Shown here piece by piece: positions 1 through 63,527 of a DNA stretch of 63,527 nt. Within the stretch, counting starts at the first letter, position 1; every line of letters begins with the position of its first letter. Made by a program: the position numbers and the translations under genes. Location: the NCBI GenBank assembly GCA_016292255.1, contig JAEEZZ010000039.1, positions 1-63,527 of the forward strand, in the 5' to 3' direction. The DNA is from Oscillospiraceae bacterium. Lineage in GTDB: Bacteria; Bacillota; Clostridia; Oscillospirales; Oscillospiraceae. Below the pieces are notes generated by a model. It made no database searches. It was not told the origin of the DNA and saw only the letters and a list, made by a program, of their open reading frames with translations.

Positions 1-157
<157 letters not shown>

Positions 158-213
158 TCCCAATATCGTAGCGCGGGCTATACTCCGTGACTCTTCGAGT
201 TCAGCCCGCCCGT

Positions 214-230
214 CAGGCATCAGGCATCAG
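214..230. repeat. 7-bp tandem repeat CAGGCAT x2 plus CAG
   Basis: CAGGCAT occurs twice head to tail (214-220, 221-227) followed by CAG. It lies in the gap between the IMPDH tail and the M13 peptidase, just before palindrome 240-258. It is one of several different 7-bp arrays in the gaps of this window. Confidence 0.7.
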
Positions 231-235
231 GGGAC

Positions 236-258
236 GTAGGGACGGCACCCTGCCGTCC
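236..258. repeat. GTAGGG-type palindromic intergenic element
   Basis: Perfect 8-bp arms GGACGGCA (240-247) and TGCCGTCC (251-258) enclose the loop CCC and are entered by GTAGGG (236-241). The same arms recur at 22094-22112 with loop GAG, and in shortened form at 26335-26351. There is no T run, so a terminator role is not evident. Confidence 0.7.
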
Positions 259-297
259 GCATTCCCCGCACCGGAAAAAATATAAAGGAGCAATAAT

Positions 298-2205
298 ATG
301 AACGAAACGAATGTCAGGATTCAGGACGATCTCTACGAGGCCGTCAACGGGGAGTGGCTGAAAAATGCCGTGATCCCCGACGACCGTTCCACCATCGGCG
401 GTTTCTCCACCCTGGATCAGGACGTGGAGCAGATCATGATGGCGGACTTCCGTGCCTTCGCGGCAGGGGAAAAGAGCTCCGACCTTCCCCAGATGAAGTA
501 TGCCGTCGCCCTGTATAAGAAGGTGCTGGACACCGAGCGCCGGAACCGGGAGGGCATCCGCCCCGTTCTGCCGATCCTGGAGCAGCTGCGGGCCATTACC
601 ACGCCTGCCCAGCTGAATCAGCAGGCCGCCAAGCTCCTGCTGACCGGGGTTCCTCTGCCGCTGCAGATGGACGTCACCGCCGATATGCAGAACGCGGAGA
701 AGAATTCCTTCGTCGTGGCTGGGCCCGATCTGATTCTCCCGGACACCACCTACTATGCGGAGGACAACCAGCAGGGCAAGCAGCTTCTGGCGGTCTGGTC
801 TGACATGGTCACCAAGCTGCTGGCCTACACCCCGCTGACGGAGGCGGAGCAGAAGCAGTATCTGGCGGATGCTCTGGCCTTTGACGCCCTGGTTTCCAAG
901 AAGGTCAAGAGCCAGCTGGAGTGGTCGGAGTACTATAAGTGCCACAATCCCATGTCTGTGGATGAGGTTGCCGGTTACGCGTCGCCGCTGGATGTGAAGC
1001 TGATGCTGACGGAGCTCTACGGCGACCGGGCTCCCGATACCCTGATCGTCTACGATCCCAAGGCCGTGAAGGAAATGAACGGCTATTTCTCCCGGGAGAA
1101 TTTCTCCCTCTACATCCACTGGGCCTACATCCGCACGCTTTTGAAGGCCACCGCGTGCCTCTCTGAGGAGCTTGCGGCCCTGGGCAAGACCTATTCCAGA
1201 ACGCTGACGGGCGTTGCTGCCGATCCCGTTCTGGAGAAGCAGGCCTACCAGCTGGTTTCCGCCACCTATGCAGAGCCCATCGGCGTCTACTACGGCCAGA
1301 CCTACTTCGGCGAGGCCGCCAAGCAGGACGTGGTGGACATGGTCAAAAAGATCATCGAGACCTACAAGCTGCGAATGCAGAAGAACGATTTCCTGGCGGA
1401 GGAGACCAAGGCCAAGGCCATTCAGAAGCTCTCCACCATCGAGATCAAAATGGGCTACCCCGACGAGATCAAGCCCATCTGGTCCAGGCTGGTCTTCGAC
1501 GAGAACGATTCCCTGTTCGCCGCCATGCGGAGCCTGGCGGCCATCCGGACGCGGGACAGACTGGACAAGCTGCTGAAGCCCGTGGACCGCACCGAATGGC
1601 TGATGCCCGGCCACATGGTCAACGCCTGCTACAACCCCAGCTCCAACGACATCACCTTCCCGGCTGCCATCCTGCAAAAGCCCTTCTACGCCCTGGCCCA
1701 GAGCCACAGCGAGAATCTGGGCGGCATCGGCGCGGTGATCGGCCACGAGATCTCCCACGCCTTTGACAACAACGGCGCCAAGTTTGACGAGCACGGCAAT
1801 CTGAACAACTGGTGGAAGGACGAGGATTTCCAGGCCTTCCAGGCCCTCACCAAGGGCATGGTGGAGCAGTTCGAGGGTATCGAGTTCCACGGCGGCAAGG
1901 TCAGCGGCGAGCTCACCGTCAGCGAGAACATCGCCGATAACGGCGGTATGGGCGTGACCCTGGAGATCATGCACACGCTCCCGGATGCGGATTACCGGGC
2001 CTATTTCAAAAACTGGGCGCGGGTATGGTGCATGAAGGCCAAGGAGGAGTATATCCAGCTGCTTCTGAGCTGTGACGTGCACTCTCCCAACGTCCTGCGG
2101 GCGAACATGATGCCCCGGAACTTCAACGAGTGGTACGAGGCCTTCGGCGTCACCGAGCAGGATCAAATGTACATCGATCCCGAGAAGCGGATCAGTATTT
2201 GGTAA
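298..2205 (+). CDS. pepO: M13 family zinc metallopeptidase (PepO/neprilysin-like)
   Basis: This is a 635-residue protein of the neprilysin family. The zinc site HEISH lies at residues 483-487 and the third ligand motif ENIAD at 543-547, so all catalytic elements are present. The substrate-binding motif usually written NAYY reads NACY here (VNACYNPSSN). The C-terminal SPN-LRAN segment and the final Trp also match the family. No signal peptide is visible, so it is likely an intracellular oligopeptidase that degrades short peptides, as PepO does in lactic acid bacteria. The ATG at 298 follows AAAGGAG. The gene stands alone, with a hairpin after the stop. Confidence 0.9.
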   Translation: MNETNVRIQDDLYEAVNGEWLKNAVIPDDRSTIGGFSTLDQDVEQIMMADFRAFAAGEKSSDLPQMKYAVALYKKVLDTERRNREGIRPVLPILEQLRAITTPAQLNQQAAKLLLTGVPLPLQMDVTADMQNAEKNSFVVAGPDLILPDTTYYAEDNQQGKQLLAVWSDMVTKLLAYTPLTEAEQKQYLADALAFDALVSKKVKSQLEWSEYYKCHNPMSVDEVAGYASPLDVKLMLTELYGDRAPDTLIVYDPKAVKEMNGYFSRENFSLYIHWAYIRTLLKATACLSEELAALGKTYSRTLTGVAADPVLEKQAYQLVSATYAEPIGVYYGQTYFGEAAKQDVVDMVKKIIETYKLRMQKNDFLAEETKAKAIQKLSTIEIKMGYPDEIKPIWSRLVFDENDSLFAAMRSLAAIRTRDRLDKLLKPVDRTEWLMPGHMVNACYNPSSNDITFPAAILQKPFYALAQSHSENLGGIGAVIGHEISHAFDNNGAKFDEHGNLNNWWKDEDFQAFQALTKGMVEQFEGIEFHGGKVSGELTVSENIADNGGMGVTLEIMHTLPDADYRAYFKNWARVWCMKAKEEYIQLLLSCDVHSPNVLRANMMPRNFNEWYEAFGVTEQDQMYIDPEKRISIW

Positions 2206-2210
2206 ACTGC

Positions 2211-2271
2211 ATTTCAAGCAATTCAAACAGGGCCGACGCGGATCCTTCTGCGCCGGCCCTGGGCTTGAAAT
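2211..2271 (+). terminator. Extended stem-loop after the M13 peptidase gene
   Basis: Outer arms ATTTCAAGC (2211-2219) and GCTTGAAAT (2263-2271) enclose an inner stem CAGGGCCG (2228-2235) / CGGCCCTG (2254-2261). The following bases are ACGGTATTTT, a weak T tract, so this is a probable but not textbook intrinsic terminator. Confidence 0.55.
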
Positions 2272-2294
2272 ACGGTATTTTATGAATTTTTAAC

Positions 2295-2322
2295 TTGCAT
2301 ATTTTCACGGGCTTGTTATAAT
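2295..2322 (+). promoter_or_regulatory. Sigma-A type promoter for the glutaminase gene
   Basis: TTGCAT (2295-2300), 16 bp, TATAAT (2317-2322). A GAGAGAAGGGG Shine-Dalgarno lies just before the ATG at 2356. Confidence 0.7.
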
Positions 2323-2355
2323 AATGTTAGATTTCTGACAGAGAGAAGGGGTTTT

Positions 2356-3276
2356 ATGGAAGAACAGCAGGTGCGTGCGGTGATGGAAGAAGCGATGGAG
2401 ATCGGCCGCCGGCAGATCCCTCACGGCGCTGTGGCCACCTATATCCCGGAGCTGGGCAAGGCCCGCAAGGACGCGCTGGGGCTGTGTATCGCCCTACCCG
2501 ACGGAACGCTGTACAAGGCGGGGGACACCAACATCCGCTTCACGATCCAATCCATCTCCAAGGTGATCTCCCTCTGCAAGGCGCTGGAGCTGCGGGGGGC
2601 GGAGGAGGTCTTTGTCCATGTGGGCATGGAGCCCTCCGGGGAAGCCTTCAACTCCATCGTGGAGCTGGATCTGCAGGCCAACCGACCCTTCAACCCCATG
2701 ATCAATTCCGGCGCCATCGCCGTGGAGAGCACCATCATCGACTACGTTTCCTTCGAGGATATGCTGGCCTATTCCCAGCTCCTGTGCGACGATCCGGGCA
2801 TCACCCTGAACCGCCAGGTGTACCACTCGGAGATGAACTCCTGCGATCGCAACCGGGCCATCGCCTATCTGCTGAAAAGCAAGGAGATCATCACCGCCAA
2901 CGTGGACAACAGCATCGAACTCTACACCAAACTGTGTTCTCTGAACGTCACCGCGGAATCCCTTGCCAACTTTGCGCTGCTGCTTGCCAACGGCGGCATT
3001 CGCCCCAACACCGGGGAGCGGCTTCTGGCGGAGGATACAGTGCGGACGGTGCTTTCCATCATGCTCACCTGCGGGATGTACGACGGCTCCGGCCGCTTTG
3101 CCGTGGAGGTGGGCGTACCCACCAAATCCGGCGTGGGAGGCGGCTTGATGGCGTCTGTCTACGGCAAGTGCGGCATCGGCATTTTCGGCCCTTCGCTGGA
3201 TAAAAAGGGCAACTGCATCGCCGGCTGCGAGATGATGAAGCAGCTGTCCTCCAAGCTGGGCCTGCATCTGTTTTAG
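2356..3276 (+). CDS. glsA: Glutaminase A
   Basis: The 306-residue product has the full length of bacterial glutaminases of the serine beta-lactamase-like fold, which hydrolyse glutamine to glutamate and ammonia. The catalytic S-x-x-K is present as S66-I-S-K69. The family signature NPMINSGAIAV follows at about residue 114, and the C-terminal glycine-rich KSGVGGG is intact. There is no signal peptide, so it is cytoplasmic. It has its own promoter at 2295-2322 and a strong ribosome site. It probably serves nitrogen or acid-stress metabolism, as GlsA does elsewhere, though no partner transporter is adjacent. Confidence 0.95.
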   Translation: MEEQQVRAVMEEAMEIGRRQIPHGAVATYIPELGKARKDALGLCIALPDGTLYKAGDTNIRFTIQSISKVISLCKALELRGAEEVFVHVGMEPSGEAFNSIVELDLQANRPFNPMINSGAIAVESTIIDYVSFEDMLAYSQLLCDDPGITLNRQVYHSEMNSCDRNRAIAYLLKSKEIITANVDNSIELYTKLCSLNVTAESLANFALLLANGGIRPNTGERLLAEDTVRTVLSIMLTCGMYDGSGRFAVEVGVPTKSGVGGGLMASVYGKCGIGIFGPSLDKKGNCIAGCEMMKQLSSKLGLHLF

Positions 3277-3339
3277 CGGCATTTCCCGACGCGCACAGCC
3301 TCCCATTCCGGCTTTTTCGCAGATTCTCACGCTGTAAGA

Positions 3340-3368
3340 TTGACTTTTTACCCGGGATATTATATAAT
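3340..3368 (+). promoter_or_regulatory. Strong sigma-A promoter for the vWA gene
   Basis: TTGACT (3340-3345), 17 bp, TATAAT (3363-3368). Transcription would begin near 3375, leaving a GC-rich leader of about 105 nt before the ATG at 3480. I see no recognisable riboswitch in it. Confidence 0.8.
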
Positions 3369-3479
3369 ATAATTACGGATATAAGAACACCTAATAGCAA
3401 TTCGGCCCCGCGCACGGCCCTGTGCCTGTGCCTTTTCCCAAGGCTCGCGCCTTCCTGTACTAAGAAAAGAGGGTTCAAT

Positions 3480-5690
3480 ATGAGAAAACTGAGAATGATG
3501 CGCCGTCTGTTCTGCCTGCTCCTGGCTGCGGCTCTTTGCCTGACTCTGGCCGCACCCATCTACGCCGAGGATACGGCTTCGGATGACGACCTGTATGGCG
3601 ACCTGTATGCGGACGACACCGTCGCGGAGGAGACGGAGGAAGTCTCGGAGGCGGAAAGCACCGCTGCGCCGGAGACCACCGCGGTGGAGACCACGGAAGC
3701 GCCGGAGGACGAGGATGACAACGGCGTCACCGGTATGGAAAAGAGCGCCAGCATCGATAACGAAGACTTTAACCTGGTCCTGCTGATCGACCGCAGCGGC
3801 TCCATGAAGAGCACCGACCGCAGCAAGCTGGTCAAGGACGCGGCAAAAATGTTCATCGACCTCTGCGACGAGGGCGGCAATTCCCACATCGCAGTGATGA
3901 GCTTCGATACCATGGTCTACAACAGCGGCTTCATCACAGTCAGCAATGCGTACCAGCGCGAGGTGGTCAAGAACGAGATCTCCTCCATCGACTACGCTGC
4001 CGGCGGCACCGATATCGGCCAGGCTCTGCTGAGTGCCGTTCAGTTTGTGTGCGGCGAGAGCGAACCCGACCAGAAGAAAATGATCGTCCTGTTCACCGAC
4101 GGCTATACCCAGGATCTGAACGATAAAACCATCGAGGAGTCGGAATCCGAGTTGCAGCTGGCGCTGAAAACAGCAGTGGAGAACGACTGCCGGATCTTTA
4201 CCCTGGGCACCAACTATAACGGCAGTATGACCGAGAACGGCCGCAAGGCGCTGGAGGGCATCCGGGATTATCAGATCGCCAACGGCGCCACCAACTCCCC
4301 GGAGGAGCTGCTTGCCATCATCGACGCCACGGACCAGGACGGCATGAAGGTGGTCGTGGATGAATTTGAGCGCATCTACGCGACCATCGGCGAGCGGATC
4401 ATCCACGAGGGCAATCTGATCATCGACTCGCCCAATATCTCGGAAGCCAACATCATCATCTCCGCGCCGGACGGCGTTTCGGAGATCAAGATCACTGCGC
4501 CCTCCGGCAACTCCGTGTTCGTGGATCTGCACGGCAATGAGACCCATCTCGACGGCGCGAAGATCATCTACAAATCGGGCAATTCCTACCAGCTGATCAA
4601 GATCGTGGAGCCCATCGCGGAGGGCACCTGGGTCCTGAACGTCTCAGACAAGCAATCAGAACCTATTCTGAACTACACCTGGATGCTGACCACGAAGGCG
4701 GAGATCAGCATGACCCTGGAGCAAAACGGCAAGGAAAGCGTCCTGGTCATCATCCGGCCGAAAAACGTGGACGTGAACAATCTGCGGGACTTCTTCAGCT
4801 CGCTGACGGAAAAGACCGTCGTGGTCACCAAGAAGGGCTCCAAGGAAAGTCTGACGCTGGATCTGGACTACAATCTGTTGGCGGCCTCGCTGACAGCGTC
4901 CTTTCCGGCGGAACCCGGCTCGACCTATTCCGTGAAGGCGCGGGTGTCTGACGGGTATTTCACCAGAACCTGCACCGGCTCGATCAAGAGCCAGAAGGAT
5001 TGGAAGGATCCCAACGAGAAGGGCCCCGATATCGGCACGATCTACGTCTGGAATTGGTTCTCAAAGACGATAGAGCTGAGAGAGCTGGTGGACAAGGACG
5101 TCAAGGGCCTGGAGTCCATCGACGGCGCTAGGGAATTGGCTGAGTTTGAGATCAACGGCACGCGGATCAAGGTGCGGAGCGTAAACCTGGGCTCCGGAGA
5201 GATCGTGATCAAGGGCGTGATGGCGGACGGAAGCGAAGTCGAGCTTTCCGGCAAGGTGAAGGTGCTGAACCCGCTGTTCCCGCTGCTCCTGCTGGTAGCG
5301 CTGGTGGGCGTCATTGTGCTGCTGGTGTACCTCAAGCGGCAGAAGCGTTCTCTGCGGGGAAAGCTGTTCTTCAAGTTCGGCGTTTCTCTGAACGGCGAGG
5401 GGTCGTATGCCCTTCCGGAGGTTTTCGTCCCCTGCTGCCGCGTGTTCAGCCTGTATGAGCTGATCGAATCCTACCGCAGAGATACGATGAAGGACAACTG
5501 GGACGCAGTCCTGGATAAGAAGGTCCTGAACAAGAACTCTCCGTACTTCAAGGCGCTGAAAAACAGCAAATTTACCGTGTGCTCCGATGAGCTGAGCTTC
5601 GAGTTTGACGGCACCGTTTACAGACGGCACGACACAGAATTCGAATGGATCTCCGAAGACGGCTTATTGACAGTCACGTTCGTTTATTGA
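3480..5690 (+). CDS. Secreted/membrane von Willebrand factor A domain protein
   Basis: The protein has 736 residues. An N-terminal signal peptide (about 1-29, ending PIYA) is followed by an acidic, Thr/Glu-rich linker (30-85). A vWA domain follows (about 97-290) with the metal-ion adhesion site D104-R-S-G-S108 and a GGTDIG segment near 180. Next come beta-rich regions (about 300-590), one transmembrane helix (about 597-619) with a KRQKR stop-transfer end, and a cytoplasmic tail of about 115 residues. Such proteins bind ligands through Mg2+ at the cell surface, but the ligand is unknown here. The SLH carboxypeptidase starts 21 bp downstream with no terminator, so the two are probably co-transcribed. 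The tail might signal to cytoplasmic partners; that is inference. Confidence 0.85.
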   Translation: MRKLRMMRRLFCLLLAAALCLTLAAPIYAEDTASDDDLYGDLYADDTVAEETEEVSEAESTAAPETTAVETTEAPEDEDDNGVTGMEKSASIDNEDFNLVLLIDRSGSMKSTDRSKLVKDAAKMFIDLCDEGGNSHIAVMSFDTMVYNSGFITVSNAYQREVVKNEISSIDYAAGGTDIGQALLSAVQFVCGESEPDQKKMIVLFTDGYTQDLNDKTIEESESELQLALKTAVENDCRIFTLGTNYNGSMTENGRKALEGIRDYQIANGATNSPEELLAIIDATDQDGMKVVVDEFERIYATIGERIIHEGNLIIDSPNISEANIIISAPDGVSEIKITAPSGNSVFVDLHGNETHLDGAKIIYKSGNSYQLIKIVEPIAEGTWVLNVSDKQSEPILNYTWMLTTKAEISMTLEQNGKESVLVIIRPKNVDVNNLRDFFSSLTEKTVVVTKKGSKESLTLDLDYNLLAASLTASFPAEPGSTYSVKARVSDGYFTRTCTGSIKSQKDWKDPNEKGPDIGTIYVWNWFSKTIELRELVDKDVKGLESIDGARELAEFEINGTRIKVRSVNLGSGEIVIKGVMADGSEVELSGKVKVLNPLFPLLLLVALVGVIVLLVYLKRQKRSLRGKLFFKFGVSLNGEGSYALPEVFVPCCRVFSLYELIESYRRDTMKDNWDAVLDKKVLNKNSPYFKALKNSKFTVCSDELSFEFDGTVYRRHDTEFEWISEDGLLTVTFVY

Positions 5691-5711
5691 TCAAAGATTG
5701 GAGAAAACCGG

Positions 5712-7397
5712 ATGAAGAAAGGCTTTTGTATCATCCTTGTGCTACTGCTGCTTACGGCGGTGATGCCTTCAGCAGTTGCGAATGATACGTCTGTTTCTTT
5801 TGCCGACGTCCTTGCGACAGATTGGTACGCCGCAGTGGTCAGCTACGCGGCAAGCACCGGCTATGCCATCGGCGGCAACGGGTATTTCCGCCCAAACGCC
5901 GCCGTGACCAGAGGCGAGTTTACCACGATGCTCGCCCATATCCTTTGCCCGGAGGGCATTCCCGACAGTATTCCGGATTCCGGCTTCGGGGACGTCCCGC
6001 AGAGCGAGTTCTATGCCCGGCCTGTGGCCTGGGCCTATGCATCCGGCTTGGTTTCCGGCACCTCCGAGGACAGCTTTTCCCCCGAGGATAAGATCAGAAG
6101 GGAAGACATGGCGCTGATCATCCTCCGGGCCGAAGACCTTCCCGCGCTGCAGGACTATCCCTTTGTGGAGGCTGGAAGGCAGTTCTGTGACGACGACCAG
6201 ATCTCCTCCTACGCCAGGGAGGCGATCGCCACCCTGCAGCGGCAGGGCCTGCTGAGCGGCGATACCTTCGGAAGGGTAAACCCGAAGCAGAGCCTCACCC
6301 GGGCGGAGGCCGCTGCGGTGCTGTCCCATATCCAGATGTACGTCAGCGGGCACACCCACAGCTATTCTGCCGCGGAGACAGTCTCTCCCAGCTGCACGGC
6401 TTCGGGGCTGCAGTATTATCGCTGCGGCTGCGGCAGCTTTTACGGGGAATACGCCGCGCCGGCCCTGGGCCACGACTACGTCCTGGCGCAGACCGACCGG
6501 GAGACCTGGACGGAGACCTACTGCTGCTCCCGCTGCGGCGACAGCTTTTCCCAGTCTCTGCCGGGCCAGAAGCCGAAGCAGATCTATGACGGCGATTCGC
6601 TGCTCACCAACGAGGAGATCCTCAGCTATATCGACCGGCTGCAGCAGATGTACCCGGATCTGATCAGCAGCTACGTCGGCGGACTTTCTGTCTGGAAAGC
6701 GCCGATCCGGGTCGTCAGCTTGGGCAAGGGCAACAGATACATCTTCATGAACGGCAATATCCACGGGAATGAGACGGTCACCACCAACTACCTGCTGAAG
6801 GTCCTGGATACCTACGCCTACGCCTACGCCACCGAGACCACCGTCGGCGGCTATTCCATCAAGCCCCTGCTGGACTGCTTCACCATTGTAATGATCCCCT
6901 GCAGCAATCCGGACGGAAGACTGCTGGTGCTGTCCGGCTATGACACCAAAAACAACGGAAACGGCGTGAATCTGAATCGGAATTTCCCCACGAACTGGGT
7001 GTACGATTCCTCCGGCCTCTACGGCCCCAGCGCCGGCTCCGAGCCGGAAACCCAGGCGATCCTGGAGGTGCTTGGCCGGTATCCCTTTGAGCTGGTTCTG
7101 GACTGCCATACCTCCGGCAACGTGATCTATTACGCGGATTACGACTGCAGCTCGGAGCTCCGCAACAGATCCTATTCCATTGCAACAGCGCTGAGCCAGG
7201 AGAGCGGCTATCGCCTGTACTTATACGAAGCCTCTGCGGGCATGGCGAACTATGCCAGACACCCCTACGGCGTGCCCGGTCTTACCATTGAGATGTACCC
7301 CTACACCTCCGGCGTGATCGACTGCACACGCTTCTCCGAGTGGGTATGGCCCAAGCTGGACACCATGCCGGCCATCGCCATGAGCTATTTGAAGTAG
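5712..7397 (+). CDS. SLH-domain M14 zinc carboxypeptidase
   Basis: The 561-residue product has a signal peptide (1-24) and then three S-layer homology repeats (about 28-215), each with the usual F.D....W...V/A pattern, which should tie it to cell-wall polymers. A short Cys/His-rich module (about 215-285, with CGCG, CCSRCG and GHDY) follows. The M14 catalytic domain has zinc ligands H351-G-N-E354 and H466 (DCHTSG), the substrate-binding NPDGR and NLNRNFP motifs, and catalytic E527 (TIEMYP). It should cleave C-terminal residues from peptides or wall peptides outside the cell. It lies 21 bp after the vWA gene and is followed by a strong hairpin. The Cys/His module recurs in the peptidase at 60990. 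Confidence 0.9.
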   Translation: MKKGFCIILVLLLLTAVMPSAVANDTSVSFADVLATDWYAAVVSYAASTGYAIGGNGYFRPNAAVTRGEFTTMLAHILCPEGIPDSIPDSGFGDVPQSEFYARPVAWAYASGLVSGTSEDSFSPEDKIRREDMALIILRAEDLPALQDYPFVEAGRQFCDDDQISSYAREAIATLQRQGLLSGDTFGRVNPKQSLTRAEAAAVLSHIQMYVSGHTHSYSAAETVSPSCTASGLQYYRCGCGSFYGEYAAPALGHDYVLAQTDRETWTETYCCSRCGDSFSQSLPGQKPKQIYDGDSLLTNEEILSYIDRLQQMYPDLISSYVGGLSVWKAPIRVVSLGKGNRYIFMNGNIHGNETVTTNYLLKVLDTYAYAYATETTVGGYSIKPLLDCFTIVMIPCSNPDGRLLVLSGYDTKNNGNGVNLNRNFPTNWVYDSSGLYGPSAGSEPETQAILEVLGRYPFELVLDCHTSGNVIYYADYDCSSELRNRSYSIATALSQESGYRLYLYEASAGMANYARHPYGVPGLTIEMYPYTSGVIDCTRFSEWVWPKLDTMPAIAMSYLK

Positions 7398-7416
7398 AAT
7401 ATGAACAAGCAATGGC

Positions 7417-7459
7417 CCGGCAGGGGCCGGTCTGACAAGCGCGGATCGGCCCCTGCCGG
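7417..7459 (+). terminator. Hairpin after the SLH carboxypeptidase gene
   Basis: A perfect 13-bp stem CCGGCAGGGGCCG (7417-7429) / CGGCCCCTGCCGG (7447-7459) with a 17-nt loop. There is no T run, so termination may need a factor. Confidence 0.6.
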
Positions 7460-7548
7460 CTGCTTTGGCAGAGGCGCAATCCCCATATAGGATAACACAC
7501 CCCGCAAAAAGCTGAAAAATGTATAGTATCCACATTTTTCTTTACAAT

Positions 7549-7592
7549 ATTCAAGGATAATTCTTGAATTATGCCCAATCATGTGGTATAAT
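7549..7592 (+). promoter_or_regulatory. Promoter with overlapping inverted repeat (possible operator)
   Basis: TTGAAT (7564-7569), 17 bp, TATAAT (7587-7592) drives the EAL gene. The inverted repeat ATTCAAG (7549-7555) / CTTGAAT (7563-7569) overlaps the -35 box. It could bind a dimeric repressor or simply be an AT-rich coincidence. Confidence 0.6.
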
Positions 7593-7646
7593 TGTGAAAA
7601 AGATGTGTAGATTTTGCATGAAATCCCGAATACGAGGTGAGCCTGT

Positions 7647-8324
7647 ATGACGGCAACCAAAGTTTTATTCGACAACTATACCAGAATGGGCGACGTCAGT
7701 GTTGTTGCGATCTGCTGCGTCATCTTCATACTGCTTTCAACCTCCTATGTCAGCAGAAACTCCAGCTTCCGGATCTTCGCCGCCCTTGTGGGCAATCTGT
7801 TTGTTGCCGCGATCCTGAACATCGGCTATCACGATCTGCTCCTGCTGGGCAAGGCTTCCCTCAGAGCATGGATCTATATCCTTCGCCTGGTTTACGTCGT
7901 GCTGCTGTTTAACTGCTTCTTCTTGTTCTCTCTGTACACCTCGGTCGTGTCCAATCTGGAAAGAAAAAAGGCAAGGGTATTCGCCATCGCTGCCATGGTG
8001 CTGTTTTTCGTGTCGGTCGTAGCGGACATCCTCTTTTCCGTCTACCACATCGGCTTCTATATCTCGGAGGACGGCAACGTTTCTGCCGGCTTCGACATCT
8101 TCACCATTGGCTACGCTGTCTATGTCCTGTTTTTGGCTACCCAGATGTTCCGGATCCGCAAGCTGCTGTTCAAGCGGGTGATGCTCGGCTTCTTTGGCGT
8201 GATGGTACTGTCCGTTTCGATCCGGGTGGGGCAGTTTTTTCCTGGATCAGTTCTCGTTGACGACGCTGACCTTTACCCTCCCGGCCATCGCCATGCTGTA
8301 CATCATGCACTCCAATCCCTATAA
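7647..8324 (+). CDS. Membrane sensor half of a frameshifted EAL protein
   Basis: This is the N-terminal part of a c-di-GMP signalling protein. It begins at ATG 7647 behind GAGGTGAG. Six hydrophobic helices can be read within about 180 residues, as in 7TM-type sensor modules of Firmicutes GGDEF/EAL proteins. In this frame the sequence turns non-membrane-like after GQFF at about residue 198 and stops at 8324. Removing one T from the T6 run at 8235-8240 joins it smoothly to the next frame (FFLDQFSLTTLT), giving a 637-residue protein. The last 28 residues of this frame are therefore probably not native. It is a broken gene, an assembly error or a slippage site; see findings. Confidence 0.75.
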   Translation: MTATKVLFDNYTRMGDVSVVAICCVIFILLSTSYVSRNSSFRIFAALVGNLFVAAILNIGYHDLLLLGKASLRAWIYILRLVYVVLLFNCFFLFSLYTSVVSNLERKKARVFAIAAMVLFFVSVVADILFSVYHIGFYISEDGNVSAGFDIFTIGYAVYVLFLATQMFRIRKLLFKRVMLGFFGVMVLSVSIRVGQFFPGSVLVDDADLYPPGHRHAVHHALQSL

Positions 8325-9561
8325 CGTCAAGGTGGGCACCCTGGACGTCCACGTTGTGGAGGATATGGTCCTGCGGCTCTACCGCAAGAACACCCCCTTC
8401 ATCTTCATGAGTCTGCTGTGGCCGGACTACAACATGGAGGGCAAGCACCTCCCGAATGAGATCCAGGCGCAGATCCGCCGCTTTTCCAGAGATTTCTTCC
8501 GCAACGGCGTGATGTTTACCCTGAGCAACGGGCATATCATGATGATCGCCACGAAGAAATCCAATCCGGACTATGAGGAGTGGATGCAGACCATCCTCAA
8601 GGAGTTCCGGGTGCAGTATGAAAAATTGCGATTCCCGTTCAAGCTGGTGTACGGCGAGTCGGTTCGGGAGATCAGCCAGAAGAGCGAGTACGCCGAGCTG
8701 ATCGACAGCATCCACGCCGTCATGGCGCTGAACACCATCCACCGGCTGAACAACGACGATATCGAGCGCTTCAGCCAGCGGGAGTACATCCTGGAGCAGC
8801 TGAAGGACATCTACCTCAAGCATGACCTGGACGATCCCCGGGTGCTGGCCTATTTCCAGCCTGTGTATGATTGCAAGACGGGCTCCATCAATTCCGCAGA
8901 GGCGCTGATGCGGCTCAAGCTGGACAAGACCGGCATCATCTTCCCGGATTCGTTCATCTTCCTGGCAGAGAACCGGGGCTATATCCATGTGCTGACGGAG
9001 ATCATCCTCCACAAAACCTGTCAAGCCATCCGCAATCTGACGGAGGAGGGCTACGCCATCCGGCGGATCAGCGTCAATATGTCCGCGCTGGAGCTGCGGG
9101 CGGATGATTTCTGCAACGACATCGAGCGGGTCATCCACGACGTGGGGATCCCCTTCGAGAAGGTCGCCGTTGAGCTGACGGAATCCCACACCGAATCCGA
9201 TTTCATGATCATGAAGGAAAAGATCGAGAAGCTGAACCACCAGGGGATCAAGTTCTATCTGGACGATTTCGGCACCGGCTATTCCAACATGGAGCGTATC
9301 ATGGAGCTGCCCTTCGATATCATCAAGTTTGACCGCACCATGCTGATGGCCTGCGACAAAGACAAGCGCTCCGTGAAAATGGTCAACAGTCTGGCGAATA
9401 TGTTCCTGGATATGTCATACTCTGTACTCTATGAGGGCGTAGAGAGCGACGGGGACGAAGCCCTCTGCAAGGGAATGTCCGCCACCTATCTGCAGGGCTA
9501 CAAGTATTCCCGGCCCATTCCCATCGACCGGCTGAAGGAATTCCTGCCCAAGGCCGTCTGA
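8257..9561 (+). CDS. EAL-domain c-di-GMP phosphodiesterase half of the frameshifted gene
   Basis: This frame runs open from before 8242 to 9561. It would need a TTG start at 8257 without any ribosome site, so it is best read as the continuation of the 7647 gene. It holds the last membrane helix, a degenerate GGDEF-like region (about residues 25-185, no GGDEF motif) and a complete EAL domain. Visible catalytic motifs are EAL (E215), SVNMS, ELTES, DDFGTGYS, IKFD, EGVE and the final LQGY. It should hydrolyse c-di-GMP to pGpG if the full protein is made. A hairpin at 9580-9611 follows. Confidence 0.85.
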   Translation: MTTLTFTLPAIAMLYIMHSNPYNVKVGTLDVHVVEDMVLRLYRKNTPFIFMSLLWPDYNMEGKHLPNEIQAQIRRFSRDFFRNGVMFTLSNGHIMMIATKKSNPDYEEWMQTILKEFRVQYEKLRFPFKLVYGESVREISQKSEYAELIDSIHAVMALNTIHRLNNDDIERFSQREYILEQLKDIYLKHDLDDPRVLAYFQPVYDCKTGSINSAEALMRLKLDKTGIIFPDSFIFLAENRGYIHVLTEIILHKTCQAIRNLTEEGYAIRRISVNMSALELRADDFCNDIERVIHDVGIPFEKVAVELTESHTESDFMIMKEKIEKLNHQGIKFYLDDFGTGYSNMERIMELPFDIIKFDRTMLMACDKDKRSVKMVNSLANMFLDMSYSVLYEGVESDGDEALCKGMSATYLQGYKYSRPIPIDRLKEFLPKAV

Positions 9562-9579
9562 CCGTCTGTACTGCTGCTT

Positions 9580-9611
9580 CGCATCCGATCCGGCTTTTCG
9601 GGTCGGGTGCG
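9580..9611 (+). terminator. Stem-loop between EAL and ABC genes
   Basis: CGCATCCGATCC (9580-9591) pairs with GGGTCGGGTGCG (9600-9611) over 12 positions, two of them G-T, around loop GGCTTTTC. It is followed by TCTGCCTGTT, so the T tract is poor. It may be a weak terminator for the EAL gene. Confidence 0.5.
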
Positions 9612-9636
9612 TCTGCCTGTTGATCCAAGGAGGAAC

Positions 9637-10338
9637 ATGGCATATATTGACATCAAAAACGTGACCCGTGTCTATGATACGGGAGACGTAAAGATCAACG
9701 CCCTGAGCGGCGTGGATCTGGAGATCGAGCGGGGAGAGCTGGCGATCATTGTGGGCCCCAGCGGCGCGGGCAAGACCACGCTGTTGAATCTTTTGGGGGG
9801 CATGGATACCGCCAGCTCCGGTTCCATTTACGTAGACGACCGGCAGCTGGTAGGGCTGCGGGGCCGGGAGCTGACCCGCTTCCGCCGCTATGACGTGGGC
9901 TTTGTCTTCCAGTTCTATAACCTGGTGGGCAATCTTACTGCTCTGGAAAACGTGGAGCTGGCCAGCCAGATCTGCCCGGATCCCATGCCCGCGGCTGAGG
10001 CGCTGGAAAAGGTGGGCCTGGCCCATCGGCTGCAAAACTTCCCGGCGCAGCTGTCCGGCGGCGAACAGCAGCGGGTCGCCATCGCCCGCGCCCTTGCCAA
10101 GCGGCCGAAGCTCCTGCTCTGCGATGAGCCCACCGGCGCGCTGGATTACGTCACCGGCAAGGAGGTTTTGCGCCTGCTCCAGGACACCTGCCGCCGGGAC
10201 GGGATGACGACCTTGATTATTACCCATAACTCCGCGCTGATGCCCATGGGAGACCGGGTCATCCGGCTCCGCAGCGGGCGCGTGCTGGAAAGCTGGATCA
10301 ACAGAAGCCCTGTGGATGTGGAAAGGATCGAGTGGTAG
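9637..10338 (+). CDS. ABC transporter ATP-binding protein (LolD/MacB type)
   Basis: This 233-residue ATPase has Walker [10 protein letters not shown], signature LSGGEQQR, Walker [13 protein letters not shown] and the switch His (IITHN). It belongs to the FtsE/LolD/MacB group that powers FtsX-like permeases rather than classical importers. I chose the ATG at 9637 because AAGGAGG sits 6-7 bp before it; an upstream in-frame codon at 9607 has no ribosome site. Its stop overlaps the start of the permease at 10332/10338, so the two are translationally coupled and form one transporter. Confidence 0.92.
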
Positions 10339-13300
10339 TGAACAAAAGCCTGCGTACAGAGCTTGCCAGGGAGATCCGGGCGTCGAAGTCCCGCTTCGTT
10401 TCCATTCTGACGATGGTTGCCCTGGGCGTGATGTTCCTGGTGGGACTCCGCTCCGCCGCGCCGGATATGCGCTTCACCGCGGACAGCTACTTCGATCAGC
10501 ACCGGTTTTTTGACCTGCAGATCTACTCCACTCTGGGCTTCGGCCCCACGGACGTGGAGGCGCTTGCCGCGCTGGAAGGCGTGGAGGCCTGCGTCGGCGC
10601 CCAGTCTTTGGACGGGACGCTGCGCTATCGAAATACAGAAAAGGTGATCAAGCTCCACAGCTTGACCACCGATTTTAATGTTCCCGAGCTGGTGCGGGGC
10701 CGGCTGCCGGAGACTGCCTCCGAATGCGTGGCGGACGCCCTGCTGTGCGACGCCCTATCCATCGAGCCCGGGGCCTCGGTCAGCATCAGCGCCTCGCCGG
10801 AGGAGGCCCTGTCCGACGATTCGTTCACCGTGGTGGGGATCGTGGAAAGCCCGCTCTATATCTCCCTGGATCGGGGCAACTCCTCCCTGGGAGACGGCTC
10901 TGTGGCGGGCTTCGTGCTGCTGCCCGAGGCGGCCTTCGCCCTGGATTATTCCACCGTGGTCTATCTCCGGGCCGACGGAGCCGCGGCGCTGGACGCCTAC
11001 AGCAGCGAGTACAAGGATCGGATCCGGGCGCTGACTGACGCGGCGGAGCCTCTCACGGAGCGGCTGGCCGCAGAGCGCTATGTGTTCCTGCAAGTCGACG
11101 GGGCGGAGCAGCTTTCCAAGGGGGAAGCTGAGCTGGCCGACGCCCGGCGGGACGCGGATCTACAGCTGGCCGAGGCCTCCCGGGAGCTGCAAGCGGGCCG
11201 CGCCGCGCTGGATGACGGATGGGCGGAGCTGGCCCGGGGAAGGGAGGAGCTCCGGCAGGCAACCCAGGAGGGCCGTCAGGCGCTGGACGAGGCCCGGGAG
11301 GAGCTGAACGCCGGACGGAAGAAGCTCCGGGCCGCGGAGCTGCAGCTGCCTATTGCCCAGGGCTTTGTCACCATGAGCCGGGAGCTGTACCGTTCCAATC
11401 TTGCAGCCGCCCGGGACACGGTTTCCCAGGCGGAGGCCCAGGTGGCCCGGCAGCAGGCGTCCCTTGCCCGGGCCCAGGCCCAGGCGGAGCAGGCGCACCG
11501 GGAGCTGGACGAGATCCGGGAGGGACTGCGGCAGAATCTGATCGCTGCCCTGAGCGGGGGAGAGCAGGATCCGGCCTATACCGCCGAGGCGCTGACGGCT
11601 GCCCTGGCCAACGCCGCGCTGGAGGACGCTTTGGTGGAGGCCGCCCAGCACAGTCTGGAAGCGGCCCAGCAGGAGCTGTATGACAGCAGGGCCAAGCTGG
11701 AGCAGACCCGCAGCGACGGAGAGCGGCAGATCGCCCAAGCTTCCGCCCAGCTGGCTGCGGGAGAGGCCGCCGTCGAGGAAGGCCGCCGCGAGCTGGACGC
11801 CGGAGCGGAAGCCCTTGCCGCCGCCCAGCAGGATTACGATACCCAGGTCGCCGCAGGCGAACAGCACCTGCAGGAGGCGGAGGCGGAGCTCCAACGCAGG
11901 GAGGAGGAATACGCTGCCGGCGTCACGGCGCTGGAGGAAGCGAAAACGGAGGCGGAAACGGCGCTGGCAGAGGGCAGGGAAGCCCTGGACCGCGCTGCCC
12001 GGCGGCTGGAAGACCTGGCCCCCGCTGAAACCTACGTGCTGGACCGGGGCAGCAACTACGGCTTCGTGAGCTACGATCAGAACGCCCAGCGTATGACGAA
12101 CCTGGCCCGGATGTTCCCCGTGATCTTCTATCTGGTGGCGGCCCTGGTCTGCCTCACCACCATGACTCGCATGGTGGAGGAGGAGCGGACCCAGATCGGT
12201 GCGATCAAGGCCATGGGCTACGGCACCTGGAGCATCGCCGCTAAGTATCTGATCTACGGCGCTCTGGCTGCGCTGATCGGCTCTGTCCTTGGCGCGGCCA
12301 TCGGAACGGTGCTGTTCCCCTGGATCATCTTCAGCTCCTACGACATCATGTACGATCTGCCGCAGCTGACCCTTTTGGTCAACTGGCCTCTGTGCCTTGC
12401 GGCTGCCGCCGTGGGCCTGTCGGTGACGGTAGGGGCGACCCTGTGGGCCATGCTGTCCACAGCCCGCCAGACCCCTGCCGCCCTGCTGCGGCCCCGGGCC
12501 CCCAGACCCGGCAAGCGGATCCTCTTGGAACGGATCAAGCCCCTGTGGAAGCGTATGAGCTTCTCTATGAAGGTCTCCGCCCGCAACCTGTTCCGATTCA
12601 AAAAACGGCTGATCATGACCGTGATCGGCGTGACGGGCTGCACGGCTCTGCTCATCGCCGGTCTGGGTCTGCATACCAGCATCTTCAATATTCTCGACGT
12701 GCAGTTTTTCGATCTCTACCGCTATGACGTCCTGCTGACCGTGGACACCGACACCCCCGGCGTCGGGGAGCGGGTGGAGGCGTTTTTGGAAAGCCGGGGG
12801 GAGACTGCCTCCTGGGCCGGGGTCTATAACCGCTCTGTGCGCTTCTCCGCCAACGGGAAGACCGTGGAGGGCTACGTCATGGTGCCCGCCGATCCCGCCG
12901 CACTGGGAGAGCAGATCCTCCTGCGGGACATGGACACCAAGCAGCCCGTGGAGGTTCCGGCGGAGGGCGCTTTGATCGACCTGAAGCTGGCGGAGCTTCT
13001 GGAGCTTTCCCCCGGGGACACGGTGCAGGCGGACGTGGGCCGTATGCTCTCCCTGCGGGTGGATTCCCTCCGGGAGCACTACGTCTATCACTACGCGATC
13101 CTCTCTACTGCAGCCTATACGGCTCTGACCGGGGAGACCCCCAGTCCCAACGAGTATCTGATCCGGCTGGATCAAAACGACGACGCTTCGGTCTCCGCCT
13201 TTTGCAAGGCCCTTATGGGCATCGAGGGCGTCCGCAGCGCCCAGAATAAGGCCGCCATGGCCCGGAGCTTCCGGAACACCATGAACGCGGTGGACGCCGC

Positions 13301-13691
13301 TGTGACGGTGATCTTCCTGTCTGCGGCGGCCCTGGCCTTTGTGGTGCTCTACAATCTGACCAATATCAACGTCACCGAGCGGATCCGGGAGCTGGCCACC
13401 CTCAAGGTGCTGGGCTTCTACGACCCGGAGCTTGCCATGTACGTCTACCGGGAGAATATCGTGCTGACCCTTGCAGGCATCATCCTGGGCCAGTTCTTCG
13501 GCAAGTACCTGCTGGCCTTTTTGATCCGCACCGTGGAGATGGACATCGTCATGTTCGGCCGCGACCCCCATCTGCAAAACTATCTGCTGTCCGTGGTGCT
13601 GAGTCTCTTCTTCGCGGCGCTGGTCAATTACAGAATGTTCTTCCGCATCCGGAAGATCGACATGGTGCAGGCGCTGAAATCCGTGGAATAG
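10332..13691 (+). CDS. FtsX-like ABC permease with long extracytoplasmic coiled coil
   Basis: The product has 1119 residues from GTG 10332, or 1117 from GTG 10338; both overlap the ATPase stop. TM1 is near residues 18-38, followed by a MacB-like extracellular domain. Residues about 255-570 are an Ala/Glu/Arg/Leu-rich coiled coil with repeated ELA-R and A--EL heptads. Two FtsX blocks follow: TM helices near 595-715, then 755-785 and 995-1110. This architecture fits mechanotransmission ABC systems, which move an extracellular domain instead of transporting through the membrane. The substrate or partner (peptide, lipid or wall hydrolase) cannot be told from the sequence. Confidence 0.88.
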   Translation: MVVNKSLRTELAREIRASKSRFVSILTMVALGVMFLVGLRSAAPDMRFTADSYFDQHRFFDLQIYSTLGFGPTDVEALAALEGVEACVGAQSLDGTLRYRNTEKVIKLHSLTTDFNVPELVRGRLPETASECVADALLCDALSIEPGASVSISASPEEALSDDSFTVVGIVESPLYISLDRGNSSLGDGSVAGFVLLPEAAFALDYSTVVYLRADGAAALDAYSSEYKDRIRALTDAAEPLTERLAAERYVFLQVDGAEQLSKGEAELADARRDADLQLAEASRELQAGRAALDDGWAELARGREELRQATQEGRQALDEAREELNAGRKKLRAAELQLPIAQGFVTMSRELYRSNLAAARDTVSQAEAQVARQQASLARAQAQAEQAHRELDEIREGLRQNLIAALSGGEQDPAYTAEALTAALANAALEDALVEAAQHSLEAAQQELYDSRAKLEQTRSDGERQIAQASAQLAAGEAAVEEGRRELDAGAEALAAAQQDYDTQVAAGEQHLQEAEAELQRREEEYAAGVTALEEAKTEAETALAEGREALDRAARRLEDLAPAETYVLDRGSNYGFVSYDQNAQRMTNLARMFPVIFYLVAALVCLTTMTRMVEEERTQIGAIKAMGYGTWSIAAKYLIYGALAALIGSVLGAAIGTVLFPWIIFSSYDIMYDLPQLTLLVNWPLCLAAAAVGLSVTVGATLWAMLSTARQTPAALLRPRAPRPGKRILLERIKPLWKRMSFSMKVSARNLFRFKKRLIMTVIGVTGCTALLIAGLGLHTSIFNILDVQFFDLYRYDVLLTVDTDTPGVGERVEAFLESRGETASWAGVYNRSVRFSANGKTVEGYVMVPADPAALGEQILLRDMDTKQPVEVPAEGALIDLKLAELLELSPGDTVQADVGRMLSLRVDSLREHYVYHYAILSTAAYTALTGETPSPNEYLIRLDQNDDASVSAFCKALMGIEGVRSAQNKAAMARSFRNTMNAVDAAVTVIFLSAAALAFVVLYNLTNINVTERIRELATLKVLGFYDPELAMYVYRENIVLTLAGIILGQFFGKYLLAFLIRTVEMDIVMFGRDPHLQNYLLSVVLSLFFAALVNYRMFFRIRKIDMVQALKSVE

Positions 13692-13746
13692 CGGACAGCT
13701 CCGTAATAACGCAGCAATCGAAACCCACAGAAAAGGATTGATCCCC

Positions 13747-14553
13747 ATGCAGAACAAAACCATCAAAGAGGATTTTCATATGCACTGCCGCTTTTCTACG
13801 GACTCCCATGCCAGTCCGGCGGCCATGTGCGAGGCGGCCTATGCCAAAGGCCTCACCGCGATCTGCTTCACCGACCACCAGGATCTGGGCTTTGACGATC
13901 CCAACTGGTTTCGCTTTGACCCCGAGGCCTATTTCCGGGAGCTGGAGCCCCTCAAGCGTGCCTGGGCCGGACGGCTGGAGGTGCATATCGGCGTGGAGCT
14001 GGGGCTGATCCCCGACGATCCGCGGCTTGCCCGGGAGGCCGAGGCCCTGGTGCGGGACTACCCCTGGGAGTACGTCATCGGCTCCACCCATCAGATCCCG
14101 GTGGAGATCGACGGCTGCCGCTGTCTGGTAGACCCGGCCAGCCCTGGGGAGGCCTGCCGATCCTGGTATCATTTTGCCTCCGTAACGGAGCTCATGTCCG
14201 TCTACTATGAGACGGTGCTCAAAAATCTGGAGCAGTTTACACTGTATGACACCCTGGGCCACCTGGACTATATGCTCCGCTACGCGCCCAAGGAGCTGGC
14301 CCCGGATCGCTTTGAGGATCACGCGGCCCAGATCGACCGGATTCTGCAGACCGCCATCCGCAAGGGCGTCGCGCTGGAGGTCAACACCGGCGGCCTGTAT
14401 AAGGGTACGGGGAAGACCAACCCCGAGGACAGGATCATTCGCCGCTACCTGGCCCTGGGGGGCAAAATGCTCCGCTACGGCGCGGACGCCCACCGTCCCG
14501 AGCACGTGGGCTTCGGCTTCGACGCCCTGCCGGAATACGACCTGCAGAAATAA
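13747..14553 (+). CDS. PHP-domain histidinol-phosphatase (HisJ family)
   Basis: The 268-residue protein opens with the PHP metal-binding motif DFHMHCRFS and continues with FTDH, GVELG, GSTHQ, GHLDY and a C-terminal GADAH. These are the ligands of the trinuclear metal site of HisK/HisJ-type phosphatases. The family includes histidinol-phosphate phosphatase of histidine synthesis, but no other his gene is nearby, so the true substrate may be another phosphoester. The ATG at 13747 is preceded by AAAAGGA at a good distance. It lies 55 bp after the ABC permease with no terminator and may be co-transcribed. Confidence 0.85.
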   Translation: MQNKTIKEDFHMHCRFSTDSHASPAAMCEAAYAKGLTAICFTDHQDLGFDDPNWFRFDPEAYFRELEPLKRAWAGRLEVHIGVELGLIPDDPRLAREAEALVRDYPWEYVIGSTHQIPVEIDGCRCLVDPASPGEACRSWYHFASVTELMSVYYETVLKNLEQFTLYDTLGHLDYMLRYAPKELAPDRFEDHAAQIDRILQTAIRKGVALEVNTGGLYKGTGKTNPEDRIIRRYLALGGKMLRYGADAHRPEHVGFGFDALPEYDLQK

Positions 14554-14562
14554 ATCTGTAGC

Positions 14563-14579
14563 GCCGGCAATCTGCCGGC
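14563..14579. repeat. Short intergenic palindrome (GCCGGCA arms)
   Basis: GCCGGCA (14563-14569), loop ATC, TGCCGGC (14573-14579), preceded by TGTAGC. It looks like a short relative of the GTAGGG-type elements. Confidence 0.6.
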
Positions 14580-14638
14580 CTTAACCCCACATCCCACAAA
14601 AATGAACGAAAACAGAACACAAACAGGAGGAACACAGA

Positions 14639-15262
14639 ATGCGGATCATCACCATCAGCAGGCAGTTCGGCAGCGGGGGACGGGAGCTGGGCAAGCGCCT
14701 GGCCGACCGTCTGGGCTGGGACTACTACGACAAGGAAATCATCGACACCCTGGCTGCGGAGCACGGGCTGGATCCTGAATACGTAAAGCGGGCCCTGTCC
14801 AACCACGGCTGGCACAACGTCCAGCTCAGCTACCGGAACAGCTTCTCCAATCTGCTGTACCACCCGGGCGCCAGCACCCAGCTGCTCTGCCGGGAGCGGG
14901 AGGTTTTGAAGAGCATCGCCGCGCTGGGGAATGACTGCATCATCATCGGCCGGGACGCGGACGTGATCCTGGAGGACTATCACCCCTTCCGGATCTACGT
15001 GTGCGCCGAGACCCAGGCCCGGCTTGCCCGCTGCATGAAGCACGAAGCCAGCCGCCCCCAGGAGGAGCGGCTGACCGAAAAGCAGATCCTGCGTAATATC
15101 CGTAAAATTGACAAGAACCGTTCCAGCACCCGGGAGATCATCAGCGGCAGGCCCTGCGACGATTGCAGCGCCTTTGAGCTGATCGTCAACACCACAGGCT
15201 GGGAGATCAAAAAGCTGACTGCCGCGGTGGGAGACTTCGCGCTGCAGTGGTTTGAGGGATAG
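14639..15262 (+). CDS. Cytidylate kinase-like protein
   Basis: This 207-residue P-loop-like protein starts MRIITISRQFGSGGRELGKRLAD, the typical opening of the cytidylate-kinase-like family (Pfam Cytidylate_kin2). It then shows WDYYDKEII and a conserved IIGRDAD segment. Members are widespread in Clostridia and are usually annotated from similarity only. True CMP kinase activity is unproven, and housekeeping cmk is normally a separate gene. The ATG at 14639 follows AGGAGGAACACAGA. It is 4 bp upstream of the MATE transporter start, so the two are likely co-transcribed. Confidence 0.85.
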   Translation: MRIITISRQFGSGGRELGKRLADRLGWDYYDKEIIDTLAAEHGLDPEYVKRALSNHGWHNVQLSYRNSFSNLLYHPGASTQLLCREREVLKSIAALGNDCIIIGRDADVILEDYHPFRIYVCAETQARLARCMKHEASRPQEERLTEKQILRNIRKIDKNRSSTREIISGRPCDDCSAFELIVNTTGWEIKKLTAAVGDFALQWFEG

Positions 15263-15266
15263 AGAG

Positions 15267-16631
15267 ATGGAAACAAGCTTATCGAAAAAGGATCTGACCC
15301 AGGGCGTGGTGTGGAAGAAGCTGCTGGTGTTCTTTCTGCCCATTGCTGCCGGTACCTGCATCCAGCAGCTCTATAACGCGGTGGACGGCCTGATCGTGGG
15401 CCGCTTTGTGGGCACCGAGGCCCTTGCTGCCGTGGGCGGCAGCTCAGCCCAGATCATCAATCTGCTCATCGGCTTCTTTGTGGCCATCACCTCCGGGGCC
15501 TCGGTGGTCATCGCCCAGGTCTACGGCGCCAACCGCCAGCGGGACGTCCAGCTGGCCGCGGGGAACGCCATCGCCGTGTTTTCCCTGTTGGGCGTGCTGC
15601 TGATGCTCTTTGGGCTGATCTTTTCCCCCGCCATGCTCCGGCTGCTGAAAACCCCGGCGGACACCCTGGAGGACGCGATCCTCTATCTGCGGATCTACTT
15701 CATCGGCGTCCCCTTTATTCTGATCCTGAACATGGAGTCCAATATGCTTCGCTCCGTGGGGGATTCCGTGAGCCCGTTTTTGTTCATGGTGGTGGGCTGC
15801 GTCACCAATATCCTGCTGGACTGTCTGTTCGTGCTGGTGTTTGAGTGGGGGGTCACCGGTGTGGCCGTGGCCACTGTGGCGGCCCAGATGGTGAATATGG
15901 CCCTGCTCACCAGAAGGCTGATGACCACCAAGGAATCCTACCGGCTGAGCCTGGGGGAGCTGCGGCTAAAGGGCGTCTATCTGAAAAATATGCTCCGGCT
16001 GGGGATCCCGGCGGGGCTGCAGTCCTCCATGTACGCGGTGTCGAATATGATCATCCAGGTGGGTGTGAACTCCCTGGGCACTGTGGTGGTGGCCTCCTGG
16101 GTCATGACCGGCAAGACCGACGGCATCTTTTGGGCCGTCAGCAACGCCCTGGGCGCGGCCATTACCAGCTTTGTGGGGCAGAACCGGGGCGCGGGCCGGG
16201 ACGACCGGGTGAAGCTCTGCGTGAAGCAGGGTATGATCCTCTCCTCCATCATCACCGTGGGCCTGTCCGGGCTGATCATGCTCACCGGCCGTCCGCTGCT
16301 GTTTATCCTCACCAAGGATCAGGCAGTGCGGGACACCACCTGGCTCATGATGGTCTATTTCGTTCCCTATTACTTCACCTGGGTGGTGATCGAAGTCCTC
16401 TCCGGCGTGCTGCGTGGCTACGGCGACGCGGTGCGTCCCGTGGTGATCATCGGCATCGGGATCTGTCTGCTGCGGATCATCTGGATCGCGACCCTCTTTG
16501 CCGAGATCCACACGCTGTTCGTCCTCTGTCTCTGCTATCCCGTCTCCTGGACGCTCACCAGCGGAGCCATGTACGTCTACTACCGCAAGGGCGGCTGGAA
16601 GAACCGGGGCAGCGTGATCGTAGACCGATAA
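15267..16631 (+). CDS. MATE family efflux transporter
   Basis: The 454-residue protein contains about twelve hydrophobic helices and the MATE signature region (LFFLPIAAGTCIQQLYNAVD, then GRFVGTEALAAVG near residue 50). MATE proteins export drugs, metabolites or cations in exchange for Na+ or H+. I take ATG 15267, preceded by GAGGGATAGAG, over the in-frame TTG at 15252. The gene follows the cytidylate-kinase-like gene by 4 bp and ends at a perfect palindrome (16639-16661). Its substrate cannot be predicted. Confidence 0.92.
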   Translation: METSLSKKDLTQGVVWKKLLVFFLPIAAGTCIQQLYNAVDGLIVGRFVGTEALAAVGGSSAQIINLLIGFFVAITSGASVVIAQVYGANRQRDVQLAAGNAIAVFSLLGVLLMLFGLIFSPAMLRLLKTPADTLEDAILYLRIYFIGVPFILILNMESNMLRSVGDSVSPFLFMVVGCVTNILLDCLFVLVFEWGVTGVAVATVAAQMVNMALLTRRLMTTKESYRLSLGELRLKGVYLKNMLRLGIPAGLQSSMYAVSNMIIQVGVNSLGTVVVASWVMTGKTDGIFWAVSNALGAAITSFVGQNRGAGRDDRVKLCVKQGMILSSIITVGLSGLIMLTGRPLLFILTKDQAVRDTTWLMMVYFVPYYFTWVVIEVLSGVLRGYGDAVRPVVIIGIGICLLRIIWIATLFAEIHTLFVLCLCYPVSWTLTSGAMYVYYRKGGWKNRGSVIVDR

Positions 16632-16638
16632 TAAACGC

Positions 16639-16661
16639 AGGGGCGCACAGTGTGCGCCCCT
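16639..16661. repeat. Perfect 23-bp intergenic palindrome
   Basis: AGGGGCGCACA (16639-16649), centre G, TGTGCGCCCCT (16651-16661), then ACAA. The arms relate to those at 24224-24240. It sits between the convergent MATE and UvrA-like genes and could also serve as a bidirectional terminator hairpin, but has no T tract. Confidence 0.7.
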
Positions 16662-16676
16662 ACAAATTTCTGATGC

Positions 16677-18950
16677 CTATTCCGTCATTCCCCGCAGGAA
16701 GCGTCCTGTTTTCGACGCCTCGCAGTCCAGAAGGGCCGCCGGGGTGCCTTCAAAGATCACGCTGCCGCCGTCGGTCCCCCCGCCCGGGCCTAGGTCGATG
16801 ACCCAGTCCGCCTTGGCGATCAGCTCCATGCTCTGCTCCACCATGACCACGGTGTTCCCCCTGTCCACCAGACCCCGCAGCAGGGCCAGCAGCATGGCGA
16901 TATCGCTGACGTGGAGGCCGGTGCTGGGCTCGTCCAGCACGTAGATCTGCCCCTGGCGGTGCAGCTCGCTGGCCAGCTTGACCCGCTGGATCTCGCCGCC
17001 GGAAAGGGTGCTGGTGGGCTGGCCCAGGGTCAGATAGTCCAGGCCCACGTCCATCATGGCCTGGAGTCGGGCGCGGATCTTCTCATTTTCGAAGAAGGCG
17101 CAGGCCTCCGCGATGGTCAGATCCATCACCTGCTCGATGTTCAGCCCCCGGTAGCGGTAGGAAAGGGCCGTGGGGTTGTAGCGGTGGCCGCCGCATTCCT
17201 CGCAGGTCACCGTCACGGGCTCGGCAAAGGCCATCTCATAGCTGATCTGCCCGGTGCCCCGGCAAATGGGACAGCCGCCGTCGGAGTTGAAGGAGAACCA
17301 ACTGGCCCCCACGCCGTTTTCCTTGGCAAAGACCTTGCGGATCTCGTCCATAACGCCGGTGTAGGTGGCAGGGGTGGAGCGGATGGAGGTGCCGATGGGC
17401 TTCTGGTCGATCACAATGGCCTCGGGGTAGGCCTCCGGGAAGGCGTAGCGCATGAGAGAGCTTTTTCCGCTGCCTGCCACGCCGGTCACAGCGGTGAGGA
17501 TCCCCTTGGGGACGGTCACGTTGACGTGCTTGAGGTTGTGGCAGCAGGCGTCCCGGATGGGGTAGCCCTCCGTCCAGGGCAGGGGATCCCGGTTCAGGGT
17601 GATGGACTGGCGCATGGCCCGGGCTGTGGGGGTGTCGGCTGCTTTCAGTTCCCCGAGGCTGCCGGCAAAGATCAGCTGGCCGCCCTTGCTTCCTGCGCCG
17701 GGGCCCAGCTCCAGAATGTGATCCGCCAGGGCGATCATCTGGCGGGAGTGCTCCACCACCAGCACATTGTTGTGCTTTTCCCGGAGCTCACAGAGCATTT
17801 TGCCGATGCGCTCCGCGTCCGCAGGGTGCAGTCCGGCGGTGGGCTCGTCGAAGATATAGGTGATGTTGTTGAGGTAAGCACCCAGATTCCGCACGATCTT
17901 GATGCGCTGGGCCTCGCCGCCGGAGAGAGTCTCCGTCTTGCGGGAGAGGGAGAGATAGCCGATGCCCACGTCCGTCATGCGCTGGAGATAGGCGGCGATC
18001 TGCCGGGCCAGCGCGCTCCCTCTGGGATCGTCAATGGTACGCAGAAAGGCCAGCAGCTCGGCTGCGGTCATGTCCATGCACTCCACGATGTTTTTTCCGT
18101 TGATCCGGGAGGCCAGGGCCTTGGGGTTCAGCCCGGAGCCGCCGCAAGTTTTGCAGAAGCCCCGGCGTACGTGGGTCAGGATCTCCTCCTGCAGGCTCTT
18201 TTTCAGCTTGGTGATGTCTTTTTTCATATACAGGCGCTCAAAGCGGGGGTACACGCCCTCGTAGGGCAGGTAGTCCATGCGCCCGATGTTGTTGCATTTG
18301 AACTCTACCGTCAGCGGCTCGTCGCTGCCGTAGGCCAGCAGCTTCCATTCCTCCGGGCTGAAGTCCCGGAGCTTTTTGTAGGGATCCAGCCGGGGATTGT
18401 TCTGATAGTAGACCGTCTGCCAGCCGGAGGAAAACTGGCTGAATTGGATGGCCCCCTCCGCGAGGGTCTTGTCCGGGTCGAACATACTCTCCTTGATCAG
18501 CTCTGTCTGTTCGCCCAGGCCGGTGCAGTCCGGGCACATCCCGGCGGGGTGGTTGAAGGAGTAGGCCATGGAGCCTCCTGCGCTGGGCTGGCCCACTCGG
18601 GAGAAGAGCAGACGCAGCAGGGGTGCCACGTCCACGGCAGTGCCCACGGTGGAGCGGGAGCTGGAGCCGATGGGGTGCTGATCCACCACGATGGCGGGGG
18701 TCAGATTGCGGATCTCGTCCACCTTGGGCCGGTCATAGTGGGGCATTTTGTTCCGCAGGAACAGGGGATAGCTCTGCTGCCATTCCCGTTCCGATTCCAC
18801 AGCCACCGTGTCAAAGGCCAGGGAGCTCTTGCCGGAGCCGGAGACCCCGGCAAAGACCACCAGCTTCCCCTTGGGAATGGTCACATTGATGTGCTTGAGG
18901 TTGTTTTCGGCAGCGCCGAGGATTTCAATGTCGTCCGGATTACGGTTCAT
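16677..18950 (-). CDS. UvrA-like ABC ATPase (short, UvrA2-type)
   Basis: The protein has 757 residues, against about 940 for canonical UvrA. Two ABC ATPase halves are visible: Walker A GVSGSGKSS near 35 and GVAGSGKSS near 490, with signature motifs LSGGEAQR and LSGGEIQR. Zinc-finger CxxC pairs remain (CKTCGGSG; CPICRGTG...CEECGG). The shortening fits UvrA paralogues that lack the UvrB-interaction region. These are often linked to drug self-resistance or unusual DNA lesions rather than standard excision repair, and no uvrB or uvrC is nearby. A GGGAGGAG ribosome site precedes the ATG at 18950. Promoter at 19001-19029. Confidence 0.88.
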   Translation of the reverse strand: MNRNPDDIEILGAAENNLKHINVTIPKGKLVVFAGVSGSGKSSLAFDTVAVESEREWQQSYPLFLRNKMPHYDRPKVDEIRNLTPAIVVDQHPIGSSSRSTVGTAVDVAPLLRLLFSRVGQPSAGGSMAYSFNHPAGMCPDCTGLGEQTELIKESMFDPDKTLAEGAIQFSQFSSGWQTVYYQNNPRLDPYKKLRDFSPEEWKLLAYGSDEPLTVEFKCNNIGRMDYLPYEGVYPRFERLYMKKDITKLKKSLQEEILTHVRRGFCKTCGGSGLNPKALASRINGKNIVECMDMTAAELLAFLRTIDDPRGSALARQIAAYLQRMTDVGIGYLSLSRKTETLSGGEAQRIKIVRNLGAYLNNITYIFDEPTAGLHPADAERIGKMLCELREKHNNVLVVEHSRQMIALADHILELGPGAGSKGGQLIFAGSLGELKAADTPTARAMRQSITLNRDPLPWTEGYPIRDACCHNLKHVNVTVPKGILTAVTGVAGSGKSSLMRYAFPEAYPEAIVIDQKPIGTSIRSTPATYTGVMDEIRKVFAKENGVGASWFSFNSDGGCPICRGTGQISYEMAFAEPVTVTCEECGGHRYNPTALSYRYRGLNIEQVMDLTIAEACAFFENEKIRARLQAMMDVGLDYLTLGQPTSTLSGGEIQRVKLASELHRQGQIYVLDEPSTGLHVSDIAMLLALLRGLVDRGNTVVMVEQSMELIAKADWVIDLGPGGGTDGGSVIFEGTPAALLDCEASKTGRFLRGMTE

Positions 18951-19000
18951 CGCAAAGCTCCTCCCGGTGTATGTACAATTTGGTATGCGGCATTTCCCCC

Positions 19001-19029
19001 ATTCTACACCAGAACCCGCAACAATGCAA
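19001..19029 (-). promoter_or_regulatory. Promoter for the UvrA-like gene
   Basis: Read on the minus strand: TTGCAT (19029-19024), 17 bp, TAGAAT (19006-19001). It is divergent from the HAD-gene promoter at 19072. Confidence 0.6.
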
Positions 19030-19071
19030 GCGTTGGTACACTGATCTACATAAAATCACGGCGGAATGCCC

Positions 19072-19100
19072 TTGTATTGCGTCGTGAAAGAGAATATAAT
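19072..19100 (+). promoter_or_regulatory. Promoter for the HAD phosphatase gene
   Basis: TTGTAT (19072-19077), 17 bp, TATAAT (19095-19100). The ribosome site TTGGAGG follows before ATG 19133. Confidence 0.65.
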
Positions 19101-19132
19101 AAAACCGAACAATGTTTGGAGGTATACATCCC

Positions 19133-19831
19133 ATGATAAATACGATCCTTTGGGACGTGGACGGGACGCTGCTGGATTTTGACGCCGCGGAACGGGCTGC
19201 GATCACCACCCTGTTTGCAGAATTCCGCCTGGGAGAATGCACGGAGCAGATGCTTGCCCGGTATTCCGTCATTAACGTCGGCTTCTGGCAGCGGCTGGAA
19301 CGGGGAGAGCTGACCAAGCCCCAGATCCTGGTGGGCCGGTTTCAGCAGTTTTTCAGTGAGTTCTGCCTTGACGTAAGCCTGGCCCCGGCCTTCAATGAGC
19401 GCTATCAGCTGACCCTGGGGGATACCATCGTCCTTCGGGACGACTGTCTGGAGCTGATCCGATCCCTGAAAGGAAAGCTGCGGCAGTACGTGGTATCCAA
19501 CGGAACCATAGCGGCCCAGACCAAGAAGCTGGAACGCTCCGGCCTGGGCGCGCTGATGGACGGGGTCTTTCTGTCCGAACAGATCGGCGTGGAAAAGCCC
19601 AATCCTGCCTATTTTGAACGGGTGTTTGAAGTGATCCGCCCGGAGGCCCTGTCCTCGGTGCTGATCGTGGGAGACTCCCTCACCAGCGACATCCGGGGCG
19701 GCATGAACGCGGGGATCCGGACCTGCTGGTATAACCCCAAGCACCAGCCCCTCCCGGCGGGCTACCGGGTGGATCATACGATCTCCGACCTGCGGCAGAT
19801 CCCGGCGGTGATCGCAGCCTCCTGTCGGTAA
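19133..19831 (+). CDS. HAD family hydrolase (YjjG-like nucleotidase)
   Basis: The 232-residue haloacid-dehalogenase phosphatase has the nucleophile motif DVDGTLLDFD at the N-terminus, a Ser/Thr motif (VVSNG), a conserved Lys (EKPNPAYF) and acidic motif GDSLTSD. The DFDAAE start and the overall length resemble YjjG/YfnB-type nucleoside 5'-phosphatases, which clear non-canonical pyrimidine nucleotides; this is family inference. ATG 19133 follows TTGGAGG by 11 bp. An in-frame ATG at 19112 lies upstream of that ribosome site and is unlikely to be used. It is transcribed divergently from the UvrA-like gene. Confidence 0.88.
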   Translation: MINTILWDVDGTLLDFDAAERAAITTLFAEFRLGECTEQMLARYSVINVGFWQRLERGELTKPQILVGRFQQFFSEFCLDVSLAPAFNERYQLTLGDTIVLRDDCLELIRSLKGKLRQYVVSNGTIAAQTKKLERSGLGALMDGVFLSEQIGVEKPNPAYFERVFEVIRPEALSSVLIVGDSLTSDIRGGMNAGIRTCWYNPKHQPLPAGYRVDHTISDLRQIPAVIAASCR

Positions 19832-19840
19832 GGTTTTCCG

Positions 19841-21829
19841 TCAGTTTTTCCGGCGACGGTCATTTCCGCCGCCCATGCCGCCCATGGTGCTGAGCTGGAG
19901 CCCGGAGGCGTCCACTTTGGCGGCGCTGTCCTGCTGGTCGGTCTGGGTGGCCAGATCTCCGTCCAACTGCTTGCGGATGCTCTGGGCCCGGAGCAGGCAG
20001 AACTGCTTCAGGGTCTGCACGCCTTGGTCGAACTCCTCCACGGAGTAGAACGCGGTGGGATCCTTTTCCACATAGGGGCGCAGCAGCTCCGTCAGCTGAT
20101 CCAGCTCCGCCTCGAAGACGCCGCTTTCAAAATAGCCGCTGATCAGCTCCTCCATGGTGTCGTGATACTGTTCCAGATACGCTTCGTCGGCGGGGATCCA
20201 GGCCCACATGGGGCGGTTTTCCTCCGTGGTGCCGGAAAGGGGCGTGTCAATGCCGGTGTTGAGCAGGGAAGCGGCGTTGCTGCCGCCCTCTGCTTCTCCA
20301 AAGCCCCCGCCCATGCCGCCGCTGAAGCCGCCGAAGGCCAGATTGTAGTCCCAAGGCAGCATGGAGAGCTTTCCGTCGCGCTCATAGAGATAGTAGTTGT
20401 GCAGTATACTGCCGGTGTAGCTGTCGTAGTTCAGAACGAAGTTGTGGGCCGCGAAGTAGCGGATCACCTCGTCGGTGTCCAGCGCCTCCGCCGCGTTGCC
20501 CTCCGAGAGGGCCTTCAACGCGGCAATCACCCGTTCCGCTGCCCCCTCGTCCATGTCGGTCTCGTCGTTGTCGAAGATGTCGGCGTAACTGGAGGTGTCG
20601 TCGTCCGTGTAGCGCAGATCCGCGCCCTTGGCGTTGCTGCCGAAGCCCATGCCCCCGGGGCCGCCGGGCATTTGACCGGGGGTAAAGCCGTCCGGAGGCG
20701 TTCCCGGGGTCGAGCCGTCGGGCATTTGTCCGGGAGTGAAGCCCTCCGGGGGCGTTCCGGGGTTAGAGCCGTCGGGAGCTGTTCCGGGGTTAGAGCCGTC
20801 GGGCGTTGTAGAGCTTGTACCGCTGCCCGGGGTGGGACTTGCCACCCCGTCCGGCGGGGTCTGTGTCCCGTTTTCGCCGTTCTGCCCGGGGAAGCCGGGG
20901 TTCTGCCCGTTTCCTCCGGGGAAGCCGCCCTGTCCCTGCCCGTTGCCGCCGGGGAAGCCGCCTTGACCGGCCTGTCCGGAGAAGTTACCCTGTCCGGGGA
21001 AGTCGCCTTGACCTTCACCATTCCCGCCGGGGCCGCCTTTTCCGTCGGCCATCTGATCCAGCTCCTCGGTCTCCGGCTTGTAGAGCACGCCTTCGCCGTC
21101 CTGGGTTCGCTCGAGCCAGGCCTCACTGACGTCCTCGATGGCGATGTAGAGGCCGTGATCCTCGCCGTTGATCCGCAGCCAGACGAAGCTGACCAGGGGA
21201 GCGTCCACTCCCAGCTGCCGGAACAGCCTGTAGCTGAGCCAGTCCTTCAGATAGGTGCTGTCGGCGTAGAGGTTGTTGAGGCTGAGCTTGTTCAGCCCGT
21301 GGTAGCTCTGGCTCTTGTTGTATTTGCCGAAGTTGAGCTTGAAGCTGTAACGGTCACTGTCCTGGTCGCTTGCCACGGAGGAGAGGCTGGTGTTGCCCTT
21401 GGTGGCAAAGGATACCTCCTCCAGGGTCTCCCCGTCGATGGTGACGCTGGTTTTGTATTTCGTCTTTTCCAGAGGGTTCGCCCGCAGATCGTCCCAGTCC
21501 TCCTGGGAGATGGTGACGTCGATGCTGTGGACGCGGTCAATGCTGAACAGGCCGTTGTAGACGCTGTCCGCGTCCTGCCCACTCCGGGTAGAGGACTGCC
21601 CGGCCTGGGTCGTGTCTGGTGCGTTTTGGGCCGTGTTTTCCGTCACCTGGCCGGACGCTTCGCTTTCGCCCTGGGCCGGATCGGAGCCTGCCGCTTCGCT
21701 GTTCCGGGCGCTCCGGTTCGGGTTGTCGCCCTGTCCCCCATTGTCGGAGCCCTTTCCGCAGGCAGTCAGAGACAGCAGCAGCGTGAGGATCAGACAGGCA
21801 GCCAGCAGCCGCCGATTGTTTCGTTTCAT
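19841..21829 (-). CDS. CotH kinase family lipoprotein with Gly/Pro-rich repeats
   Basis: The protein has 662 residues. A lipoprotein signal (LLLSLTAC) predicts membrane anchoring outside the cell. A CotH-type region follows (KLSLNNLYAD...LKDWLSYRLFRQLG; later LSMLPWDYNLAFGGF), as in bacterial spore-coat kinase CotH and its secreted relatives. Between these lie about 130 low-complexity residues made of GQGGFPGGNG-like and TPPDGFTPGQMPDGS-like units. CotH in Bacillus phosphorylates coat proteins on Ser; activity outside the cell needs an ATP source, so catalysis here is uncertain. I start at 21829 because GGAGGG lies 7 bp upstream; an in-frame ATG at 21844 precedes that site. Confidence 0.85.
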   Translation of the reverse strand: MKRNNRRLLAACLILTLLLSLTACGKGSDNGGQGDNPNRSARNSEAAGSDPAQGESEASGQVTENTAQNAPDTTQAGQSSTRSGQDADSVYNGLFSIDRVHSIDVTISQEDWDDLRANPLEKTKYKTSVTIDGETLEEVSFATKGNTSLSSVASDQDSDRYSFKLNFGKYNKSQSYHGLNKLSLNNLYADSTYLKDWLSYRLFRQLGVDAPLVSFVWLRINGEDHGLYIAIEDVSEAWLERTQDGEGVLYKPETEELDQMADGKGGPGGNGEGQGDFPGQGNFSGQAGQGGFPGGNGQGQGGFPGGNGQNPGFPGQNGENGTQTPPDGVASPTPGSGTSSTTPDGSNPGTAPDGSNPGTPPEGFTPGQMPDGSTPGTPPDGFTPGQMPGGPGGMGFGSNAKGADLRYTDDDTSSYADIFDNDETDMDEGAAERVIAALKALSEGNAAEALDTDEVIRYFAAHNFVLNYDSYTGSILHNYYLYERDGKLSMLPWDYNLAFGGFSGGMGGGFGEAEGGSNAASLLNTGIDTPLSGTTEENRPMWAWIPADEAYLEQYHDTMEELISGYFESGVFEAELDQLTELLRPYVEKDPTAFYSVEEFDQGVQTLKQFCLLRAQSIRKQLDGDLATQTDQQDSAAKVDASGLQLSTMGGMGGGNDRRRKN

Positions 21830-21864
21830 GGTAATCCCTCCCATTTCGCTTTTCTGGGCCTATC

Positions 21865-21893
21865 ATAATACGGCAACCTTAGGGATACCTTAA
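21865..21893 (-). promoter_or_regulatory. Possible promoter for the CotH gene
   Basis: Minus strand: TTAAGG (21893-21888), 17 bp, TATTAT (21870-21865). The -35 box is poor. Confidence 0.35.
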
Positions 21894-21902
21894 TCAGAGC
21901 CC

Positions 21903-22112
21903 GTAGGGGGCGGCGCCATCGACGCCCCGGTCCCCGTTCGCACAGAGTCCGTAGGGAGCGATGCCCACATCGCTCCTTTTACCCGTCTGTACAACGCCCC
22001 GAGGACGGATGTGGGCATCCGGCGCTACAGTAGGGTGCGTCAGGGAAATGGCCGGCTAATAGGCGGCGCTACAGTAGGGTGCGTTGGGAACGCGGACGGC
22101 AGAGTGCCGTCC
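21903..22112. repeat. Cluster of GTAGGG-type palindromes downstream of groEL
   Basis: This gene-free gap between the CotH start and the groEL stop (21830-22235) holds four palindromes. They are GGGGCG/CGCCCC (21907-21928), GGAGCGATG-CCCA-CATCGCTCC (21955-21976), CGGATG-TGGG-CATCCG (22006-22021) and GGACGGCA-GAG-TGCCGTCC (22094-22112). A 20-bp direct repeat GGCGCTACAGTAGGGTGCGT occurs at 22021-22040 and 22065-22084. No open frame here has coding character. Confidence 0.75.
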
Positions 22113-22128
22113 CTACGGGCGTATAACG

Positions 22129-22161
22129 AAAACCACACCGCTGAACGGATCAACGGTGTGG
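22129..22161 (-). terminator. groESL terminator
   Basis: Read on the minus strand, an 8-bp stem CCACACCG (22161-22154) / CGGTGTGG (22140-22133) is followed by TTTTCG. It lies about 75 bp after the groEL stop. Confidence 0.7.
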
Positions 22162-22172
22162 CTTCTTTTATG

Positions 22173-22232
22173 ACAGTTTACAGTTTCAAGTCACTTATAA
22201 CTTGTTACCTATTACCTATTACCTATTACTTG
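22173..22232. repeat. 7-bp tandem arrays after groEL
   Basis: TTACCTA is repeated three times plus one variant (22205-22232), ending three bases from the groEL stop. Read with groEL it is TAGGTAA. A second 7-mer, ACAGTTT x2, lies at 22173-22186. Confidence 0.75.
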
Positions 22233-22235
22233 TCA

Positions 22236-23888
<1,653 letters not shown>

Positions 23889-23899
23889 TCAGCCTCCTG

Positions 23900-24184
23900 T
23901 TATTCTACGATAGCCAGAATGTCGCTCTGGCGGACGATGGAATAGTCAACGCCGTCCAGCTTGACCTCGGTGCCGGCGTACTTGGCCACGACGACCTTAT
24001 TGCCGGGCTTGACGACCATGGCGACCTCTTTGCCGTCCACGATCCCGCCGGGGCCGACAGCGACCACTTCGGAGATAACGGGCTTCTCCTTGTTGGCGGT
24101 GGAGAGGATGATACCGGACTTGGTGGTTTCTTCGGCCTCCGTTGCTTTCAGCAGCACACGGTCAGCCAAGGGCTTTAACTTCAT
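23900..24184 (-). CDS. groS: Co-chaperonin GroES (10 kDa)
   Basis: The 94-residue protein begins MKLKPLADRVLLK and contains the mobile loop (EETTKSGIILS) that binds GroEL and the roof loop GPGG. It caps the GroEL ring during folding. It is the first gene of the groES-groEL operon, preceded by AAGGAGGC on the minus strand and a CIRCE-controlled strong promoter, so heat-shock regulation by HrcA is expected. Confidence 0.99.
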   Translation of the reverse strand: MKLKPLADRVLLKATEAEETTKSGIILSTANKEKPVISEVVAVGPGGIVDGKEVAMVVKPGNKVVVAKYAGTEVKLDGVDYSIVRQSDILAIVE

Positions 24185-24223
24185 AGGAATGCCTCCTTAA
24201 AATTATTTACGAGTTTCAGTAGC

Positions 24224-24240
24224 GGCGCACAGCGTGCGCC
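24224..24240. repeat. Palindromic element in the groES leader
   Basis: GGCGCAC (24224-24230), AGC, GTGCGCC (24234-24240), next to CAGTAGC. It is a variant of the element at 16639. It lies in the groES 5' leader, between CIRCE and the start codon. Confidence 0.65.
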
Positions 24241-24262
24241 ACGGGAAAGTGCCGGGAAACGC

Positions 24263-24301
24263 AATAGCTTAGCACTCTGCATTTCTGAGTGCTAAGCTAT
24301 T
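24263..24301 (-). promoter_or_regulatory. CIRCE operator (HrcA site) of groESL
   Basis: TTAGCACTC (24269-24277), 9-nt spacer, GAGTGCTAA (24287-24295) is an exact match to the CIRCE consensus. The symmetry extends outward (AATAGC / GCTATT) to 15-bp arms. It directly follows the -10 box. Confidence 0.97.
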
Positions 24302-24326
24302 ATATCATGTTTGTTGCATTTGTCAA
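24299..24326 (-). promoter_or_regulatory. groESL promoter
   Basis: Minus strand: TTGACA (24326-24321), 16 bp, TATAAT (24304-24299). Both boxes are consensus. Confidence 0.9.
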
Positions 24327-24398
24327 CTGTTCTTTTGTGAATTTTTTGTTTCATGGAACAGCGTGGGGCAGAGCGTCCCCTACGGGGGAGGGGGGTGC

Positions 24399-24446
24399 GG
24401 AGCGATGTGGGCATCGCTCCCTACGGGGACGAGTTATGCTCGCCCC
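24399..24446. repeat. Two palindromes between groES and the ABC exporter
   Basis: GGAGCGATG-TGGG-CATCGCTCC (24399-24420) followed by CTAC is the inverted copy of the element at 21955. GGGGACGAG-TTATG-CTCGCCCC (24425-24446) runs up to the last base of the exporter stop codon. They may act as its 3' hairpins. Confidence 0.7.
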
Positions 24447-26287
24447 TAGGGCTGCTTTGCAGATTCGATCTCCAGGATGGTGCGGAACTGGGTCTCGTAC
24501 AGCTCCCGGTAGACGCCGTTTTGGGTGAGGAGGCTTTCGTGGGTGCCGGATTCGGCGATTTTGCCGTTTTGCACCACCAGGATCCGGTCGGCCTTGAGGA
24601 TGGTGGAAAGGCGGTGGGCGATGACGATGCTGGTCCGACCTTGCATCAGGTGCTCCAGAGCCTCCTGGATGGCGTTCTCCGAGATGGAATCCAAGGCGGA
24701 GGTGGCCTCGTCCAGGATCAGAATGCTGGGATCCTTCAAAATCACCCGGGCGATAGACAGCCGCTGCTTCTCGCCGCCGGAGAGCTTCAGCCCCCGGTTG
24801 CCCACCAGGGTCTCATAGCCCTCGGGCTGGGCGGCGATATAGCTGTGGATGTTGGCGATTTTACAGGCGTTTTCCAGCTCCTCGTCTGTGGCGTCCGGCT
24901 TGGCGTAGAGCAGATTCTCCCGGATGGTGCCGTTGAAGAGATAGCTCTCCTGGGTCACCATTCCGATGTTGGAGCGCAGGTATTTGAGATCCATATCCCG
25001 CACGTCCACGCCGCCTACCGTCACCCGGCCGCCCTGCACGTCGTAGAGCCGCGGAATCAGATTCACCACCGTGGACTTGCCGGAGCCGGATGGCCCCACG
25101 ATGGCGTACATCTTCCCGGCGGGGACTGTGAAGTCAATGTCGGTCAGCAGAGGCTTTTCCGGGTCGTAGGAGAAGGCCACGTGCTCGCAGCGGATATCGG
25201 CGTGCTTCATATCGGGCTTCTTCCCGTTGTCCTTGCAGACGATGGGGTTCTCCATGTCGAAGTAGTCGAAGATCCGGGTGAACAGGGCCAGGGAACGGGT
25301 GAAATCCACCTGGATGTTCAGCAGACTCTGCACCGGCCGGTAGAGCCGGTTGATCAGAGCTACCGTGGCGGTGATGGTGCCCACGGTGAGGCTGGTGTCC
25401 GATTTGGCGATGATCAGCCAGCCTCCTGCAAAGTAGATCAGCAGGGGCCCCAGCTGGGTAAACATTCCCATGACCACGCCGAACCACTTGCCGGAGCGCT
25501 GCTCCTTGAGGTGCAGCCTGGTGAGCTCCTCGTTAACCCCCACAAAGCGGGCGTATTCCAGCTCCTCCCGGGCAAAGAGCTTCACCAGCAGGGAGCCGCT
25601 GACGGACAGGGTCTCGTTGATCAGCTGGTTCATCTCGTCGTTTTTGGCCTGGCTCTGGCTCAGCAGCTTCCAGCGGGTATGGCCCACGCTGCGGGTGGGG
25701 AGGATCAGAAGCGGAATGACCACCATCCCCACCAGGGCCAGCTGCCAGCTCATGGTGAACAGGGCAATCAGGGAGGTCACCACCGTGGCCACATTGCTGA
25801 CGATGCTGGACAGGGTGCCGGAGATCACGGAGCTGACCCCGGAGATGTCGGTGTTCATGCGGGTAATGATGTCGCCCTGCCGCTCCGAGGTGAAGAAGGC
25901 GTGGGGCATATGCTGGAGGTGGTCGTACATCTGGTTCTTCATGTCGAAGATGATGCGCTGGGAGATCCAGGCGTTGATGTAGCTCTCCAGCACGCCGATG
26001 ACCTGGGAGACTGTGAGGGTGCCGAAGGCCGCCAGCAGCAGCTGGATCAGCAGCTTCATATTTTTCCCCACCAGGGCTTCGTCCACGATGCGCCCGGTGA
26101 TGATGGAGGGCAGCAGTCCCACCGTGGCGGAGAGCAGGATGGCAAGAAATACCAGAACAAACTGCAGCCAATAGGGCTTCAGATAGGAAAGGATCCGCAC
26201 CAGAAGCGCCTTGCTGAGCTTCGGCTTGTGTTCCTTTTCCTCGTCGGTGAGAAAGCCGCGGGGGCCGAATCCGCCGGGCATAGCCAT
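24446..26287 (-). CDS. ABC exporter, fused permease and ATPase
   Basis: The 613-residue half-transporter has six membrane helices in residues about 30-330 and a C-terminal ATPase. The ATPase carries Walker A GPSGSGKST, signature LSGGEKQR, Walker B LILDEATSALD and switch IAHR. It belongs to the MsbA/LmrA-type lipid and multidrug exporters and should work as a homodimer, because no partner half-transporter is adjacent. A strong ribosome site (AGGAGGTG) precedes the ATG at 26287. The N-terminus is Gly/Pro-rich (MPGGFGPRG), a common form in Clostridia. Substrate unknown. Confidence 0.93.
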   Translation of the reverse strand: MAMPGGFGPRGFLTDEEKEHKPKLSKALLVRILSYLKPYWLQFVLVFLAILLSATVGLLPSIITGRIVDEALVGKNMKLLIQLLLAAFGTLTVSQVIGVLESYINAWISQRIIFDMKNQMYDHLQHMPHAFFTSERQGDIITRMNTDISGVSSVISGTLSSIVSNVATVVTSLIALFTMSWQLALVGMVVIPLLILPTRSVGHTRWKLLSQSQAKNDEMNQLINETLSVSGSLLVKLFAREELEYARFVGVNEELTRLHLKEQRSGKWFGVVMGMFTQLGPLLIYFAGGWLIIAKSDTSLTVGTITATVALINRLYRPVQSLLNIQVDFTRSLALFTRIFDYFDMENPIVCKDNGKKPDMKHADIRCEHVAFSYDPEKPLLTDIDFTVPAGKMYAIVGPSGSGKSTVVNLIPRLYDVQGGRVTVGGVDVRDMDLKYLRSNIGMVTQESYLFNGTIRENLLYAKPDATDEELENACKIANIHSYIAAQPEGYETLVGNRGLKLSGGEKQRLSIARVILKDPSILILDEATSALDSISENAIQEALEHLMQGRTSIVIAHRLSTILKADRILVVQNGKIAESGTHESLLTQNGVYRELYETQFRTILEIESAKQP

Positions 26288-26334
26288 GGGAGCACCTCCT
26301 GTTCTGATCGGGTTCGGAGTTCAAAGCGCGCAGA

Positions 26335-26351
26335 GACGGCGCCCTGCCGTC
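26335..26351. repeat. Short palindrome upstream of the ABC exporter
   Basis: GACGGC (26335-26340), GCCCT, GCCGTC (26346-26351). A degenerate copy of the GGACGGCA element. Confidence 0.55.
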
Positions 26352-26412
26352 CGTTTGTGCGTCCGTGGCTTTATCATATCACAGCGAAATTTGTTTGTAA
26401 ATTGAAAATAGC

Positions 26413-26441
26413 TTGCGTGAAGCGGAGATTTGTGATAAAAT
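26413..26441 (+). promoter_or_regulatory. Promoter for the VanZ-like/radC pair
   Basis: TTGCGT (26413-26418), 17 bp, TAAAAT (26436-26441). Confidence 0.55.
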
Positions 26442-26487
26442 GGTAAAGAAGAGAGAAATAACTATACTGCATCAGGAGGAAGCCGCT

Positions 26488-26934
26488 GTGTCGTTACGCT
26501 GGAAATGCGGGATCGCGTTAACGGTCACGCTGCTTTGGATCGGCTTTATCATGTTCCGATCTGCAAAGCCCGCGTCGGAATCCAACCAGGAGAGCTTGTA
26601 CATCCTGGAGCTTCTGCGGCGGCTCTTTCCCGGAATGACCCATCACTTCGTCCGCAAGCTGGCGCATTTTTCCGAGTATTTCATCCTGGGCGGCCTGCTC
26701 TATGCCTTTTGGCGGCTGTTGAGCAAGGGAAACGTCCTGCTTCCTCTGACGCTGGCCGCCGGGGTGGCCTGCGTGGACGAGCTGCTGATCCAGAGCCATA
26801 CCCCCGGTCGGAGCGGAGAGGCGGGCGACATCCTTCTGGATTTTTTGGGCGCCGCGGCCGAGGTGGGGCTTTTCCTCCTGCTGCGCCGCAGAAAGGAGAG
26901 ACGGAGCCGTGAACGGTGCGGAACAAAAAGCTGA
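26488..26934 (+). CDS. VanZ family membrane protein
   Basis: From GTG 26488, placed by the CAGGAGG ribosome site 8-9 bp upstream, the product has 148 residues. It has about four hydrophobic helices and the VanZ pattern: RKLAHFSEYFILG, then DELLIQSHTPGRSGEAGDILLDFLG. VanZ of enterococci raises teicoplanin resistance by an unclear mechanism, but most family members are of unknown function, so no resistance role should be assumed. Its end overlaps the radC start by 26 bp, so the two are translationally linked. Confidence 0.85.
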   Translation: MSLRWKCGIALTVTLLWIGFIMFRSAKPASESNQESLYILELLRRLFPGMTHHFVRKLAHFSEYFILGGLLYAFWRLLSKGNVLLPLTLAAGVACVDELLIQSHTPGRSGEAGDILLDFLGAAAEVGLFLLLRRRKERRSRERCGTKS

Positions 26935-27610
26935 AAATATCCACAGCGGCCACCGGCAGCGTCTGCTTGCGTCCTATCTGCGGGGCGGACTGACTGCGTT
27001 CTCCGACGTGGAAGCCCTGGAGCTGCTCCTCGGCTATGCGATCTCCCGGCGGGACGTCAATCCCATCGCCCACGCCCTGCTGCAGGAGTTCGGCGACCTT
27101 TCCCGGGTGCTGGATGCCCCCATTGCCCAGCTTGTCCGGGTCCCCGGCATAGGGGAGCGCAGCGCCGTGCTGATCCATCTGGTGGGGGAGCTATGGCACA
27201 AAAGCGAGAACAGCCGCTTCGAAAACAAGGTCTTTCTGCGTTCCACCCAGGAGCTGGGAGAATACCTTGCCTCCAGATCTGCCGGTCTGCGGGAGGAACG
27301 GGCCTGGCTGCTCTCCCTGGACGCGAAGTGTAAGGTGATCGAATGCCGCGAGCTCTGCCGGGGCGCGGTGAACGCGGTGAACCTGCCCTTCCGCAAGCTG
27401 GCGGAGGCCGCTCTGATGGCCAACGCCTCCACGGTGGTGTTGGCCCACAACCACACCACCGGTACGATGATCCCCTCCCTGGACGATCTGGAGTACACCC
27501 GGGACGCCGTCCGGGCCCTGCGGCTGGTGGACGTGATCCTGACGGATCATATGATCCTCTGCGACGGCAACTACCTCTCCATGCGGGCCAGCCATATGAT
27601 GGATCTGTAA
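26909..27610 (+). CDS. radC: RadC-family JAB/MPN protein
   Basis: The 233-residue protein starts at GTG 26909 behind AAAGGAGA, inside the end of the VanZ-like gene. It has a helix-hairpin-helix (VPGIGERSA near 72) and a C-terminal JAB metal-binding motif. The motif reads HNHTTGTMIPSLDD, where most RadC proteins have HNHPSG; the two histidines and the aspartate remain. Despite its name, a role in recombination repair is disputed for this family. A strong terminator follows at 27681. Confidence 0.9.
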   Translation: MNGAEQKAENIHSGHRQRLLASYLRGGLTAFSDVEALELLLGYAISRRDVNPIAHALLQEFGDLSRVLDAPIAQLVRVPGIGERSAVLIHLVGELWHKSENSRFENKVFLRSTQELGEYLASRSAGLREERAWLLSLDAKCKVIECRELCRGAVNAVNLPFRKLAEAALMANASTVVLAHNHTTGTMIPSLDDLEYTRDAVRALRLVDVILTDHMILCDGNYLSMRASHMMDL

Positions 27611-27680
27611 CGGTCGGTCGTCGGATCTGCAGCGGCCCGATAACGGATCAGCAGCGGCCCGCCCTTGACAACGCTTCGAC

Positions 27681-27726
27681 ACCCTTCTTCCGATTGCGAA
27701 AGCCTTCGGGGGAAGGGTCCTTTTTT
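27681..27726 (+). terminator. Intrinsic terminator after radC
   Basis: A 13-bp stem starting ACCCTTC (27681) and ending GAAGGGT (27718), with two G-T pairs, is followed by CC and T6 (27721-27726). Confidence 0.88.
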
Positions 27727-27761
27727 CGCGCCGCCGCATAGTATGGCCGGGAGGGATCAAA

Positions 27762-28016
27762 ATGAATGATCTGTATTTGACGCTTCGCTCCGTCACCCCG
27801 GGGCAGAAGGGAAGAGACGCGCTCCAGAAGGCCGGGATCCGCTGCAGTCTGCTGCGGGCGCCCCGGGAGATCGCCCCGGGCGGCTGCGCCTACGCCCTGG
27901 CACTGCGGGAGCAGGATAGGTCCCGGGCCCAGACGGTGCTGGATCGTTCCGGCGTCCGCTGGGTGGGCTGTTACCGTCGCCGCGCCGACGGAAGCTTTGT
28001 GAGGACGGACCCATGA
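27762..28016 (+). CDS. DUF3343 protein (putative Se/S carrier)
   Basis: The 84-residue protein resembles the DUF3343 family: a short fold with a conserved GGCAYAL segment whose Cys (near residue 47) may carry sulfur or selenium. It begins at ATG 27762 behind GGGAGGGA, and its end overlaps the cysteine desulfurase start by 4 bp (ATGA), implying tight co-translation. In other Firmicutes such genes lie near selD, yedF and aminotransferase-V genes in selenium-dependent pathways. No selD is visible here. The function is inferred from neighbours only. Confidence 0.75.
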   Translation: MNDLYLTLRSVTPGQKGRDALQKAGIRCSLLRAPREIAPGGCAYALALREQDRSRAQTVLDRSGVRWVGCYRRRADGSFVRTDP

Positions 28017-29119
28017 TCTATCTGGACAATGCCGCCACCACCCTGCGGAAGCCGCCCCAGGTCTCCCAGGCGGTGGTGCAGGCGCTTCGGCGCTGCGCCA
28101 ATCCCGGCCGGGGCGGCCACGCGGCCGCGGCGCTGGCGGAGGAAACCGTATACCGCACCCGAAAAACGGCGGCCGCGTACTTCGGCCTGGAGCCGGAACA
28201 GGTCTGCTTTACCGCCAACGCCACGGAGGGCTTGAACATCGCCCTGCGCTCCCTGGTGCGGCCGGGCAGCCGGGTGGTGCTCTCCGGCCTGGAGCACAAC
28301 GCCGTCACCAGAACGCTGACGGGGCTGGGGGCGGAGCTCGTTCCGGTCAGCGCCCACATCTTCGACGGGGATCGTTGGCTGGAGGCCTTTTCCGACGCCC
28401 TGACCCCGGGGACGGCGGCCTGCGTGTGCCTGCAGCTGTCCAACGTGTTCGGCGCGGTTCTGCCGGTGGATCGCATCGGCGCGCTCTGCGCCGCCCGCCG
28501 GATCCCCTTTGTGGTGGACGCGTCCCAATCCGCCGGTCTGCTGCCGGTGCGCCCGGCCTTCTGGCAGGCGGCCTTTACTGCCATGCCGGGGCACAAGGGG
28601 CTCATGGGCCCCCAGGGGACGGGGCTGCTGCTCTGTCGGGCGGAGCCTGCGCCCCTGCGCTTCGGCGGTACAGGCTCCAACTCCATGGAGCAGACTATGC
28701 CCTCAGAGCTGCCGGATCGCCTGGAGGCGGGGACGCTGAACGTGCCCGGGATCGCCGGCCTGGGAGCCGCGCTGGATTGGCTCACCCGGCAGGATCCGGC
28801 CCTGCTGCTGCGCCGGGAACGGGGACTGCTGGATACTGCAGTCCGGGGCCTGCGGGCCCTGGGCGTCCCGGTATGGGCCGGGGCGGATCAGCTGGGGGTG
28901 CTGTCGTTCCGGATCCCGGGGCTGGACAACGAGGAGGCCGCAGCCCGTTACGCCAAGGCGGGGATCGCCCTGCGAGCCGGGCTCCACTGTGCGCCCCTGG
29001 CCCACCGAACAGGCGGAACACTGCCGGAGGGGACCATCCGCCTGTCCCTGTCCGTGCTGTCGGAGCCCGGGGAGATCCGGAGCTTTTTGAGCGTGACAAA
29101 AGGTATGATGAATCATTAA
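28013..29119 (+). CDS. Cysteine desulfurase family protein (class V aminotransferase)
   Basis: The 368-residue PLP enzyme starts IYLDNAATT, the classic opening of NifS/SufS-type desulfurases. It has the PLP-binding Lys in MPGHKGLMGPQGTG (near residue 200) and the active Cys in RAGLHCAPLAH (near 327). It should remove sulfur (or selenium) from cysteine and hold it as persulfide. The RAGLHCAP loop and its DUF3343 neighbour fit the group seen beside selenium-trafficking genes rather than the isc/suf operon, as no iscU or sufU is nearby. No clear terminator follows. Confidence 0.9.
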   Translation: MIYLDNAATTLRKPPQVSQAVVQALRRCANPGRGGHAAAALAEETVYRTRKTAAAYFGLEPEQVCFTANATEGLNIALRSLVRPGSRVVLSGLEHNAVTRTLTGLGAELVPVSAHIFDGDRWLEAFSDALTPGTAACVCLQLSNVFGAVLPVDRIGALCAARRIPFVVDASQSAGLLPVRPAFWQAAFTAMPGHKGLMGPQGTGLLLCRAEPAPLRFGGTGSNSMEQTMPSELPDRLEAGTLNVPGIAGLGAALDWLTRQDPALLLRRERGLLDTAVRGLRALGVPVWAGADQLGVLSFRIPGLDNEEAAARYAKAGIALRAGLHCAPLAHRTGGTLPEGTIRLSLSVLSEPGEIRSFLSVTKGMMNH

Positions 29120-29127
29120 AAAAATTC

Positions 29128-29156
29128 TTGCGTTTTATTCGTAAATAGAGTATAAT
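29128..29156 (+). promoter_or_regulatory. Promoter for cdaA-cdaR
   Basis: TTGCGT (29128-29133), 17 bp, TATAAT (29151-29156). Confidence 0.7.
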
Positions 29157-29219
29157 CATAAAGATAAAATAGGAGTATTGTGTGGAGCTGTTTCTCCGCA
29201 CTGGATTTGGGAGCCTGCT

Positions 29220-30104
29220 ATGAAAGAGATTCAAGAATTCTTTTACAATTTGAAAAGTGCGATCCCAACGGTTTCCCTGGCGGATATCTTCGACATTCTA
29301 CTTGTTGCCGTGCTGCTGTTCTACGTGATCAATATGATCCGTTCCACCAGCGCCAACCGGATCGCAAAGGCCATTATCTTCCTGCTGGTCGCCACCTTGG
29401 TGACCGAGGTGCTCAATCTGAACGCCATGAACTATCTGCTCGACCGGGTCCTGCAGTTGGGATTTGTGGCGCTGATCATCGTGTTCCAGCCGGAGCTGCG
29501 CCGGATGCTGGAGCGCGTGGGCAGCCGCGGCTCTGTCAAGGGGCTGATGAGTCTGGCCGGCGCCCAGACCCAGAAGGACAGCGTGGAAGCCATCGAGCAG
29601 GTGGTGCAGGCCTGCGGCGCCATGTCCCAGGAGAAGGTGGGCGCGCTGATCGTCTTTGAGCGAAACAATTCCCTGGAGCAGATTGCCGCCACCGGCACCA
29701 TGGTGGACGCCGCGGTCTCACAGGAGCTGATCCGGAACATCTTCTTCCCCAAGGCCTCTCTGCACGACGGGGCAATGATCATCAACAACTCCAGGATCGC
29801 GGCGGCCGGCTGCGTGCTGCCCCTGTCCGACAACCGTTCCCTTTCCACCGATCTGGGCACCCGGCACCGGGCCGGCGTGGGCATAAGTGAGAACTGTGAC
29901 GCGGTGGTGGTGATCGTCTCGGAGGAGACCGGCGCCATCTCCGTGGCCATCGGCGGAATGCTCAAGCGGCACCTTGCCTCCCAGACCCTGCAAAAGCTGC
30001 TGGTCCAGGAGCTGATCGGCGAGGAAAAGAACCGGGGCGTGCTGGATATCATCAAAGGCAAGAACCGCAAGAAGGGAGGGGACGACAATGCTTCGAGGTC
30101 ATAA
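29220..30104 (+). CDS. cdaA: Diadenylate cyclase CdaA
   Basis: The 294-residue protein has three N-terminal membrane helices (about 15-90) and a DAC domain. The catalytic motifs are DGA (SLHDGAMII, near 182) and RHR (GTRHRAGVG, near 215). It makes the essential second messenger c-di-AMP from two ATP, controlling potassium uptake and wall homeostasis. I use ATG 29220, whose product begins MKEIQEFFYNL and suits the family. An in-frame TTG at 29178 would add a poor extension. It overlaps cdaR by 17 bp. Confidence 0.96.
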   Translation: MKEIQEFFYNLKSAIPTVSLADIFDILLVAVLLFYVINMIRSTSANRIAKAIIFLLVATLVTEVLNLNAMNYLLDRVLQLGFVALIIVFQPELRRMLERVGSRGSVKGLMSLAGAQTQKDSVEAIEQVVQACGAMSQEKVGALIVFERNNSLEQIAATGTMVDAAVSQELIRNIFFPKASLHDGAMIINNSRIAAAGCVLPLSDNRSLSTDLGTRHRAGVGISENCDAVVVIVSEETGAISVAIGGMLKRHLASQTLQKLLVQELIGEEKNRGVLDIIKGKNRKKGGDDNASRS

Positions 30105-31362
30105 GTTCGTTACCCTGATCATTTCTCTGTTTGGGGCTGTGGTGCTCTGGCTCTATGTGGTCACCTCCATTAAGCCCCAGGTGGACTTCCCGGTCAGCTC
30201 CATCCCCATCAGCATCATCGACCGCACTCTGGAGGAGCGGGGCCTGGTCATCACTTCCCAGACGCCCCAGAATATGACCCTGGATCTCAGGACCTCCCGC
30301 GCAAACGTGTCTAAGCTGAACGCTGAGACCATCAACGTGTACGCCGACGCCAGCAACGTCAGAGAGCCGGGGCAGGCCTCGCTGCAGTGCGTGGTGACCT
30401 TCCCGGACACCGTCCGTTCCAGCGACGTGGATATTCTGCGAAAAAGCGTGGATAACATTACCATCACCGTGGATCGCCTCCAGCGGACTGCCTTCCCCAT
30501 CCAGTTCAAGGGCTCCGGCAAGGTGAAGAGCGGCTTCTCCTTTGAGAATCCCAGCGTGGTCATCGACCCCACCGAGGTGGTTGTCACCGGCCCGGAGCAT
30601 GAGGTGGAAAAGATCAAGAGCGTGGTGGTGGAATACGACATCTCCGATCTGGAGGAGACGGTGGTGGTGACGGAACCCATCCACTTCCTGGATGAAAACG
30701 GAGCCGAGATCGAGTTCTCCGATCTGGTCAGCTTCAACCTGACCGAGACCAGCGTGACCCTGCCTGTTCTGCGTACCAAGGAGCTCAAGTTAAAGGTCGA
30801 ATTCATCGAGGGCGGCGGCGTGACCGAAGATAACGTCAGTGTCGATCTGAACCCGAAAACCATTCAGGTGAAGGGCGAAGCCAATGTGATCGATAGCCTG
30901 GACGACGAGCTGGTGATCGGCACCATCGATCTGGCCGTGATCCCGTTCTTCCATGACGTTGAGTTCCCGATCTCTCCGAAGCTGCGTGCCGGTGTGCGGA
31001 ACGTAAACGGGGAGGAGAGTGTAAAGGTCGTCATCCGTCTTACCGGCGTGTCGGAGGACACCATCAACATTTCCGATATCCGCGTCATTAACCCGCCTGA
31101 GCCCAAGGAATATAACACGAGGGTCACCACCTCAACGGTGAAGGTCAATCTGCGAGGCAGCACCGAGGAGATCGCAAAGATCAAGGCCAACAACGGCAGC
31201 GGCATTTACGTGGAGGTGGATCTGGCGTCCTATTCCGACCAGACCGGCGCCTTCTCCGTGCAGGGCCGTGTGGTCAACGAGACCTATCCCTCCGTCAGCG
31301 TAAGCGGTACCGCGGAGATCGGCGTGTCCGTCTCCCAGCGGGTCGAGTCTGACGAGGAATAA
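30088..31362 (+). CDS. cdaR: YbbR-domain protein CdaR (CdaA regulator)
   Basis: The 424-residue protein has one N-terminal membrane helix (about 8-28) and extracytoplasmic YbbR repeats (about four, residues 40-410). CdaR binds CdaA in the membrane and modulates c-di-AMP synthesis. It begins inside the cdaA gene. In Bacillus and many Firmicutes glmM follows as the third gene; here it is replaced by the DUF5685 gene 11 bp later. Confidence 0.93.
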   Translation: MLRGHKFVTLIISLFGAVVLWLYVVTSIKPQVDFPVSSIPISIIDRTLEERGLVITSQTPQNMTLDLRTSRANVSKLNAETINVYADASNVREPGQASLQCVVTFPDTVRSSDVDILRKSVDNITITVDRLQRTAFPIQFKGSGKVKSGFSFENPSVVIDPTEVVVTGPEHEVEKIKSVVVEYDISDLEETVVVTEPIHFLDENGAEIEFSDLVSFNLTETSVTLPVLRTKELKLKVEFIEGGGVTEDNVSVDLNPKTIQVKGEANVIDSLDDELVIGTIDLAVIPFFHDVEFPISPKLRAGVRNVNGEESVKVVIRLTGVSEDTINISDIRVINPPEPKEYNTRVTTSTVKVNLRGSTEEIAKIKANNGSGIYVEVDLASYSDQTGAFSVQGRVVNETYPSVSVSGTAEIGVSVSQRVESDEE

Positions 31363-31373
31363 GAGGCCGGAAC

Positions 31374-32288
31374 GTGTTCGGCTATGTCAGACCCCGGCGG
31401 GATCTGCTGGAGCAGTCCGCCTTTGAGAGCTACCACGCCGCCTATTGCGGGCTATGCCGGGCCCTGGGGAAGCAGTACGGCTTTCGTGCCAGGTTCCTTG
31501 TCAACTATGACATGACCTTTCTCTACCTGCTGCGGTCCTCTGCGGCCCCGGCCTGCGGCGTGGAGCCCTGCCGCTGCCCGGCGAAGCTCTGCGGCAGGAA
31601 GCCCTGCGCCCTGGACACGGAGGGCTACGCCCCTGTGTGCGCCTGCACCGTGATCCTGGGCTACGAAAAGATCCGGGACAATCTGCGGGACGAGGGTTTT
31701 TTCAAGGGCCTGCCTTACCGCCTGCTGCGCCTGCTCTACCGACGGGCATACCGCAAGGCGGTGGCCCTGCTGCCGGACTTTGCGGCCCTCTGCGCCGGGC
31801 AGCTCTCGGCGCTCCATGACTTGGAGGCGGCGTCCAGCCCTTCCATTGACGCGGTTTCGGACGCCTTTGCCCGGATCGTGGCCGGCTGCGTGGACGACGT
31901 TTCAGATCCGGGTCTGCGCCGGCCCATGGAGCAGATCCTCTATCACACCGGCCGCTTTCTCTACCTGGCCGACGCCCTGGACGATCTGAAGGACGACTGC
32001 CGGAAGGACGCCTACAATCCGCTGCGGTATCGCTTCTCCGTGGAGGAGGGCAGCCTATCCCGGGAGGATCTGGACTATCTGAGCCAGCTCACGGACAGCT
32101 CCGTGAATCTGGCCGGCGCGGCCTTGGAGCTGCTGCCGATCATGGCCTACCGCAGCATCCTGGAAAATATCGTCTATTATGGGTTCCCCGCCGTATTTTA
32201 TGCCGTAAAAACGGGAAGATTCCAGGCAAAGGAATCTCTGTGGAAGAAGAGAAACGATCAATCCGACCATACAGGAGAGACAATATGA
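31374..32288 (+). CDS. DUF5685 family protein
   Basis: The 304-residue protein opens [12 protein letters not shown] from GTG 31374, as I recall for this family. Cys-rich sites occur early: YCGLC near residue 25, then [18 protein letters not shown] at about 60-80. The rest is mostly helical and carries an acidic stretch [17 protein letters not shown] near 202. The function is unknown to me. The cysteines suggest metal or disulfide binding, and the acidic DDxxDD run loosely recalls isoprenoid-synthase metal sites, which is speculation. Its stop overlaps the DnaJ-domain gene start by 4 bp. Confidence 0.8.
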
Positions 32289-32905
32289 AGGATCCCTATG
32301 AGGTGCTGGGGGTATCCCGCACCGCATCAGACAACGAAATCAAAACCGCCTATCGGGAGCTGGTGAAGAAATACCATCCCGATAACTACGCGAACAATCC
32401 TCTGGCTGACCTTGCCTCCGAGAAGATGAAGGAGGTCAACGAGGCCTATGACGCCATTACCAGATCCCGGGGCTCCAACGGCTCGCCCTATCAAGGCGGC
32501 GGCAGCCAAAGCAATCAATACAACTACGGCTACAGCTACGGCTACGGCAGCGCAAACACCGGCAGCTCCTACGCCCAGGTGCGTGCCTATATCAACGCCA
32601 ACCAGCTGGACGCGGCGGAATCCCTGCTGAACACCGCGCCCAATCGGGACGGGGAGTGGTACTACCTCAAGGGCACCATTGCCTATCGTCGGGGCTGGTT
32701 GGACGAAGCCCGGCAGCACTATCAGACCGCCTGCGCCATGGTTCCGTCCAACTATGAGTATCAGAACGCCCTGCGGACGGTGCAGGGCGGCTACACGCCC
32801 TATCGGCAGACCAACTACCAGCGCAGCGACATGGACGACGCCTGCAACATCTGCCAGGCGCTGATGTGCCTGAACTGCCTGTGCGGAGGCGGAGGCTGCC
32901 GATGA
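32285..32905 (+). CDS. Small DnaJ-domain protein with Cys-rich tail
   Basis: The 206-residue protein has an N-terminal J domain (about 1-65) with the HPD motif (KKYHPDNY), which stimulates Hsp70 ATPase. A Gly/Tyr/Ser/Asn linker (about 66-100), a short helical repeat region resembling TPRs (about 100-170) and a Cys cluster at the end ([19 protein letters not shown]) follow. It is not full-length DnaJ, lacking the canonical zinc and C-terminal domains, so it likely directs DnaK to a special client. ATG 32285 overlaps the DUF5685 stop; its own stop overlaps the next gene. All three are probably made together. Confidence 0.88.
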
Positions 32906-33435
32906 GCCGCACCAAAAAGCTGACCCTTTCGGCTATGGTGGCTGCCCTCTGCGTGGTCTGCCTGGCCGGATCGACGCTTTTGCCCCGGGTGACCCTCTCC
33001 CTGGCCGCCCTGGCCGGGATTTTTCCGGCGCTGACCGTGCTGGCCTGCGGCTGCGGCTGGGCGGCGGGCGCGGCCTCTGCCGCGGTGCTCCTGGCGCTGC
33101 TGCTCCTGCCGGACAAGACTGCGGGAGTCTGGTTCCTGTGCTTCTTTGGTCACTATCCCATCTGGAAGGCGCTGATCGAGAGTCTGCAGACCAAGACCGG
33201 CAAGCCCCTCCTGGGCTGGGCCTTGAAGCTGCTGGGCTTCGGGCTCTGCATGGCGGCGCTGTATCTTATCTTCGGCACGCTGTTTGCCAACGCGATCCCC
33301 TATGATTTTTCCGCCAACGCGGCGGGGCCTGCTGTGCTGATCGCGGCACTGCTGGCCGCCTTCGTCCTCTATGATATCGCCTTTTCCATTCTGATCGGCT
33401 GGTTCCGGGTCAAGGTCCTGCCAAAGCTGAGATAA
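32902..33435 (+). CDS. Multi-pass membrane protein of unknown function
   Basis: From ATG 32902, overlapping the DnaJ-gene stop (ATGA), the 177-residue product has about five hydrophobic helices (near 8-30, 35-62, 72-85, 110-130, 140-165) with no motif I recognise. Size and layout loosely resemble substrate-binding S components of ECF transporters, but no defining signature is visible. The coupling to the J-domain and DUF5685 genes suggests a shared membrane process. Confidence 0.75.
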
Positions 33436-33443
33436 TCATGAGC

Positions 33444-33481
33444 GGACAAGCGATCCCTGTGTACGGCACAGCTGCTTGTCC
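33444..33481. promoter_or_regulatory. Stem-loop before yicC
   Basis: GGACAAGC (33444-33451) pairs with GCTTGTCC (33474-33481), with an inner CTGTG/CACAG stem. No T tract follows on either strand, so it may be an RNA processing or stability element rather than a terminator. Confidence 0.4.
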
Positions 33482-33533
33482 CTGCACATTATAAATCAAC
33501 AAAGAGAAAAGAGAAAAGAAGGAGCGATCCAAT

Positions 33534-34412
33534 TTGATCAAGAGCATGACCGGATACGGTCGGGCTGTGGGTGTATTTGCGGACAAGCAGATCACCGTGG
33601 AGGTTCGATCCGTCAACAATCGCTATCTGGACTGCACCGTGAAGCTGCCCCGGCTGTACGCCTTCTGCGAGGACGCCGTCAAGCAGACGGTGAAGCAGTT
33701 TGTCACCCGGGGCAAGGTGGACGTGTTTGTCACCGTGAACCTCACCCAGAGCAATGACGTACACATCGCCCTGAACCGCCCCGTCCTGGAGGGCTATCTG
33801 GCCGCCCTGCGTACCATCGCAGAGGGCTATCCCGTCCGGGACGACGTCAGCGTCAGCACCCTGTCCCGCCTGCCCGACGTCTTCACCGTGGAGAAGACGG
33901 AGCAGGACGAGGATCTGCTCAAGGAGCAGCTGTTGGGCGTGGTTGACGAAGCCCTGCACGGCTATGACGCCATGCGCTCTGCCGAGGGCGAGGCCCTGGC
34001 AAGGGATCTTTCCGCGAAGGCCGACGGCATTCTGAAGCGGGTGGCCTTTGTGGAGGAGCGTTCTCCCCGTTCCGTGCAGGAGTACCGGGAAAAGCTCTAT
34101 GCCAAGATGCAGGAGGTCCTTGCCTCCTCCGCTGTGGACGAAGCCCGGATCCTGACCGAGGCCGCCATCTTTGCGGATAAGGTCGCCGTGGATGAGGAGA
34201 CCGTCCGGCTCCGCAGCCATATGGATCAGCTCCGCACCATGCTCTCCGCCTCCGAGCCCATCGGCCGGAAGCTGGATTTCCTGATGCAGGAGATCAACCG
34301 GGAGACCAACACCATCGGCTCCAAGTGCTCCGATCTGGAGATCGCCCGTACCGTGGTGGATCTCAAGGCAGAGCTGGAAAAGATCCGGGAACAGATCCAG
34401 AACATCGAATAG
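33534..34412 (+). CDS. yicC: YicC family endoribonuclease
   Basis: The 292-residue protein starts with TTG 33534, preceded by AAGGAG, giving MIKSMTGYGR, the invariant family opening. The C-terminal QEINRETNTIGSKCSD...LKAELEKIREQIQNIE is the conserved DUF1732 region. YicC proteins form a hexameric RNase reported to act in sRNA and mRNA decay. It is the first gene of the long housekeeping operon ending at rsgA; remA starts 9 bp later. Confidence 0.93.
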   Translation: MIKSMTGYGRAVGVFADKQITVEVRSVNNRYLDCTVKLPRLYAFCEDAVKQTVKQFVTRGKVDVFVTVNLTQSNDVHIALNRPVLEGYLAALRTIAEGYPVRDDVSVSTLSRLPDVFTVEKTEQDEDLLKEQLLGVVDEALHGYDAMRSAEGEALARDLSAKADGILKRVAFVEERSPRSVQEYREKLYAKMQEVLASSAVDEARILTEAAIFADKVAVDEETVRLRSHMDQLRTMLSASEPIGRKLDFLMQEINRETNTIGSKCSDLEIARTVVDLKAELEKIREQIQNIE

Positions 34413-34421
34413 GCGAAGCGT

Positions 34422-34688
34422 ATGAAATTGATCAATATCGGTTTTGGCAATCTGGTATCCGCCCAGCGGCTGCTGTCCGTGATCAGCCCCGACTCCGCGC
34501 CGGTGAAGCGTCTGGTGCAGGAGGCCCGGGATCGGGGAATGCTGATCGACGCCAGCTTTGGCCGCAAGACCAAATCCGTGCTCATCATGGACACGGATCA
34601 TGTGATCCTCTCCGCGTTGGATCCCAGGATCATCGCCAACCGTTTTCAAGCTGATGCAGAAGAGGAGCAGAAGGATGAAGAAGGGTAG
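34422..34688 (+). CDS. remA: RemA/DUF370 regulatory protein
   Basis: The 88-residue protein ([12 protein letters not shown]...[20 protein letters not shown]) is a full-length RemA homologue. In Bacillus subtilis RemA is a DNA-binding activator of biofilm-matrix genes and osmoprotection. Its place between yicC and gmk is conserved in Firmicutes. Its acidic C-terminus overlaps the gmk start by 14 bp. Confidence 0.92.
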
Positions 34689-35274
34689 ACTGATCGTGAT
34701 CTCCGGTCCTTCCGGGGTCGGAAAGGGAACCGTTGTCAGGGCTCTGCTGGAGCGCGACCCCCAGCTGCGGGTCTCCGTCTCCGCTACCACCCGGCCCATG
34801 CGCCCCAACGAGATCGACGGGGTTCACTATTATTTCATCTCCCACGAAAAATTCGAGGAAATGATCGCCCAGGATCTGTTTCTGGAGCACGCCCAATACG
34901 TGGGCAACTACTACGGCACCCCCGAGGCGCCGGTGGATCGTATGCTGGAGCAGGGCTTCGACGTAATCCTGGAGATCGAAGTTCAGGGCGGCCTGCAGGT
35001 GATGAAGCGTCGTCCGGACGCCATCTCCGTTTTCCTCGTGGCCCCGTCCTTTGAAGTCCTGGCTGCCCGTCTGCGGGGCAGGGGCGACACCGATGAGGAA
35101 AAGGTGCTGATGCGCCTGCAGCAGGCCCGCATGGAATACCTGGTCGCCTCGCAGTACCAATACGTCGTCGTCAACGACCGTCTGGAGGACGCCGTCTCGG
35201 ACGTGCAGGCCATTCTCCGGGCGGATGCCATAAAAACAGAACATCAACAGCATTTTTTGAAGGAGGCACTTTAA
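34675..35274 (+). CDS. gmk: Guanylate kinase
   Basis: The 199-residue enzyme converts GMP and ATP to GDP and ADP. Walker A is [10 protein letters not shown] near residue 10, and the GMP-binding part shows [20 protein letters not shown] and [14 protein letters not shown] 34675 lies within the end of remA and follows AGAAGG; an earlier in-frame ATG (34654) would add an odd basic tag. rpoZ follows 1 bp after the stop. Confidence 0.97.
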
Positions 35275-35275
35275 T

Positions 35276-35482
35276 ATGCTTTATCCCCCTATGAGTGAGC
35301 TTTTGACCCATATCGACAGCCGCTATCTGCTGGTCAACGTGGTTGCGCGCCGCGCCCGCCAGATCGCCATTGAGGCGAAGGATTTCGGCGTGACCCTGCC
35401 GGAGAAGCCCGTGACCCTCGCCATTCGCGAGGTCGCCGACGGGAAGCTGAGCGCCGAGGTCAAGAAGGAATATCTGCGGTGA
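35276..35482 (+). CDS. rpoZ: RNA polymerase omega subunit
   Basis: The 68-residue protein carries the omega core: DSRYLLVNVVARRARQI, then EVADGKLSAEV. It helps assemble and stabilise RNA polymerase by wrapping the beta' C-terminus. AAGGAGG precedes the ATG. The gmk-rpoZ-priA order is typical, although coaBC, often placed between rpoZ and priA, is missing here. Confidence 0.95.
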   Translation: MLYPPMSELLTHIDSRYLLVNVVARRARQIAIEAKDFGVTLPEKPVTLAIREVADGKLSAEVKKEYLR

Positions 35483-35513
35483 GCCGCCTCCTGCACCGTC
35501 GGGAGAATCTGTC

Positions 35514-37967
35514 ATGATCGCCAAAATCGCCCTGGACGGCTTGGTTTACGCCATTGACAAGCCCTATTCCTATCTGCTGCCGGAGCCCCTCCGGGCAGCG
35601 CGTCCGGGCTGCAGGGTCAGCGTACCCTTCGGCGCGGGGAACCGCCAGCGGGAGGGCTTGATCCTGGCGCTGGAGGACGGAGACGGCACTGGCTTGAAGG
35701 CAGTGTCCGCGCTGCTGGATCCGGAACCGGTGCTGTCACAGCGGATGCTCCATCTGGCAGCCTTTGTGCGGGAACGGTATTTCTGCACCTTCTATGAGGC
35801 CGTTCGCGCCATGCTGCCTGCCGGTCTTTGGATCCGCACCACCGAGGTCTATGTCCTGGGAAAGCTGCCTGAGGACTGGCTGGAGCGCCTGGATGGGGAT
35901 CCGCTTCCCACCCGGATCGTGCAGCTGATCCTGGACGCCGGCGGCAGACTGCGGGACGACGCCCTCTCCCGTCAGGCGGGGGATGGCGCAGACCTCCCCG
36001 AGGCCCTGCAAAAGCTGAAAAACCGAGGCTGGATCAAGGTAGAAACGGTGCTGCAGCGGAAAAACAGCGACAAAACCGAGCTGATTTTGACCTGTACCGC
36101 GGACCAGGAGCAGATCGAAGCCCATCTGCGCCGCCGGGGGAAAACCGCCTCCGTTCAGCGGGCCGTGATGGAGCTTCTGTCCACCGTGGGTGTGATCTCC
36201 CAGAAGGAGCTGCAATACTTTACCGGCGCTTCCACCCAGACCATCCGGGCCCTGGAACGGGCCGGACTGCTGCAGATCACCGCCCAGGAGCTTCTTCGCA
36301 GGACACATATCGCCCCCTATGAGGGCGACGTGCGCTTTGAACTCTCCCAGGCCCAGCGGCAGGTGTATGAAGGGCTTCTGGCCCAGATGACCGCGGCGGA
36401 ACCCGGCGCTGCGCTGCTTTTCGGCGTGACTGGCTCCGGCAAGACTGCCGTCTACATCAATCTGATCCGGCATTGTCTGGCAGAGGGGAAGTCCTCCCTG
36501 CTGCTGGTGCCGGAGATCTCTCTGACACCTCAGATGCTCAGCCTGTTTTCCGCCTGCTTCGGCAAGGAGATCGCCGTGCTCCACAGCGGGCTGCGGGTGG
36601 GGGAGCGCTTCGATGAATACAAGCGCATCGCCCGGGGTGAGGCCCGGGTGGTGATCGGCACCCGATCCGCCGTCTTTGCTCCCCTGCGGGAGCTGGGCTT
36701 GATCGTGGTGGACGAGGAACAGGAGCACACCTATAAATCTGAAAACAGCCCCCGTTATCACGCCCGTGAGGTGGCCCTCTATCGGGGCAGCCGGGAAAAG
36801 GCGCTGGTGCTGCTGGGCTCCGCCACCCCCAGCGTGGAGTCCATGTATCACGCCCAGCGGGGCGATTATACACTTTATCGGCTTCCCGGACGCTTCAACG
36901 GAAAGGATCTGCCTGCCGCTGAGCTTGTGGATATGAAGCAGGAGCTGCTCAACGGGAACGCCACCGCTGTCAGCGGCCGCCTGCTGGATGCCATCCGGGA
37001 ACGGATGGCCCGGAAAGAGAAATCCATCCTTCTGCTCAATCGCAGGGGCAGCAACCGGCTGATCCTCTGCGTGGACTGCGGCTTTGTCCCCAGCTGCCCC
37101 CGCTGCAGCGTCAATCTGACCTATCACATGGCCAACGAGCGGCTGATGTGCCACTACTGCGGCCACTCCCAGCCCGTGTTTGAAAAATGCCCGGAATGCG
37201 GCGGCCACCTCAAACGGGTGGGCATCGGAACCCAGCAGCTGGAATATGATCTGGGGAAGCTGCTTCCGGAGGCCGGGCTGCTGCGGATGGACGCAGACAC
37301 CGTGAGCGCCACGAATCCCCACGAGGCAGTGCTGTCTCGCTTTGCGGAGGGGGACGTCTCCGTGCTGATCGGCACCCAGATGGTGGCCAAGGGCCTGAAC
37401 TTCTCCGACGTGACCCTGGTGGGCGTGGTGGACGCGGACGCTTCGCTGTATGTGGACAATTACCGCTCCGCAGAGACCACCTTTGCCCTTATCACTCAAG
37501 TAGTGGGGCGCTCCGGCCGGGGACAAAAGACGGGAACGGCGCTGATCCAGACCCTTACGCCCCAAAACCCGGTGCTGCTCCAGGCCGCCGCCCAGGATTA
37601 CCCGGCGTTTTACCGCGCCGAGCTTCCCCTGCGCCGTCTGCGGAACTGCCCGCCCTTCTTCGATCTGATCCAGATCGGCTTTGCGGGCTTCCCGGAACGC
37701 TACGTGGAGGACTGCGCCCGCCGCTTTGCCCAGAGTCTGTGGCAGGGCCTGGAGGGGGCCGGTCTGCGGGGATGCGTCTCAGATCTGCTGGGCCCCGCAC
37801 CCTTTGCCGTTGCAAAGGTCAACAATCAATTTCGCTTTCGCCTGACCCTCGTCTGCAAAAACTCCAAGCCGCTGCGGCTGCTGCTCAGTGAGATGCTTCG
37901 GAGCTTCCCCAAGGAGAAAGAAAATCGCGGCGTTCGGGTCTTTGTGGATATCAACGGATACGAATAG
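35514..37967 (+). CDS. priA: Primosomal helicase PriA
   Basis: The 817-residue 3'-5' helicase restarts stalled replication forks. The N-terminal DNA-binding part is followed by Walker A GVTGSGKTAVY (near 304), the DEEQ box (VVDEEQEHTYKSE near 400), a zinc-binding block of four Cys pairs (CVDCG, CPRC, CHYCG, CPEC; about 520-565) and helicase motifs V/VI (VVGRSGRGQK near 663). Length and order match the family. def begins 12 bp after its stop. Confidence 0.97.
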   Translation: MIAKIALDGLVYAIDKPYSYLLPEPLRAARPGCRVSVPFGAGNRQREGLILALEDGDGTGLKAVSALLDPEPVLSQRMLHLAAFVRERYFCTFYEAVRAMLPAGLWIRTTEVYVLGKLPEDWLERLDGDPLPTRIVQLILDAGGRLRDDALSRQAGDGADLPEALQKLKNRGWIKVETVLQRKNSDKTELILTCTADQEQIEAHLRRRGKTASVQRAVMELLSTVGVISQKELQYFTGASTQTIRALERAGLLQITAQELLRRTHIAPYEGDVRFELSQAQRQVYEGLLAQMTAAEPGAALLFGVTGSGKTAVYINLIRHCLAEGKSSLLLVPEISLTPQMLSLFSACFGKEIAVLHSGLRVGERFDEYKRIARGEARVVIGTRSAVFAPLRELGLIVVDEEQEHTYKSENSPRYHAREVALYRGSREKALVLLGSATPSVESMYHAQRGDYTLYRLPGRFNGKDLPAAELVDMKQELLNGNATAVSGRLLDAIRERMARKEKSILLLNRRGSNRLILCVDCGFVPSCPRCSVNLTYHMANERLMCHYCGHSQPVFEKCPECGGHLKRVGIGTQQLEYDLGKLLPEAGLLRMDADTVSATNPHEAVLSRFAEGDVSVLIGTQMVAKGLNFSDVTLVGVVDADASLYVDNYRSAETTFALITQVVGRSGRGQKTGTALIQTLTPQNPVLLQAAAQDYPAFYRAELPLRRLRNCPPFFDLIQIGFAGFPERYVEDCARRFAQSLWQGLEGAGLRGCVSDLLGPAPFAVAKVNNQFRFRLTLVCKNSKPLRLLLSEMLRSFPKEKENRGVRVFVDINGYE

Positions 37968-37979
37968 GAGAATCACAGT

Positions 37980-38483
37980 ATGGCAACCAGGAATATCATC
38001 ACCGAGGGCAATCCCACTTTGACCAAGGTCTGCCGGCCGGTCACGTCCTTTGACGAGCGTCTGGCCACCCTGATCGACGACATGAAGGAGACCGTAGTCC
38101 AGGCCAACGGGATCGGTCTGGCCGCGCCCCAGGTGGGCGTGCTTCGCAGAGTCGTTGTGGTGGATCTGGGCGAGGAGATCATCGAGCTGGTCAACCCCAG
38201 GATCCTGGAGCAGTCGGGGGAACAGGACGGCCTGGAGGGCTGTCTCAGCGTCCCGGAACGCTTCGGCATGGTGAAGCGCCCCAACTACGTGAAGCTTGAG
38301 GCGCAGGATCGGCACGGAGACTGGTATGAATACGAGGGAGAAGAGCTGATCGCCCGCTGCTTCTGCCATGAGCTGGAGCACCTGGACGGCCATCTCTATA
38401 CGGAGCGCGCCTACCGGATGCTCAGCCGGGAGGAATACGAGGAGCTCATGCAGCAGGATACTGAGCAGGAGGCGCAGAAATGA
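37980..38483 (+). CDS. def: Peptide deformylase
   Basis: The 167-residue metalloenzyme removes the formyl group from new proteins. All three motifs are visible: GIGLAAPQVG (near 41), EGCLSVP (near 82) and the metal site CHELEHLDG (near 131), where the usual QHExDHLxG has Cys for Gln before the first His. Its stop overlaps the fmt start (ATGA), joining formylation and deformylation in one unit. Confidence 0.96.
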   Translation: MATRNIITEGNPTLTKVCRPVTSFDERLATLIDDMKETVVQANGIGLAAPQVGVLRRVVVVDLGEEIIELVNPRILEQSGEQDGLEGCLSVPERFGMVKRPNYVKLEAQDRHGDWYEYEGEELIARCFCHELEHLDGHLYTERAYRMLSREEYEELMQQDTEQEAQK

Positions 38484-39394
38484 GATTGGTGTTCATGGGA
38501 ACACCGGCCTTTGCAGCAGCCTGTCTCTCCGCTGTTCTGGAAACGGAGCATGAGGTGGTGGGCGTCTACACAAAGCCGGATACGCCGAAGAACCGGGGCA
38601 TGAAGCTGATTCCCTCCGAGGTGAAGGTCCTGGCCCAGGCCCACGGCCTTCCGGTCTATCAGCCCACAGGCTTTCGGGACGACGAAGTGTACGAGACCCT
38701 CAAGGCCCTGGCCCCGGATCTGATCGTGGCGGTGGCCTACGGGAAGCTCCTGCCCCAGCGGGTGCTGGACATCCCGCCGCTTGGCTGTATCAACATCCAC
38801 GGCAGCATCCTGCCCGCCCTGCGGGGGGCTGCCCCGGTTCAGTGGGCCGTACTCAACGATCTGCCGGAGACCGGCGTGACGGCCATGTACCTCAACGCCG
38901 GCATGGACGAGGGCGACATCATCGACGTCCGGACTACCCCCATCGGCGAGACGGAGACCGCCGGCGAGCTGATGGACCGTCTGGCTGTATTAGGGGCGGA
39001 GCTGCTGCGGGATACTCTCTCCGCCATTGCCGGGGGGACTGCCTCCCGCAGGGCCCAGGATCCCGCCCTGGCCAGCTACGCGCCGATGCTGACGAAGGAG
39101 CTTTCTCCCATCGATTGGACACAGCCTGCCAGACACATTCTGGCGCAGATCCGGGGGCTGAATCCCTGGCCTGCAGCCACTGCCACCCTGGGCGGTACCG
39201 AGTTCAAGATCTGGGAGGCGCGGGCAAACGCCCAGCGCACCGACGCTGAACCGGGCGCCCCGGTGAGTCTGACAAAAGCCGGGCTTGTGGTTGCCTGCGG
39301 CGACGGTACGATCCTGATCACCAAGCTGCAGGCCCCCGGCGGAAAGGCCATGGCCGCCGCCGACTATTTCCGGGGACACCCGATCGATATTTAG
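38480..39394 (+). CDS. fmt: Methionyl-tRNA formyltransferase
   Basis: The 304-residue enzyme formylates initiator Met-tRNA using 10-formyl-THF. The catalytic Asn-His-Asp set appears in INIHGSILPALRGAAP (near 106) and GMDEGDI (near 141). The C-terminal tRNA-binding domain is present. A 7-bp tandem array begins directly at the stop codon, before rsmB. Confidence 0.96.
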   Translation: MRLVFMGTPAFAAACLSAVLETEHEVVGVYTKPDTPKNRGMKLIPSEVKVLAQAHGLPVYQPTGFRDDEVYETLKALAPDLIVAVAYGKLLPQRVLDIPPLGCINIHGSILPALRGAAPVQWAVLNDLPETGVTAMYLNAGMDEGDIIDVRTTPIGETETAGELMDRLAVLGAELLRDTLSAIAGGTASRRAQDPALASYAPMLTKELSPIDWTQPARHILAQIRGLNPWPAATATLGGTEFKIWEARANAQRTDAEPGAPVSLTKAGLVVACGDGTILITKLQAPGGKAMAAADYFRGHPIDI

Positions 39395-39422
39395 GGAATA
39401 GAGAATAGTGAATAGGGAATAA
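39395..39422. repeat. 7-bp tandem array after fmt (GAATAG-type)
   Basis: Four 7-mers GGAATAG, AGAATAG, TGAATAG, GGAATAA occupy 39395-39422, starting right after the fmt TAG. Because the unit is 7 bp long and contains TAG, stops fall in all three frames. Confidence 0.8.
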
Positions 39423-39448
39423 GTATCTTCATTCTAAAAGGAGTGCCT

Positions 39449-40753
39449 ATGTCCGCGAGAGACACCGCCTTATCTGTACTGATCGCCTGCCGCCGGAACG
39501 GCGCGTGGTCCGACGCCGCGCTGAAGCAACAGCTGGCCAAGGACCGTCTGGACCGGCGGGACGCCGCGCTGGCTACGCGACTCTGTGCCTCCGTACTGCA
39601 AAACCGGCTGCTGCTGGACGAATGGATCAGCCGCTACTTGAAGGGGAAGCTGTCCGCCCTCCAGCCCGTGGTGCTGGACGTGCTGCGGCTGGCAGTCTGT
39701 CAGCTGCGCTTCTTTGACAAGCTGCCCCCCTCCGCCGTGGTGGACGAGGCGGTGAATCAGACCAAACGCTTGGCAAATCCCAGGGCAGCGGGCCTGGTGA
39801 ACGGCCTGCTGCGGGCCATGCTCCGGGATCCCTCCAGGCTGACACTGCCGGAGGATCTCTTCATCCGCTACAGCCATCCCCGGGAGCTGGTGGAGCTCCT
39901 GCGGGAGAACCTGGGGGAGGAGGACCTGGAAGCCCTGCTGGCCTGTCACAATCAAGCTCCGGCAGTCTATGCCCAGGTGAATACTCTCCGCACCGACGGG
40001 GCGACTCTGGCGGCCGCATTTCGTGCCGAGGGCATGGAAGCGGAGCCCCATCCCTGGCTTCCGGACTGCCTGCTGCTGTCCGGCGGGGGAGTGGAACAGA
40101 GCGCCGCTTTCCGGGAGGGCCTGTTCTACGTGCAGGACCCGGCTGCCCGACTGGCGGTGCTGGCCCTGGATCCAAAGCCCGGCGATCGGGTGCTGGACTG
40201 CTGCGCCGCCCCCGGCGGGAAGAGCTTTGCTGCCGCCATCGCCATGCAAAACAAGGGCGAGATCACTGCCTGCGACATCCATCCCCACAAGCTTTCCCTG
40301 ATCACGGCCGGGGCGGAACGGCTGGGGATCTGCGGCCTCAGCGTCCGGGAACAGGACGCGTCCAAGCCGAATCCCGAATGGGAAGGGAAATTCGACCGGA
40401 TCATCGCCGACGTGCCCTGCTCCGGTCTGGGGGTCATCCGGAAAAAGCCGGATATCCGCTACAAGGCGCTTGCTCCGATGGAGCAGCTGCCGGAGCTGCA
40501 GCGCCGGATCCTGGAAGCCCAGGCCTCCCATCTGCGCCCGGGCGGGACCCTTGTGTATTCCACCTGTACGATCCTGCGTCGGGAAAACGAAGCTGTGGTG
40601 GAGGCCTTTCTCCGCGACCACCCGGAATTCTCCCCGGCGGCGATGGAGCTGCCCGGCCTTGGGCAGATCGCCGACGGCCGGAAGACGCTTTTGCCCTGCA
40701 GAGAGGGAACCGACGGTTTCTTCTTTGCAAAACTGATCAAACGAAATGACTGA
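39449..40753 (+). CDS. rsmB: 16S rRNA m5C967 methyltransferase RsmB
   Basis: The 434-residue protein has an N-terminal NusB-like RNA-binding domain (about 1-140) and a SAM methyltransferase domain. The latter shows CAAPGGKSFAAA (near 252), the motif IV Cys in DVPCSGLGVIRKKPDIR and the catalytic Cys in YSTCTI. It methylates C967 of 16S rRNA. I chose ATG 39449 over GTG 39443, since AAGGAG is optimally spaced from the former. Its end overlaps rlmN by 8 bp. Confidence 0.95.
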   Translation: MSARDTALSVLIACRRNGAWSDAALKQQLAKDRLDRRDAALATRLCASVLQNRLLLDEWISRYLKGKLSALQPVVLDVLRLAVCQLRFFDKLPPSAVVDEAVNQTKRLANPRAAGLVNGLLRAMLRDPSRLTLPEDLFIRYSHPRELVELLRENLGEEDLEALLACHNQAPAVYAQVNTLRTDGATLAAAFRAEGMEAEPHPWLPDCLLLSGGGVEQSAAFREGLFYVQDPAARLAVLALDPKPGDRVLDCCAAPGGKSFAAAIAMQNKGEITACDIHPHKLSLITAGAERLGICGLSVREQDASKPNPEWEGKFDRIIADVPCSGLGVIRKKPDIRYKALAPMEQLPELQRRILEAQASHLRPGGTLVYSTCTILRRENEAVVEAFLRDHPEFSPAAMELPGLGQIADGRKTLLPCREGTDGFFFAKLIKRND

Positions 40754-41780
40754 AATCAAAACACTGAATTTAGCGGAGCTGAAAACCGCGCTGGCGGAGT
40801 TGGGGCAACCGGCGTTCCGTGCCAAACAGGTCTTTTCCTGGCTCCACCGCGGGGTCCGCTCCTTTGATGAAATGACCGATCTGTCCAAGTCTCTGCGGGA
40901 GACGCTGGCGGAGCATTATCTTCTCACCGCGCCGGTTCCGGTGCGCCGCCAGGAATCCCAGCTGGACGGGACGATCAAATACCTCTGGCAGCTCCACGAC
41001 GGCAGCTGCGTGGAAACAGTGCTGATGCGCTATCACCACGGCAACACCGTTTGCATCTCCTCCGAGGTGGGCTGCGCCATGGGCTGTGCCTTCTGCGCCT
41101 CCACCATCGGCGGCCTGGTTCGCCGCCTCTCCGCCGGGGAAATGCTGGACGAGGTGATGTTCACCGAGCTGGACTCCGGCCTCACGGTGTCCAATATCGT
41201 GCTGATGGGGATCGGCGAGCCCCTGGACAACTACGACAACGTCACCCGCTTTCTGGAGCTGATCAACAGCGGCGAGGGCCGGAACATCGGAATGCGCCAT
41301 ATCAGCCTTTCCACCTGCGGCATCGTGCCGCGGATCCTGGAGCTGGCGGAAAGCAAGCTGCAGCTGACCCTCTCCGTCAGCCTGCACGCCCCGGACGACG
41401 AGACCCGCAGCAGGATCATGCCCGTGAACCGGCGCTGGCCGGTGGATGAGCTGCTCTCCGCCTGCCGCAGCTATTACGAGAAAACAGGCCGCCGGATCTC
41501 CTTTGAATACGCCATGATCCGGGACGTGAACGACAGCCCGGAGGCGGCGCGGCTACTGCTGCGAAAGCTGAAGGGCCTGCCGGCCCATGTGAATCTGATC
41601 CCCCTTAACCATGTGGAGGAGAGCCCGCTGAAGCCCAGCGAACGCGCCACGGTGCTGCGCTTCCAGAAGCTGCTGGAGGAGCAGGGCGTGACCTGCACCG
41701 TTCGCAGGACTCTGGGCAGCGATATCGACGCGTCCTGCGGGCAGCTGCGGAAAAAGTTCACGCAAAAATCCACATCATGA
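40746..41780 (+). CDS. rlmN: Dual-specificity RNA methyltransferase RlmN
   Basis: This 344-residue radical SAM enzyme methylates A2503 of 23S rRNA and A37 of some tRNAs. The cluster-binding CAMGCAFC motif (CxxxCxxC, near 115) and the methyl-carrying Cys near the C-terminus (GSDIDASCGQL) are present. It overlaps rsmB by 8 bp. Related Cfr proteins give antibiotic resistance, but the sequence and operon place point to RlmN. Confidence 0.96.
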   Translation: MTEIKTLNLAELKTALAELGQPAFRAKQVFSWLHRGVRSFDEMTDLSKSLRETLAEHYLLTAPVPVRRQESQLDGTIKYLWQLHDGSCVETVLMRYHHGNTVCISSEVGCAMGCAFCASTIGGLVRRLSAGEMLDEVMFTELDSGLTVSNIVLMGIGEPLDNYDNVTRFLELINSGEGRNIGMRHISLSTCGIVPRILELAESKLQLTLSVSLHAPDDETRSRIMPVNRRWPVDELLSACRSYYEKTGRRISFEYAMIRDVNDSPEAARLLLRKLKGLPAHVNLIPLNHVEESPLKPSERATVLRFQKLLEEQGVTCTVRRTLGSDIDASCGQLRKKFTQKSTS

Positions 41781-41828
41781 ATCCCAAGCCCGTGCATTTT
41801 GCCCGGGCGGAGAAAGGAGCTGTGCTGT

Positions 41829-42560
41829 ATGGAAGCCTGGGGACTGACCGATCCCGGTCTGGTTCGCTCTGAGAATCAGGATTATTATCTGCTTCAGCAG
41901 CTTGGCGAGCATGACTTCCTTGCCGTTGTCTGCGACGGCATGGGGGGCGCGAAATCCGGCAATGTGGCAAGCCGCCTGGCCGCCGAGGTGTTTGTGGAGG
42001 AGCTCAAGCGGGGCTATCGCGCCGGCATGAACCAGGAGCAGGCGGATTACCTGCTTCGCACTGCCGCCTCCATCGCCAATACCGCCGTCTATGAAAACGC
42101 GCAGCTGAATGAAGAAATGTCCGGCATGGGCACCACCCTGGTGGCGGTGCTTGCCGTGGGGAAGCGGGCCTACTTCGCCAACGTGGGAGACAGCAGAGGC
42201 TATCTGATGAACCGGCAGGGGATCCAGCGGGTGACGGTGGATCATTCCCTGGTGGAGCTGATGGTGCAGCGGGGCGAGCTGACCTCCGAGCAGGCGAAGA
42301 GCTACCCGGGAAAGAATTTTATCACTCGTGCCATCGGCACCGAAAAAACAGTCGTTTGTGACCTCTACACGGCTACCCTGCGGCAGGGGGATTGTATCCT
42401 GCTCTGCAGCGACGGCCTGACGAATCACCTGGCCGATCAGGAGCTGCTGTTTGAAGTGATCCACGGCGTCAAAAAAGAGGATTGCTGTCAACGCCTGCTG
42501 GGAATCGCGAAGGAGCGCGGCGCACCGGATAATGTGACCGTCGTTCTCATCGCCTACTGA
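41829..42560 (+). CDS. stp: PP2C-type protein phosphatase (Stp/PrpC)
   Basis: The 243-residue Ser/Thr phosphatase shows the PP2C metal motifs: RSENQD (near 14), VCDGMGG (near 36), GDSR and the final APDNVTVVLI. It reverses phosphorylation by the PASTA kinase encoded 16 bp downstream, a conserved Gram-positive pair. ATG 41829 follows GAAAGGAG. Two-metal Asp residues are all present, so it should be active. Confidence 0.94.
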   Translation: MEAWGLTDPGLVRSENQDYYLLQQLGEHDFLAVVCDGMGGAKSGNVASRLAAEVFVEELKRGYRAGMNQEQADYLLRTAASIANTAVYENAQLNEEMSGMGTTLVAVLAVGKRAYFANVGDSRGYLMNRQGIQRVTVDHSLVELMVQRGELTSEQAKSYPGKNFITRAIGTEKTVVCDLYTATLRQGDCILLCSDGLTNHLADQELLFEVIHGVKKEDCCQRLLGIAKERGAPDNVTVVLIAY

Positions 42561-42576
42561 CCTGGAAGGGAGAATC

Positions 42577-44622
42577 ATGATGGAAAAATACATTGGAATG
42601 ATTCTGGACGGACGGTATGAGATTCTGGAGATCATCGGCGTGGGCGGCATGGCCGTCGTCTACAAGGCCATCGATCACCGGTTGAATCGTCTTGTCGCCG
42701 TCAAAATCCTAAAGGACGATTACCTCAACGACGCGGATTTCCGCCGCCGTTTTCACGGAGAGTCCCAGGCGGTTGCCATGCTGTCCCATCCCAACATCGT
42801 CAGCGTCTACGACGTGTCCAAGAACGACGATCTGGACTATATCGTGATGGAGCTGATCGACGGGATCACGCTGAAGCAGTATATGGATCAGCGCGCCCCC
42901 CTTTCCTGGCGGGAAACGCTGCATTTTGCCATGCAGATCGCCAAGGCGCTGGAGCACGCCCACAGCCGCAGCATCATCCACCGGGACATCAAGCCCCATA
43001 ACGTGATGATCCTTAAGGACGGCAGCGTCAAGGTCGCCGATTTCGGCATCGCCCGCATCGCCTCCGCCCAGAACACGCTGACCAAGGAGGCCCTGGGCTC
43101 CGTCCACTACATCTCTCCCGAGCAGGCCAGAGGCGCCCGGGTGGATAACCGTTCGGATATCTACTCCCTGGGCGTGGTCATGTACGAGATGCTCACAGGG
43201 CGGCCGCCCTACGACGGGGAAACGCCGGTGAGCGTGGCGATCCAGCATATCAACGGGACGCCTCTTTCTCCCTCGCTGCTCAACAGCGAGATCCCGACGG
43301 GTCTGGAGCAGATCACCATGCACGCCATGTGTTCCGATCTGAATATCCGCTATTCCTCCATCACCGATATGCTCAAGGACATGGAGGAATTCCGCAAGAA
43401 TCCGTCCATTCGCTTTACCTTCCTGCCCAACGCCAGCGCCTCCGGCGTGGCGGGCAGCCCCCGGGTCCAGCCCGCAAAGCAGCAGGGTGCGCCCAGCCGG
43501 GAAAAGGAGCTGGAACGGGAGTACGAGCGCCAGGATCGGGAGGAACGGCGCAGACAGATCTGGATGATCGCGGCCATTTCCCTTGCGGTGTTGGCACTGA
43601 TCGGCCTGCTGTTCTTGATCCTCAGCAAATCCGGCGAGGACAGCCCCGTGGAGACCACCGCTGCGCCGGTGAGCACAGTCCCCAGCGAGGTGCGCGTGCC
43701 TGCCCTCATCGGATCCATGTTTGACGAGATCCCGCCGGATACCTATCCCTACATCAAGCTGGTGGTCAACGAGAGCTCCTACGTATACAACGACAAGTGG
43801 CCCGCAGGCGTCATCTGCGATCAAAAGCCGGGCGTCGGCGAGAAGGTCACCCCGGGCACCGAGGTGTTTGTCTATATTTCCCTGGGTGAGCAGACCGACG
43901 CCATGCCCCGTTTGAAGGGCTCTACCGCGGAAAACGCCAACAGCCTGCTGAAGGCCCTGCATATCCAGCTTACCGTTCTGACCGACAAGGAATACAGCGA
44001 CGACGTTCCCGAGGGCCGCGTGACCCGCACCGATCCCGAGGAAGGCACGACGCTGAAAAACGGCCAGGTGGTGACGGTCTACATCAGCATGGGCAAGGAG
44101 ATCAAGACCCAGAAGGTCCCCTCGGTGCAGGGAGCTTCCCTGTCCAACGCCACCGCAGCCATCCACGGCCGCAATCTGGAGATCAGCGTCAAGGAGGAGT
44201 ACAGTCCCACTGTGGAGGCGGGATACGTGATCTCCCAGTCTCCCGATGCCGGTACGGAGGTCGAGGAGGGAACCACGGTCACCGTGGTGGTGTCCAAGGG
44301 CAAGCAAACCGTCACGGTCCCCGATGTGGTCGGTAAATCCAGATCCAGCGCTGTGGAGCAGCTGGAAGGGCTCCTGTTTGTGGTAAAGATCGATTCGATG
44401 TACCATGACTCTGTGCTCTCGGGCCTGGTCATCAGCCAGGATCCGGTGGGCAACACGGAGCTGATGCCCGGCAGTACGGTCCACATCGTCGTTTCCCTGG
44501 GCCCCACGCCGCCCCCCAGCAGCGAGCCGACGGAGCCCAGCCAGAACCCAGAGCCGTCCAGCGAACCGACGGAGCCGTCCTCCGATCCCACGGAGCCGTC
44601 TGAATCAAACGCGAATCCTTGA
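42577..44622 (+). CDS. prkC: PASTA-domain Ser/Thr protein kinase (PrkC/PknB type)
   Basis: The 681-residue kinase has an N-terminal Hanks domain (1-275): G-loop IGVGGMAVVY, K in AVKIL, HRDIKPHN and DFG. A juxtamembrane charged segment, one membrane helix (about 328-349) and four extracellular PASTA repeats (about 367-640) follow, then a Ser/Pro/Glu/Thr-rich tail with PSSEPTEPS units. PASTA domains sense muropeptides or lipid II, linking wall state to growth and spore germination. The tail may cross the wall. It forms a unit with the upstream phosphatase and downstream rsgA. Confidence 0.96.
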   Translation: MMEKYIGMILDGRYEILEIIGVGGMAVVYKAIDHRLNRLVAVKILKDDYLNDADFRRRFHGESQAVAMLSHPNIVSVYDVSKNDDLDYIVMELIDGITLKQYMDQRAPLSWRETLHFAMQIAKALEHAHSRSIIHRDIKPHNVMILKDGSVKVADFGIARIASAQNTLTKEALGSVHYISPEQARGARVDNRSDIYSLGVVMYEMLTGRPPYDGETPVSVAIQHINGTPLSPSLLNSEIPTGLEQITMHAMCSDLNIRYSSITDMLKDMEEFRKNPSIRFTFLPNASASGVAGSPRVQPAKQQGAPSREKELEREYERQDREERRRQIWMIAAISLAVLALIGLLFLILSKSGEDSPVETTAAPVSTVPSEVRVPALIGSMFDEIPPDTYPYIKLVVNESSYVYNDKWPAGVICDQKPGVGEKVTPGTEVFVYISLGEQTDAMPRLKGSTAENANSLLKALHIQLTVLTDKEYSDDVPEGRVTRTDPEEGTTLKNGQVVTVYISMGKEIKTQKVPSVQGASLSNATAAIHGRNLEISVKEEYSPTVEAGYVISQSPDAGTEVEEGTTVTVVVSKGKQTVTVPDVVGKSRSSAVEQLEGLLFVVKIDSMYHDSVLSGLVISQDPVGNTELMPGSTVHIVVSLGPTPPPSSEPTEPSQNPEPSSEPTEPSSDPTEPSESNANP

Positions 44623-44635
44623 CGGGAGCGTTGCT

Positions 44636-45523
44636 ATGGAGCAGTTAAAAGGCGTTATCATCAAAGCCCTTTCCGGTTTCTATTACGTAGCCTCGGAGGA
44701 TCAGATCTACGAATGCCGCGCCAGAGGCAGGTTTCGGAAGACGGGGGAGTCCCCCCTGGTGGGCGACCGGGTCTTCTTTGCCCCGGAGCCCGGGCTGAAG
44801 GGGACCGTGTCGGATATCCTTCCCCGCAGGAACCATTTCCTGCGGCCTGCCGTGGCGAATCTGGACGCCCTTGTGATCCTTGCGTCCTGCTCGATCCCTG
44901 TCACAGATCCCTTCCTCATCGACCGCATGACCGCCATTGCCATCCGGCAGGGCGTCAGCCCGGTGATCTGCGTCAACAAGTCCGATCTCAGCGCGCCGGA
45001 GCCCCTGGCGGATATCTACCGCACCGCCGGCTTCCCCGTGGTATGCACCAGCGCGGAAACAGGCGCAGGAATCGCTGAGCTGCGGGCCCTGATCCAGGGA
45101 AAGACCGTGGCCTTCACCGGGAACTCCGGGGTGGGTAAGAGCGCGATCCTGTCCAGGCTTTGCCCCGACCGACCCATCGAGACCGGCGAGGTCTCCCAGA
45201 AGCTGGGCCGTGGCCGACATACCACCCGTCACGTGGAGCTCTACCCCCTGGGGATGGAGACCTATGCCGCGGATACCCCCGGCTTCTCCTCCTTCGACCT
45301 GGAGCAGATGGACGCCATCCCCAAAGAGGAGCTGGAAAGCCTCTTCCCGGATTTTCGCCCCTTCCTCGGCCATTGCCGTTTCCCGGACTGCTCCCACAGA
45401 AAGGAACCGGACTGCGGCGTTGTCGCGGCCGTCGCCCGAGGCGAGATCTGCCTTTCCCGTCACAAGAGCTATCTGCGGCTGTATGAAGCGGCCATGCAGA
45501 TCAAGCCCTGGGAACAGAAATAA
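44636..45523 (+). CDS. rsgA: Ribosome small subunit GTPase RsgA
   Basis: The 295-residue GTPase helps final 30S maturation. An N-terminal OB fold precedes a circularly permuted GTPase, with NKSD before GNSGVGKS and then DTPGFSS. A zinc-binding knuckle ends it (CRFPDCSHRKEPDCGV). It is the last gene of the operon, followed by a long hairpin. Confidence 0.96.
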   Translation: MEQLKGVIIKALSGFYYVASEDQIYECRARGRFRKTGESPLVGDRVFFAPEPGLKGTVSDILPRRNHFLRPAVANLDALVILASCSIPVTDPFLIDRMTAIAIRQGVSPVICVNKSDLSAPEPLADIYRTAGFPVVCTSAETGAGIAELRALIQGKTVAFTGNSGVGKSAILSRLCPDRPIETGEVSQKLGRGRHTTRHVELYPLGMETYAADTPGFSSFDLEQMDAIPKEELESLFPDFRPFLGHCRFPDCSHRKEPDCGVVAAVARGEICLSRHKSYLRLYEAAMQIKPWEQK

Positions 45524-45535
45524 ATTTCCCGTATG

Positions 45536-45590
45536 AACCCGCCGCCTTCCGCATAGGCTTGATCGGAAGGCGGTGGGTTTATGTATTTTT
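45536..45590 (+). terminator. Long hairpin after rsgA, overlapping the next small ORF
   Basis: AACCCGCCGCCTTCCG (45536-45551) pairs with CGGAAGGCGGTGGGTT (45564-45579), 16 positions with one G-T. It is followed by TATGTATTTTT. It likely terminates the rsgA operon but also hides the ribosome site of the ORF at 45581. Confidence 0.65.
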
Positions 45591-45721
45591 GCAACCGTGT
45601 GCTGTGCCGACCGTTGTTTTGGGCCGGCGCAGCATTTTTCGTATCTGCGCTGATCGGCTCGTTCTGGATCAGCTTTCTGCTGGGCGGGCTTTTGATGCTG
45701 TTGTCCCTGCTTTCCCATTAA
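45581..45721 (+). CDS. Small hydrophobic protein (46 aa)
   Basis: ATG 45581 opens a 46-residue frame beginning MYFCNRVLCRPLFWAG and continuing almost entirely hydrophobic, enough for one or two membrane helices. GGCGGTGGG before it could be a ribosome site but lies in the 3' arm of the rsgA hairpin. It lies 63 bp before sipL. I do not recognise it; it may be a tiny membrane partner of the spore-coat genes or a chance frame. Confidence 0.4.
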   Translation: MYFCNRVLCRPLFWAGAAFFVSALIGSFWISFLLGGLLMLLSLLSH

Positions 45722-45784
45722 CAGGGACATCTTCCGCGCCGGGCAAGCATAAGTATAGACAGAACCTACAAGGAGGAAGCAGAA

Positions 45785-47290
45785 ATGGATATTCTTTTTC
45801 ACGCGCAGTCGATCTCCTATCTGGCGGAAAAGCGTTACGACGGCCTCAGACAGGAGCAGACCGGAGAAATCACCATTCCGGAAACGCTGCCGGAGCTGGG
45901 CCGGGTGGCGGACTGCTTCGGCACCGTTCTGGTGCAGAACCGCAGCACAGACAATGGCAGCGTTACCGTATCGGGCGGGATCCAGGTGGGGGTGCTCTAT
46001 GTTCCGGCGAATTCGGAGGAGCTTGAGCGCCTGGAGCTTTGGCTGCCCTTTACCGTCACGAAAAAGATCCCGGTGCAGGCGGACGCCACGGTGCACTATT
46101 GGGGCTGGCTGCGCTCCATCGACGCAAGATTCGTTAACAGCAGAAAGCTGTTGATCCGGGCGGATCTGGGCAGTGAGCTGACCGTGCTCACGCCCGCGAC
46201 CCTGGAGCTGCAGCAGCTGGACGTGTGTCCCCGCGGCTTAATCCTGAAAACGGAAACCTACCGGATGCGGCTGCCCATGTGCGCCGCCGAGCGGGAGGTA
46301 CGCATCGCGGACGAGGTGCTGATGCCGGAGGACGGCCCCGGCCTTGACCGGCTGCTGAAGGCCCAGTGCTGGGTAGAGCTGGGGGATCGGCGTGTGATGG
46401 GGGACCGGGCGATCTTCCAGGGGGAACTGAAGCTCCGGGTCCTGGGCCGCACAGAGGATGGGGAGCTCTATTCCTGGACGGGCGGCGTCCCCTTCTCCCA
46501 ATACGCGGAGCTGGATCTTTCCATGGAGGAGGACACGTTCATGGCCATCCAGCCGATCTTGAATCATGTGGAGATCGACACGGACGGTCAGCTCTCCAGC
46601 CGGCGCCTGCTTGTGAACGTCAGCTTTACGGCCCAGATGGTGCTCTGGGGCGAGATCCCCGTTACGCTGACCCAGGACGCCTACGCCCTGGGAGCCGAGT
46701 TCCGGCCGGAGTGGCAGAGTTGCGAGCTCTCCGCCTGCCTCGATATGCTGGAGGCAGATCTGTCCCAGAACCTGGAGCTGCCTGCGGATGCGGTCAAGCT
46801 GCTGGATTGGACGGTGTTCCCGGATCAGGAGCCGGGTGGCGCGGAGGAGGCCAGAGGGAAGCTTTCCGTGAATGTTCTGTATTACGACGGGGAGCAGAGG
46901 CTGCAAAACGCGTCCCTGCGCCGGGATCTGCATTTGCCCCGCAGCGCCGAGCCCTCGGCGGATTGGCGCTGGAGACTGCTGCCGGGAGAAGTCAGACAGC
47001 AGGGCGGCCAGCTCTCGGTGCCCCTGCAGGCCCGGCAGCAGTACTGCCAGACCAAAGCGATGCGAAATCTCTGCGGCGGCACCCTGACGCCGAAGCCGGT
47101 CACAGACGGCCCGTCGCTGATCGTTCAGAATGCTTCCGGGAACCTGTGGGAGCTTGCCCGGGATCACGGCAGCACGATCCGGGCGATCCAGGCTGCCAAT
47201 GAGCTGGATCAGACCAGCCTGAGCGAAGAACGAATGCTGCTGATCCCGGTCGGACGCGGCGTATTGACCATGGAGGAGGTCTCTGAATGA
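45785..47290 (+). CDS. sipL: DUF3794/LysM spore coat protein SipL
   Basis: The 501-residue protein contains DUF3794-type repeats (about 20-120, 160-270, 300-400) and a C-terminal LysM domain (NLWELARDHGSTIRAIQAANEL, split as two halves around 455-495). It starts at ATG 45785 behind AAGGAGG, and its stop overlaps spoIVA by 4 bp. In Clostridioides difficile SipL binds SpoIVA through its LysM domain and is needed for coat localisation on the forespore. Family and position agree, so the call is firm though not proven. Confidence 0.9.
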   Translation: MDILFHAQSISYLAEKRYDGLRQEQTGEITIPETLPELGRVADCFGTVLVQNRSTDNGSVTVSGGIQVGVLYVPANSEELERLELWLPFTVTKKIPVQADATVHYWGWLRSIDARFVNSRKLLIRADLGSELTVLTPATLELQQLDVCPRGLILKTETYRMRLPMCAAEREVRIADEVLMPEDGPGLDRLLKAQCWVELGDRRVMGDRAIFQGELKLRVLGRTEDGELYSWTGGVPFSQYAELDLSMEEDTFMAIQPILNHVEIDTDGQLSSRRLLVNVSFTAQMVLWGEIPVTLTQDAYALGAEFRPEWQSCELSACLDMLEADLSQNLELPADAVKLLDWTVFPDQEPGGAEEARGKLSVNVLYYDGEQRLQNASLRRDLHLPRSAEPSADWRWRLLPGEVRQQGGQLSVPLQARQQYCQTKAMRNLCGGTLTPKPVTDGPSLIVQNASGNLWELARDHGSTIRAIQAANELDQTSLSEERMLLIPVGRGVLTMEEVSE

Positions 47291-48756
47291 ATCTGTATGA
47301 GGATATGCGCCGTCGAACCGGCGGCAACGTCTATGTGGGCGTAACCGGGCCTGTGCGGGTCGGCAAATCGACCCTGGTCAAACGGATGATGGAGGAGCTG
47401 GTTCTGCCGAATATCAGCGATGAATATGCCAGGGAGCGGGCCCGCGACGAGCTGCCTCAGTGCGGCTCCGGGAAAACGATCATGACGGCGGAACCGAAAT
47501 TTGTGCCGGAGGAGGCGGTGGAGATCTCCCCGGACGGACAGACGAAGTTGTCCATCCGGCTGATCGATTCGGTGGGATACGTGATCCCCGGCGCCCTGGG
47601 GGCCACGGAGAACGACGCCCCGCGGATGGTCACTACCCCTTGGTTCGACCATGAGATCCCCATGACCGACGCCGCTGAGCTAGGAACCAAAAAGGTGATG
47701 GAGGATCACTGCACCGTGGGCCTTGTGGTCACCACGGACGGCAGCGTGACAGATATCCCCCGGGAGGACTATCTCGCCGCGGAGGAGCGGGCGATCCGGG
47801 ATATGCAGGCCACAGGGAAGCCTTTCCTGGTCTTGCTCAACACCACCACGCCCGATTCCGCCGAGACGGAGGCGCTGGTCAAACAGATCGAAGCCTCCAG
47901 CGGGGCCACCGTACTGGCGGCTGATCTGCTGACCCTGGGCAGGGGAGACGTGGCCAAGATCCTCACAGAGCTTCTGGGGCAGTTCCCCCCCGACCGGCTG
48001 GAATTCAGCTTCCCCTCCTGGTTTGACGTGCTGGAGCCGGAGCATCCCTGCAAGCGGGAGCTGTTCCGGGCCATCCGCGAGGCTGCCCCGGAGCTTGTGC
48101 GAGTCTGCCAGGCCGGTCGGATGTCCGACGCCCTGGAGGGGCTGGACTGTGTGTCCCGCTGCGCGATTTCGGAGATCCTGCTGGGCACAGGCACCATTCG
48201 CTACACCATCAGCCTGCCGGAGGCCCTGTTCTATGAGATCCTGTCTCAGCGCTCCGGCGTCCGGATGGAGAACGACGGGGATCTGCTGCGTACCCTTTCA
48301 CGTTACGCGGAGATCCGGGAGGAGCACGAGCGCCTGCGGGCCGCCTTGGAGCAGGTGGAGAGCACGGGCTACGGCGTGGTCATGCCGGTCCGGTCGGAGC
48401 TGACCCTGCAAAAGCCGGAGCTCATCAAAAAGGGCGGCGCCTGGGGGGTTCGGCTGCAGGCCGTCGCCCCGTCCATCCATCTGCTCCGGGCGGATCTGGC
48501 CGCGGAGCTCAGTCCCATCGTGGGCGGGGAGGATCAGGCCAGAGAGCTGGTGCAGCGCCTGTCCGCGGAGGAAGGGGCCGAGACGGACGCCGTCTGGGAC
48601 AGCAATCTCTTCGGGAAGTCCCTGTATGAGCTGGTCAGCGAACGGATGACGGTCAAAATGACCGGCCTGCCCGAGGACGCCCGGATGAAGCTTCGCCGGG
48701 CTCTGGAACGGATCGTCAACGAGGGGGCAAACGGGCTGATCTGTCTGGTTCTGTAA
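47287..48756 (+). CDS. spoIVA: Stage IV sporulation protein A
   Basis: The 489-residue ATPase of the spore-coat base layer has the unusual Walker A GPVRVGKST near residue 21 and conserved SpoIVA segments IDSVGYVIPGALG, TTPWFDHEIP and TTDGSVTDIPRE. It polymerises on the forespore membrane after ATP hydrolysis and recruits coat proteins, with SipL as partner. It ends in GLICLVL, matching the family's hydrophobic C-terminus. Its presence shows that the organism probably sporulates. Confidence 0.97.
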   Translation: MNLYEDMRRRTGGNVYVGVTGPVRVGKSTLVKRMMEELVLPNISDEYARERARDELPQCGSGKTIMTAEPKFVPEEAVEISPDGQTKLSIRLIDSVGYVIPGALGATENDAPRMVTTPWFDHEIPMTDAAELGTKKVMEDHCTVGLVVTTDGSVTDIPREDYLAAEERAIRDMQATGKPFLVLLNTTTPDSAETEALVKQIEASSGATVLAADLLTLGRGDVAKILTELLGQFPPDRLEFSFPSWFDVLEPEHPCKRELFRAIREAAPELVRVCQAGRMSDALEGLDCVSRCAISEILLGTGTIRYTISLPEALFYEILSQRSGVRMENDGDLLRTLSRYAEIREEHERLRAALEQVESTGYGVVMPVRSELTLQKPELIKKGGAWGVRLQAVAPSIHLLRADLAAELSPIVGGEDQARELVQRLSAEEGAETDAVWDSNLFGKSLYELVSERMTVKMTGLPEDARMKLRRALERIVNEGANGLICLVL

Positions 48757-48797
48757 CAATATAAGCAACAGTTTCCGACGGTTTCAGTAAATATAGC

Positions 48798-48826
48798 TTG
48801 AAATCCGTTCCAATGTGGAGTACAAT
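48798..48826 (+). promoter_or_regulatory. Promoter for the aminotransferase gene
   Basis: TTGAAA (48798-48803), 17 bp, TACAAT (48821-48826). Confidence 0.65.
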
Positions 48827-48871
48827 ACAAGTGCAACCAATTATTGGCCGTATTGCGCCACATAGGAAAGG

Positions 48872-50155
48872 ATGGAGAATACTTTGAAACCCTTTGCTAA
48901 CCTGACGCTTCCGGAGAAGGAAGCACTTCGCAAGTCCCTCCAGGAGGAGTTTGACCGCGTTTGTGAAAAGAAACTGAAGCTCAACATGGCCCGCGGTAAG
49001 CCCGGCAAGGAACAGCTGGATCTGGTTTCCGGCATACTGACCGTGCTGACCAAGCCCGAGGACTGCGTCAGCGAAGGCCTCGACGTCCGCAACTACGGCA
49101 ATCTGTCCGGCCTTCCGGAGGCGAAAGCCCTCTTTGCCGAGATCCTGGACTGCAAGCCGGAGCAGTGCTTTATCGGCGGCTCCGCCAGCCTGCAGCTGAT
49201 GTACGATCTGATCGCCAAGGCCTACACCCACGGCCTGCAGCACAGCCCCAAACCCTGGGCCAAGGAGCCCGTGGTCAAATGGCTCTGCCCGGCTCCCGGT
49301 TATGACCGTCATTTCGGCATTTCCAAGAGCTTCGGGATGGAGCTGATCACCGTTCCCATGACTTCCGAGGGCCCGGATATGGATCTGGTGGAGGAGCTGG
49401 TGAAGGATCCCGCTGTCAAGGGTATCTGGTGCGTGCCGAAATACTCCAACCCCCAGGGCATTGTCTATTCCCGGAAGACCATCGACCGCTTTGCGGTCCT
49501 GCGTCCCGCCGCGCCGGACTTCACCCTCATGTGGGATAACGCCTACTGCATCCACGAGGTGTTCGGCGAATATCTGCCCTTCCCGGACATTCTGCGTCTG
49601 TGTGCGGAGGCCGGCAACCCGGACATGGTCTATGAGTTCGCCTCTACCTCCAAGGTCACCTTCCCCGGCGCGGGCATCAGCGTGATGGCCTGCAGCGAGG
49701 CCAACCAGAGCTATCTGCAGAGCCTGCTGACCTATCAGATCATTTCCTATGATAAGGTCAACCAGCTCCGCCATGTGCGTTATCTGAAGGATAAGGCTCA
49801 CACCATCCAGCTTATGGCAAAGCACGCCGAGATCCTTCGGCCCAAGTTCTCCTGCGTCCTGGACGCGCTGGAAAAGGAGATCAAGCCCCTGGGTCTTGCC
49901 ACCTGGGAGTCTCCCAAGGGCGGCTACTTTGTCTCCGTGAACACGCTGCCCGGCTTGGCCAAGCGTACCCTGGAGCTCTGCGCCCAGGCAGGCGTCACCA
50001 TGACCGCCGCAGGCGCCACCTATCCCTACGGGAAGGATCCCGCGGACAGCAACATCCGCATCGCGCCCAGCTATCCCGGCCTGGACGAACTGCGGCAGGC
50101 CATCGAGATCTTCTGCCTCTGCCTGAAGCTGGCCGCGCTGGAGCAGGCGGGCTGA
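48872..50155 (+). CDS. Aspartate aminotransferase-like PLP enzyme (type Ic)
   Basis: The 427-residue protein resembles the aspartate aminotransferase group of actinobacterial Rv3722c. Visible features are NMARGKPG near residue 31, NYGNLSGLPEAK, PKYSNPQG and the PLP Lys in EFASTSKVTFPGAG. It should move amino groups between aspartate and oxoglutarate, central in nitrogen metabolism. The ATG at 48872 has its ribosome site too close; the in-frame TTG at 48884 has GGAG 6 bp upstream and may be the true start. Confidence 0.88.
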   Translation: MENTLKPFANLTLPEKEALRKSLQEEFDRVCEKKLKLNMARGKPGKEQLDLVSGILTVLTKPEDCVSEGLDVRNYGNLSGLPEAKALFAEILDCKPEQCFIGGSASLQLMYDLIAKAYTHGLQHSPKPWAKEPVVKWLCPAPGYDRHFGISKSFGMELITVPMTSEGPDMDLVEELVKDPAVKGIWCVPKYSNPQGIVYSRKTIDRFAVLRPAAPDFTLMWDNAYCIHEVFGEYLPFPDILRLCAEAGNPDMVYEFASTSKVTFPGAGISVMACSEANQSYLQSLLTYQIISYDKVNQLRHVRYLKDKAHTIQLMAKHAEILRPKFSCVLDALEKEIKPLGLATWESPKGGYFVSVNTLPGLAKRTLELCAQAGVTMTAAGATYPYGKDPADSNIRIAPSYPGLDELRQAIEIFCLCLKLAALEQAG

Positions 50156-50189
50156 GCCCTCTGCACATTCAGACTATCTGACAAGCTTT

Positions 50190-50978
50190 ATGGAACAGAC
50201 AGAAACACAGCGCTCATACCGCTGCATGAGCGCTGCCGTGCTGAAGTGGATCGCGATCATTACCATGCTGATCGACCATATCGGTGCGGCGGTGCTCTAT
50301 GGCCTTGCCAAGGAGCGGGGCGGCTGGTGGACAGGCGTGTTCAGCAAGGGCTTCTATTTTGCGCTGCGGGGCATCGGACGGCTGGCCTTTCCAATTTTTT
50401 GCTTCCTGCTGATCGAGGGCCTGTTCCACACCAGAAGCCGGTGGAAGTATTTGCTGCGCCTGGGCCTGTTCGCGCTGATCTCCGAGATCCCCTTCGATCT
50501 TGCCTTCAATAACGGCCGCTTCGACCTCGCCTCCGGCCAGAATGTGTTTTTTACCCTGCTGCTGGGGCTTGCAGCCTGCGCCGCCTGGGAATGGCTGACG
50601 AAGGGCAACGATCCGAACTGCCATCCCCTGCGGGGCCTGGCCGCCGTGCTCTGCGCGGTTGCCGCATTCTTCGCCGCGAAGCTGCTGAACACGGACTACG
50701 GTGAGCTGGGCGTGACGCTGATCCTTGTGATGTATCTGCTCCGGAAGAAGCCCTTTGCCAGGGATCTGCTGGGCATCGGCGTCCTTTGCCTGATGTTCCT
50801 GCTCTCCAATTCCCATTGGATCGAGATTTTCGGCGCCTTGAGCTTCCCCCTGTTTCACCTGTACAATGGGCAGCGGGGACGGCAGAACAAGTACTTCTTC
50901 TATTTCTTCTATCCGGTGCATCTGATGCTGCTCTACGGCGTCCTTCTGCTGCTGATCAAGAACGGCGTCAGCGTGTGA
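50190..50978 (+). CDS. TraX family membrane protein
   Basis: The 262-residue protein has about seven hydrophobic helices and the TraX family look: LKWIAIITMLIDHIGAA near residue 19, then GRLAFPIFCFLLIEG, SEIPFDLAF and a final FYFFYPVHLMLLYG. TraX acetylates F-pilin on the F plasmid, but chromosomal relatives in Firmicutes are more likely acyltransferases of wall or surface molecules. There is no conjugation gene nearby. Confidence 0.88.
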   Translation: MEQTETQRSYRCMSAAVLKWIAIITMLIDHIGAAVLYGLAKERGGWWTGVFSKGFYFALRGIGRLAFPIFCFLLIEGLFHTRSRWKYLLRLGLFALISEIPFDLAFNNGRFDLASGQNVFFTLLLGLAACAAWEWLTKGNDPNCHPLRGLAAVLCAVAAFFAAKLLNTDYGELGVTLILVMYLLRKKPFARDLLGIGVLCLMFLLSNSHWIEIFGALSFPLFHLYNGQRGRQNKYFFYFFYPVHLMLLYGVLLLLIKNGVSV

Positions 50979-51004
50979 GCCCTAAACTTCTCGCATTTGT
51001 TTTC

Positions 51005-51040
51005 GTCCCCTGCGGAGAAAAGAATTGCTCCGCAGGGGAC
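51005..51040 (+). terminator. Hairpin after the TraX-family gene
   Basis: A perfect 13-bp stem GTCCCCTGCGGAG (51005-51017) / CTCCGCAGGGGAC (51028-51040) with an A-rich loop, followed by GTCTTGTCTT. Confidence 0.75.
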
Positions 51041-51095
51041 GTCTTGTCTTGCATTCCGGGGGAAAATATGGTATCATAGCGCGGAGGTGATATGG

Positions 51096-51302
51096 ATGAC
51101 ACAAAATGATTACCCGCAGGAGCAGCTGGATCAGAAGGATCCGGAGCTGACCGAGGAGGCGGAGCCGATCCAGGCCCAGGAAGAAAACGTGTATGTGGAG
51201 CGGCCCAGAAGCAGCCGAATCTTTGCGTGGGTGCTGTTGATTTTGGTGGTCACCGGCATTATTCTGTACTATCTCTGGATCGCCGGCGTCCTGCATGAAT
51301 AA
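51096..51302 (+). CDS. Small single-pass membrane protein before ruvC
   Basis: The 68-residue product from ATG 51096, placed by GGAGGTGA 5 bp upstream, has a strongly acidic N-terminus (residues 1-40) and one membrane helix (about 44-62). Its end overlaps ruvC by 8 bp. I do not recognise a family. It shares the RuvCAB transcript and may be conserved only in close relatives. Confidence 0.75.
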   Translation: MTQNDYPQEQLDQKDPELTEEAEPIQAQEENVYVERPRSSRIFAWVLLILVVTGIILYYLWIAGVLHE

Positions 51303-51810
51303 AATGCGGATCCTGGGGATCGATCCGGGCTATGCCACCACCGGCTTCGGCCTGCTGGAGACTGCGCCTGCCGGCGTCCAACTGCTGCGCTACGGCGTTG
51401 TCACTACGCCGAAGGAGCTGCCCTTTCCCAAGCGGCTGGAGATTCTCTATGACGATCTGCTGCAGCTGGTGGAGGCCACCGCGCCGGACGCCGCCGCGGT
51501 GGAGGAGCTGTTTTGGGGGCACAATATCACCACCGGCATCGGCGTCTCCCACGGCCGGGGTGTGATCCTGCTTGCTCTGACCAAGGCGGGAGTCCCGATC
51601 TTTGAGTACACGCCCATGCAGGTCAAGCAGGCAGTCGTGGGCTACGGAAAAGCGGAAAAACGGCAGGTCATGGATATGACCCGTCGGCTTCTGCATATCG
51701 ACAGGATCCCGCGGCCGGACGACGCCGCCGACGCCATCGCCATCGCCCTCTGCCATGCCAGATCCCAATCGTCCCTGCTTACCCGCCTGCAGGCGGAACA
51801 GAAGGAGTAG
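51295..51810 (+). CDS. ruvC: Holliday junction endonuclease RuvC
   Basis: The 171-residue resolvase has the RNase H-like active site: GIDPG (near 8), VEELFW (near 66) and RPDDAADAIAIALCH (near 141), supplying the four acidic residues. It cuts Holliday junctions moved by RuvAB, encoded next. It begins inside the preceding small membrane protein gene. Confidence 0.96.
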   Translation: MNKMRILGIDPGYATTGFGLLETAPAGVQLLRYGVVTTPKELPFPKRLEILYDDLLQLVEATAPDAAAVEELFWGHNITTGIGVSHGRGVILLALTKAGVPIFEYTPMQVKQAVVGYGKAEKRQVMDMTRRLLHIDRIPRPDDAADAIAIALCHARSQSSLLTRLQAEQKE

Positions 51811-51815
51811 TGCAT

Positions 51816-52421
51816 ATGTTCTATTACCTGAACGGAAAAATCACGGTTTTGGATGCCGGCCTGGCCGTTGTGGACTGCGCGGGCGTGGGCTATGCCTGCC
51901 ACTGCAGCAGCTATACCCAATCCCAGCTTCGGCTGGGGGAGGAGCATCGGCTCTATACCCATGTGAATGTGAAGGAAGACGCCTTTGACATCTACGGCTT
52001 CTCCGGCAGGGAGGAGCTGCGCCTGTTTGAGGCTCTGACCGGCGTCACCGGCGTGGGCCCCGCCTCCGCGTTGGCGATCCTGTCCGTCCTCTCGCCGGAT
52101 CAGCTCACCCTTGCCATCATGACCGGCGACGAGAAGTCCATCACCAGGGCAAAGGGTGTGGGCGCCAAGAGCGCCAAGCGCATTATTCTGGAGCTCAAGG
52201 ACAAGATCGGCGGGACGCTGGATTTCTCCGCCGGGCCCGAGGGCGCACCTGCTCCGGCCGCTTATGCCGACGGCAGCCGGGTGGCCCTGGCCACTGCAGC
52301 TCTGGCGGAGCTGGGCTACTCCCAGTCTGAGGCCGCCTCCGCGCTGAAGGGGGCCGACGCCGAGCATATGAGCGTGGAAGAGCTGGTTCGCTACGGACTG
52401 CGGGCTATGGTGATGAAGTGA
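51816..52421 (+). CDS. ruvA: Holliday junction DNA helicase RuvA
   Basis: The 201-residue junction-binding protein has an OB fold ([13 protein letters not shown]...[10 protein letters not shown]) and helix-hairpin-helix motifs ([28 protein letters not shown]), with the RuvB-binding C-terminal domain ([16 protein letters not shown]). ATG 51816 is chosen because AAGGAG is 8 bp upstream; GTG 51810 is too close. Confidence 0.96.
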
Positions 52422-52431
52422 GGAAAGACAG

Positions 52432-53469
52432 ATGAGTATTGATTATTCGCAGGATTACGAAGCACCGGTGGTGACCGCCTCCGTGACGCCCCTGGACGAG
52501 GGAGAGATCTCCCTGCGCCCGAAGACCCTGCGGGATTACACGGGCCAGGAAAAGGCAAAGGAGAACCTTGCGGTCTACATCGAGGCCGCCCGGCGGCGCA
52601 ATGAGCCGCTGGATCACGTTCTGCTCTACGGCCCTCCGGGCCTGGGCAAGACGACCCTGGCCGGGGTGATCGCCAATGAGATGGGCGTGAATATCCGCGT
52701 CACCTCCGGCCCCGCCATCGAAAAGCCCGGTGATCTGGCGGCGCTGCTGACAAATCTGAACCCCGGCGACATCCTGTTTATCGACGAGATCCACCGCTTG
52801 AATCGGGTCGTGGAGGAGATCCTCTATCCCGCGATGGAGGACTTTGCCATTGATATCATTGTGGGGAAGGGTCCCAGCGCCAATTCTATTCGCCTGGATC
52901 TTCCGCGCTTCACGCTGATCGGTGCCACCACCCGCGCAGGACAGCTTTCCTCCCCCCTGAGAGACCGCTTCGGCGTGTCCCTTCGCTTGGAGCTATATCA
53001 GACCAAGGAGCTTACCCGGATCGTCACCCGCTCCGCGAACCTGTTCGGAATGCAGATCGACCCGGCCGGCGCCCGGGAGATCGCCTCCCGCAGCAGGGGA
53101 ACACCCCGGATCGCCAACCGGATCCTGCGCCGGGTGCGGGACTTCGCCCAGATCTATTACGACGGGGTCATCACCGCCGAGGCAGCCGCCCACGCACTGG
53201 AAAAGCTGGAGATCGACGAGCTGGGTCTGGATCGGATCGACCACCGGATGCTGCGGGCGATCATCGAAAACTACGGCGGCGGGCCCGTGGGCCTGGAGAC
53301 CCTGGCTGCGACCATCGGCGAGGAAGCGGTGACTCTGGAGGACGTCTACGAGCCCTATTTGATGCAGATCGGCTTCCTCTCCCGCACCCCCCGGGGCCGC
53401 TGCGTCACCCAGCTGGCCTATGACCATCTGGGCATCCAATCTCTCGGCCAGCAGGCCATGAAGCTTTGA
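52432..53469 (+). CDS. ruvB: Holliday junction DNA helicase RuvB
   Basis: The 345-residue AAA+ motor has Walker [12 protein letters not shown] (near 64), Walker B LFIDEIHR (near 114), sensor GATTRAG and the C-terminal winged helix ([16 protein letters not shown]). With RuvA it drives branch migration. The order C-A-B with short gaps forms one operon. No clear terminator follows. Confidence 0.97.
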
Positions 53470-53563
53470 TTCCTTTCATCTGCTTATTATACACTATATA
53501 CAATCATGACTAATAAATATTATGAATTTTTTGTAAAGATGCCATAGCTTTGTAAAAAATTTA

Positions 53564-53591
53564 TTGACAGATTGTGATTGCGTGGTATAAT
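53564..53591 (+). promoter_or_regulatory. Strong promoter before the zinc-ribbon gene
   Basis: TTGACA (53564-53569), 16 bp, TATAAT (53586-53591), both consensus, in AT-rich DNA after ruvB. Confidence 0.85.
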
Positions 53592-53597
53592 ATTTCT

Positions 53598-53848
53598 CGG
53601 GTCGTAAAGAATAATACAGACCTAAACAGTTTCATGAGGCACGATTACAGTTCTGTTTCCGGCATGGAATACCGATCAGGCGTTCAATCTTCGTGTCAAT
53701 CGGCCGCTTGGATCCAAAGCGCAGGTTTGCAGGATCCTTTGTCGGGCCGTGCTTTTCCCGGCGAAAACGGGTATCCCGTTTAGCATATTCTAATTTTGCC
53801 CATGTTCGCGAAAGAATTGGACAGGCAACCAAAAGAGAGGTATTTCCC
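53598..53848 (+). promoter_or_regulatory. Long structured 5' leader of the zinc-ribbon gene
   Basis: The gap 53470-53848 has no gene. From the promoter to ATG 53849 is about 250 nt. It contains an arm pair CGGCC (about 53700) / GGCCG (about 53744) around a GGATCC...GGATCC stem. Hairpins CCCG-GCGAAAA-CGGG and AACGGG-TAT-CCCGTT follow, sharing bases so only one can form at a time. It may be a regulatory leader RNA; I match it to no known family. Confidence 0.45.
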
Positions 53849-54127
53849 ATGTTCGAAGACAAGACTTTAGTTTGCAAAGAGTGCGGCAACGAGTTCGTAT
53901 TCACCGCCGGCGAGCAGGAATTCTACGCTGAGAGAGGCTTCCAGAATGAGCCCCAGCGCTGCAAGGCCTGCCGTGACGCTCGCAAGAACGCTGTCCGTGG
54001 CCCCAGAGAGTTCTTCACCGCTACCTGCGCCGCCTGCGGCAAGGAAGCTCGTGTTCCCTTTGAGCCCAAGACCGACCGTCCTGTGTACTGCAGCGAGTGC
54101 TTTGCAAAGATGAGAGAGAACGGCTGA
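53849..54127 (+). CDS. Zinc-ribbon protein (zf-trcl type)
   Basis: The 92-residue protein starts MFEDKTLVCKECGNEFVFT and carries two or three Cys pairs: CKECG, CKAC, CAACG and CSEC. This matches the small zinc-ribbon family common in Clostridia. The role is unknown; it may bind RNA or ribosomes. GAGAGG precedes ATG 53849. An in-frame extension to 53693 has poor protein character and overlaps the structured leader. Strong promoter and isolated transcript suggest high expression. Confidence 0.88.
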   Translation: MFEDKTLVCKECGNEFVFTAGEQEFYAERGFQNEPQRCKACRDARKNAVRGPREFFTATCAACGKEARVPFEPKTDRPVYCSECFAKMRENG

Positions 54128-54140
54128 TCTGATCAGCTTC

Positions 54141-54165
54141 GCGGCATCCGGTTTCCGGATGCCGC
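54141..54165 (+). terminator. Terminator of the zinc-ribbon gene
   Basis: A perfect 11-bp stem GCGGCATCCGG / CCGGATGCCGC with loop TTT (54141-54165), then TTCTCTTTG. Confidence 0.8.
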
Positions 54166-54190
54166 TTCTCTTTGCCTGCGGAACTTTTTC

Positions 54191-54219
54191 TGGACAATCA
54201 GTGCTGATTATGATATAAT
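54191..54219 (+). promoter_or_regulatory. Promoter for murJ
   Basis: TGGACA (54191-54196), 17 bp, TATAAT (54214-54219). Transcription would start near 54226. Confidence 0.7.
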
Positions 54220-54259
54220 ATCGTGTATGATTTTTCGCAGGGATCGCCAAGGAGGAGCT

Positions 54260-55801
54260 TTGGAACAGAATCACACAACGGAAAAAACTGTGAAAGCGAT
54301 CAGCCTCGTCACTATGATCACCTTGGTGGCGAAGCTGCTTGGTATTGTCCGCGAGGCCCTGCAGGCCAACACATTCGGCACAACACTGCAGTTCGATCTG
54401 TATTCCACCGCTTATAATCATACGATCTATCTGTTTACGACTCTGGCCTATGCCCTGTGTGTTGCGGCGGTTCCCATCATATCCAAAAAGCTCTCTGAGG
54501 GCAAGAAGGCCGCGGAGCGCTCCGCGGGCAATCTGATCACCGCCTGCGTGATCCTGAGCCTGGCGATTTGCGCCCTTGGCTTTGTTCTTGTCCGGTTTGC
54601 GCCCCTGGAGCGCTGGTTCGAGTTTGAAGGCGAGGCCGTTGAAAAGCTCAGGGGCTATCTGAATATCTGCCTGCCCACGCTTCCGTTGATCGTTCTGATC
54701 TATCTGTTGGTGGCAGTATTTCAGTCCATGGGCAATTACAGTCTCCAGGGCAGTCTGAGCCTGCCCTATAATCTTGCGCTGATCCTGTTTCTGCTGTTCT
54801 TTGCCGGCTCGGAGCAGATGACGGAATATGTGGCGGCAGTGTGCTTTGCCTGGCTTCTGCAGCTGGCGATGATCCTTCCCGTTGCCTGGAAGAGACGCTT
54901 TGTGCTTTGCCCCGGCCTGCGGCTGCGCGACCCGGATTTGAAGCTCTTTGGCAGGACCGCGCTGGTGACGCTGTTTACCACCTCCATCTTCCTGTGGTGC
55001 TATCTGGCCGATACGAACACCGTTCAGCCCTACGGCGACGGTGCGGTCAGCGGCGTCTATTACGCGGATAAGCTGTTTTCCCCCGTGGCCACCACGCTGA
55101 TCTACAGCATCAGCATTGTGCTCTTCCCAAAGTACAACCGGGCGTTCACCCGCACCGACGACGATGGCTACAAGCGCTACGTGGGCTCCACGCTGAACAG
55201 CACGCTTTTTGTGATCCTTCCGTTTTCCGCGCTGCTTGGCGCCTTTGCGCTGCCGGTGGTCCGGGTACTGTTTGAACGGGGCAGCTTTGACTCTGCGTCC
55301 TCGGCGGTGACTGCCAGCGTTTTCTCCATGTACTCTCTTGGAATGGCCGGCTTCTGCGTGCTGGATCTCACCAACAAGGCCTATTATACCATGCGGAAGA
55401 CGCTGACGCCCCTGCTGATCAACGGCGTGGTCCTGCTGCTGAATCTGGTGCTCAACCGCCTGCTGGCCTCCAACAGAGACCCGGGGCTCATTGCACTGGC
55501 AACCTCCGTTTCCCTGAGCTGCGGCGGCGTTCTGGCGCTGATCTGCTTCTTCCGGCGCTCCAAAAACGCCCTGGCGCTGTCCAGGCTGGACAAGGAGATC
55601 ATCTGCGCGGTGATCACAGGCGTTTTAGCCTATTTGTGCTCCGGCGCGCTGCCCCAGGATCAGAGCAAGATCCGCATTCTGGTGGAATACGCTCTGCTCG
55701 GCCTGTTGGGGCTTGCGGTGTACGGTGCCCTCTGCTGGCTCCTGGGTGACCGGGAAGCCCTTCGCACCATGTTCAAACGTGTTAGAAAGGGGAGAGACTG
55801 A
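54260..55801 (+). CDS. murJ: MurJ-family lipid II flippase
   Basis: The protein has 513 residues from TTG 54260. It has about fourteen hydrophobic helices and the MviN/MurJ look: VAKLLGIVREALQANTFG near residue 25, then ILPFSALLGAFALPVVRVLFERG. It probably flips lipid II, the wall precursor, or a similar lipid-linked sugar. AAGGAGG lies before TTG 54260. An in-frame ATG at 54227 is only a few bases from the expected transcript start and has no ribosome site, so it would have to be read leaderless. Confidence 0.88.
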   Translation: MEQNHTTEKTVKAISLVTMITLVAKLLGIVREALQANTFGTTLQFDLYSTAYNHTIYLFTTLAYALCVAAVPIISKKLSEGKKAAERSAGNLITACVILSLAICALGFVLVRFAPLERWFEFEGEAVEKLRGYLNICLPTLPLIVLIYLLVAVFQSMGNYSLQGSLSLPYNLALILFLLFFAGSEQMTEYVAAVCFAWLLQLAMILPVAWKRRFVLCPGLRLRDPDLKLFGRTALVTLFTTSIFLWCYLADTNTVQPYGDGAVSGVYYADKLFSPVATTLIYSISIVLFPKYNRAFTRTDDDGYKRYVGSTLNSTLFVILPFSALLGAFALPVVRVLFERGSFDSASSAVTASVFSMYSLGMAGFCVLDLTNKAYYTMRKTLTPLLINGVVLLLNLVLNRLLASNRDPGLIALATSVSLSCGGVLALICFFRRSKNALALSRLDKEIICAVITGVLAYLCSGALPQDQSKIRILVEYALLGLLGLAVYGALCWLLGDREALRTMFKRVRKGRD

Positions 55802-55802
55802 C

Positions 55803-57530
55803 TTGAATAAGCTTCGTCGTCCCACTCTGCTGTTTTTGATCCTGTTTCTGTTGTTCTCCCTGGCTGCCGTGGTGCTGGCGGTGCGACGGGTGAAGATCGA
55901 GCAGGCGCAAAAGACGGTCTGCTTTGTCATGAGTTATGAAGATATCTCCACGCTTTCTTCCGCCTCCGGAGAGTCCGCGGAGCTCTGGTGCTCCACGCTG
56001 GCGAGAGCCGGGCTCCAGGGCGTCCTGCTGACGCCGCGGCAGGCCGAAGATCCGCGGATCATTCGCCTTGTCACGGACACGGAGCTTCCGATCGTCCAAG
56101 CTGGCGGTGTGCCCCAGGGCGGGCTGTACATTCCTTCGCTGCATTACGATATGTCCACCCATAAGGAGACGCCTTCCAGCTTTGTTTATGCCACGGAAGC
56201 GCTTCCGCCGGAACAGATCTTCGACGCCTTGAACCGCAGCGGCAGTCTGTACGTGATCATGGAAAAGGAAGATCAGACCGGGAATCTGCTCCCGGAGGGG
56301 TGGGATTCCAATTCCGTCGAGGGCCCCATTTGCAAAGGCTTCTGGCTGACCCGGTGGTGTCAGCTCTCCTTCGGCAGGCTTGGCTATTCCGGAACGGAGG
56401 AAACGGAAAACATTCTCTTCCGTTCTGTGATTGATCGCGGCATACAGGTTTTGTGGCTTGCGCCCATCTACACCGAATCCTCGACCATGATGACGGATCG
56501 GTTTACCTACGGCGGGATGCTGGCCCGGCTGAAGGATCGCCTGAGCGCCATCGGATACAGCTTTGGGATCCCCACAGGCTACGAGCCCTATGAGCCCGCC
56601 TTCCTGTTTCGTATTCTCGCCGGAATGGCGGTGCTTCTGACCTGCCTGCTGCTGGTGGATCGTCTGTTCCGGCTGCCTGCCTGGATGCTGTACGCGCTGC
56701 TTGGCCTGTCCGTGCTGGAAAATGTCGCAGGGTTCTTCCTGGCGCCGAATATGCAGACCACAGTCCTGGCGCTGATGGCTGCCGTTTGCTATCCCTGCCT
56801 TGCTGTGGTGCTGCTTTACGGCTGTATGGAGCGCTGCCTGGAGAAGGGCCGTGTGTCGCTGCGGGTGCTTCTCGACGTTCTGCTGTGCGTCCTTGTGGCG
56901 CTTGTCGGCGGCGTCGTCATCGGCGCACTGCAAAGCAGCCGGGAATATCTGCTGGTGCTGCGGATGTTCCGAGGCGTAAAGCTCAGTCAGTTTGCCGTCT
57001 ATGCCTTTGCCATCCTGTATCTCACGGTCAAGCTCTTCCATCAAAAGGGAAGAAGTCTGCGGGAAGACCTTACGGGCATCATGAAGGAATTCCGTTCCAA
57101 GGTGATGCTGGTGCTGCTGCTGCTCTTTGTTTTCGCAGCTGGCCTGGTTTACTTGCTGCGTACCGGAGACCAGATGCTTTCGGTTTCTACCTTCGAACAG
57201 CGCGCCCGAAGCTGGCTGGAGAACGTTCTCTATTTCCGGCCTCGCACCAAGGAATTCCTGCTGGCCTGGCCGTCCATTGGGGTCGCGCTTTTCTTCGCCA
57301 CCCGCAGCAAACGGATCTTTTGCTGGCTGTTCGGCGTGTTCGCCGCGGTGGGTTTTGCGTCCGTTGCCAACACCTTCTGCCACAGCAGAGCGTTATTTAT
57401 GGTCAGCCTTGCCCGTACGGGATACGGCATCGTCATCGGAATGGGGCTCGGCCTGATCCTGTTTCTGCTTCTGCGCGTCGCGTTCAAAGCAAAGAAGCAG
57501 GAAGCCGTGACCGACGCCGGAAAGCGTTAA
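55803..57530 (+). CDS. DUF5693 family membrane protein
   Basis: The 575-residue protein begins at TTG 55803 (AGGGGAGA upstream, 1 bp after the murJ stop). An N-terminal membrane anchor (about 8-28), an extracytoplasmic domain (about 35-270) and eight or more helices (about 285-560) follow. DUF5693 has no known activity. In many Firmicutes it sits near csaB, the pyruvyl transferase for SLH-binding wall polymers. Here the adjacent murJ also hints at an envelope polymer role. Confidence 0.82.
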   Translation: MNKLRRPTLLFLILFLLFSLAAVVLAVRRVKIEQAQKTVCFVMSYEDISTLSSASGESAELWCSTLARAGLQGVLLTPRQAEDPRIIRLVTDTELPIVQAGGVPQGGLYIPSLHYDMSTHKETPSSFVYATEALPPEQIFDALNRSGSLYVIMEKEDQTGNLLPEGWDSNSVEGPICKGFWLTRWCQLSFGRLGYSGTEETENILFRSVIDRGIQVLWLAPIYTESSTMMTDRFTYGGMLARLKDRLSAIGYSFGIPTGYEPYEPAFLFRILAGMAVLLTCLLLVDRLFRLPAWMLYALLGLSVLENVAGFFLAPNMQTTVLALMAAVCYPCLAVVLLYGCMERCLEKGRVSLRVLLDVLLCVLVALVGGVVIGALQSSREYLLVLRMFRGVKLSQFAVYAFAILYLTVKLFHQKGRSLREDLTGIMKEFRSKVMLVLLLLFVFAAGLVYLLRTGDQMLSVSTFEQRARSWLENVLYFRPRTKEFLLAWPSIGVALFFATRSKRIFCWLFGVFAAVGFASVANTFCHSRALFMVSLARTGYGIVIGMGLGLILFLLLRVAFKAKKQEAVTDAGKR

Positions 57531-57606
57531 GAAAAAACAATACTTCGGGGCGATCATGCCGCGCAAATGCAGCGGAGGGTCGCTCCGATTGTCAAAGGAG
57601 CATATG

Positions 57607-58416
57607 ATGAAGGATCACTTCGGCAGGGAAGTGGAGCTGCGGGATAAAAGGCTCTGGCTTCTGGATATGGACGGCACCATCTACATGGAAAACCGGATTT
57701 TTGACGGCACGCTGGAGCTGCTCTCCAGAATCCGCGCTATGGGCGGCCGCTATGTGTTTATTACCAACAATTCCTCCAAATCCGTGCAGGATTATCTGAC
57801 CAAGGTTCGATCCATGGGCATTCAGGCAGAGGCGGAGGACTTCTTCACCTCTGCCCAGGCCGCGGTGCTGCTGCTGCAATCCCAATACCCGGGGGCAAGA
57901 GTCTACTGCCAGGGCACCACAAGCCTTGTGAACGAGCTGCGCCGGGCCGGGATCGACGTCCGTCTGGACGTGGAGCCGGTGAATGTGGTGCTGACCGGCT
58001 TTGATCTGGAATTGAGCTCCGAAAAGCTGCGCCGCACCTGCCAGATCCTGACGGAACAAAAAAACGTGGCCTATTACGCCACGAATCCGGATTTGGTCTG
58101 CCCGGTCAGCTTCGGCTACGTGCCGGACTGCGGCTCCATGAGCATCATGATCAAAAATGCCACCGGCCGGGAGCCTGTGTTCATCGGCAAGCCGGAGCCC
58201 ACCATGATCCGCATTGTGATGGAGCGCTTCGGTTATCAGCCGGAGCAGACCGTTGTGGTAGGGGACAGGGTGTACACCGATATTGCCTCCGGGGTTCGGG
58301 CCGGCGTGACCACCATCGGCGTGCTCTCCGGCGAAGCGACTGAGGCGGATTTCCGCGCAGGACCCTGCCCCAGCTATCTGCTGCAGGACGTCAGGGAGAT
58401 CCTGAACGCGCTGTGA
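57607..58416 (+). CDS. HAD-IIA family phosphatase (NagD-like)
   Basis: The 269-residue HAD phosphatase shows DMDGTIY (nucleophile Asp near 20), FITNNSSKS, a C2-type cap (about 90-190), the Lys in GKPEPTM and VVGDRVYTDI. NagD-like enzymes dephosphorylate nucleotides or sugar phosphates. Of two adjacent ATGs (57604, 57607) the second is better spaced from CAAAGGAG. It stands 38 bp before the macro-domain gene. Confidence 0.9.
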   Translation: MKDHFGREVELRDKRLWLLDMDGTIYMENRIFDGTLELLSRIRAMGGRYVFITNNSSKSVQDYLTKVRSMGIQAEAEDFFTSAQAAVLLLQSQYPGARVYCQGTTSLVNELRRAGIDVRLDVEPVNVVLTGFDLELSSEKLRRTCQILTEQKNVAYYATNPDLVCPVSFGYVPDCGSMSIMIKNATGREPVFIGKPEPTMIRIVMERFGYQPEQTVVVGDRVYTDIASGVRAGVTTIGVLSGEATEADFRAGPCPSYLLQDVREILNAL

Positions 58417-58454
58417 TCCAACACAGACCGCACTGAAAAAAGGGGGGGATTTCT

Positions 58455-58991
58455 ATGAAGCTGAATCAAACCGAGCTGCAAACCGTGCAGGGAGATATCG
58501 CAAAAATCGATTCCGTCGGCACCATTGTGAACGCCGCCAACAATTCTCTGCTGGGCGGCGGAGGCGTGGACGGTGCCATCCACCGGGCCGCGGGGCCGGA
58601 GCTGCTGCAGGAATGCCAGACGCTGCACGGCTGCGAGACCGGACTGGCTAAGCTCACCGGCGCGTATCGCCTGCCCTGTAAGTACGTCATCCATACCGTA
58701 GGCCCCATCTGGCAGGGTGGGAGCCGAAACGAGCCGGAGCTGCTGGCTGCCTGCTACCGGAATTCCCTGCGCCTTGCCATGGACAACGGGATCCGCTCCG
58801 TCGCCTTTCCCTCCATTTCCACCGGCGTCTATTCCTATCCTCTGGACCAAGCGGCGAGGATCGCAGTCCGGACTGTCCGCGAATTTGTGGCTGCCAACCC
58901 GGACGCCTTCGACCGTCTGATCTGGGTGCTCTTTGACGCGAGAACGAAGTCCGCCTATGACGCCGCATTGTCAGAGCCTCTGCGGGAATAG
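58455..58991 (+). CDS. Macro-domain protein (O-acetyl-ADP-ribose deacetylase-like)
   Basis: The 178-residue protein is a single macro domain: [26 protein letters not shown] (ADP-ribose loop), ISTGVYSYP (second loop). YmdB-type relatives remove O-acetyl groups from, or hydrolyse, ADP-ribose adducts. The [10 protein letters not shown] sequence matches the catalytic form. Together with the upstream HAD phosphatase it may serve nucleotide or ADP-ribose clearance. Confidence 0.92.
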
Positions 58992-59042
58992 GCGATCAAT
59001 AGAAAACGGGAAAATTTGTTCTGGACCTTCGACCGAAAAAGG

Positions 59043-59076
59043 AAAACGCTTGATCTCCGAAGAAATCAAGCGTTTT
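59043..59076 (-). terminator. Terminator after tRNA-Thr (bidirectional)
   Basis: A perfect 12-bp stem AAAACGCTTGAT (59043-59054) / ATCAAGCGTTTT (59065-59076). On the minus strand it is followed by CCTTTTT; on the plus strand a T5 run ends it, so it can serve the macro gene as well. Confidence 0.85.
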
Positions 59077-59152
<76 letters not shown>

Positions 59153-59172
59153 GTTTCGCAGTCAGCTTCGTT

Positions 59173-59200
59173 ATTATAGCAAAAAATCCGAAAAAGTCAA
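59173..59200 (-). promoter_or_regulatory. Promoter for tRNA-Thr
   Basis: Minus strand: TTGACT (59200-59195), 16 bp, TATAAT (59178-59173). Confidence 0.85.
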
Positions 59201-59255
59201 GCACTATTTTCAAAAAAGAAAAGAAAATACGGAAAATACAGAGTATTTTTTTCGA

Positions 59256-60764
59256 TTAACCCTGCTTCTTCAAGCGGGCGCTCTTGGGAAGACCGAATTT
59301 GGGAACAAAACGATCCAGGCCTGTAAAGGTAAGGATGAGGATGGAGCCGATCATGATGAAGCTGGTATAATTCTTGCTGATGATATCCACAGGCTTGAAT
59401 TCCTGCAGGGGATAGACCATAGAGGCGATTCCGGCGAAGAAGACGGGGAAGCAGTGCCAGGGGATCAGCTCCGAGCCGTAGATGCCCATGGCAGAGGTAA
59501 AGGTAGCCAGCTTGACGCGCAAGGCGTAGGCGTCCGCTTCGGAGTCGCACTCTGTGTTCTGCTCCACGATGTCCCGGATGATGGGGGACATGGTGGAGAC
59601 CTGGGCTGCTTCATCCGCCAGGGCGGCATTGCCGAGCAGACAAAGCACAGAGCACCAGCCCATCAAATGATGTACGTTCTTGGACATACGCACGACCAGG
59701 CGCTTCAGCGGGGCGAAGGCGTCCATGGCGTTCATGATCCCGCCGAATAGGGAGATCCACATCATCATAACGACCACCCAGCTGCCGGCGGACTCGAAGC
59801 CCTTGAAGATGATACCCGTAGCGGAGAACCACTCCGACATGGTGATCGTGCCGGAGATCGTACCCAGGATCAGAGAGGAGAAGATGCCTGCGCCAAGGCA
59901 GAGCAGGGTGTGGATATTCAGGAAGCTCAGAACGATCACGACGATCACAGGAACGATCATGTAATAGGGGATGTTCTGCTGGAGCTGATTCAACATCTGC
60001 CAGGCGGATTCCCGTTCTTCCTTCAGCTTTGCCATCGTTCCGGCGTCGATTTTGGAGATCGCTTCCGCGACGTCGCCGGTGGTGGTGGGCAGCTTCATTC
60101 CGATCAGACCGACCAGATAGAACGCGATCGCCGACAGAAGCAGACAGCCGGCCGACCAGAAGAGCTGATGCTTCACGCGGTCAATGATCCGGATGTTCTG
60201 CATTCCGCAGCTGAGGACCGTCACGTCGGAGATCATGCCGATGTTATCGCCGAAGCAGGAGCCGCCTGCAATGGCGCAGACAGTCAACCCGGCGTTGCCG
60301 CCTACGATATGGCTCAGCCACAGGAAAATCGGCGCACAGGCCGCAAAGGTCCCCCAAGAGGAACCGGTGGCCACGGAAAGCAGGGAACAGACCAGGAGGC
60401 AGACCGGCGCGATGGTTCTGGCAGAGACGCCAAGCTTGAGGGCGAGGTTGATCATCGCGGCGCCGACGCCGGTTTTCATAAAGCATTCGCCGACTGTGGT
60501 GGCAAACATCAGAATGAAGAAAACCAGAATGATTTTTTTCGTGGCTTCCATGCCATGCTCAAAGGCATCGCCGAACTTGACCTTCGAGGTCAGCATATAG
60601 ACGACGATCGCCACAAAGCTTGCGATGGGCGCAGCGATCAAAAGGTCAAATTTCAGAAAAAGCACCAGCGCGGCGAATAGAAACAGAGGAAAAAACTTCA
60701 GGATCGCGATCAGCGGATGATCCGGCTGCTTTTTCTCGTTTTTGGGGCTGTTGTTCTGTTCCAT
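59256..60764 (-). CDS. nhaC: NhaC family Na+/H+ antiporter
   Basis: The 502-residue protein has about twelve helices and NhaC motifs (SSWGTFAACAPIF near 145; GGSCFGDNIGMISD near 180). It exchanges Na+ (or malate/lactate couples in MleN relatives) for H+. Start ATG 60764 has only a modest ribosome site (AGGGAT upstream). A TATAAT is visible at 60832-60827 on the minus strand without a good -35. It ends about 100 bp upstream of the tRNA. Confidence 0.9.
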   Translation of the reverse strand: MEQNNSPKNEKKQPDHPLIAILKFFPLFLFAALVLFLKFDLLIAAPIASFVAIVVYMLTSKVKFGDAFEHGMEATKKIILVFFILMFATTVGECFMKTGVGAAMINLALKLGVSARTIAPVCLLVCSLLSVATGSSWGTFAACAPIFLWLSHIVGGNAGLTVCAIAGGSCFGDNIGMISDVTVLSCGMQNIRIIDRVKHQLFWSAGCLLLSAIAFYLVGLIGMKLPTTTGDVAEAISKIDAGTMAKLKEERESAWQMLNQLQQNIPYYMIVPVIVVIVLSFLNIHTLLCLGAGIFSSLILGTISGTITMSEWFSATGIIFKGFESAGSWVVVMMMWISLFGGIMNAMDAFAPLKRLVVRMSKNVHHLMGWCSVLCLLGNAALADEAAQVSTMSPIIRDIVEQNTECDSEADAYALRVKLATFTSAMGIYGSELIPWHCFPVFFAGIASMVYPLQEFKPVDIISKNYTSFIMIGSILILTFTGLDRFVPKFGLPKSARLKKQG

Positions 60765-60929
60765 GGGTCAGGTATCCCTGCCTTTCTTCGAGGATAGCTG
60801 GAATTCAACAAGAAATGTCCAACACTATTATATTAACAGAATAATTTACAAAAGTAAACAATTATTTCGTTTGAATCCGACACATCGCTGGAAAGTTTGA
60901 GTATTTGTGAAGAATATTTGTTTCTTCTC

Positions 60930-60959
60930 TTGCAATCGAGTATGCTCCTGTGATATAAT
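60930..60959 (+). promoter_or_regulatory. Promoter for the secreted peptidase gene
   Basis: TTGCAA (60930-60935), 18 bp, TATAAT (60954-60959), then AAAGGAGG (60976-60983) before ATG 60990. Confidence 0.7.
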
Positions 60960-60989
60960 CGCTCCATCCAATTCAAAGGAGGTTGTTCC

Positions 60990-63527
60990 ATGAGAAGAAT
61001 ACTTGCGATTCTTTTGTCCGTATTCATGCTTGTTTCCGTCATCGCGGTTCCGGTCTCGGCGCGGGAAGGGGAGCAGGAGGACAAGCCCTATGTGTTCACC
61101 GAAGCCGATAATGCGCTGATCGAGCAGGACGTGTTTGCGTCCATCGAAGCGATCAAGGCAGACGCCGCCCAGACCTGCGGCGGGATCGGAAAAATGACCG
61201 AGCAGGATTACGCCGCGCTGGTCCCGCAGGTGATCGAGGCTGTCGAGGCCTCCGAAACTTATGTCCCCGGGACCCTGCAGCAGAATGGCTCCTTCCTGGT
61301 GTGGGAGACAACGGTTGGCCTTCCCTGCTGCTATTCTCCCCGCATGGAGGCTGAGCTCCACAATACCGAGAATGAGCCCTCTGCCGAAGAAATCGCACTG
61401 GCCCAGGAGAGAGCGGACGCCCTGTTCGAAGAACTCTCCGCAGTGAAGGGCGGCTGGCCCTCTTCCGCGAAGATCGGCTTGATCCAGCCCTACTGGGAGT
61501 CCAACTCCAGTTATGCCGACAGCAGCTTCAAACCATATTCTCCCTCCTATAAGGCTGCCTGGCAGGCTTTCTGCACCGCCACGGGCGGCGAGGGAATGCG
61601 TTACACCATGAACAATGCAACGGTCGATAACATTGCCTCCGTCATGTCTCAGTGCGGTCTGGTCATGTTCGATTCCCACGGCACGACCGACTACGACGGA
61701 TACAACGAAGATTATACCTCCCACGCCAACAGCTCCTATCTCTGCCTGATCACCAATGCCGGCGTTACCTCTCAGGATACGCAGGCCAAGCAGGGCGAGT
61801 TTGGCACCTATTATGACTGCATTTCCGGCTCCGGCTACGCCTACGTGAACGGCACCTGCATCGCCAACCACATGGGCGAGAATCGCGCGCCGCACAGCTT
61901 CCTCTACATGGGCATTTGCCTCGGCATGGCCACCGACAAGATGGAGGCCGGCCTGCGCGATAAGGGCGTCGAGGCCGTCTGGGGCTACTCTCAGTCGGTT
62001 TCCTTCGTTGGTGATGAAAAGTACCTGAAGGATCTGATGAACTACATCAAGGACGGTGACACACTTGCTGTTGCCGCATCCAAGGTCAAGGCGCAGTACG
62101 GCGACTGGGATCCTGCCTACCCCAATTACTCTTACAGTCAGTGCGTGGCAAATCACATTGCGTTCCCCATTGTTGCTTCCGCTGAGGATCCCTATCCCGG
62201 CCATGGCAACGTGGACGTTATTCAGACGGTCAACTCCACCTGGACGCTGTACACCCAATTTATCATCACAGCCCTTACCAACAACCCCGAATGGGGCACG
62301 GTTCAGGTGGATTACCAAACCATCACCGCTACCCCTGCATACGGCTACTACGTAGACGATTATGAAGTTGTTTCCGGTACGGCGAACGTGAGCCGCGAGG
62401 GCAACGTCTTCACGGTGGAGGCGGAATCCGACTGCACCATCCAGATCAACTTTGCCCCCAGAGATCCCGCTGTGGTCCAGTTCTCTGTGCCCAACGGCGT
62501 CAGCTGTGAATCCATCGAAGCCTACGTTGGCGATGAGATCACCCTGCCGGAGCCCCAGGGCGAGCCCGCTGTTGAGAGCCGCAGCTTCCGCTTCCTCGGC
62601 TGGGCCACGAGCCCCATGGAGGCGGACAGCCTGGATTGCCCGGAGTATCTGCCTGCCGGCACAAGCTTCAAGCTGCGCTCCACCGAAACCACGTTCTATG
62701 CGCTCTATACCTACTTCGTTGCCGTAGAGGGCCTCAACGACGATCAGTTCGTCCGTGTGGATGAAGCCCCCCATACCTGGCCCAACGAGTACGTGATCAG
62801 CTATGACGGCGCGTATGCCCTTGGCGCTACCACTGCCTGCTTCGGCAGCAACGTCAACAACAAGCTCGGCACCAAGAAGGCTGTCGTCGATCTGTCGGAT
62901 GCCGGACTCGTCTATGAGGATAATATCCTCAACGGCGTGACGGACGATGTTACCTATGTGATCGAAGCTTCCGAGAACGGAACCTTTACCATCAAAATGA
63001 AGTCTACGAATCAGTATCTGGCCATGGCCGCGGATTCCGATTCTCTGACTGCCTACACCTCCTCCAACAGCGACAAGACCCGCTGGACCATCAGCTACGG
63101 CCCCAACGGCCCTGTTCTGACCAACGCAAAATACAGCAACCGCTTCCTGCAGTACGATGATTCCGCGAAGGCGTTTATGTGCTTCAACACTGCCAAGAAG
63201 GGCCTGACGCTGTTTGCCAAGGCCAAAGGCGACAACTGGTTCACCACCTCGCCCAAGGAAAAGGTCGAGTGCGAGGAGCACAGCTTCGGCGAGTGGGTGA
63301 CCGATACGGAGCCCAAATGCACCGAAGCCGGCAGCAAGCACCGCATCTGCACGGTTTGCGGTTATAAGGAGCTTGGTACGATCGATGCCCTCGGCCACGA
63401 CTACGTCGCCGGCGAGCCCGTTGCGCCCAAGTGCACCGAGCAGGGCTACACGCTCTATACCTGCTCCCGCTGCGAAGACAGCTACAAGGGCGATATTGTT
63501 GACGCTCCGGGCCACAGCTGGGACAAC
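60990..63527 (+). CDS. Secreted putative clan CD cysteine peptidase (partial, 3' end outside)
   Basis: The frame is open for 846 codons to the window end. It starts with a signal peptide (MRRILAILLSVFMLV...VSA, about 1-24). Residues about 60-400 hold what looks like a caspase/gingipain-like fold: a His in MFDSHGTT (H230) and a Cys after a hydrophobic strand, MGICLG (C310), spaced 80 apart as in clan CD peptidases. An InlB B-repeat-like unit follows (about 490-575, with FRFLGWA), then a beta-rich region and at least two Cys/His modules (CTVCG, GHDY, CSRCE) like the one in the SLH carboxypeptidase. It is probably a surface or secreted protease; wall-anchor repeats may lie beyond the window. Confidence 0.7.
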   Translation, partial: MRRILAILLSVFMLVSVIAVPVSAREGEQEDKPYVFTEADNALIEQDVFASIEAIKADAAQTCGGIGKMTEQDYAALVPQVIEAVEASETYVPGTLQQNGSFLVWETTVGLPCCYSPRMEAELHNTENEPSAEEIALAQERADALFEELSAVKGGWPSSAKIGLIQPYWESNSSYADSSFKPYSPSYKAAWQAFCTATGGEGMRYTMNNATVDNIASVMSQCGLVMFDSHGTTDYDGYNEDYTSHANSSYLCLITNAGVTSQDTQAKQGEFGTYYDCISGSGYAYVNGTCIANHMGENRAPHSFLYMGICLGMATDKMEAGLRDKGVEAVWGYSQSVSFVGDEKYLKDLMNYIKDGDTLAVAASKVKAQYGDWDPAYPNYSYSQCVANHIAFPIVASAEDPYPGHGNVDVIQTVNSTWTLYTQFIITALTNNPEWGTVQVDYQTITATPAYGYYVDDYEVVSGTANVSREGNVFTVEAESDCTIQINFAPRDPAVVQFSVPNGVSCESIEAYVGDEITLPEPQGEPAVESRSFRFLGWATSPMEADSLDCPEYLPAGTSFKLRSTETTFYALYTYFVAVEGLNDDQFVRVDEAPHTWPNEYVISYDGAYALGATTACFGSNVNNKLGTKKAVVDLSDAGLVYEDNILNGVTDDVTYVIEASENGTFTIKMKSTNQYLAMAADSDSLTAYTSSNSDKTRWTISYGPNGPVLTNAKYSNRFLQYDDSAKAFMCFNTAKKGLTLFAKAKGDNWFTTSPKEKVECEEHSFGEWVTDTEPKCTEAGSKHRICTVCGYKELGTIDALGHDYVAGEPVAPKCTEQGYTLYTCSRCEDSYKGDIVDAPGHSWDN

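Follow-up and report, generated by a model that had tools for sequence, protein, structure and literature searches.

Pairs of REP elements and RAYTs (REP-associated tyrosine transposases) are an already known type of system (Nunvar 2010; Di Nocera 2013; Quentin 2018), and the accessible parts of the literature describe several RAYT-REP families per genome for other bacteria. A REP is a short, non-autonomous element of single-stranded DNA in which a GTAG tag is followed by a hairpin; the RAYT, a HuH/tyrosine transposase related to IS200/IS605, recognizes and processes it, and may copy or move it into new intergenic sites. In the accessible text of PMC8266576, E. coli TnpAREP was reported to cleave and join single-stranded REPs, and the way in which group 3 RAYTs recognize perfect palindromes was called open and then partly solved by SELEX. 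According to the available portion of PMC6006769, the foot of REPs of subclass 2.4, or RAYT group 4, consists of three G-C pairs, or else the REPs are double-foot; on the recognition of perfect palindromes by group 4 RAYTs, nothing was found in the accessible papers.

The window analyzed in this study is a stretch of 63,527 nt from a draft genome of a Clostridia-type lineage. The original prediction listed 11 palindromes between its genes and likened them to REP or RAYT-mobilized elements, and all 11 were present when each site was read directly. We regard it as about 95% probable that these palindromes are REP elements of at least seven private families, each with one RAYT by which they would be processed and spread. 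This reading fits the GTAG tag, the mostly intergenic positions, the seven RAYTs that each have their own flanking hairpin type, the sites that are empty in relatives, and the 180 genomic matches to one REP type (35 and 68 for two others, and 0 for the reversed control of each). Cleavage and joining of single-stranded REPs by this RAYT group, and spread thereby, would follow by analogy with E. coli.

With a REP defined as a hairpin of 20-40 nt whose foot bears a 5' GTAG, nine of the 11 listed sites were included, of which six carried the form GTAGGG and three, at 14563, 22006, and 24224, carried GTAGC. Deviant tags were observed at the other two, namely CTAG at 24425 and GCAG at 26335. Many of the palindromes had been described as having GTAGGG before or CCCTAC after them. 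The 5' tag was borne out, but the double-tag form was not enriched: the suggested search for GTAGGG and CCCTAC around paired arms returned two places versus four for the reversed control, and most hairpins had a single tag on one side. In the window, 29 hairpins had at least seven perfect pairs, a loop of 2-5 nt, and a tag 0-1 nt away. Seven of these were GTAG-tagged, an excess over 100 first-order Markov simulations, which averaged 0.11 and never exceeded one. In another 446 kb of this genome, 94 GTAG hairpins were counted versus 0-2 in five simulations, and this count includes the array around the C108 RAYT, because three RAYT contigs were excluded from the set while one (C108, L022) was kept. 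GTAG was the commonest N-free tag in the 446 kb (median tag about 7), where the total of 1,935 hairpins was inflated by masked N runs (1,563 with the tag NNNN).

The REP at 236..258 (+) is of type GGACGGCA/CCC (types given as arm/loop), and its cognate RAYT is L049 on contig C108. The REP at 14558..14579 (+) is of type C.GCCGGCA/ATC, which in a sister species accompanies RAYT L206, versus C.GCGGGCT for the own-genome RAYT L050 (C103). For the GGCGCAC type of the REP at 16640..16663 (-; GGGCGCAC/ACT), no RAYT was found in the own draft genome; GGCGCAC hairpins accompany RAYTs L208, L209, and L199 in sister species. At 21903..21928 (+) lies a REP of type GGGGCGGCG/CCAT/CGACGCCCC with one internal mismatch, the cognate RAYT of which is L051 on C71. 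Two REPs of the GATG/CCCA class follow, GGAGCGATG/CCCA at 21951..21976 (+) and GTAGCGCCGGATG/CCCA/CATCCGTCC, with a 6-bp stem, at 22003..22028 (-). For the former, the nearest own RAYT is L052, and its exact GGAGCGATG arm was beside none of the RAYTs examined. Two GTAG hairpins were found beyond the 11 listed: an L050-like REP at 22051..22072 (-), GTAGCGCCGCCT/ATT/AGCCGGC with one mismatched pair, and a decayed hairpin at 24365..24383 (-). The REP at 22094..22116 (-) is of type GGACGGCA/CTC, again with L049 as the cognate RAYT. Upstream of groES, a REP of type C.GGCGCAC/AGC occupies 24219..24240 (+), between the groES start and an inverted repeat at 24263-24301, which we take to be CIRCE. The REP at 24399..24424 (-) is GGAGCGATG/CCCA, and the site in a sister species has no REP. 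It is adjoined by a decayed REP at 24425..24449 (-) of type GGGGCGAGC, with the cognate RAYT L046 on C132; the CTAG tag of this REP includes the TAG stop codon of an ABC-transporter gene. Another decayed REP, of type GGACGGCA with the tag GCAG, is at 26330..26352 (+). A search of Rfam at gathering thresholds identified one tRNA and nothing else.

The claim that the palindromes lie between genes largely held, as only seven of 131 strong GTAG hairpins were in a coding-like context versus 202 of 290 random positions; in calibration, this test scored 240 of 300 positions within long ORFs as coding. By a cruder ORF caller, 66 GTAG-tagged hairpins were inside ORFs and 56 outside, and the coding-context test suggests that many of the ORFs so called are not genes.

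The look for RAYT genes that had been suggested identified seven in the draft genome, none within the window. Three were detected by Pfam. Among NCBIfam models, each of the seven matched best to the REP-associated tyrosine transposase NF047646 (E 1e-15 to 1e-19), at 58-70 bits versus a curated cut-off of 80 that none reached, and the best solved-structure match of the RAYT profile was E. coli TnpAREP 4er8 (E 2e-11). The other RAYTs share 37-45% identity with L046 and up to about 59% with one another. The HuH motif NHxH, the catalytic Y, and the residues Q, D, and R are invariant across the seven, with W replaced by F in L051 and H by R in L049; the motifs NH[IFV]H, WQ, and YIxNNP occur in 6/7, 6/7, and 4/7, respectively. 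As judged by alignment, most of the residues contacting GTAG in E. coli TnpAREP, taken as named in the accessible part of PMC6006769, are conserved in these RAYTs.

Each of the seven RAYT genes has a single hairpin type on its two flanks. All 42 hairpins within 600 bp of these genes carry the 4-bp apex of their own locus, and at 900 bp one hairpin of another type was found at L050. Since the apices are shared within each locus and distinct among the seven, the differing arms represent separate REP families, each with its own RAYT. Contrary to what had been proposed, the arms are not freely interchangeable; arm, loop, and RAYT vary jointly. The arm diversity, which had been called unusual, is real and stems from at least seven coexisting RAYT-REP families; multiple families per genome have been described elsewhere in bacteria. 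Across the genus, a GTAG hairpin was detected at 45 of 48 RAYT loci versus 30 of 300 random own-genome stretches, and the remaining three loci have, by eye, long bulged GTAG hairpins. With the same type of hairpin search, a GTAG hairpin was beside only 57 of 148 RAYTs outside the genus and 35 of 86 in a later set. RAYT and hairpin type are co-inherited across species: near-identical hairpins (distance at most 0.15) were found in 40 of 49 RAYT pairs at least 60% identical, and in 19%, 4%, and 1.7% of pairs at 50-60%, 40-50%, and 30-40% identity, respectively. Some sister-species loci have mixed flanks, for example L190, where at least four of the 13 hairpins belong to a different type. A relation between REP copy number and the presence of the cognate RAYT was considered for three types and rejected, with p < 0.05 for only one (p = 0.011, 0.15, and 0.054).

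A comparison of 96 RAYT-REP pairs revealed three associations: the loop-closing base pair varies with residue 110 (L047 numbering), the lower stem with residue 123, which follows the WQ motif, and loop length with residue 107. It is somewhat probable that these three residues form a small modular code with which RAYTs of this group read their hairpins. Under such a code, residue 110 would pick the loop-closing pair (Gly for C-G, Arg for non-C-G, and Met mostly for T-A), residue 123 would pick the lower stem (Lys or Arg for G as the third base after GTAG, others for another base), and residue 107 would set loop length (Gln for 3 nt). Coexisting REPtrons would then stay private because they differ at residues 107, 110, and 123. 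The code is a correlation only, and the three residues, placed by alignment to 4er8, may touch the hairpin. A finer rule, which paired Arg110 with A/T where the loop has 3 nt and with G where it has 4 nt, held for 17/21 and 8/11 in training; in new loci, the 3-nt loops had one G and one C, and only 1/5 of the 4-nt loops had G. The rule was dropped because of these contradictions, and just "not C" was retained. Additionally, residue 69 was associated with the first loop base and residue 99 with loop length.

The associations may instead reflect shared ancestry, an explanation that concerns the code only and that we consider possible but the less likely of the two. RAYT and hairpin are inherited jointly, the row-shuffling null does not preserve the tree, and restricting independent pairs to well-supported branches left 2-4, too few to be decisive. 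In a uniform scan of 382 column-feature tests, which contains the training rows, the best p of 0.002 was lost on correction; nevertheless, the three residues ranked 1, 2, and 3, the third tied with residue 99. Further points speak against ancestry. Path-disjoint pairs agreed in direction at 10:0, 11:0, and 7:0 for the three residues, and residue 110 aligns with K82 of E. coli TnpAREP, which contacts the bulged stem base and lies on the DNA-binding helix. Predictions fixed beforehand were mostly borne out in 31 new pairs that shared less than 70% identity with the training set (8/8 and 4/5 for residue 110, 21/24 and 5/6 for residue 123, and 8/9 and 16/19 for residue 107).

In relatives, REP sites were empty or different within flanks of 77-94% identity; at 14554-14638, the upstream gene was not the same in the relatives examined. 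Strong stems between genes could also be RNA elements, such as intrinsic terminators or mRNA 3'-end stabilizers, selected for pairing and with RAYTs incidental. REPs elsewhere have been assigned such roles in the available portions of PMC3733652 and PMC6006769, and visual inspection of 21845-22235 and 16632-16676 showed hairpins resembling terminators in two sister species in place of the REPs. This explanation is nevertheless very unlikely, as the GTAG tag is one-sided, the hairpin type tracks the adjoining RAYT, arrays surround RAYT genes, and a copy is found upstream of groES while another overlaps a stop codon. Despite the kinship of RAYTs with IS200/IS605 transposases, it is less likely still that the hairpins are the termini of ordinary IS200/IS605 insertion sequences, or a MITE that depends on a different transposase family, as the seven genes are too divergent to be near-identical copies and the IS200 model gave at most 27.7 bits versus a cut-off of 55.

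As REPs with private RAYTs, the seven coexisting, distinct pairs in a Clostridia-type lineage constitute a natural experiment on specificity. If the residue-to-base code is true, much of a RAYT's cognate hairpin would be predictable from the protein sequence, REP families could be assigned to RAYTs from sequence, and the recognition question would be testable with few point mutants. No recognition code linking RAYT residues to REP bases was found in the open-licence literature; the accessible text of PMC6006769 holds no residue code for group 4, and that of PMC2817692 and PMC3686654 no residue-to-base comparison.

As far as the available text of PMC6006769 describes it, the system resembles subclass 2.4 TnpAREP (RAYT group 4, Bertels 2017 as cited in Quentin 2018) in the GTAG tag, the G-C stem foot, the hairpins around the RAYT, RAYT motifs close to NH[IFV]H, WQ, and YIxNNP, and a REP family for each RAYT. 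In contrast, that subclass is reported as abundant in two phyla, Cyanobacteria and Bacteroidetes, and as scattered among other bacteria, with a mean of 1.5 intragenomic copies, versus seven RAYTs in a Clostridia-type lineage here. With the REPs and RAYTs of Stenotrophomonas and Pseudomonas, as covered by the accessible parts of PMC2817692 and PMC3686654, it shares multiple families per genome, inverted cognate REPs that flank the RAYT genes, and agreement of RAYT and REP trees, although those RAYTs belong to another group and their REPs have GTAG or GTGG heads. Compared with E. coli TnpAREP (group 2; PMC8266576, available portion), W94, Q95, E100, H101, and R104 align with W/F121, Q122, D127, H/R128, and R131 (L047 numbering), whereas the Y/Z REPs of E. 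coli need a bulged stem and the stems here are mostly unbulged.

All 11 palindromes listed in the original prediction, between positions 240 and 26335, were found in the sequence. The GTAG tag was present 5' of nine of them, while the hairpins at 24425 and 26335 carry CTAG and GCAG, respectively, and look decayed. Tag and hairpin were separated by 0-1 base in the tagged sites except for 22006, where GTAG lies three bases from a 6-bp stem. Two additional GTAG hairpins on the minus strand, 22051-22072 and the decayed 24365-24383, were absent from that list. Six hairpins gave stable folds as DNA, matched by no more than 0-3 of 200 shuffled versions each. Under a fixed definition, the window contained seven GTAG hairpins, whereas 100 Markov simulations averaged 0.11 and never gave more than one. 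The predicted genomic excess was also observed, with 94 GTAG hairpins in 446 kb of other stretches versus 0-2 in five simulations, a sample that includes one RAYT contig and in which masked N runs raise the overall number of hairpins. The double-tag pattern GTAGGG...CCCTAC showed no enrichment.

The hairpins were mostly intergenic, as had been proposed: seven of 131 strong GTAG hairpins were coding-like, versus 202 of 290 random positions. A cruder ORF caller had placed 66 hairpins within ORFs. The TAG stop codon of an ABC-transporter gene (24446-24448) lies within the CTAG tag of a decayed REP; therefore, the insertion may have supplied the 3' end of this gene. Upstream of groES, a perfect 15-bp inverted repeat (24263-24301) was found that contains TTAGCACTC-N9-GAGTGCTAA, which corresponds to the CIRCE operator of HrcA, and the REP at 24219-24240 is placed between this repeat and the groES start.

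Pfam Y1_Tnp alone identified three RAYT genes in this genome, and a profile built from these recovered seven, none of them on the contig of the window. REP-associated tyrosine transposase was the best NCBIfam match of all seven, with scores under its cut-off, and their profile matched E. coli TnpAREP (4er8) at E 2e-11. The NHxH motif, a Q following W/F, and D, R, and Y were invariant among the seven; section 14 of PMC6006769 names these positions as those of catalysis and GTAG contact.

Each RAYT locus was associated with a single hairpin type. In the 600-bp flanks of the seven genes, all 42 hairpins carried the 4-nt arm apex of their own locus, and the seven apices (GAGC, AAGC, GGCC, GGCA, GGCT, GGCG, and GATG) were all distinct. 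At locus L049, REP arrays flank the RAYT gene on both sides (16-242 and 791-1095) and repeat at 34- and 47-bp intervals. Among the window types, GGACGGCA matches L049, GGGGCGGCG matches L051, and GGGGCGAG matches L046, while GCCGGCA and the hairpin at 22051 are L050-like and GATG-CCCA is L052-like. The exact arm GGAGCGATG was beside none of the RAYTs examined. No cognate RAYT of the GGCGCAC type was found in this genome, which is 86% complete, so RAYTs may be missing from the set; hairpins of this type adjoin RAYTs in three sister species (L208, L209, and L199). The palindromes of the window are REPs of an already described kind, here in exceptionally crowded surroundings, and the original REP/RAYT reading was supported by RAYTs with matching hairpins in the same genome.

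With matches accepted at E up to 1e-10, RAYTs were seen in 17 of the 23 members of the genus; the figures were 44 of 120 for the family (E up to 1e-3, some matches weak), 53 of 295 for the order (E up to 1e-25), and 58 of 391 for the class (E up to 1e-30). A RAYT flank was common to L134, from the same-family genome G021, and L058, from an Oscillospiraceae record, which points to a Clostridia-type lineage for the genome studied here. From 210 loci (named set: at least 80), 196 RAYTs had enough profile coverage and 189 were distinct; a GTAG hairpin lay within 600 bp in 97 of these, and on both sides in 55. Removal of one locus with a very long stem left 96 RAYT-REP pairs. Near-identical hairpins were found in 40 of 49 RAYT pairs at least 60% identical and in 4% of pairs at 40-50% identity, and RAYT and hairpin were correlated (Spearman -0.20 overall), with none of 2000 permutations as extreme. 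The finder detected GTAG hairpins at 45 of the 48 genus loci that were long enough or fetched (out of 52 rows) and at 57 of 148 non-genus loci. The remaining three genus loci (L304, L305, and L306) carry, by eye, longer bulged GTAG hairpins missed by the finder, a further REP architecture. At two loci with Flavobacteriaceae-type RAYTs, the flanking hairpins are preceded by GTTG, not GTAG (GGACAGGTC-GC-GACCTGTCC at L097 and GGACAGCTC-GC-GAGCTGTCC at L120), and the guide tetranucleotide of these RAYTs may be different.

Site occupancy varied among relatives. The stretch 24353-24470, with three hairpins, measures 112-116 bp between anchors, versus equivalents without REPs of 11 bp in genome G403, 26 bp in G400, 48 bp in G396, and 72 bp in G415. 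The cluster at 21845-22235 was missing from G403 and G396, the two relatives with anchors on either side of it, and a terminator-like hairpin, by eye, replaces the REP of 16632-16676 in the same two genomes. With terminator-like hairpins at both positions in two sister species, the REPs of this genome may have supplanted or co-opted terminators there. The REP at 24219 has a different tag in G403 and is itself altered in G396, and no similar hairpin was found in five other relatives. At 14554-14638, the relatives compared have a different upstream gene. GGACGGCW occurred in 180 copies in this genome and 235 in G414, versus at most 87 in other genus members (23 counted); its RAYT was found in these two genomes only, and its density was associated with RAYT presence (p 0.011). 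For the remaining two types, copy number gave p 0.15 and 0.054; for all three types, cognate-RAYT status was assigned from flanks in incomplete genomes. The six genus genomes without a RAYT match had fewer copies of the three types summed (p 0.015).

A candidate recognition code was suggested by a scan of every alignment column against hairpin distance, residualised on overall identity. Columns 110 and 123 (numbering of the RAYT at L047) ranked highest, and 106, 107, 111, and 114 were high too. By feature, residue 110 was associated with the loop-closing base, 107 with loop length, and 123 with both the third base after GTAG and the closing base. Among 3-nt loops, closing C occurred with G110 in 30 of 30 and non-C with R110 in 20 of 21; for all loop lengths, the counts were 31 of 33 and 29 of 32. 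A third-base G occurred with K/R123 in 67 of 73, and non-G with other residues in 21 of 23. Residue 110 aligns to E. coli K82, which in the co-crystal touches C27, a bulged base (PMC8266576, section 26), and 123 to P96, which adjoins the GTAG-contact Q95.

Predictions were fixed in writing before further loci were opened. The new set comprised 86 RAYTs, 35 with hairpins (only 15 resting on repeated or two-sided hairpins), of which 31 shared less than 70% identity with the training set. In these 31, closing C occurred with G110 in 8 of 8 and non-C with R110 in 4 of 5 (1 of 2 for 3-nt loops), third-base G with K/R123 in 21 of 24 and non-G with other residues in 5 of 6 (Fisher p 6e-5 for 110 and 0.002 for 123), and 3-nt loops with Q107 in 8 of 9 and 4-nt loops with S/G/Y/T/A107 in 16 of 19. 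On a tree of 129 training and new rows, built with the tested columns left out, path-disjoint pairs in the predicted direction were 10:0 (of 14) for 110, 11:0 (of 15) for 123, and 7:0 (of 15) for 107; a version limited to supported branches held 2-4 pairs only. Among 382 majority-residue column-feature tests, the associations of 110, 123, and 107 ranked 1-3, the third tied with residue 99, with a scan p of 0.002 that fails correction for 382 tests.

In the open-licence literature, no report was found of REP-RAYT pairs in Firmicutes/Clostridia or of a residue code for this RAYT group. PMC2817692 and PMC3686654 describe RAYT-REP pairing, multiple families per genome, and coevolution in gammaproteobacteria, PMC3733652 places GTAG REPs in Proteobacteria, Cyanobacteria, Chloroflexi, and the PVC group, and PMC8266576 covers SELEX and mutants for RAYT groups 2 and 3. 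The interest here lies in the number of private RAYT-REP pairs and the code they suggest. PMC6006769 describes a TnpAREP subclass 2.4, which has motifs similar to those of the RAYTs here and double-foot REPs, is abundant in Cyanobacteria and Bacteroidetes, and averages 1.5 copies.
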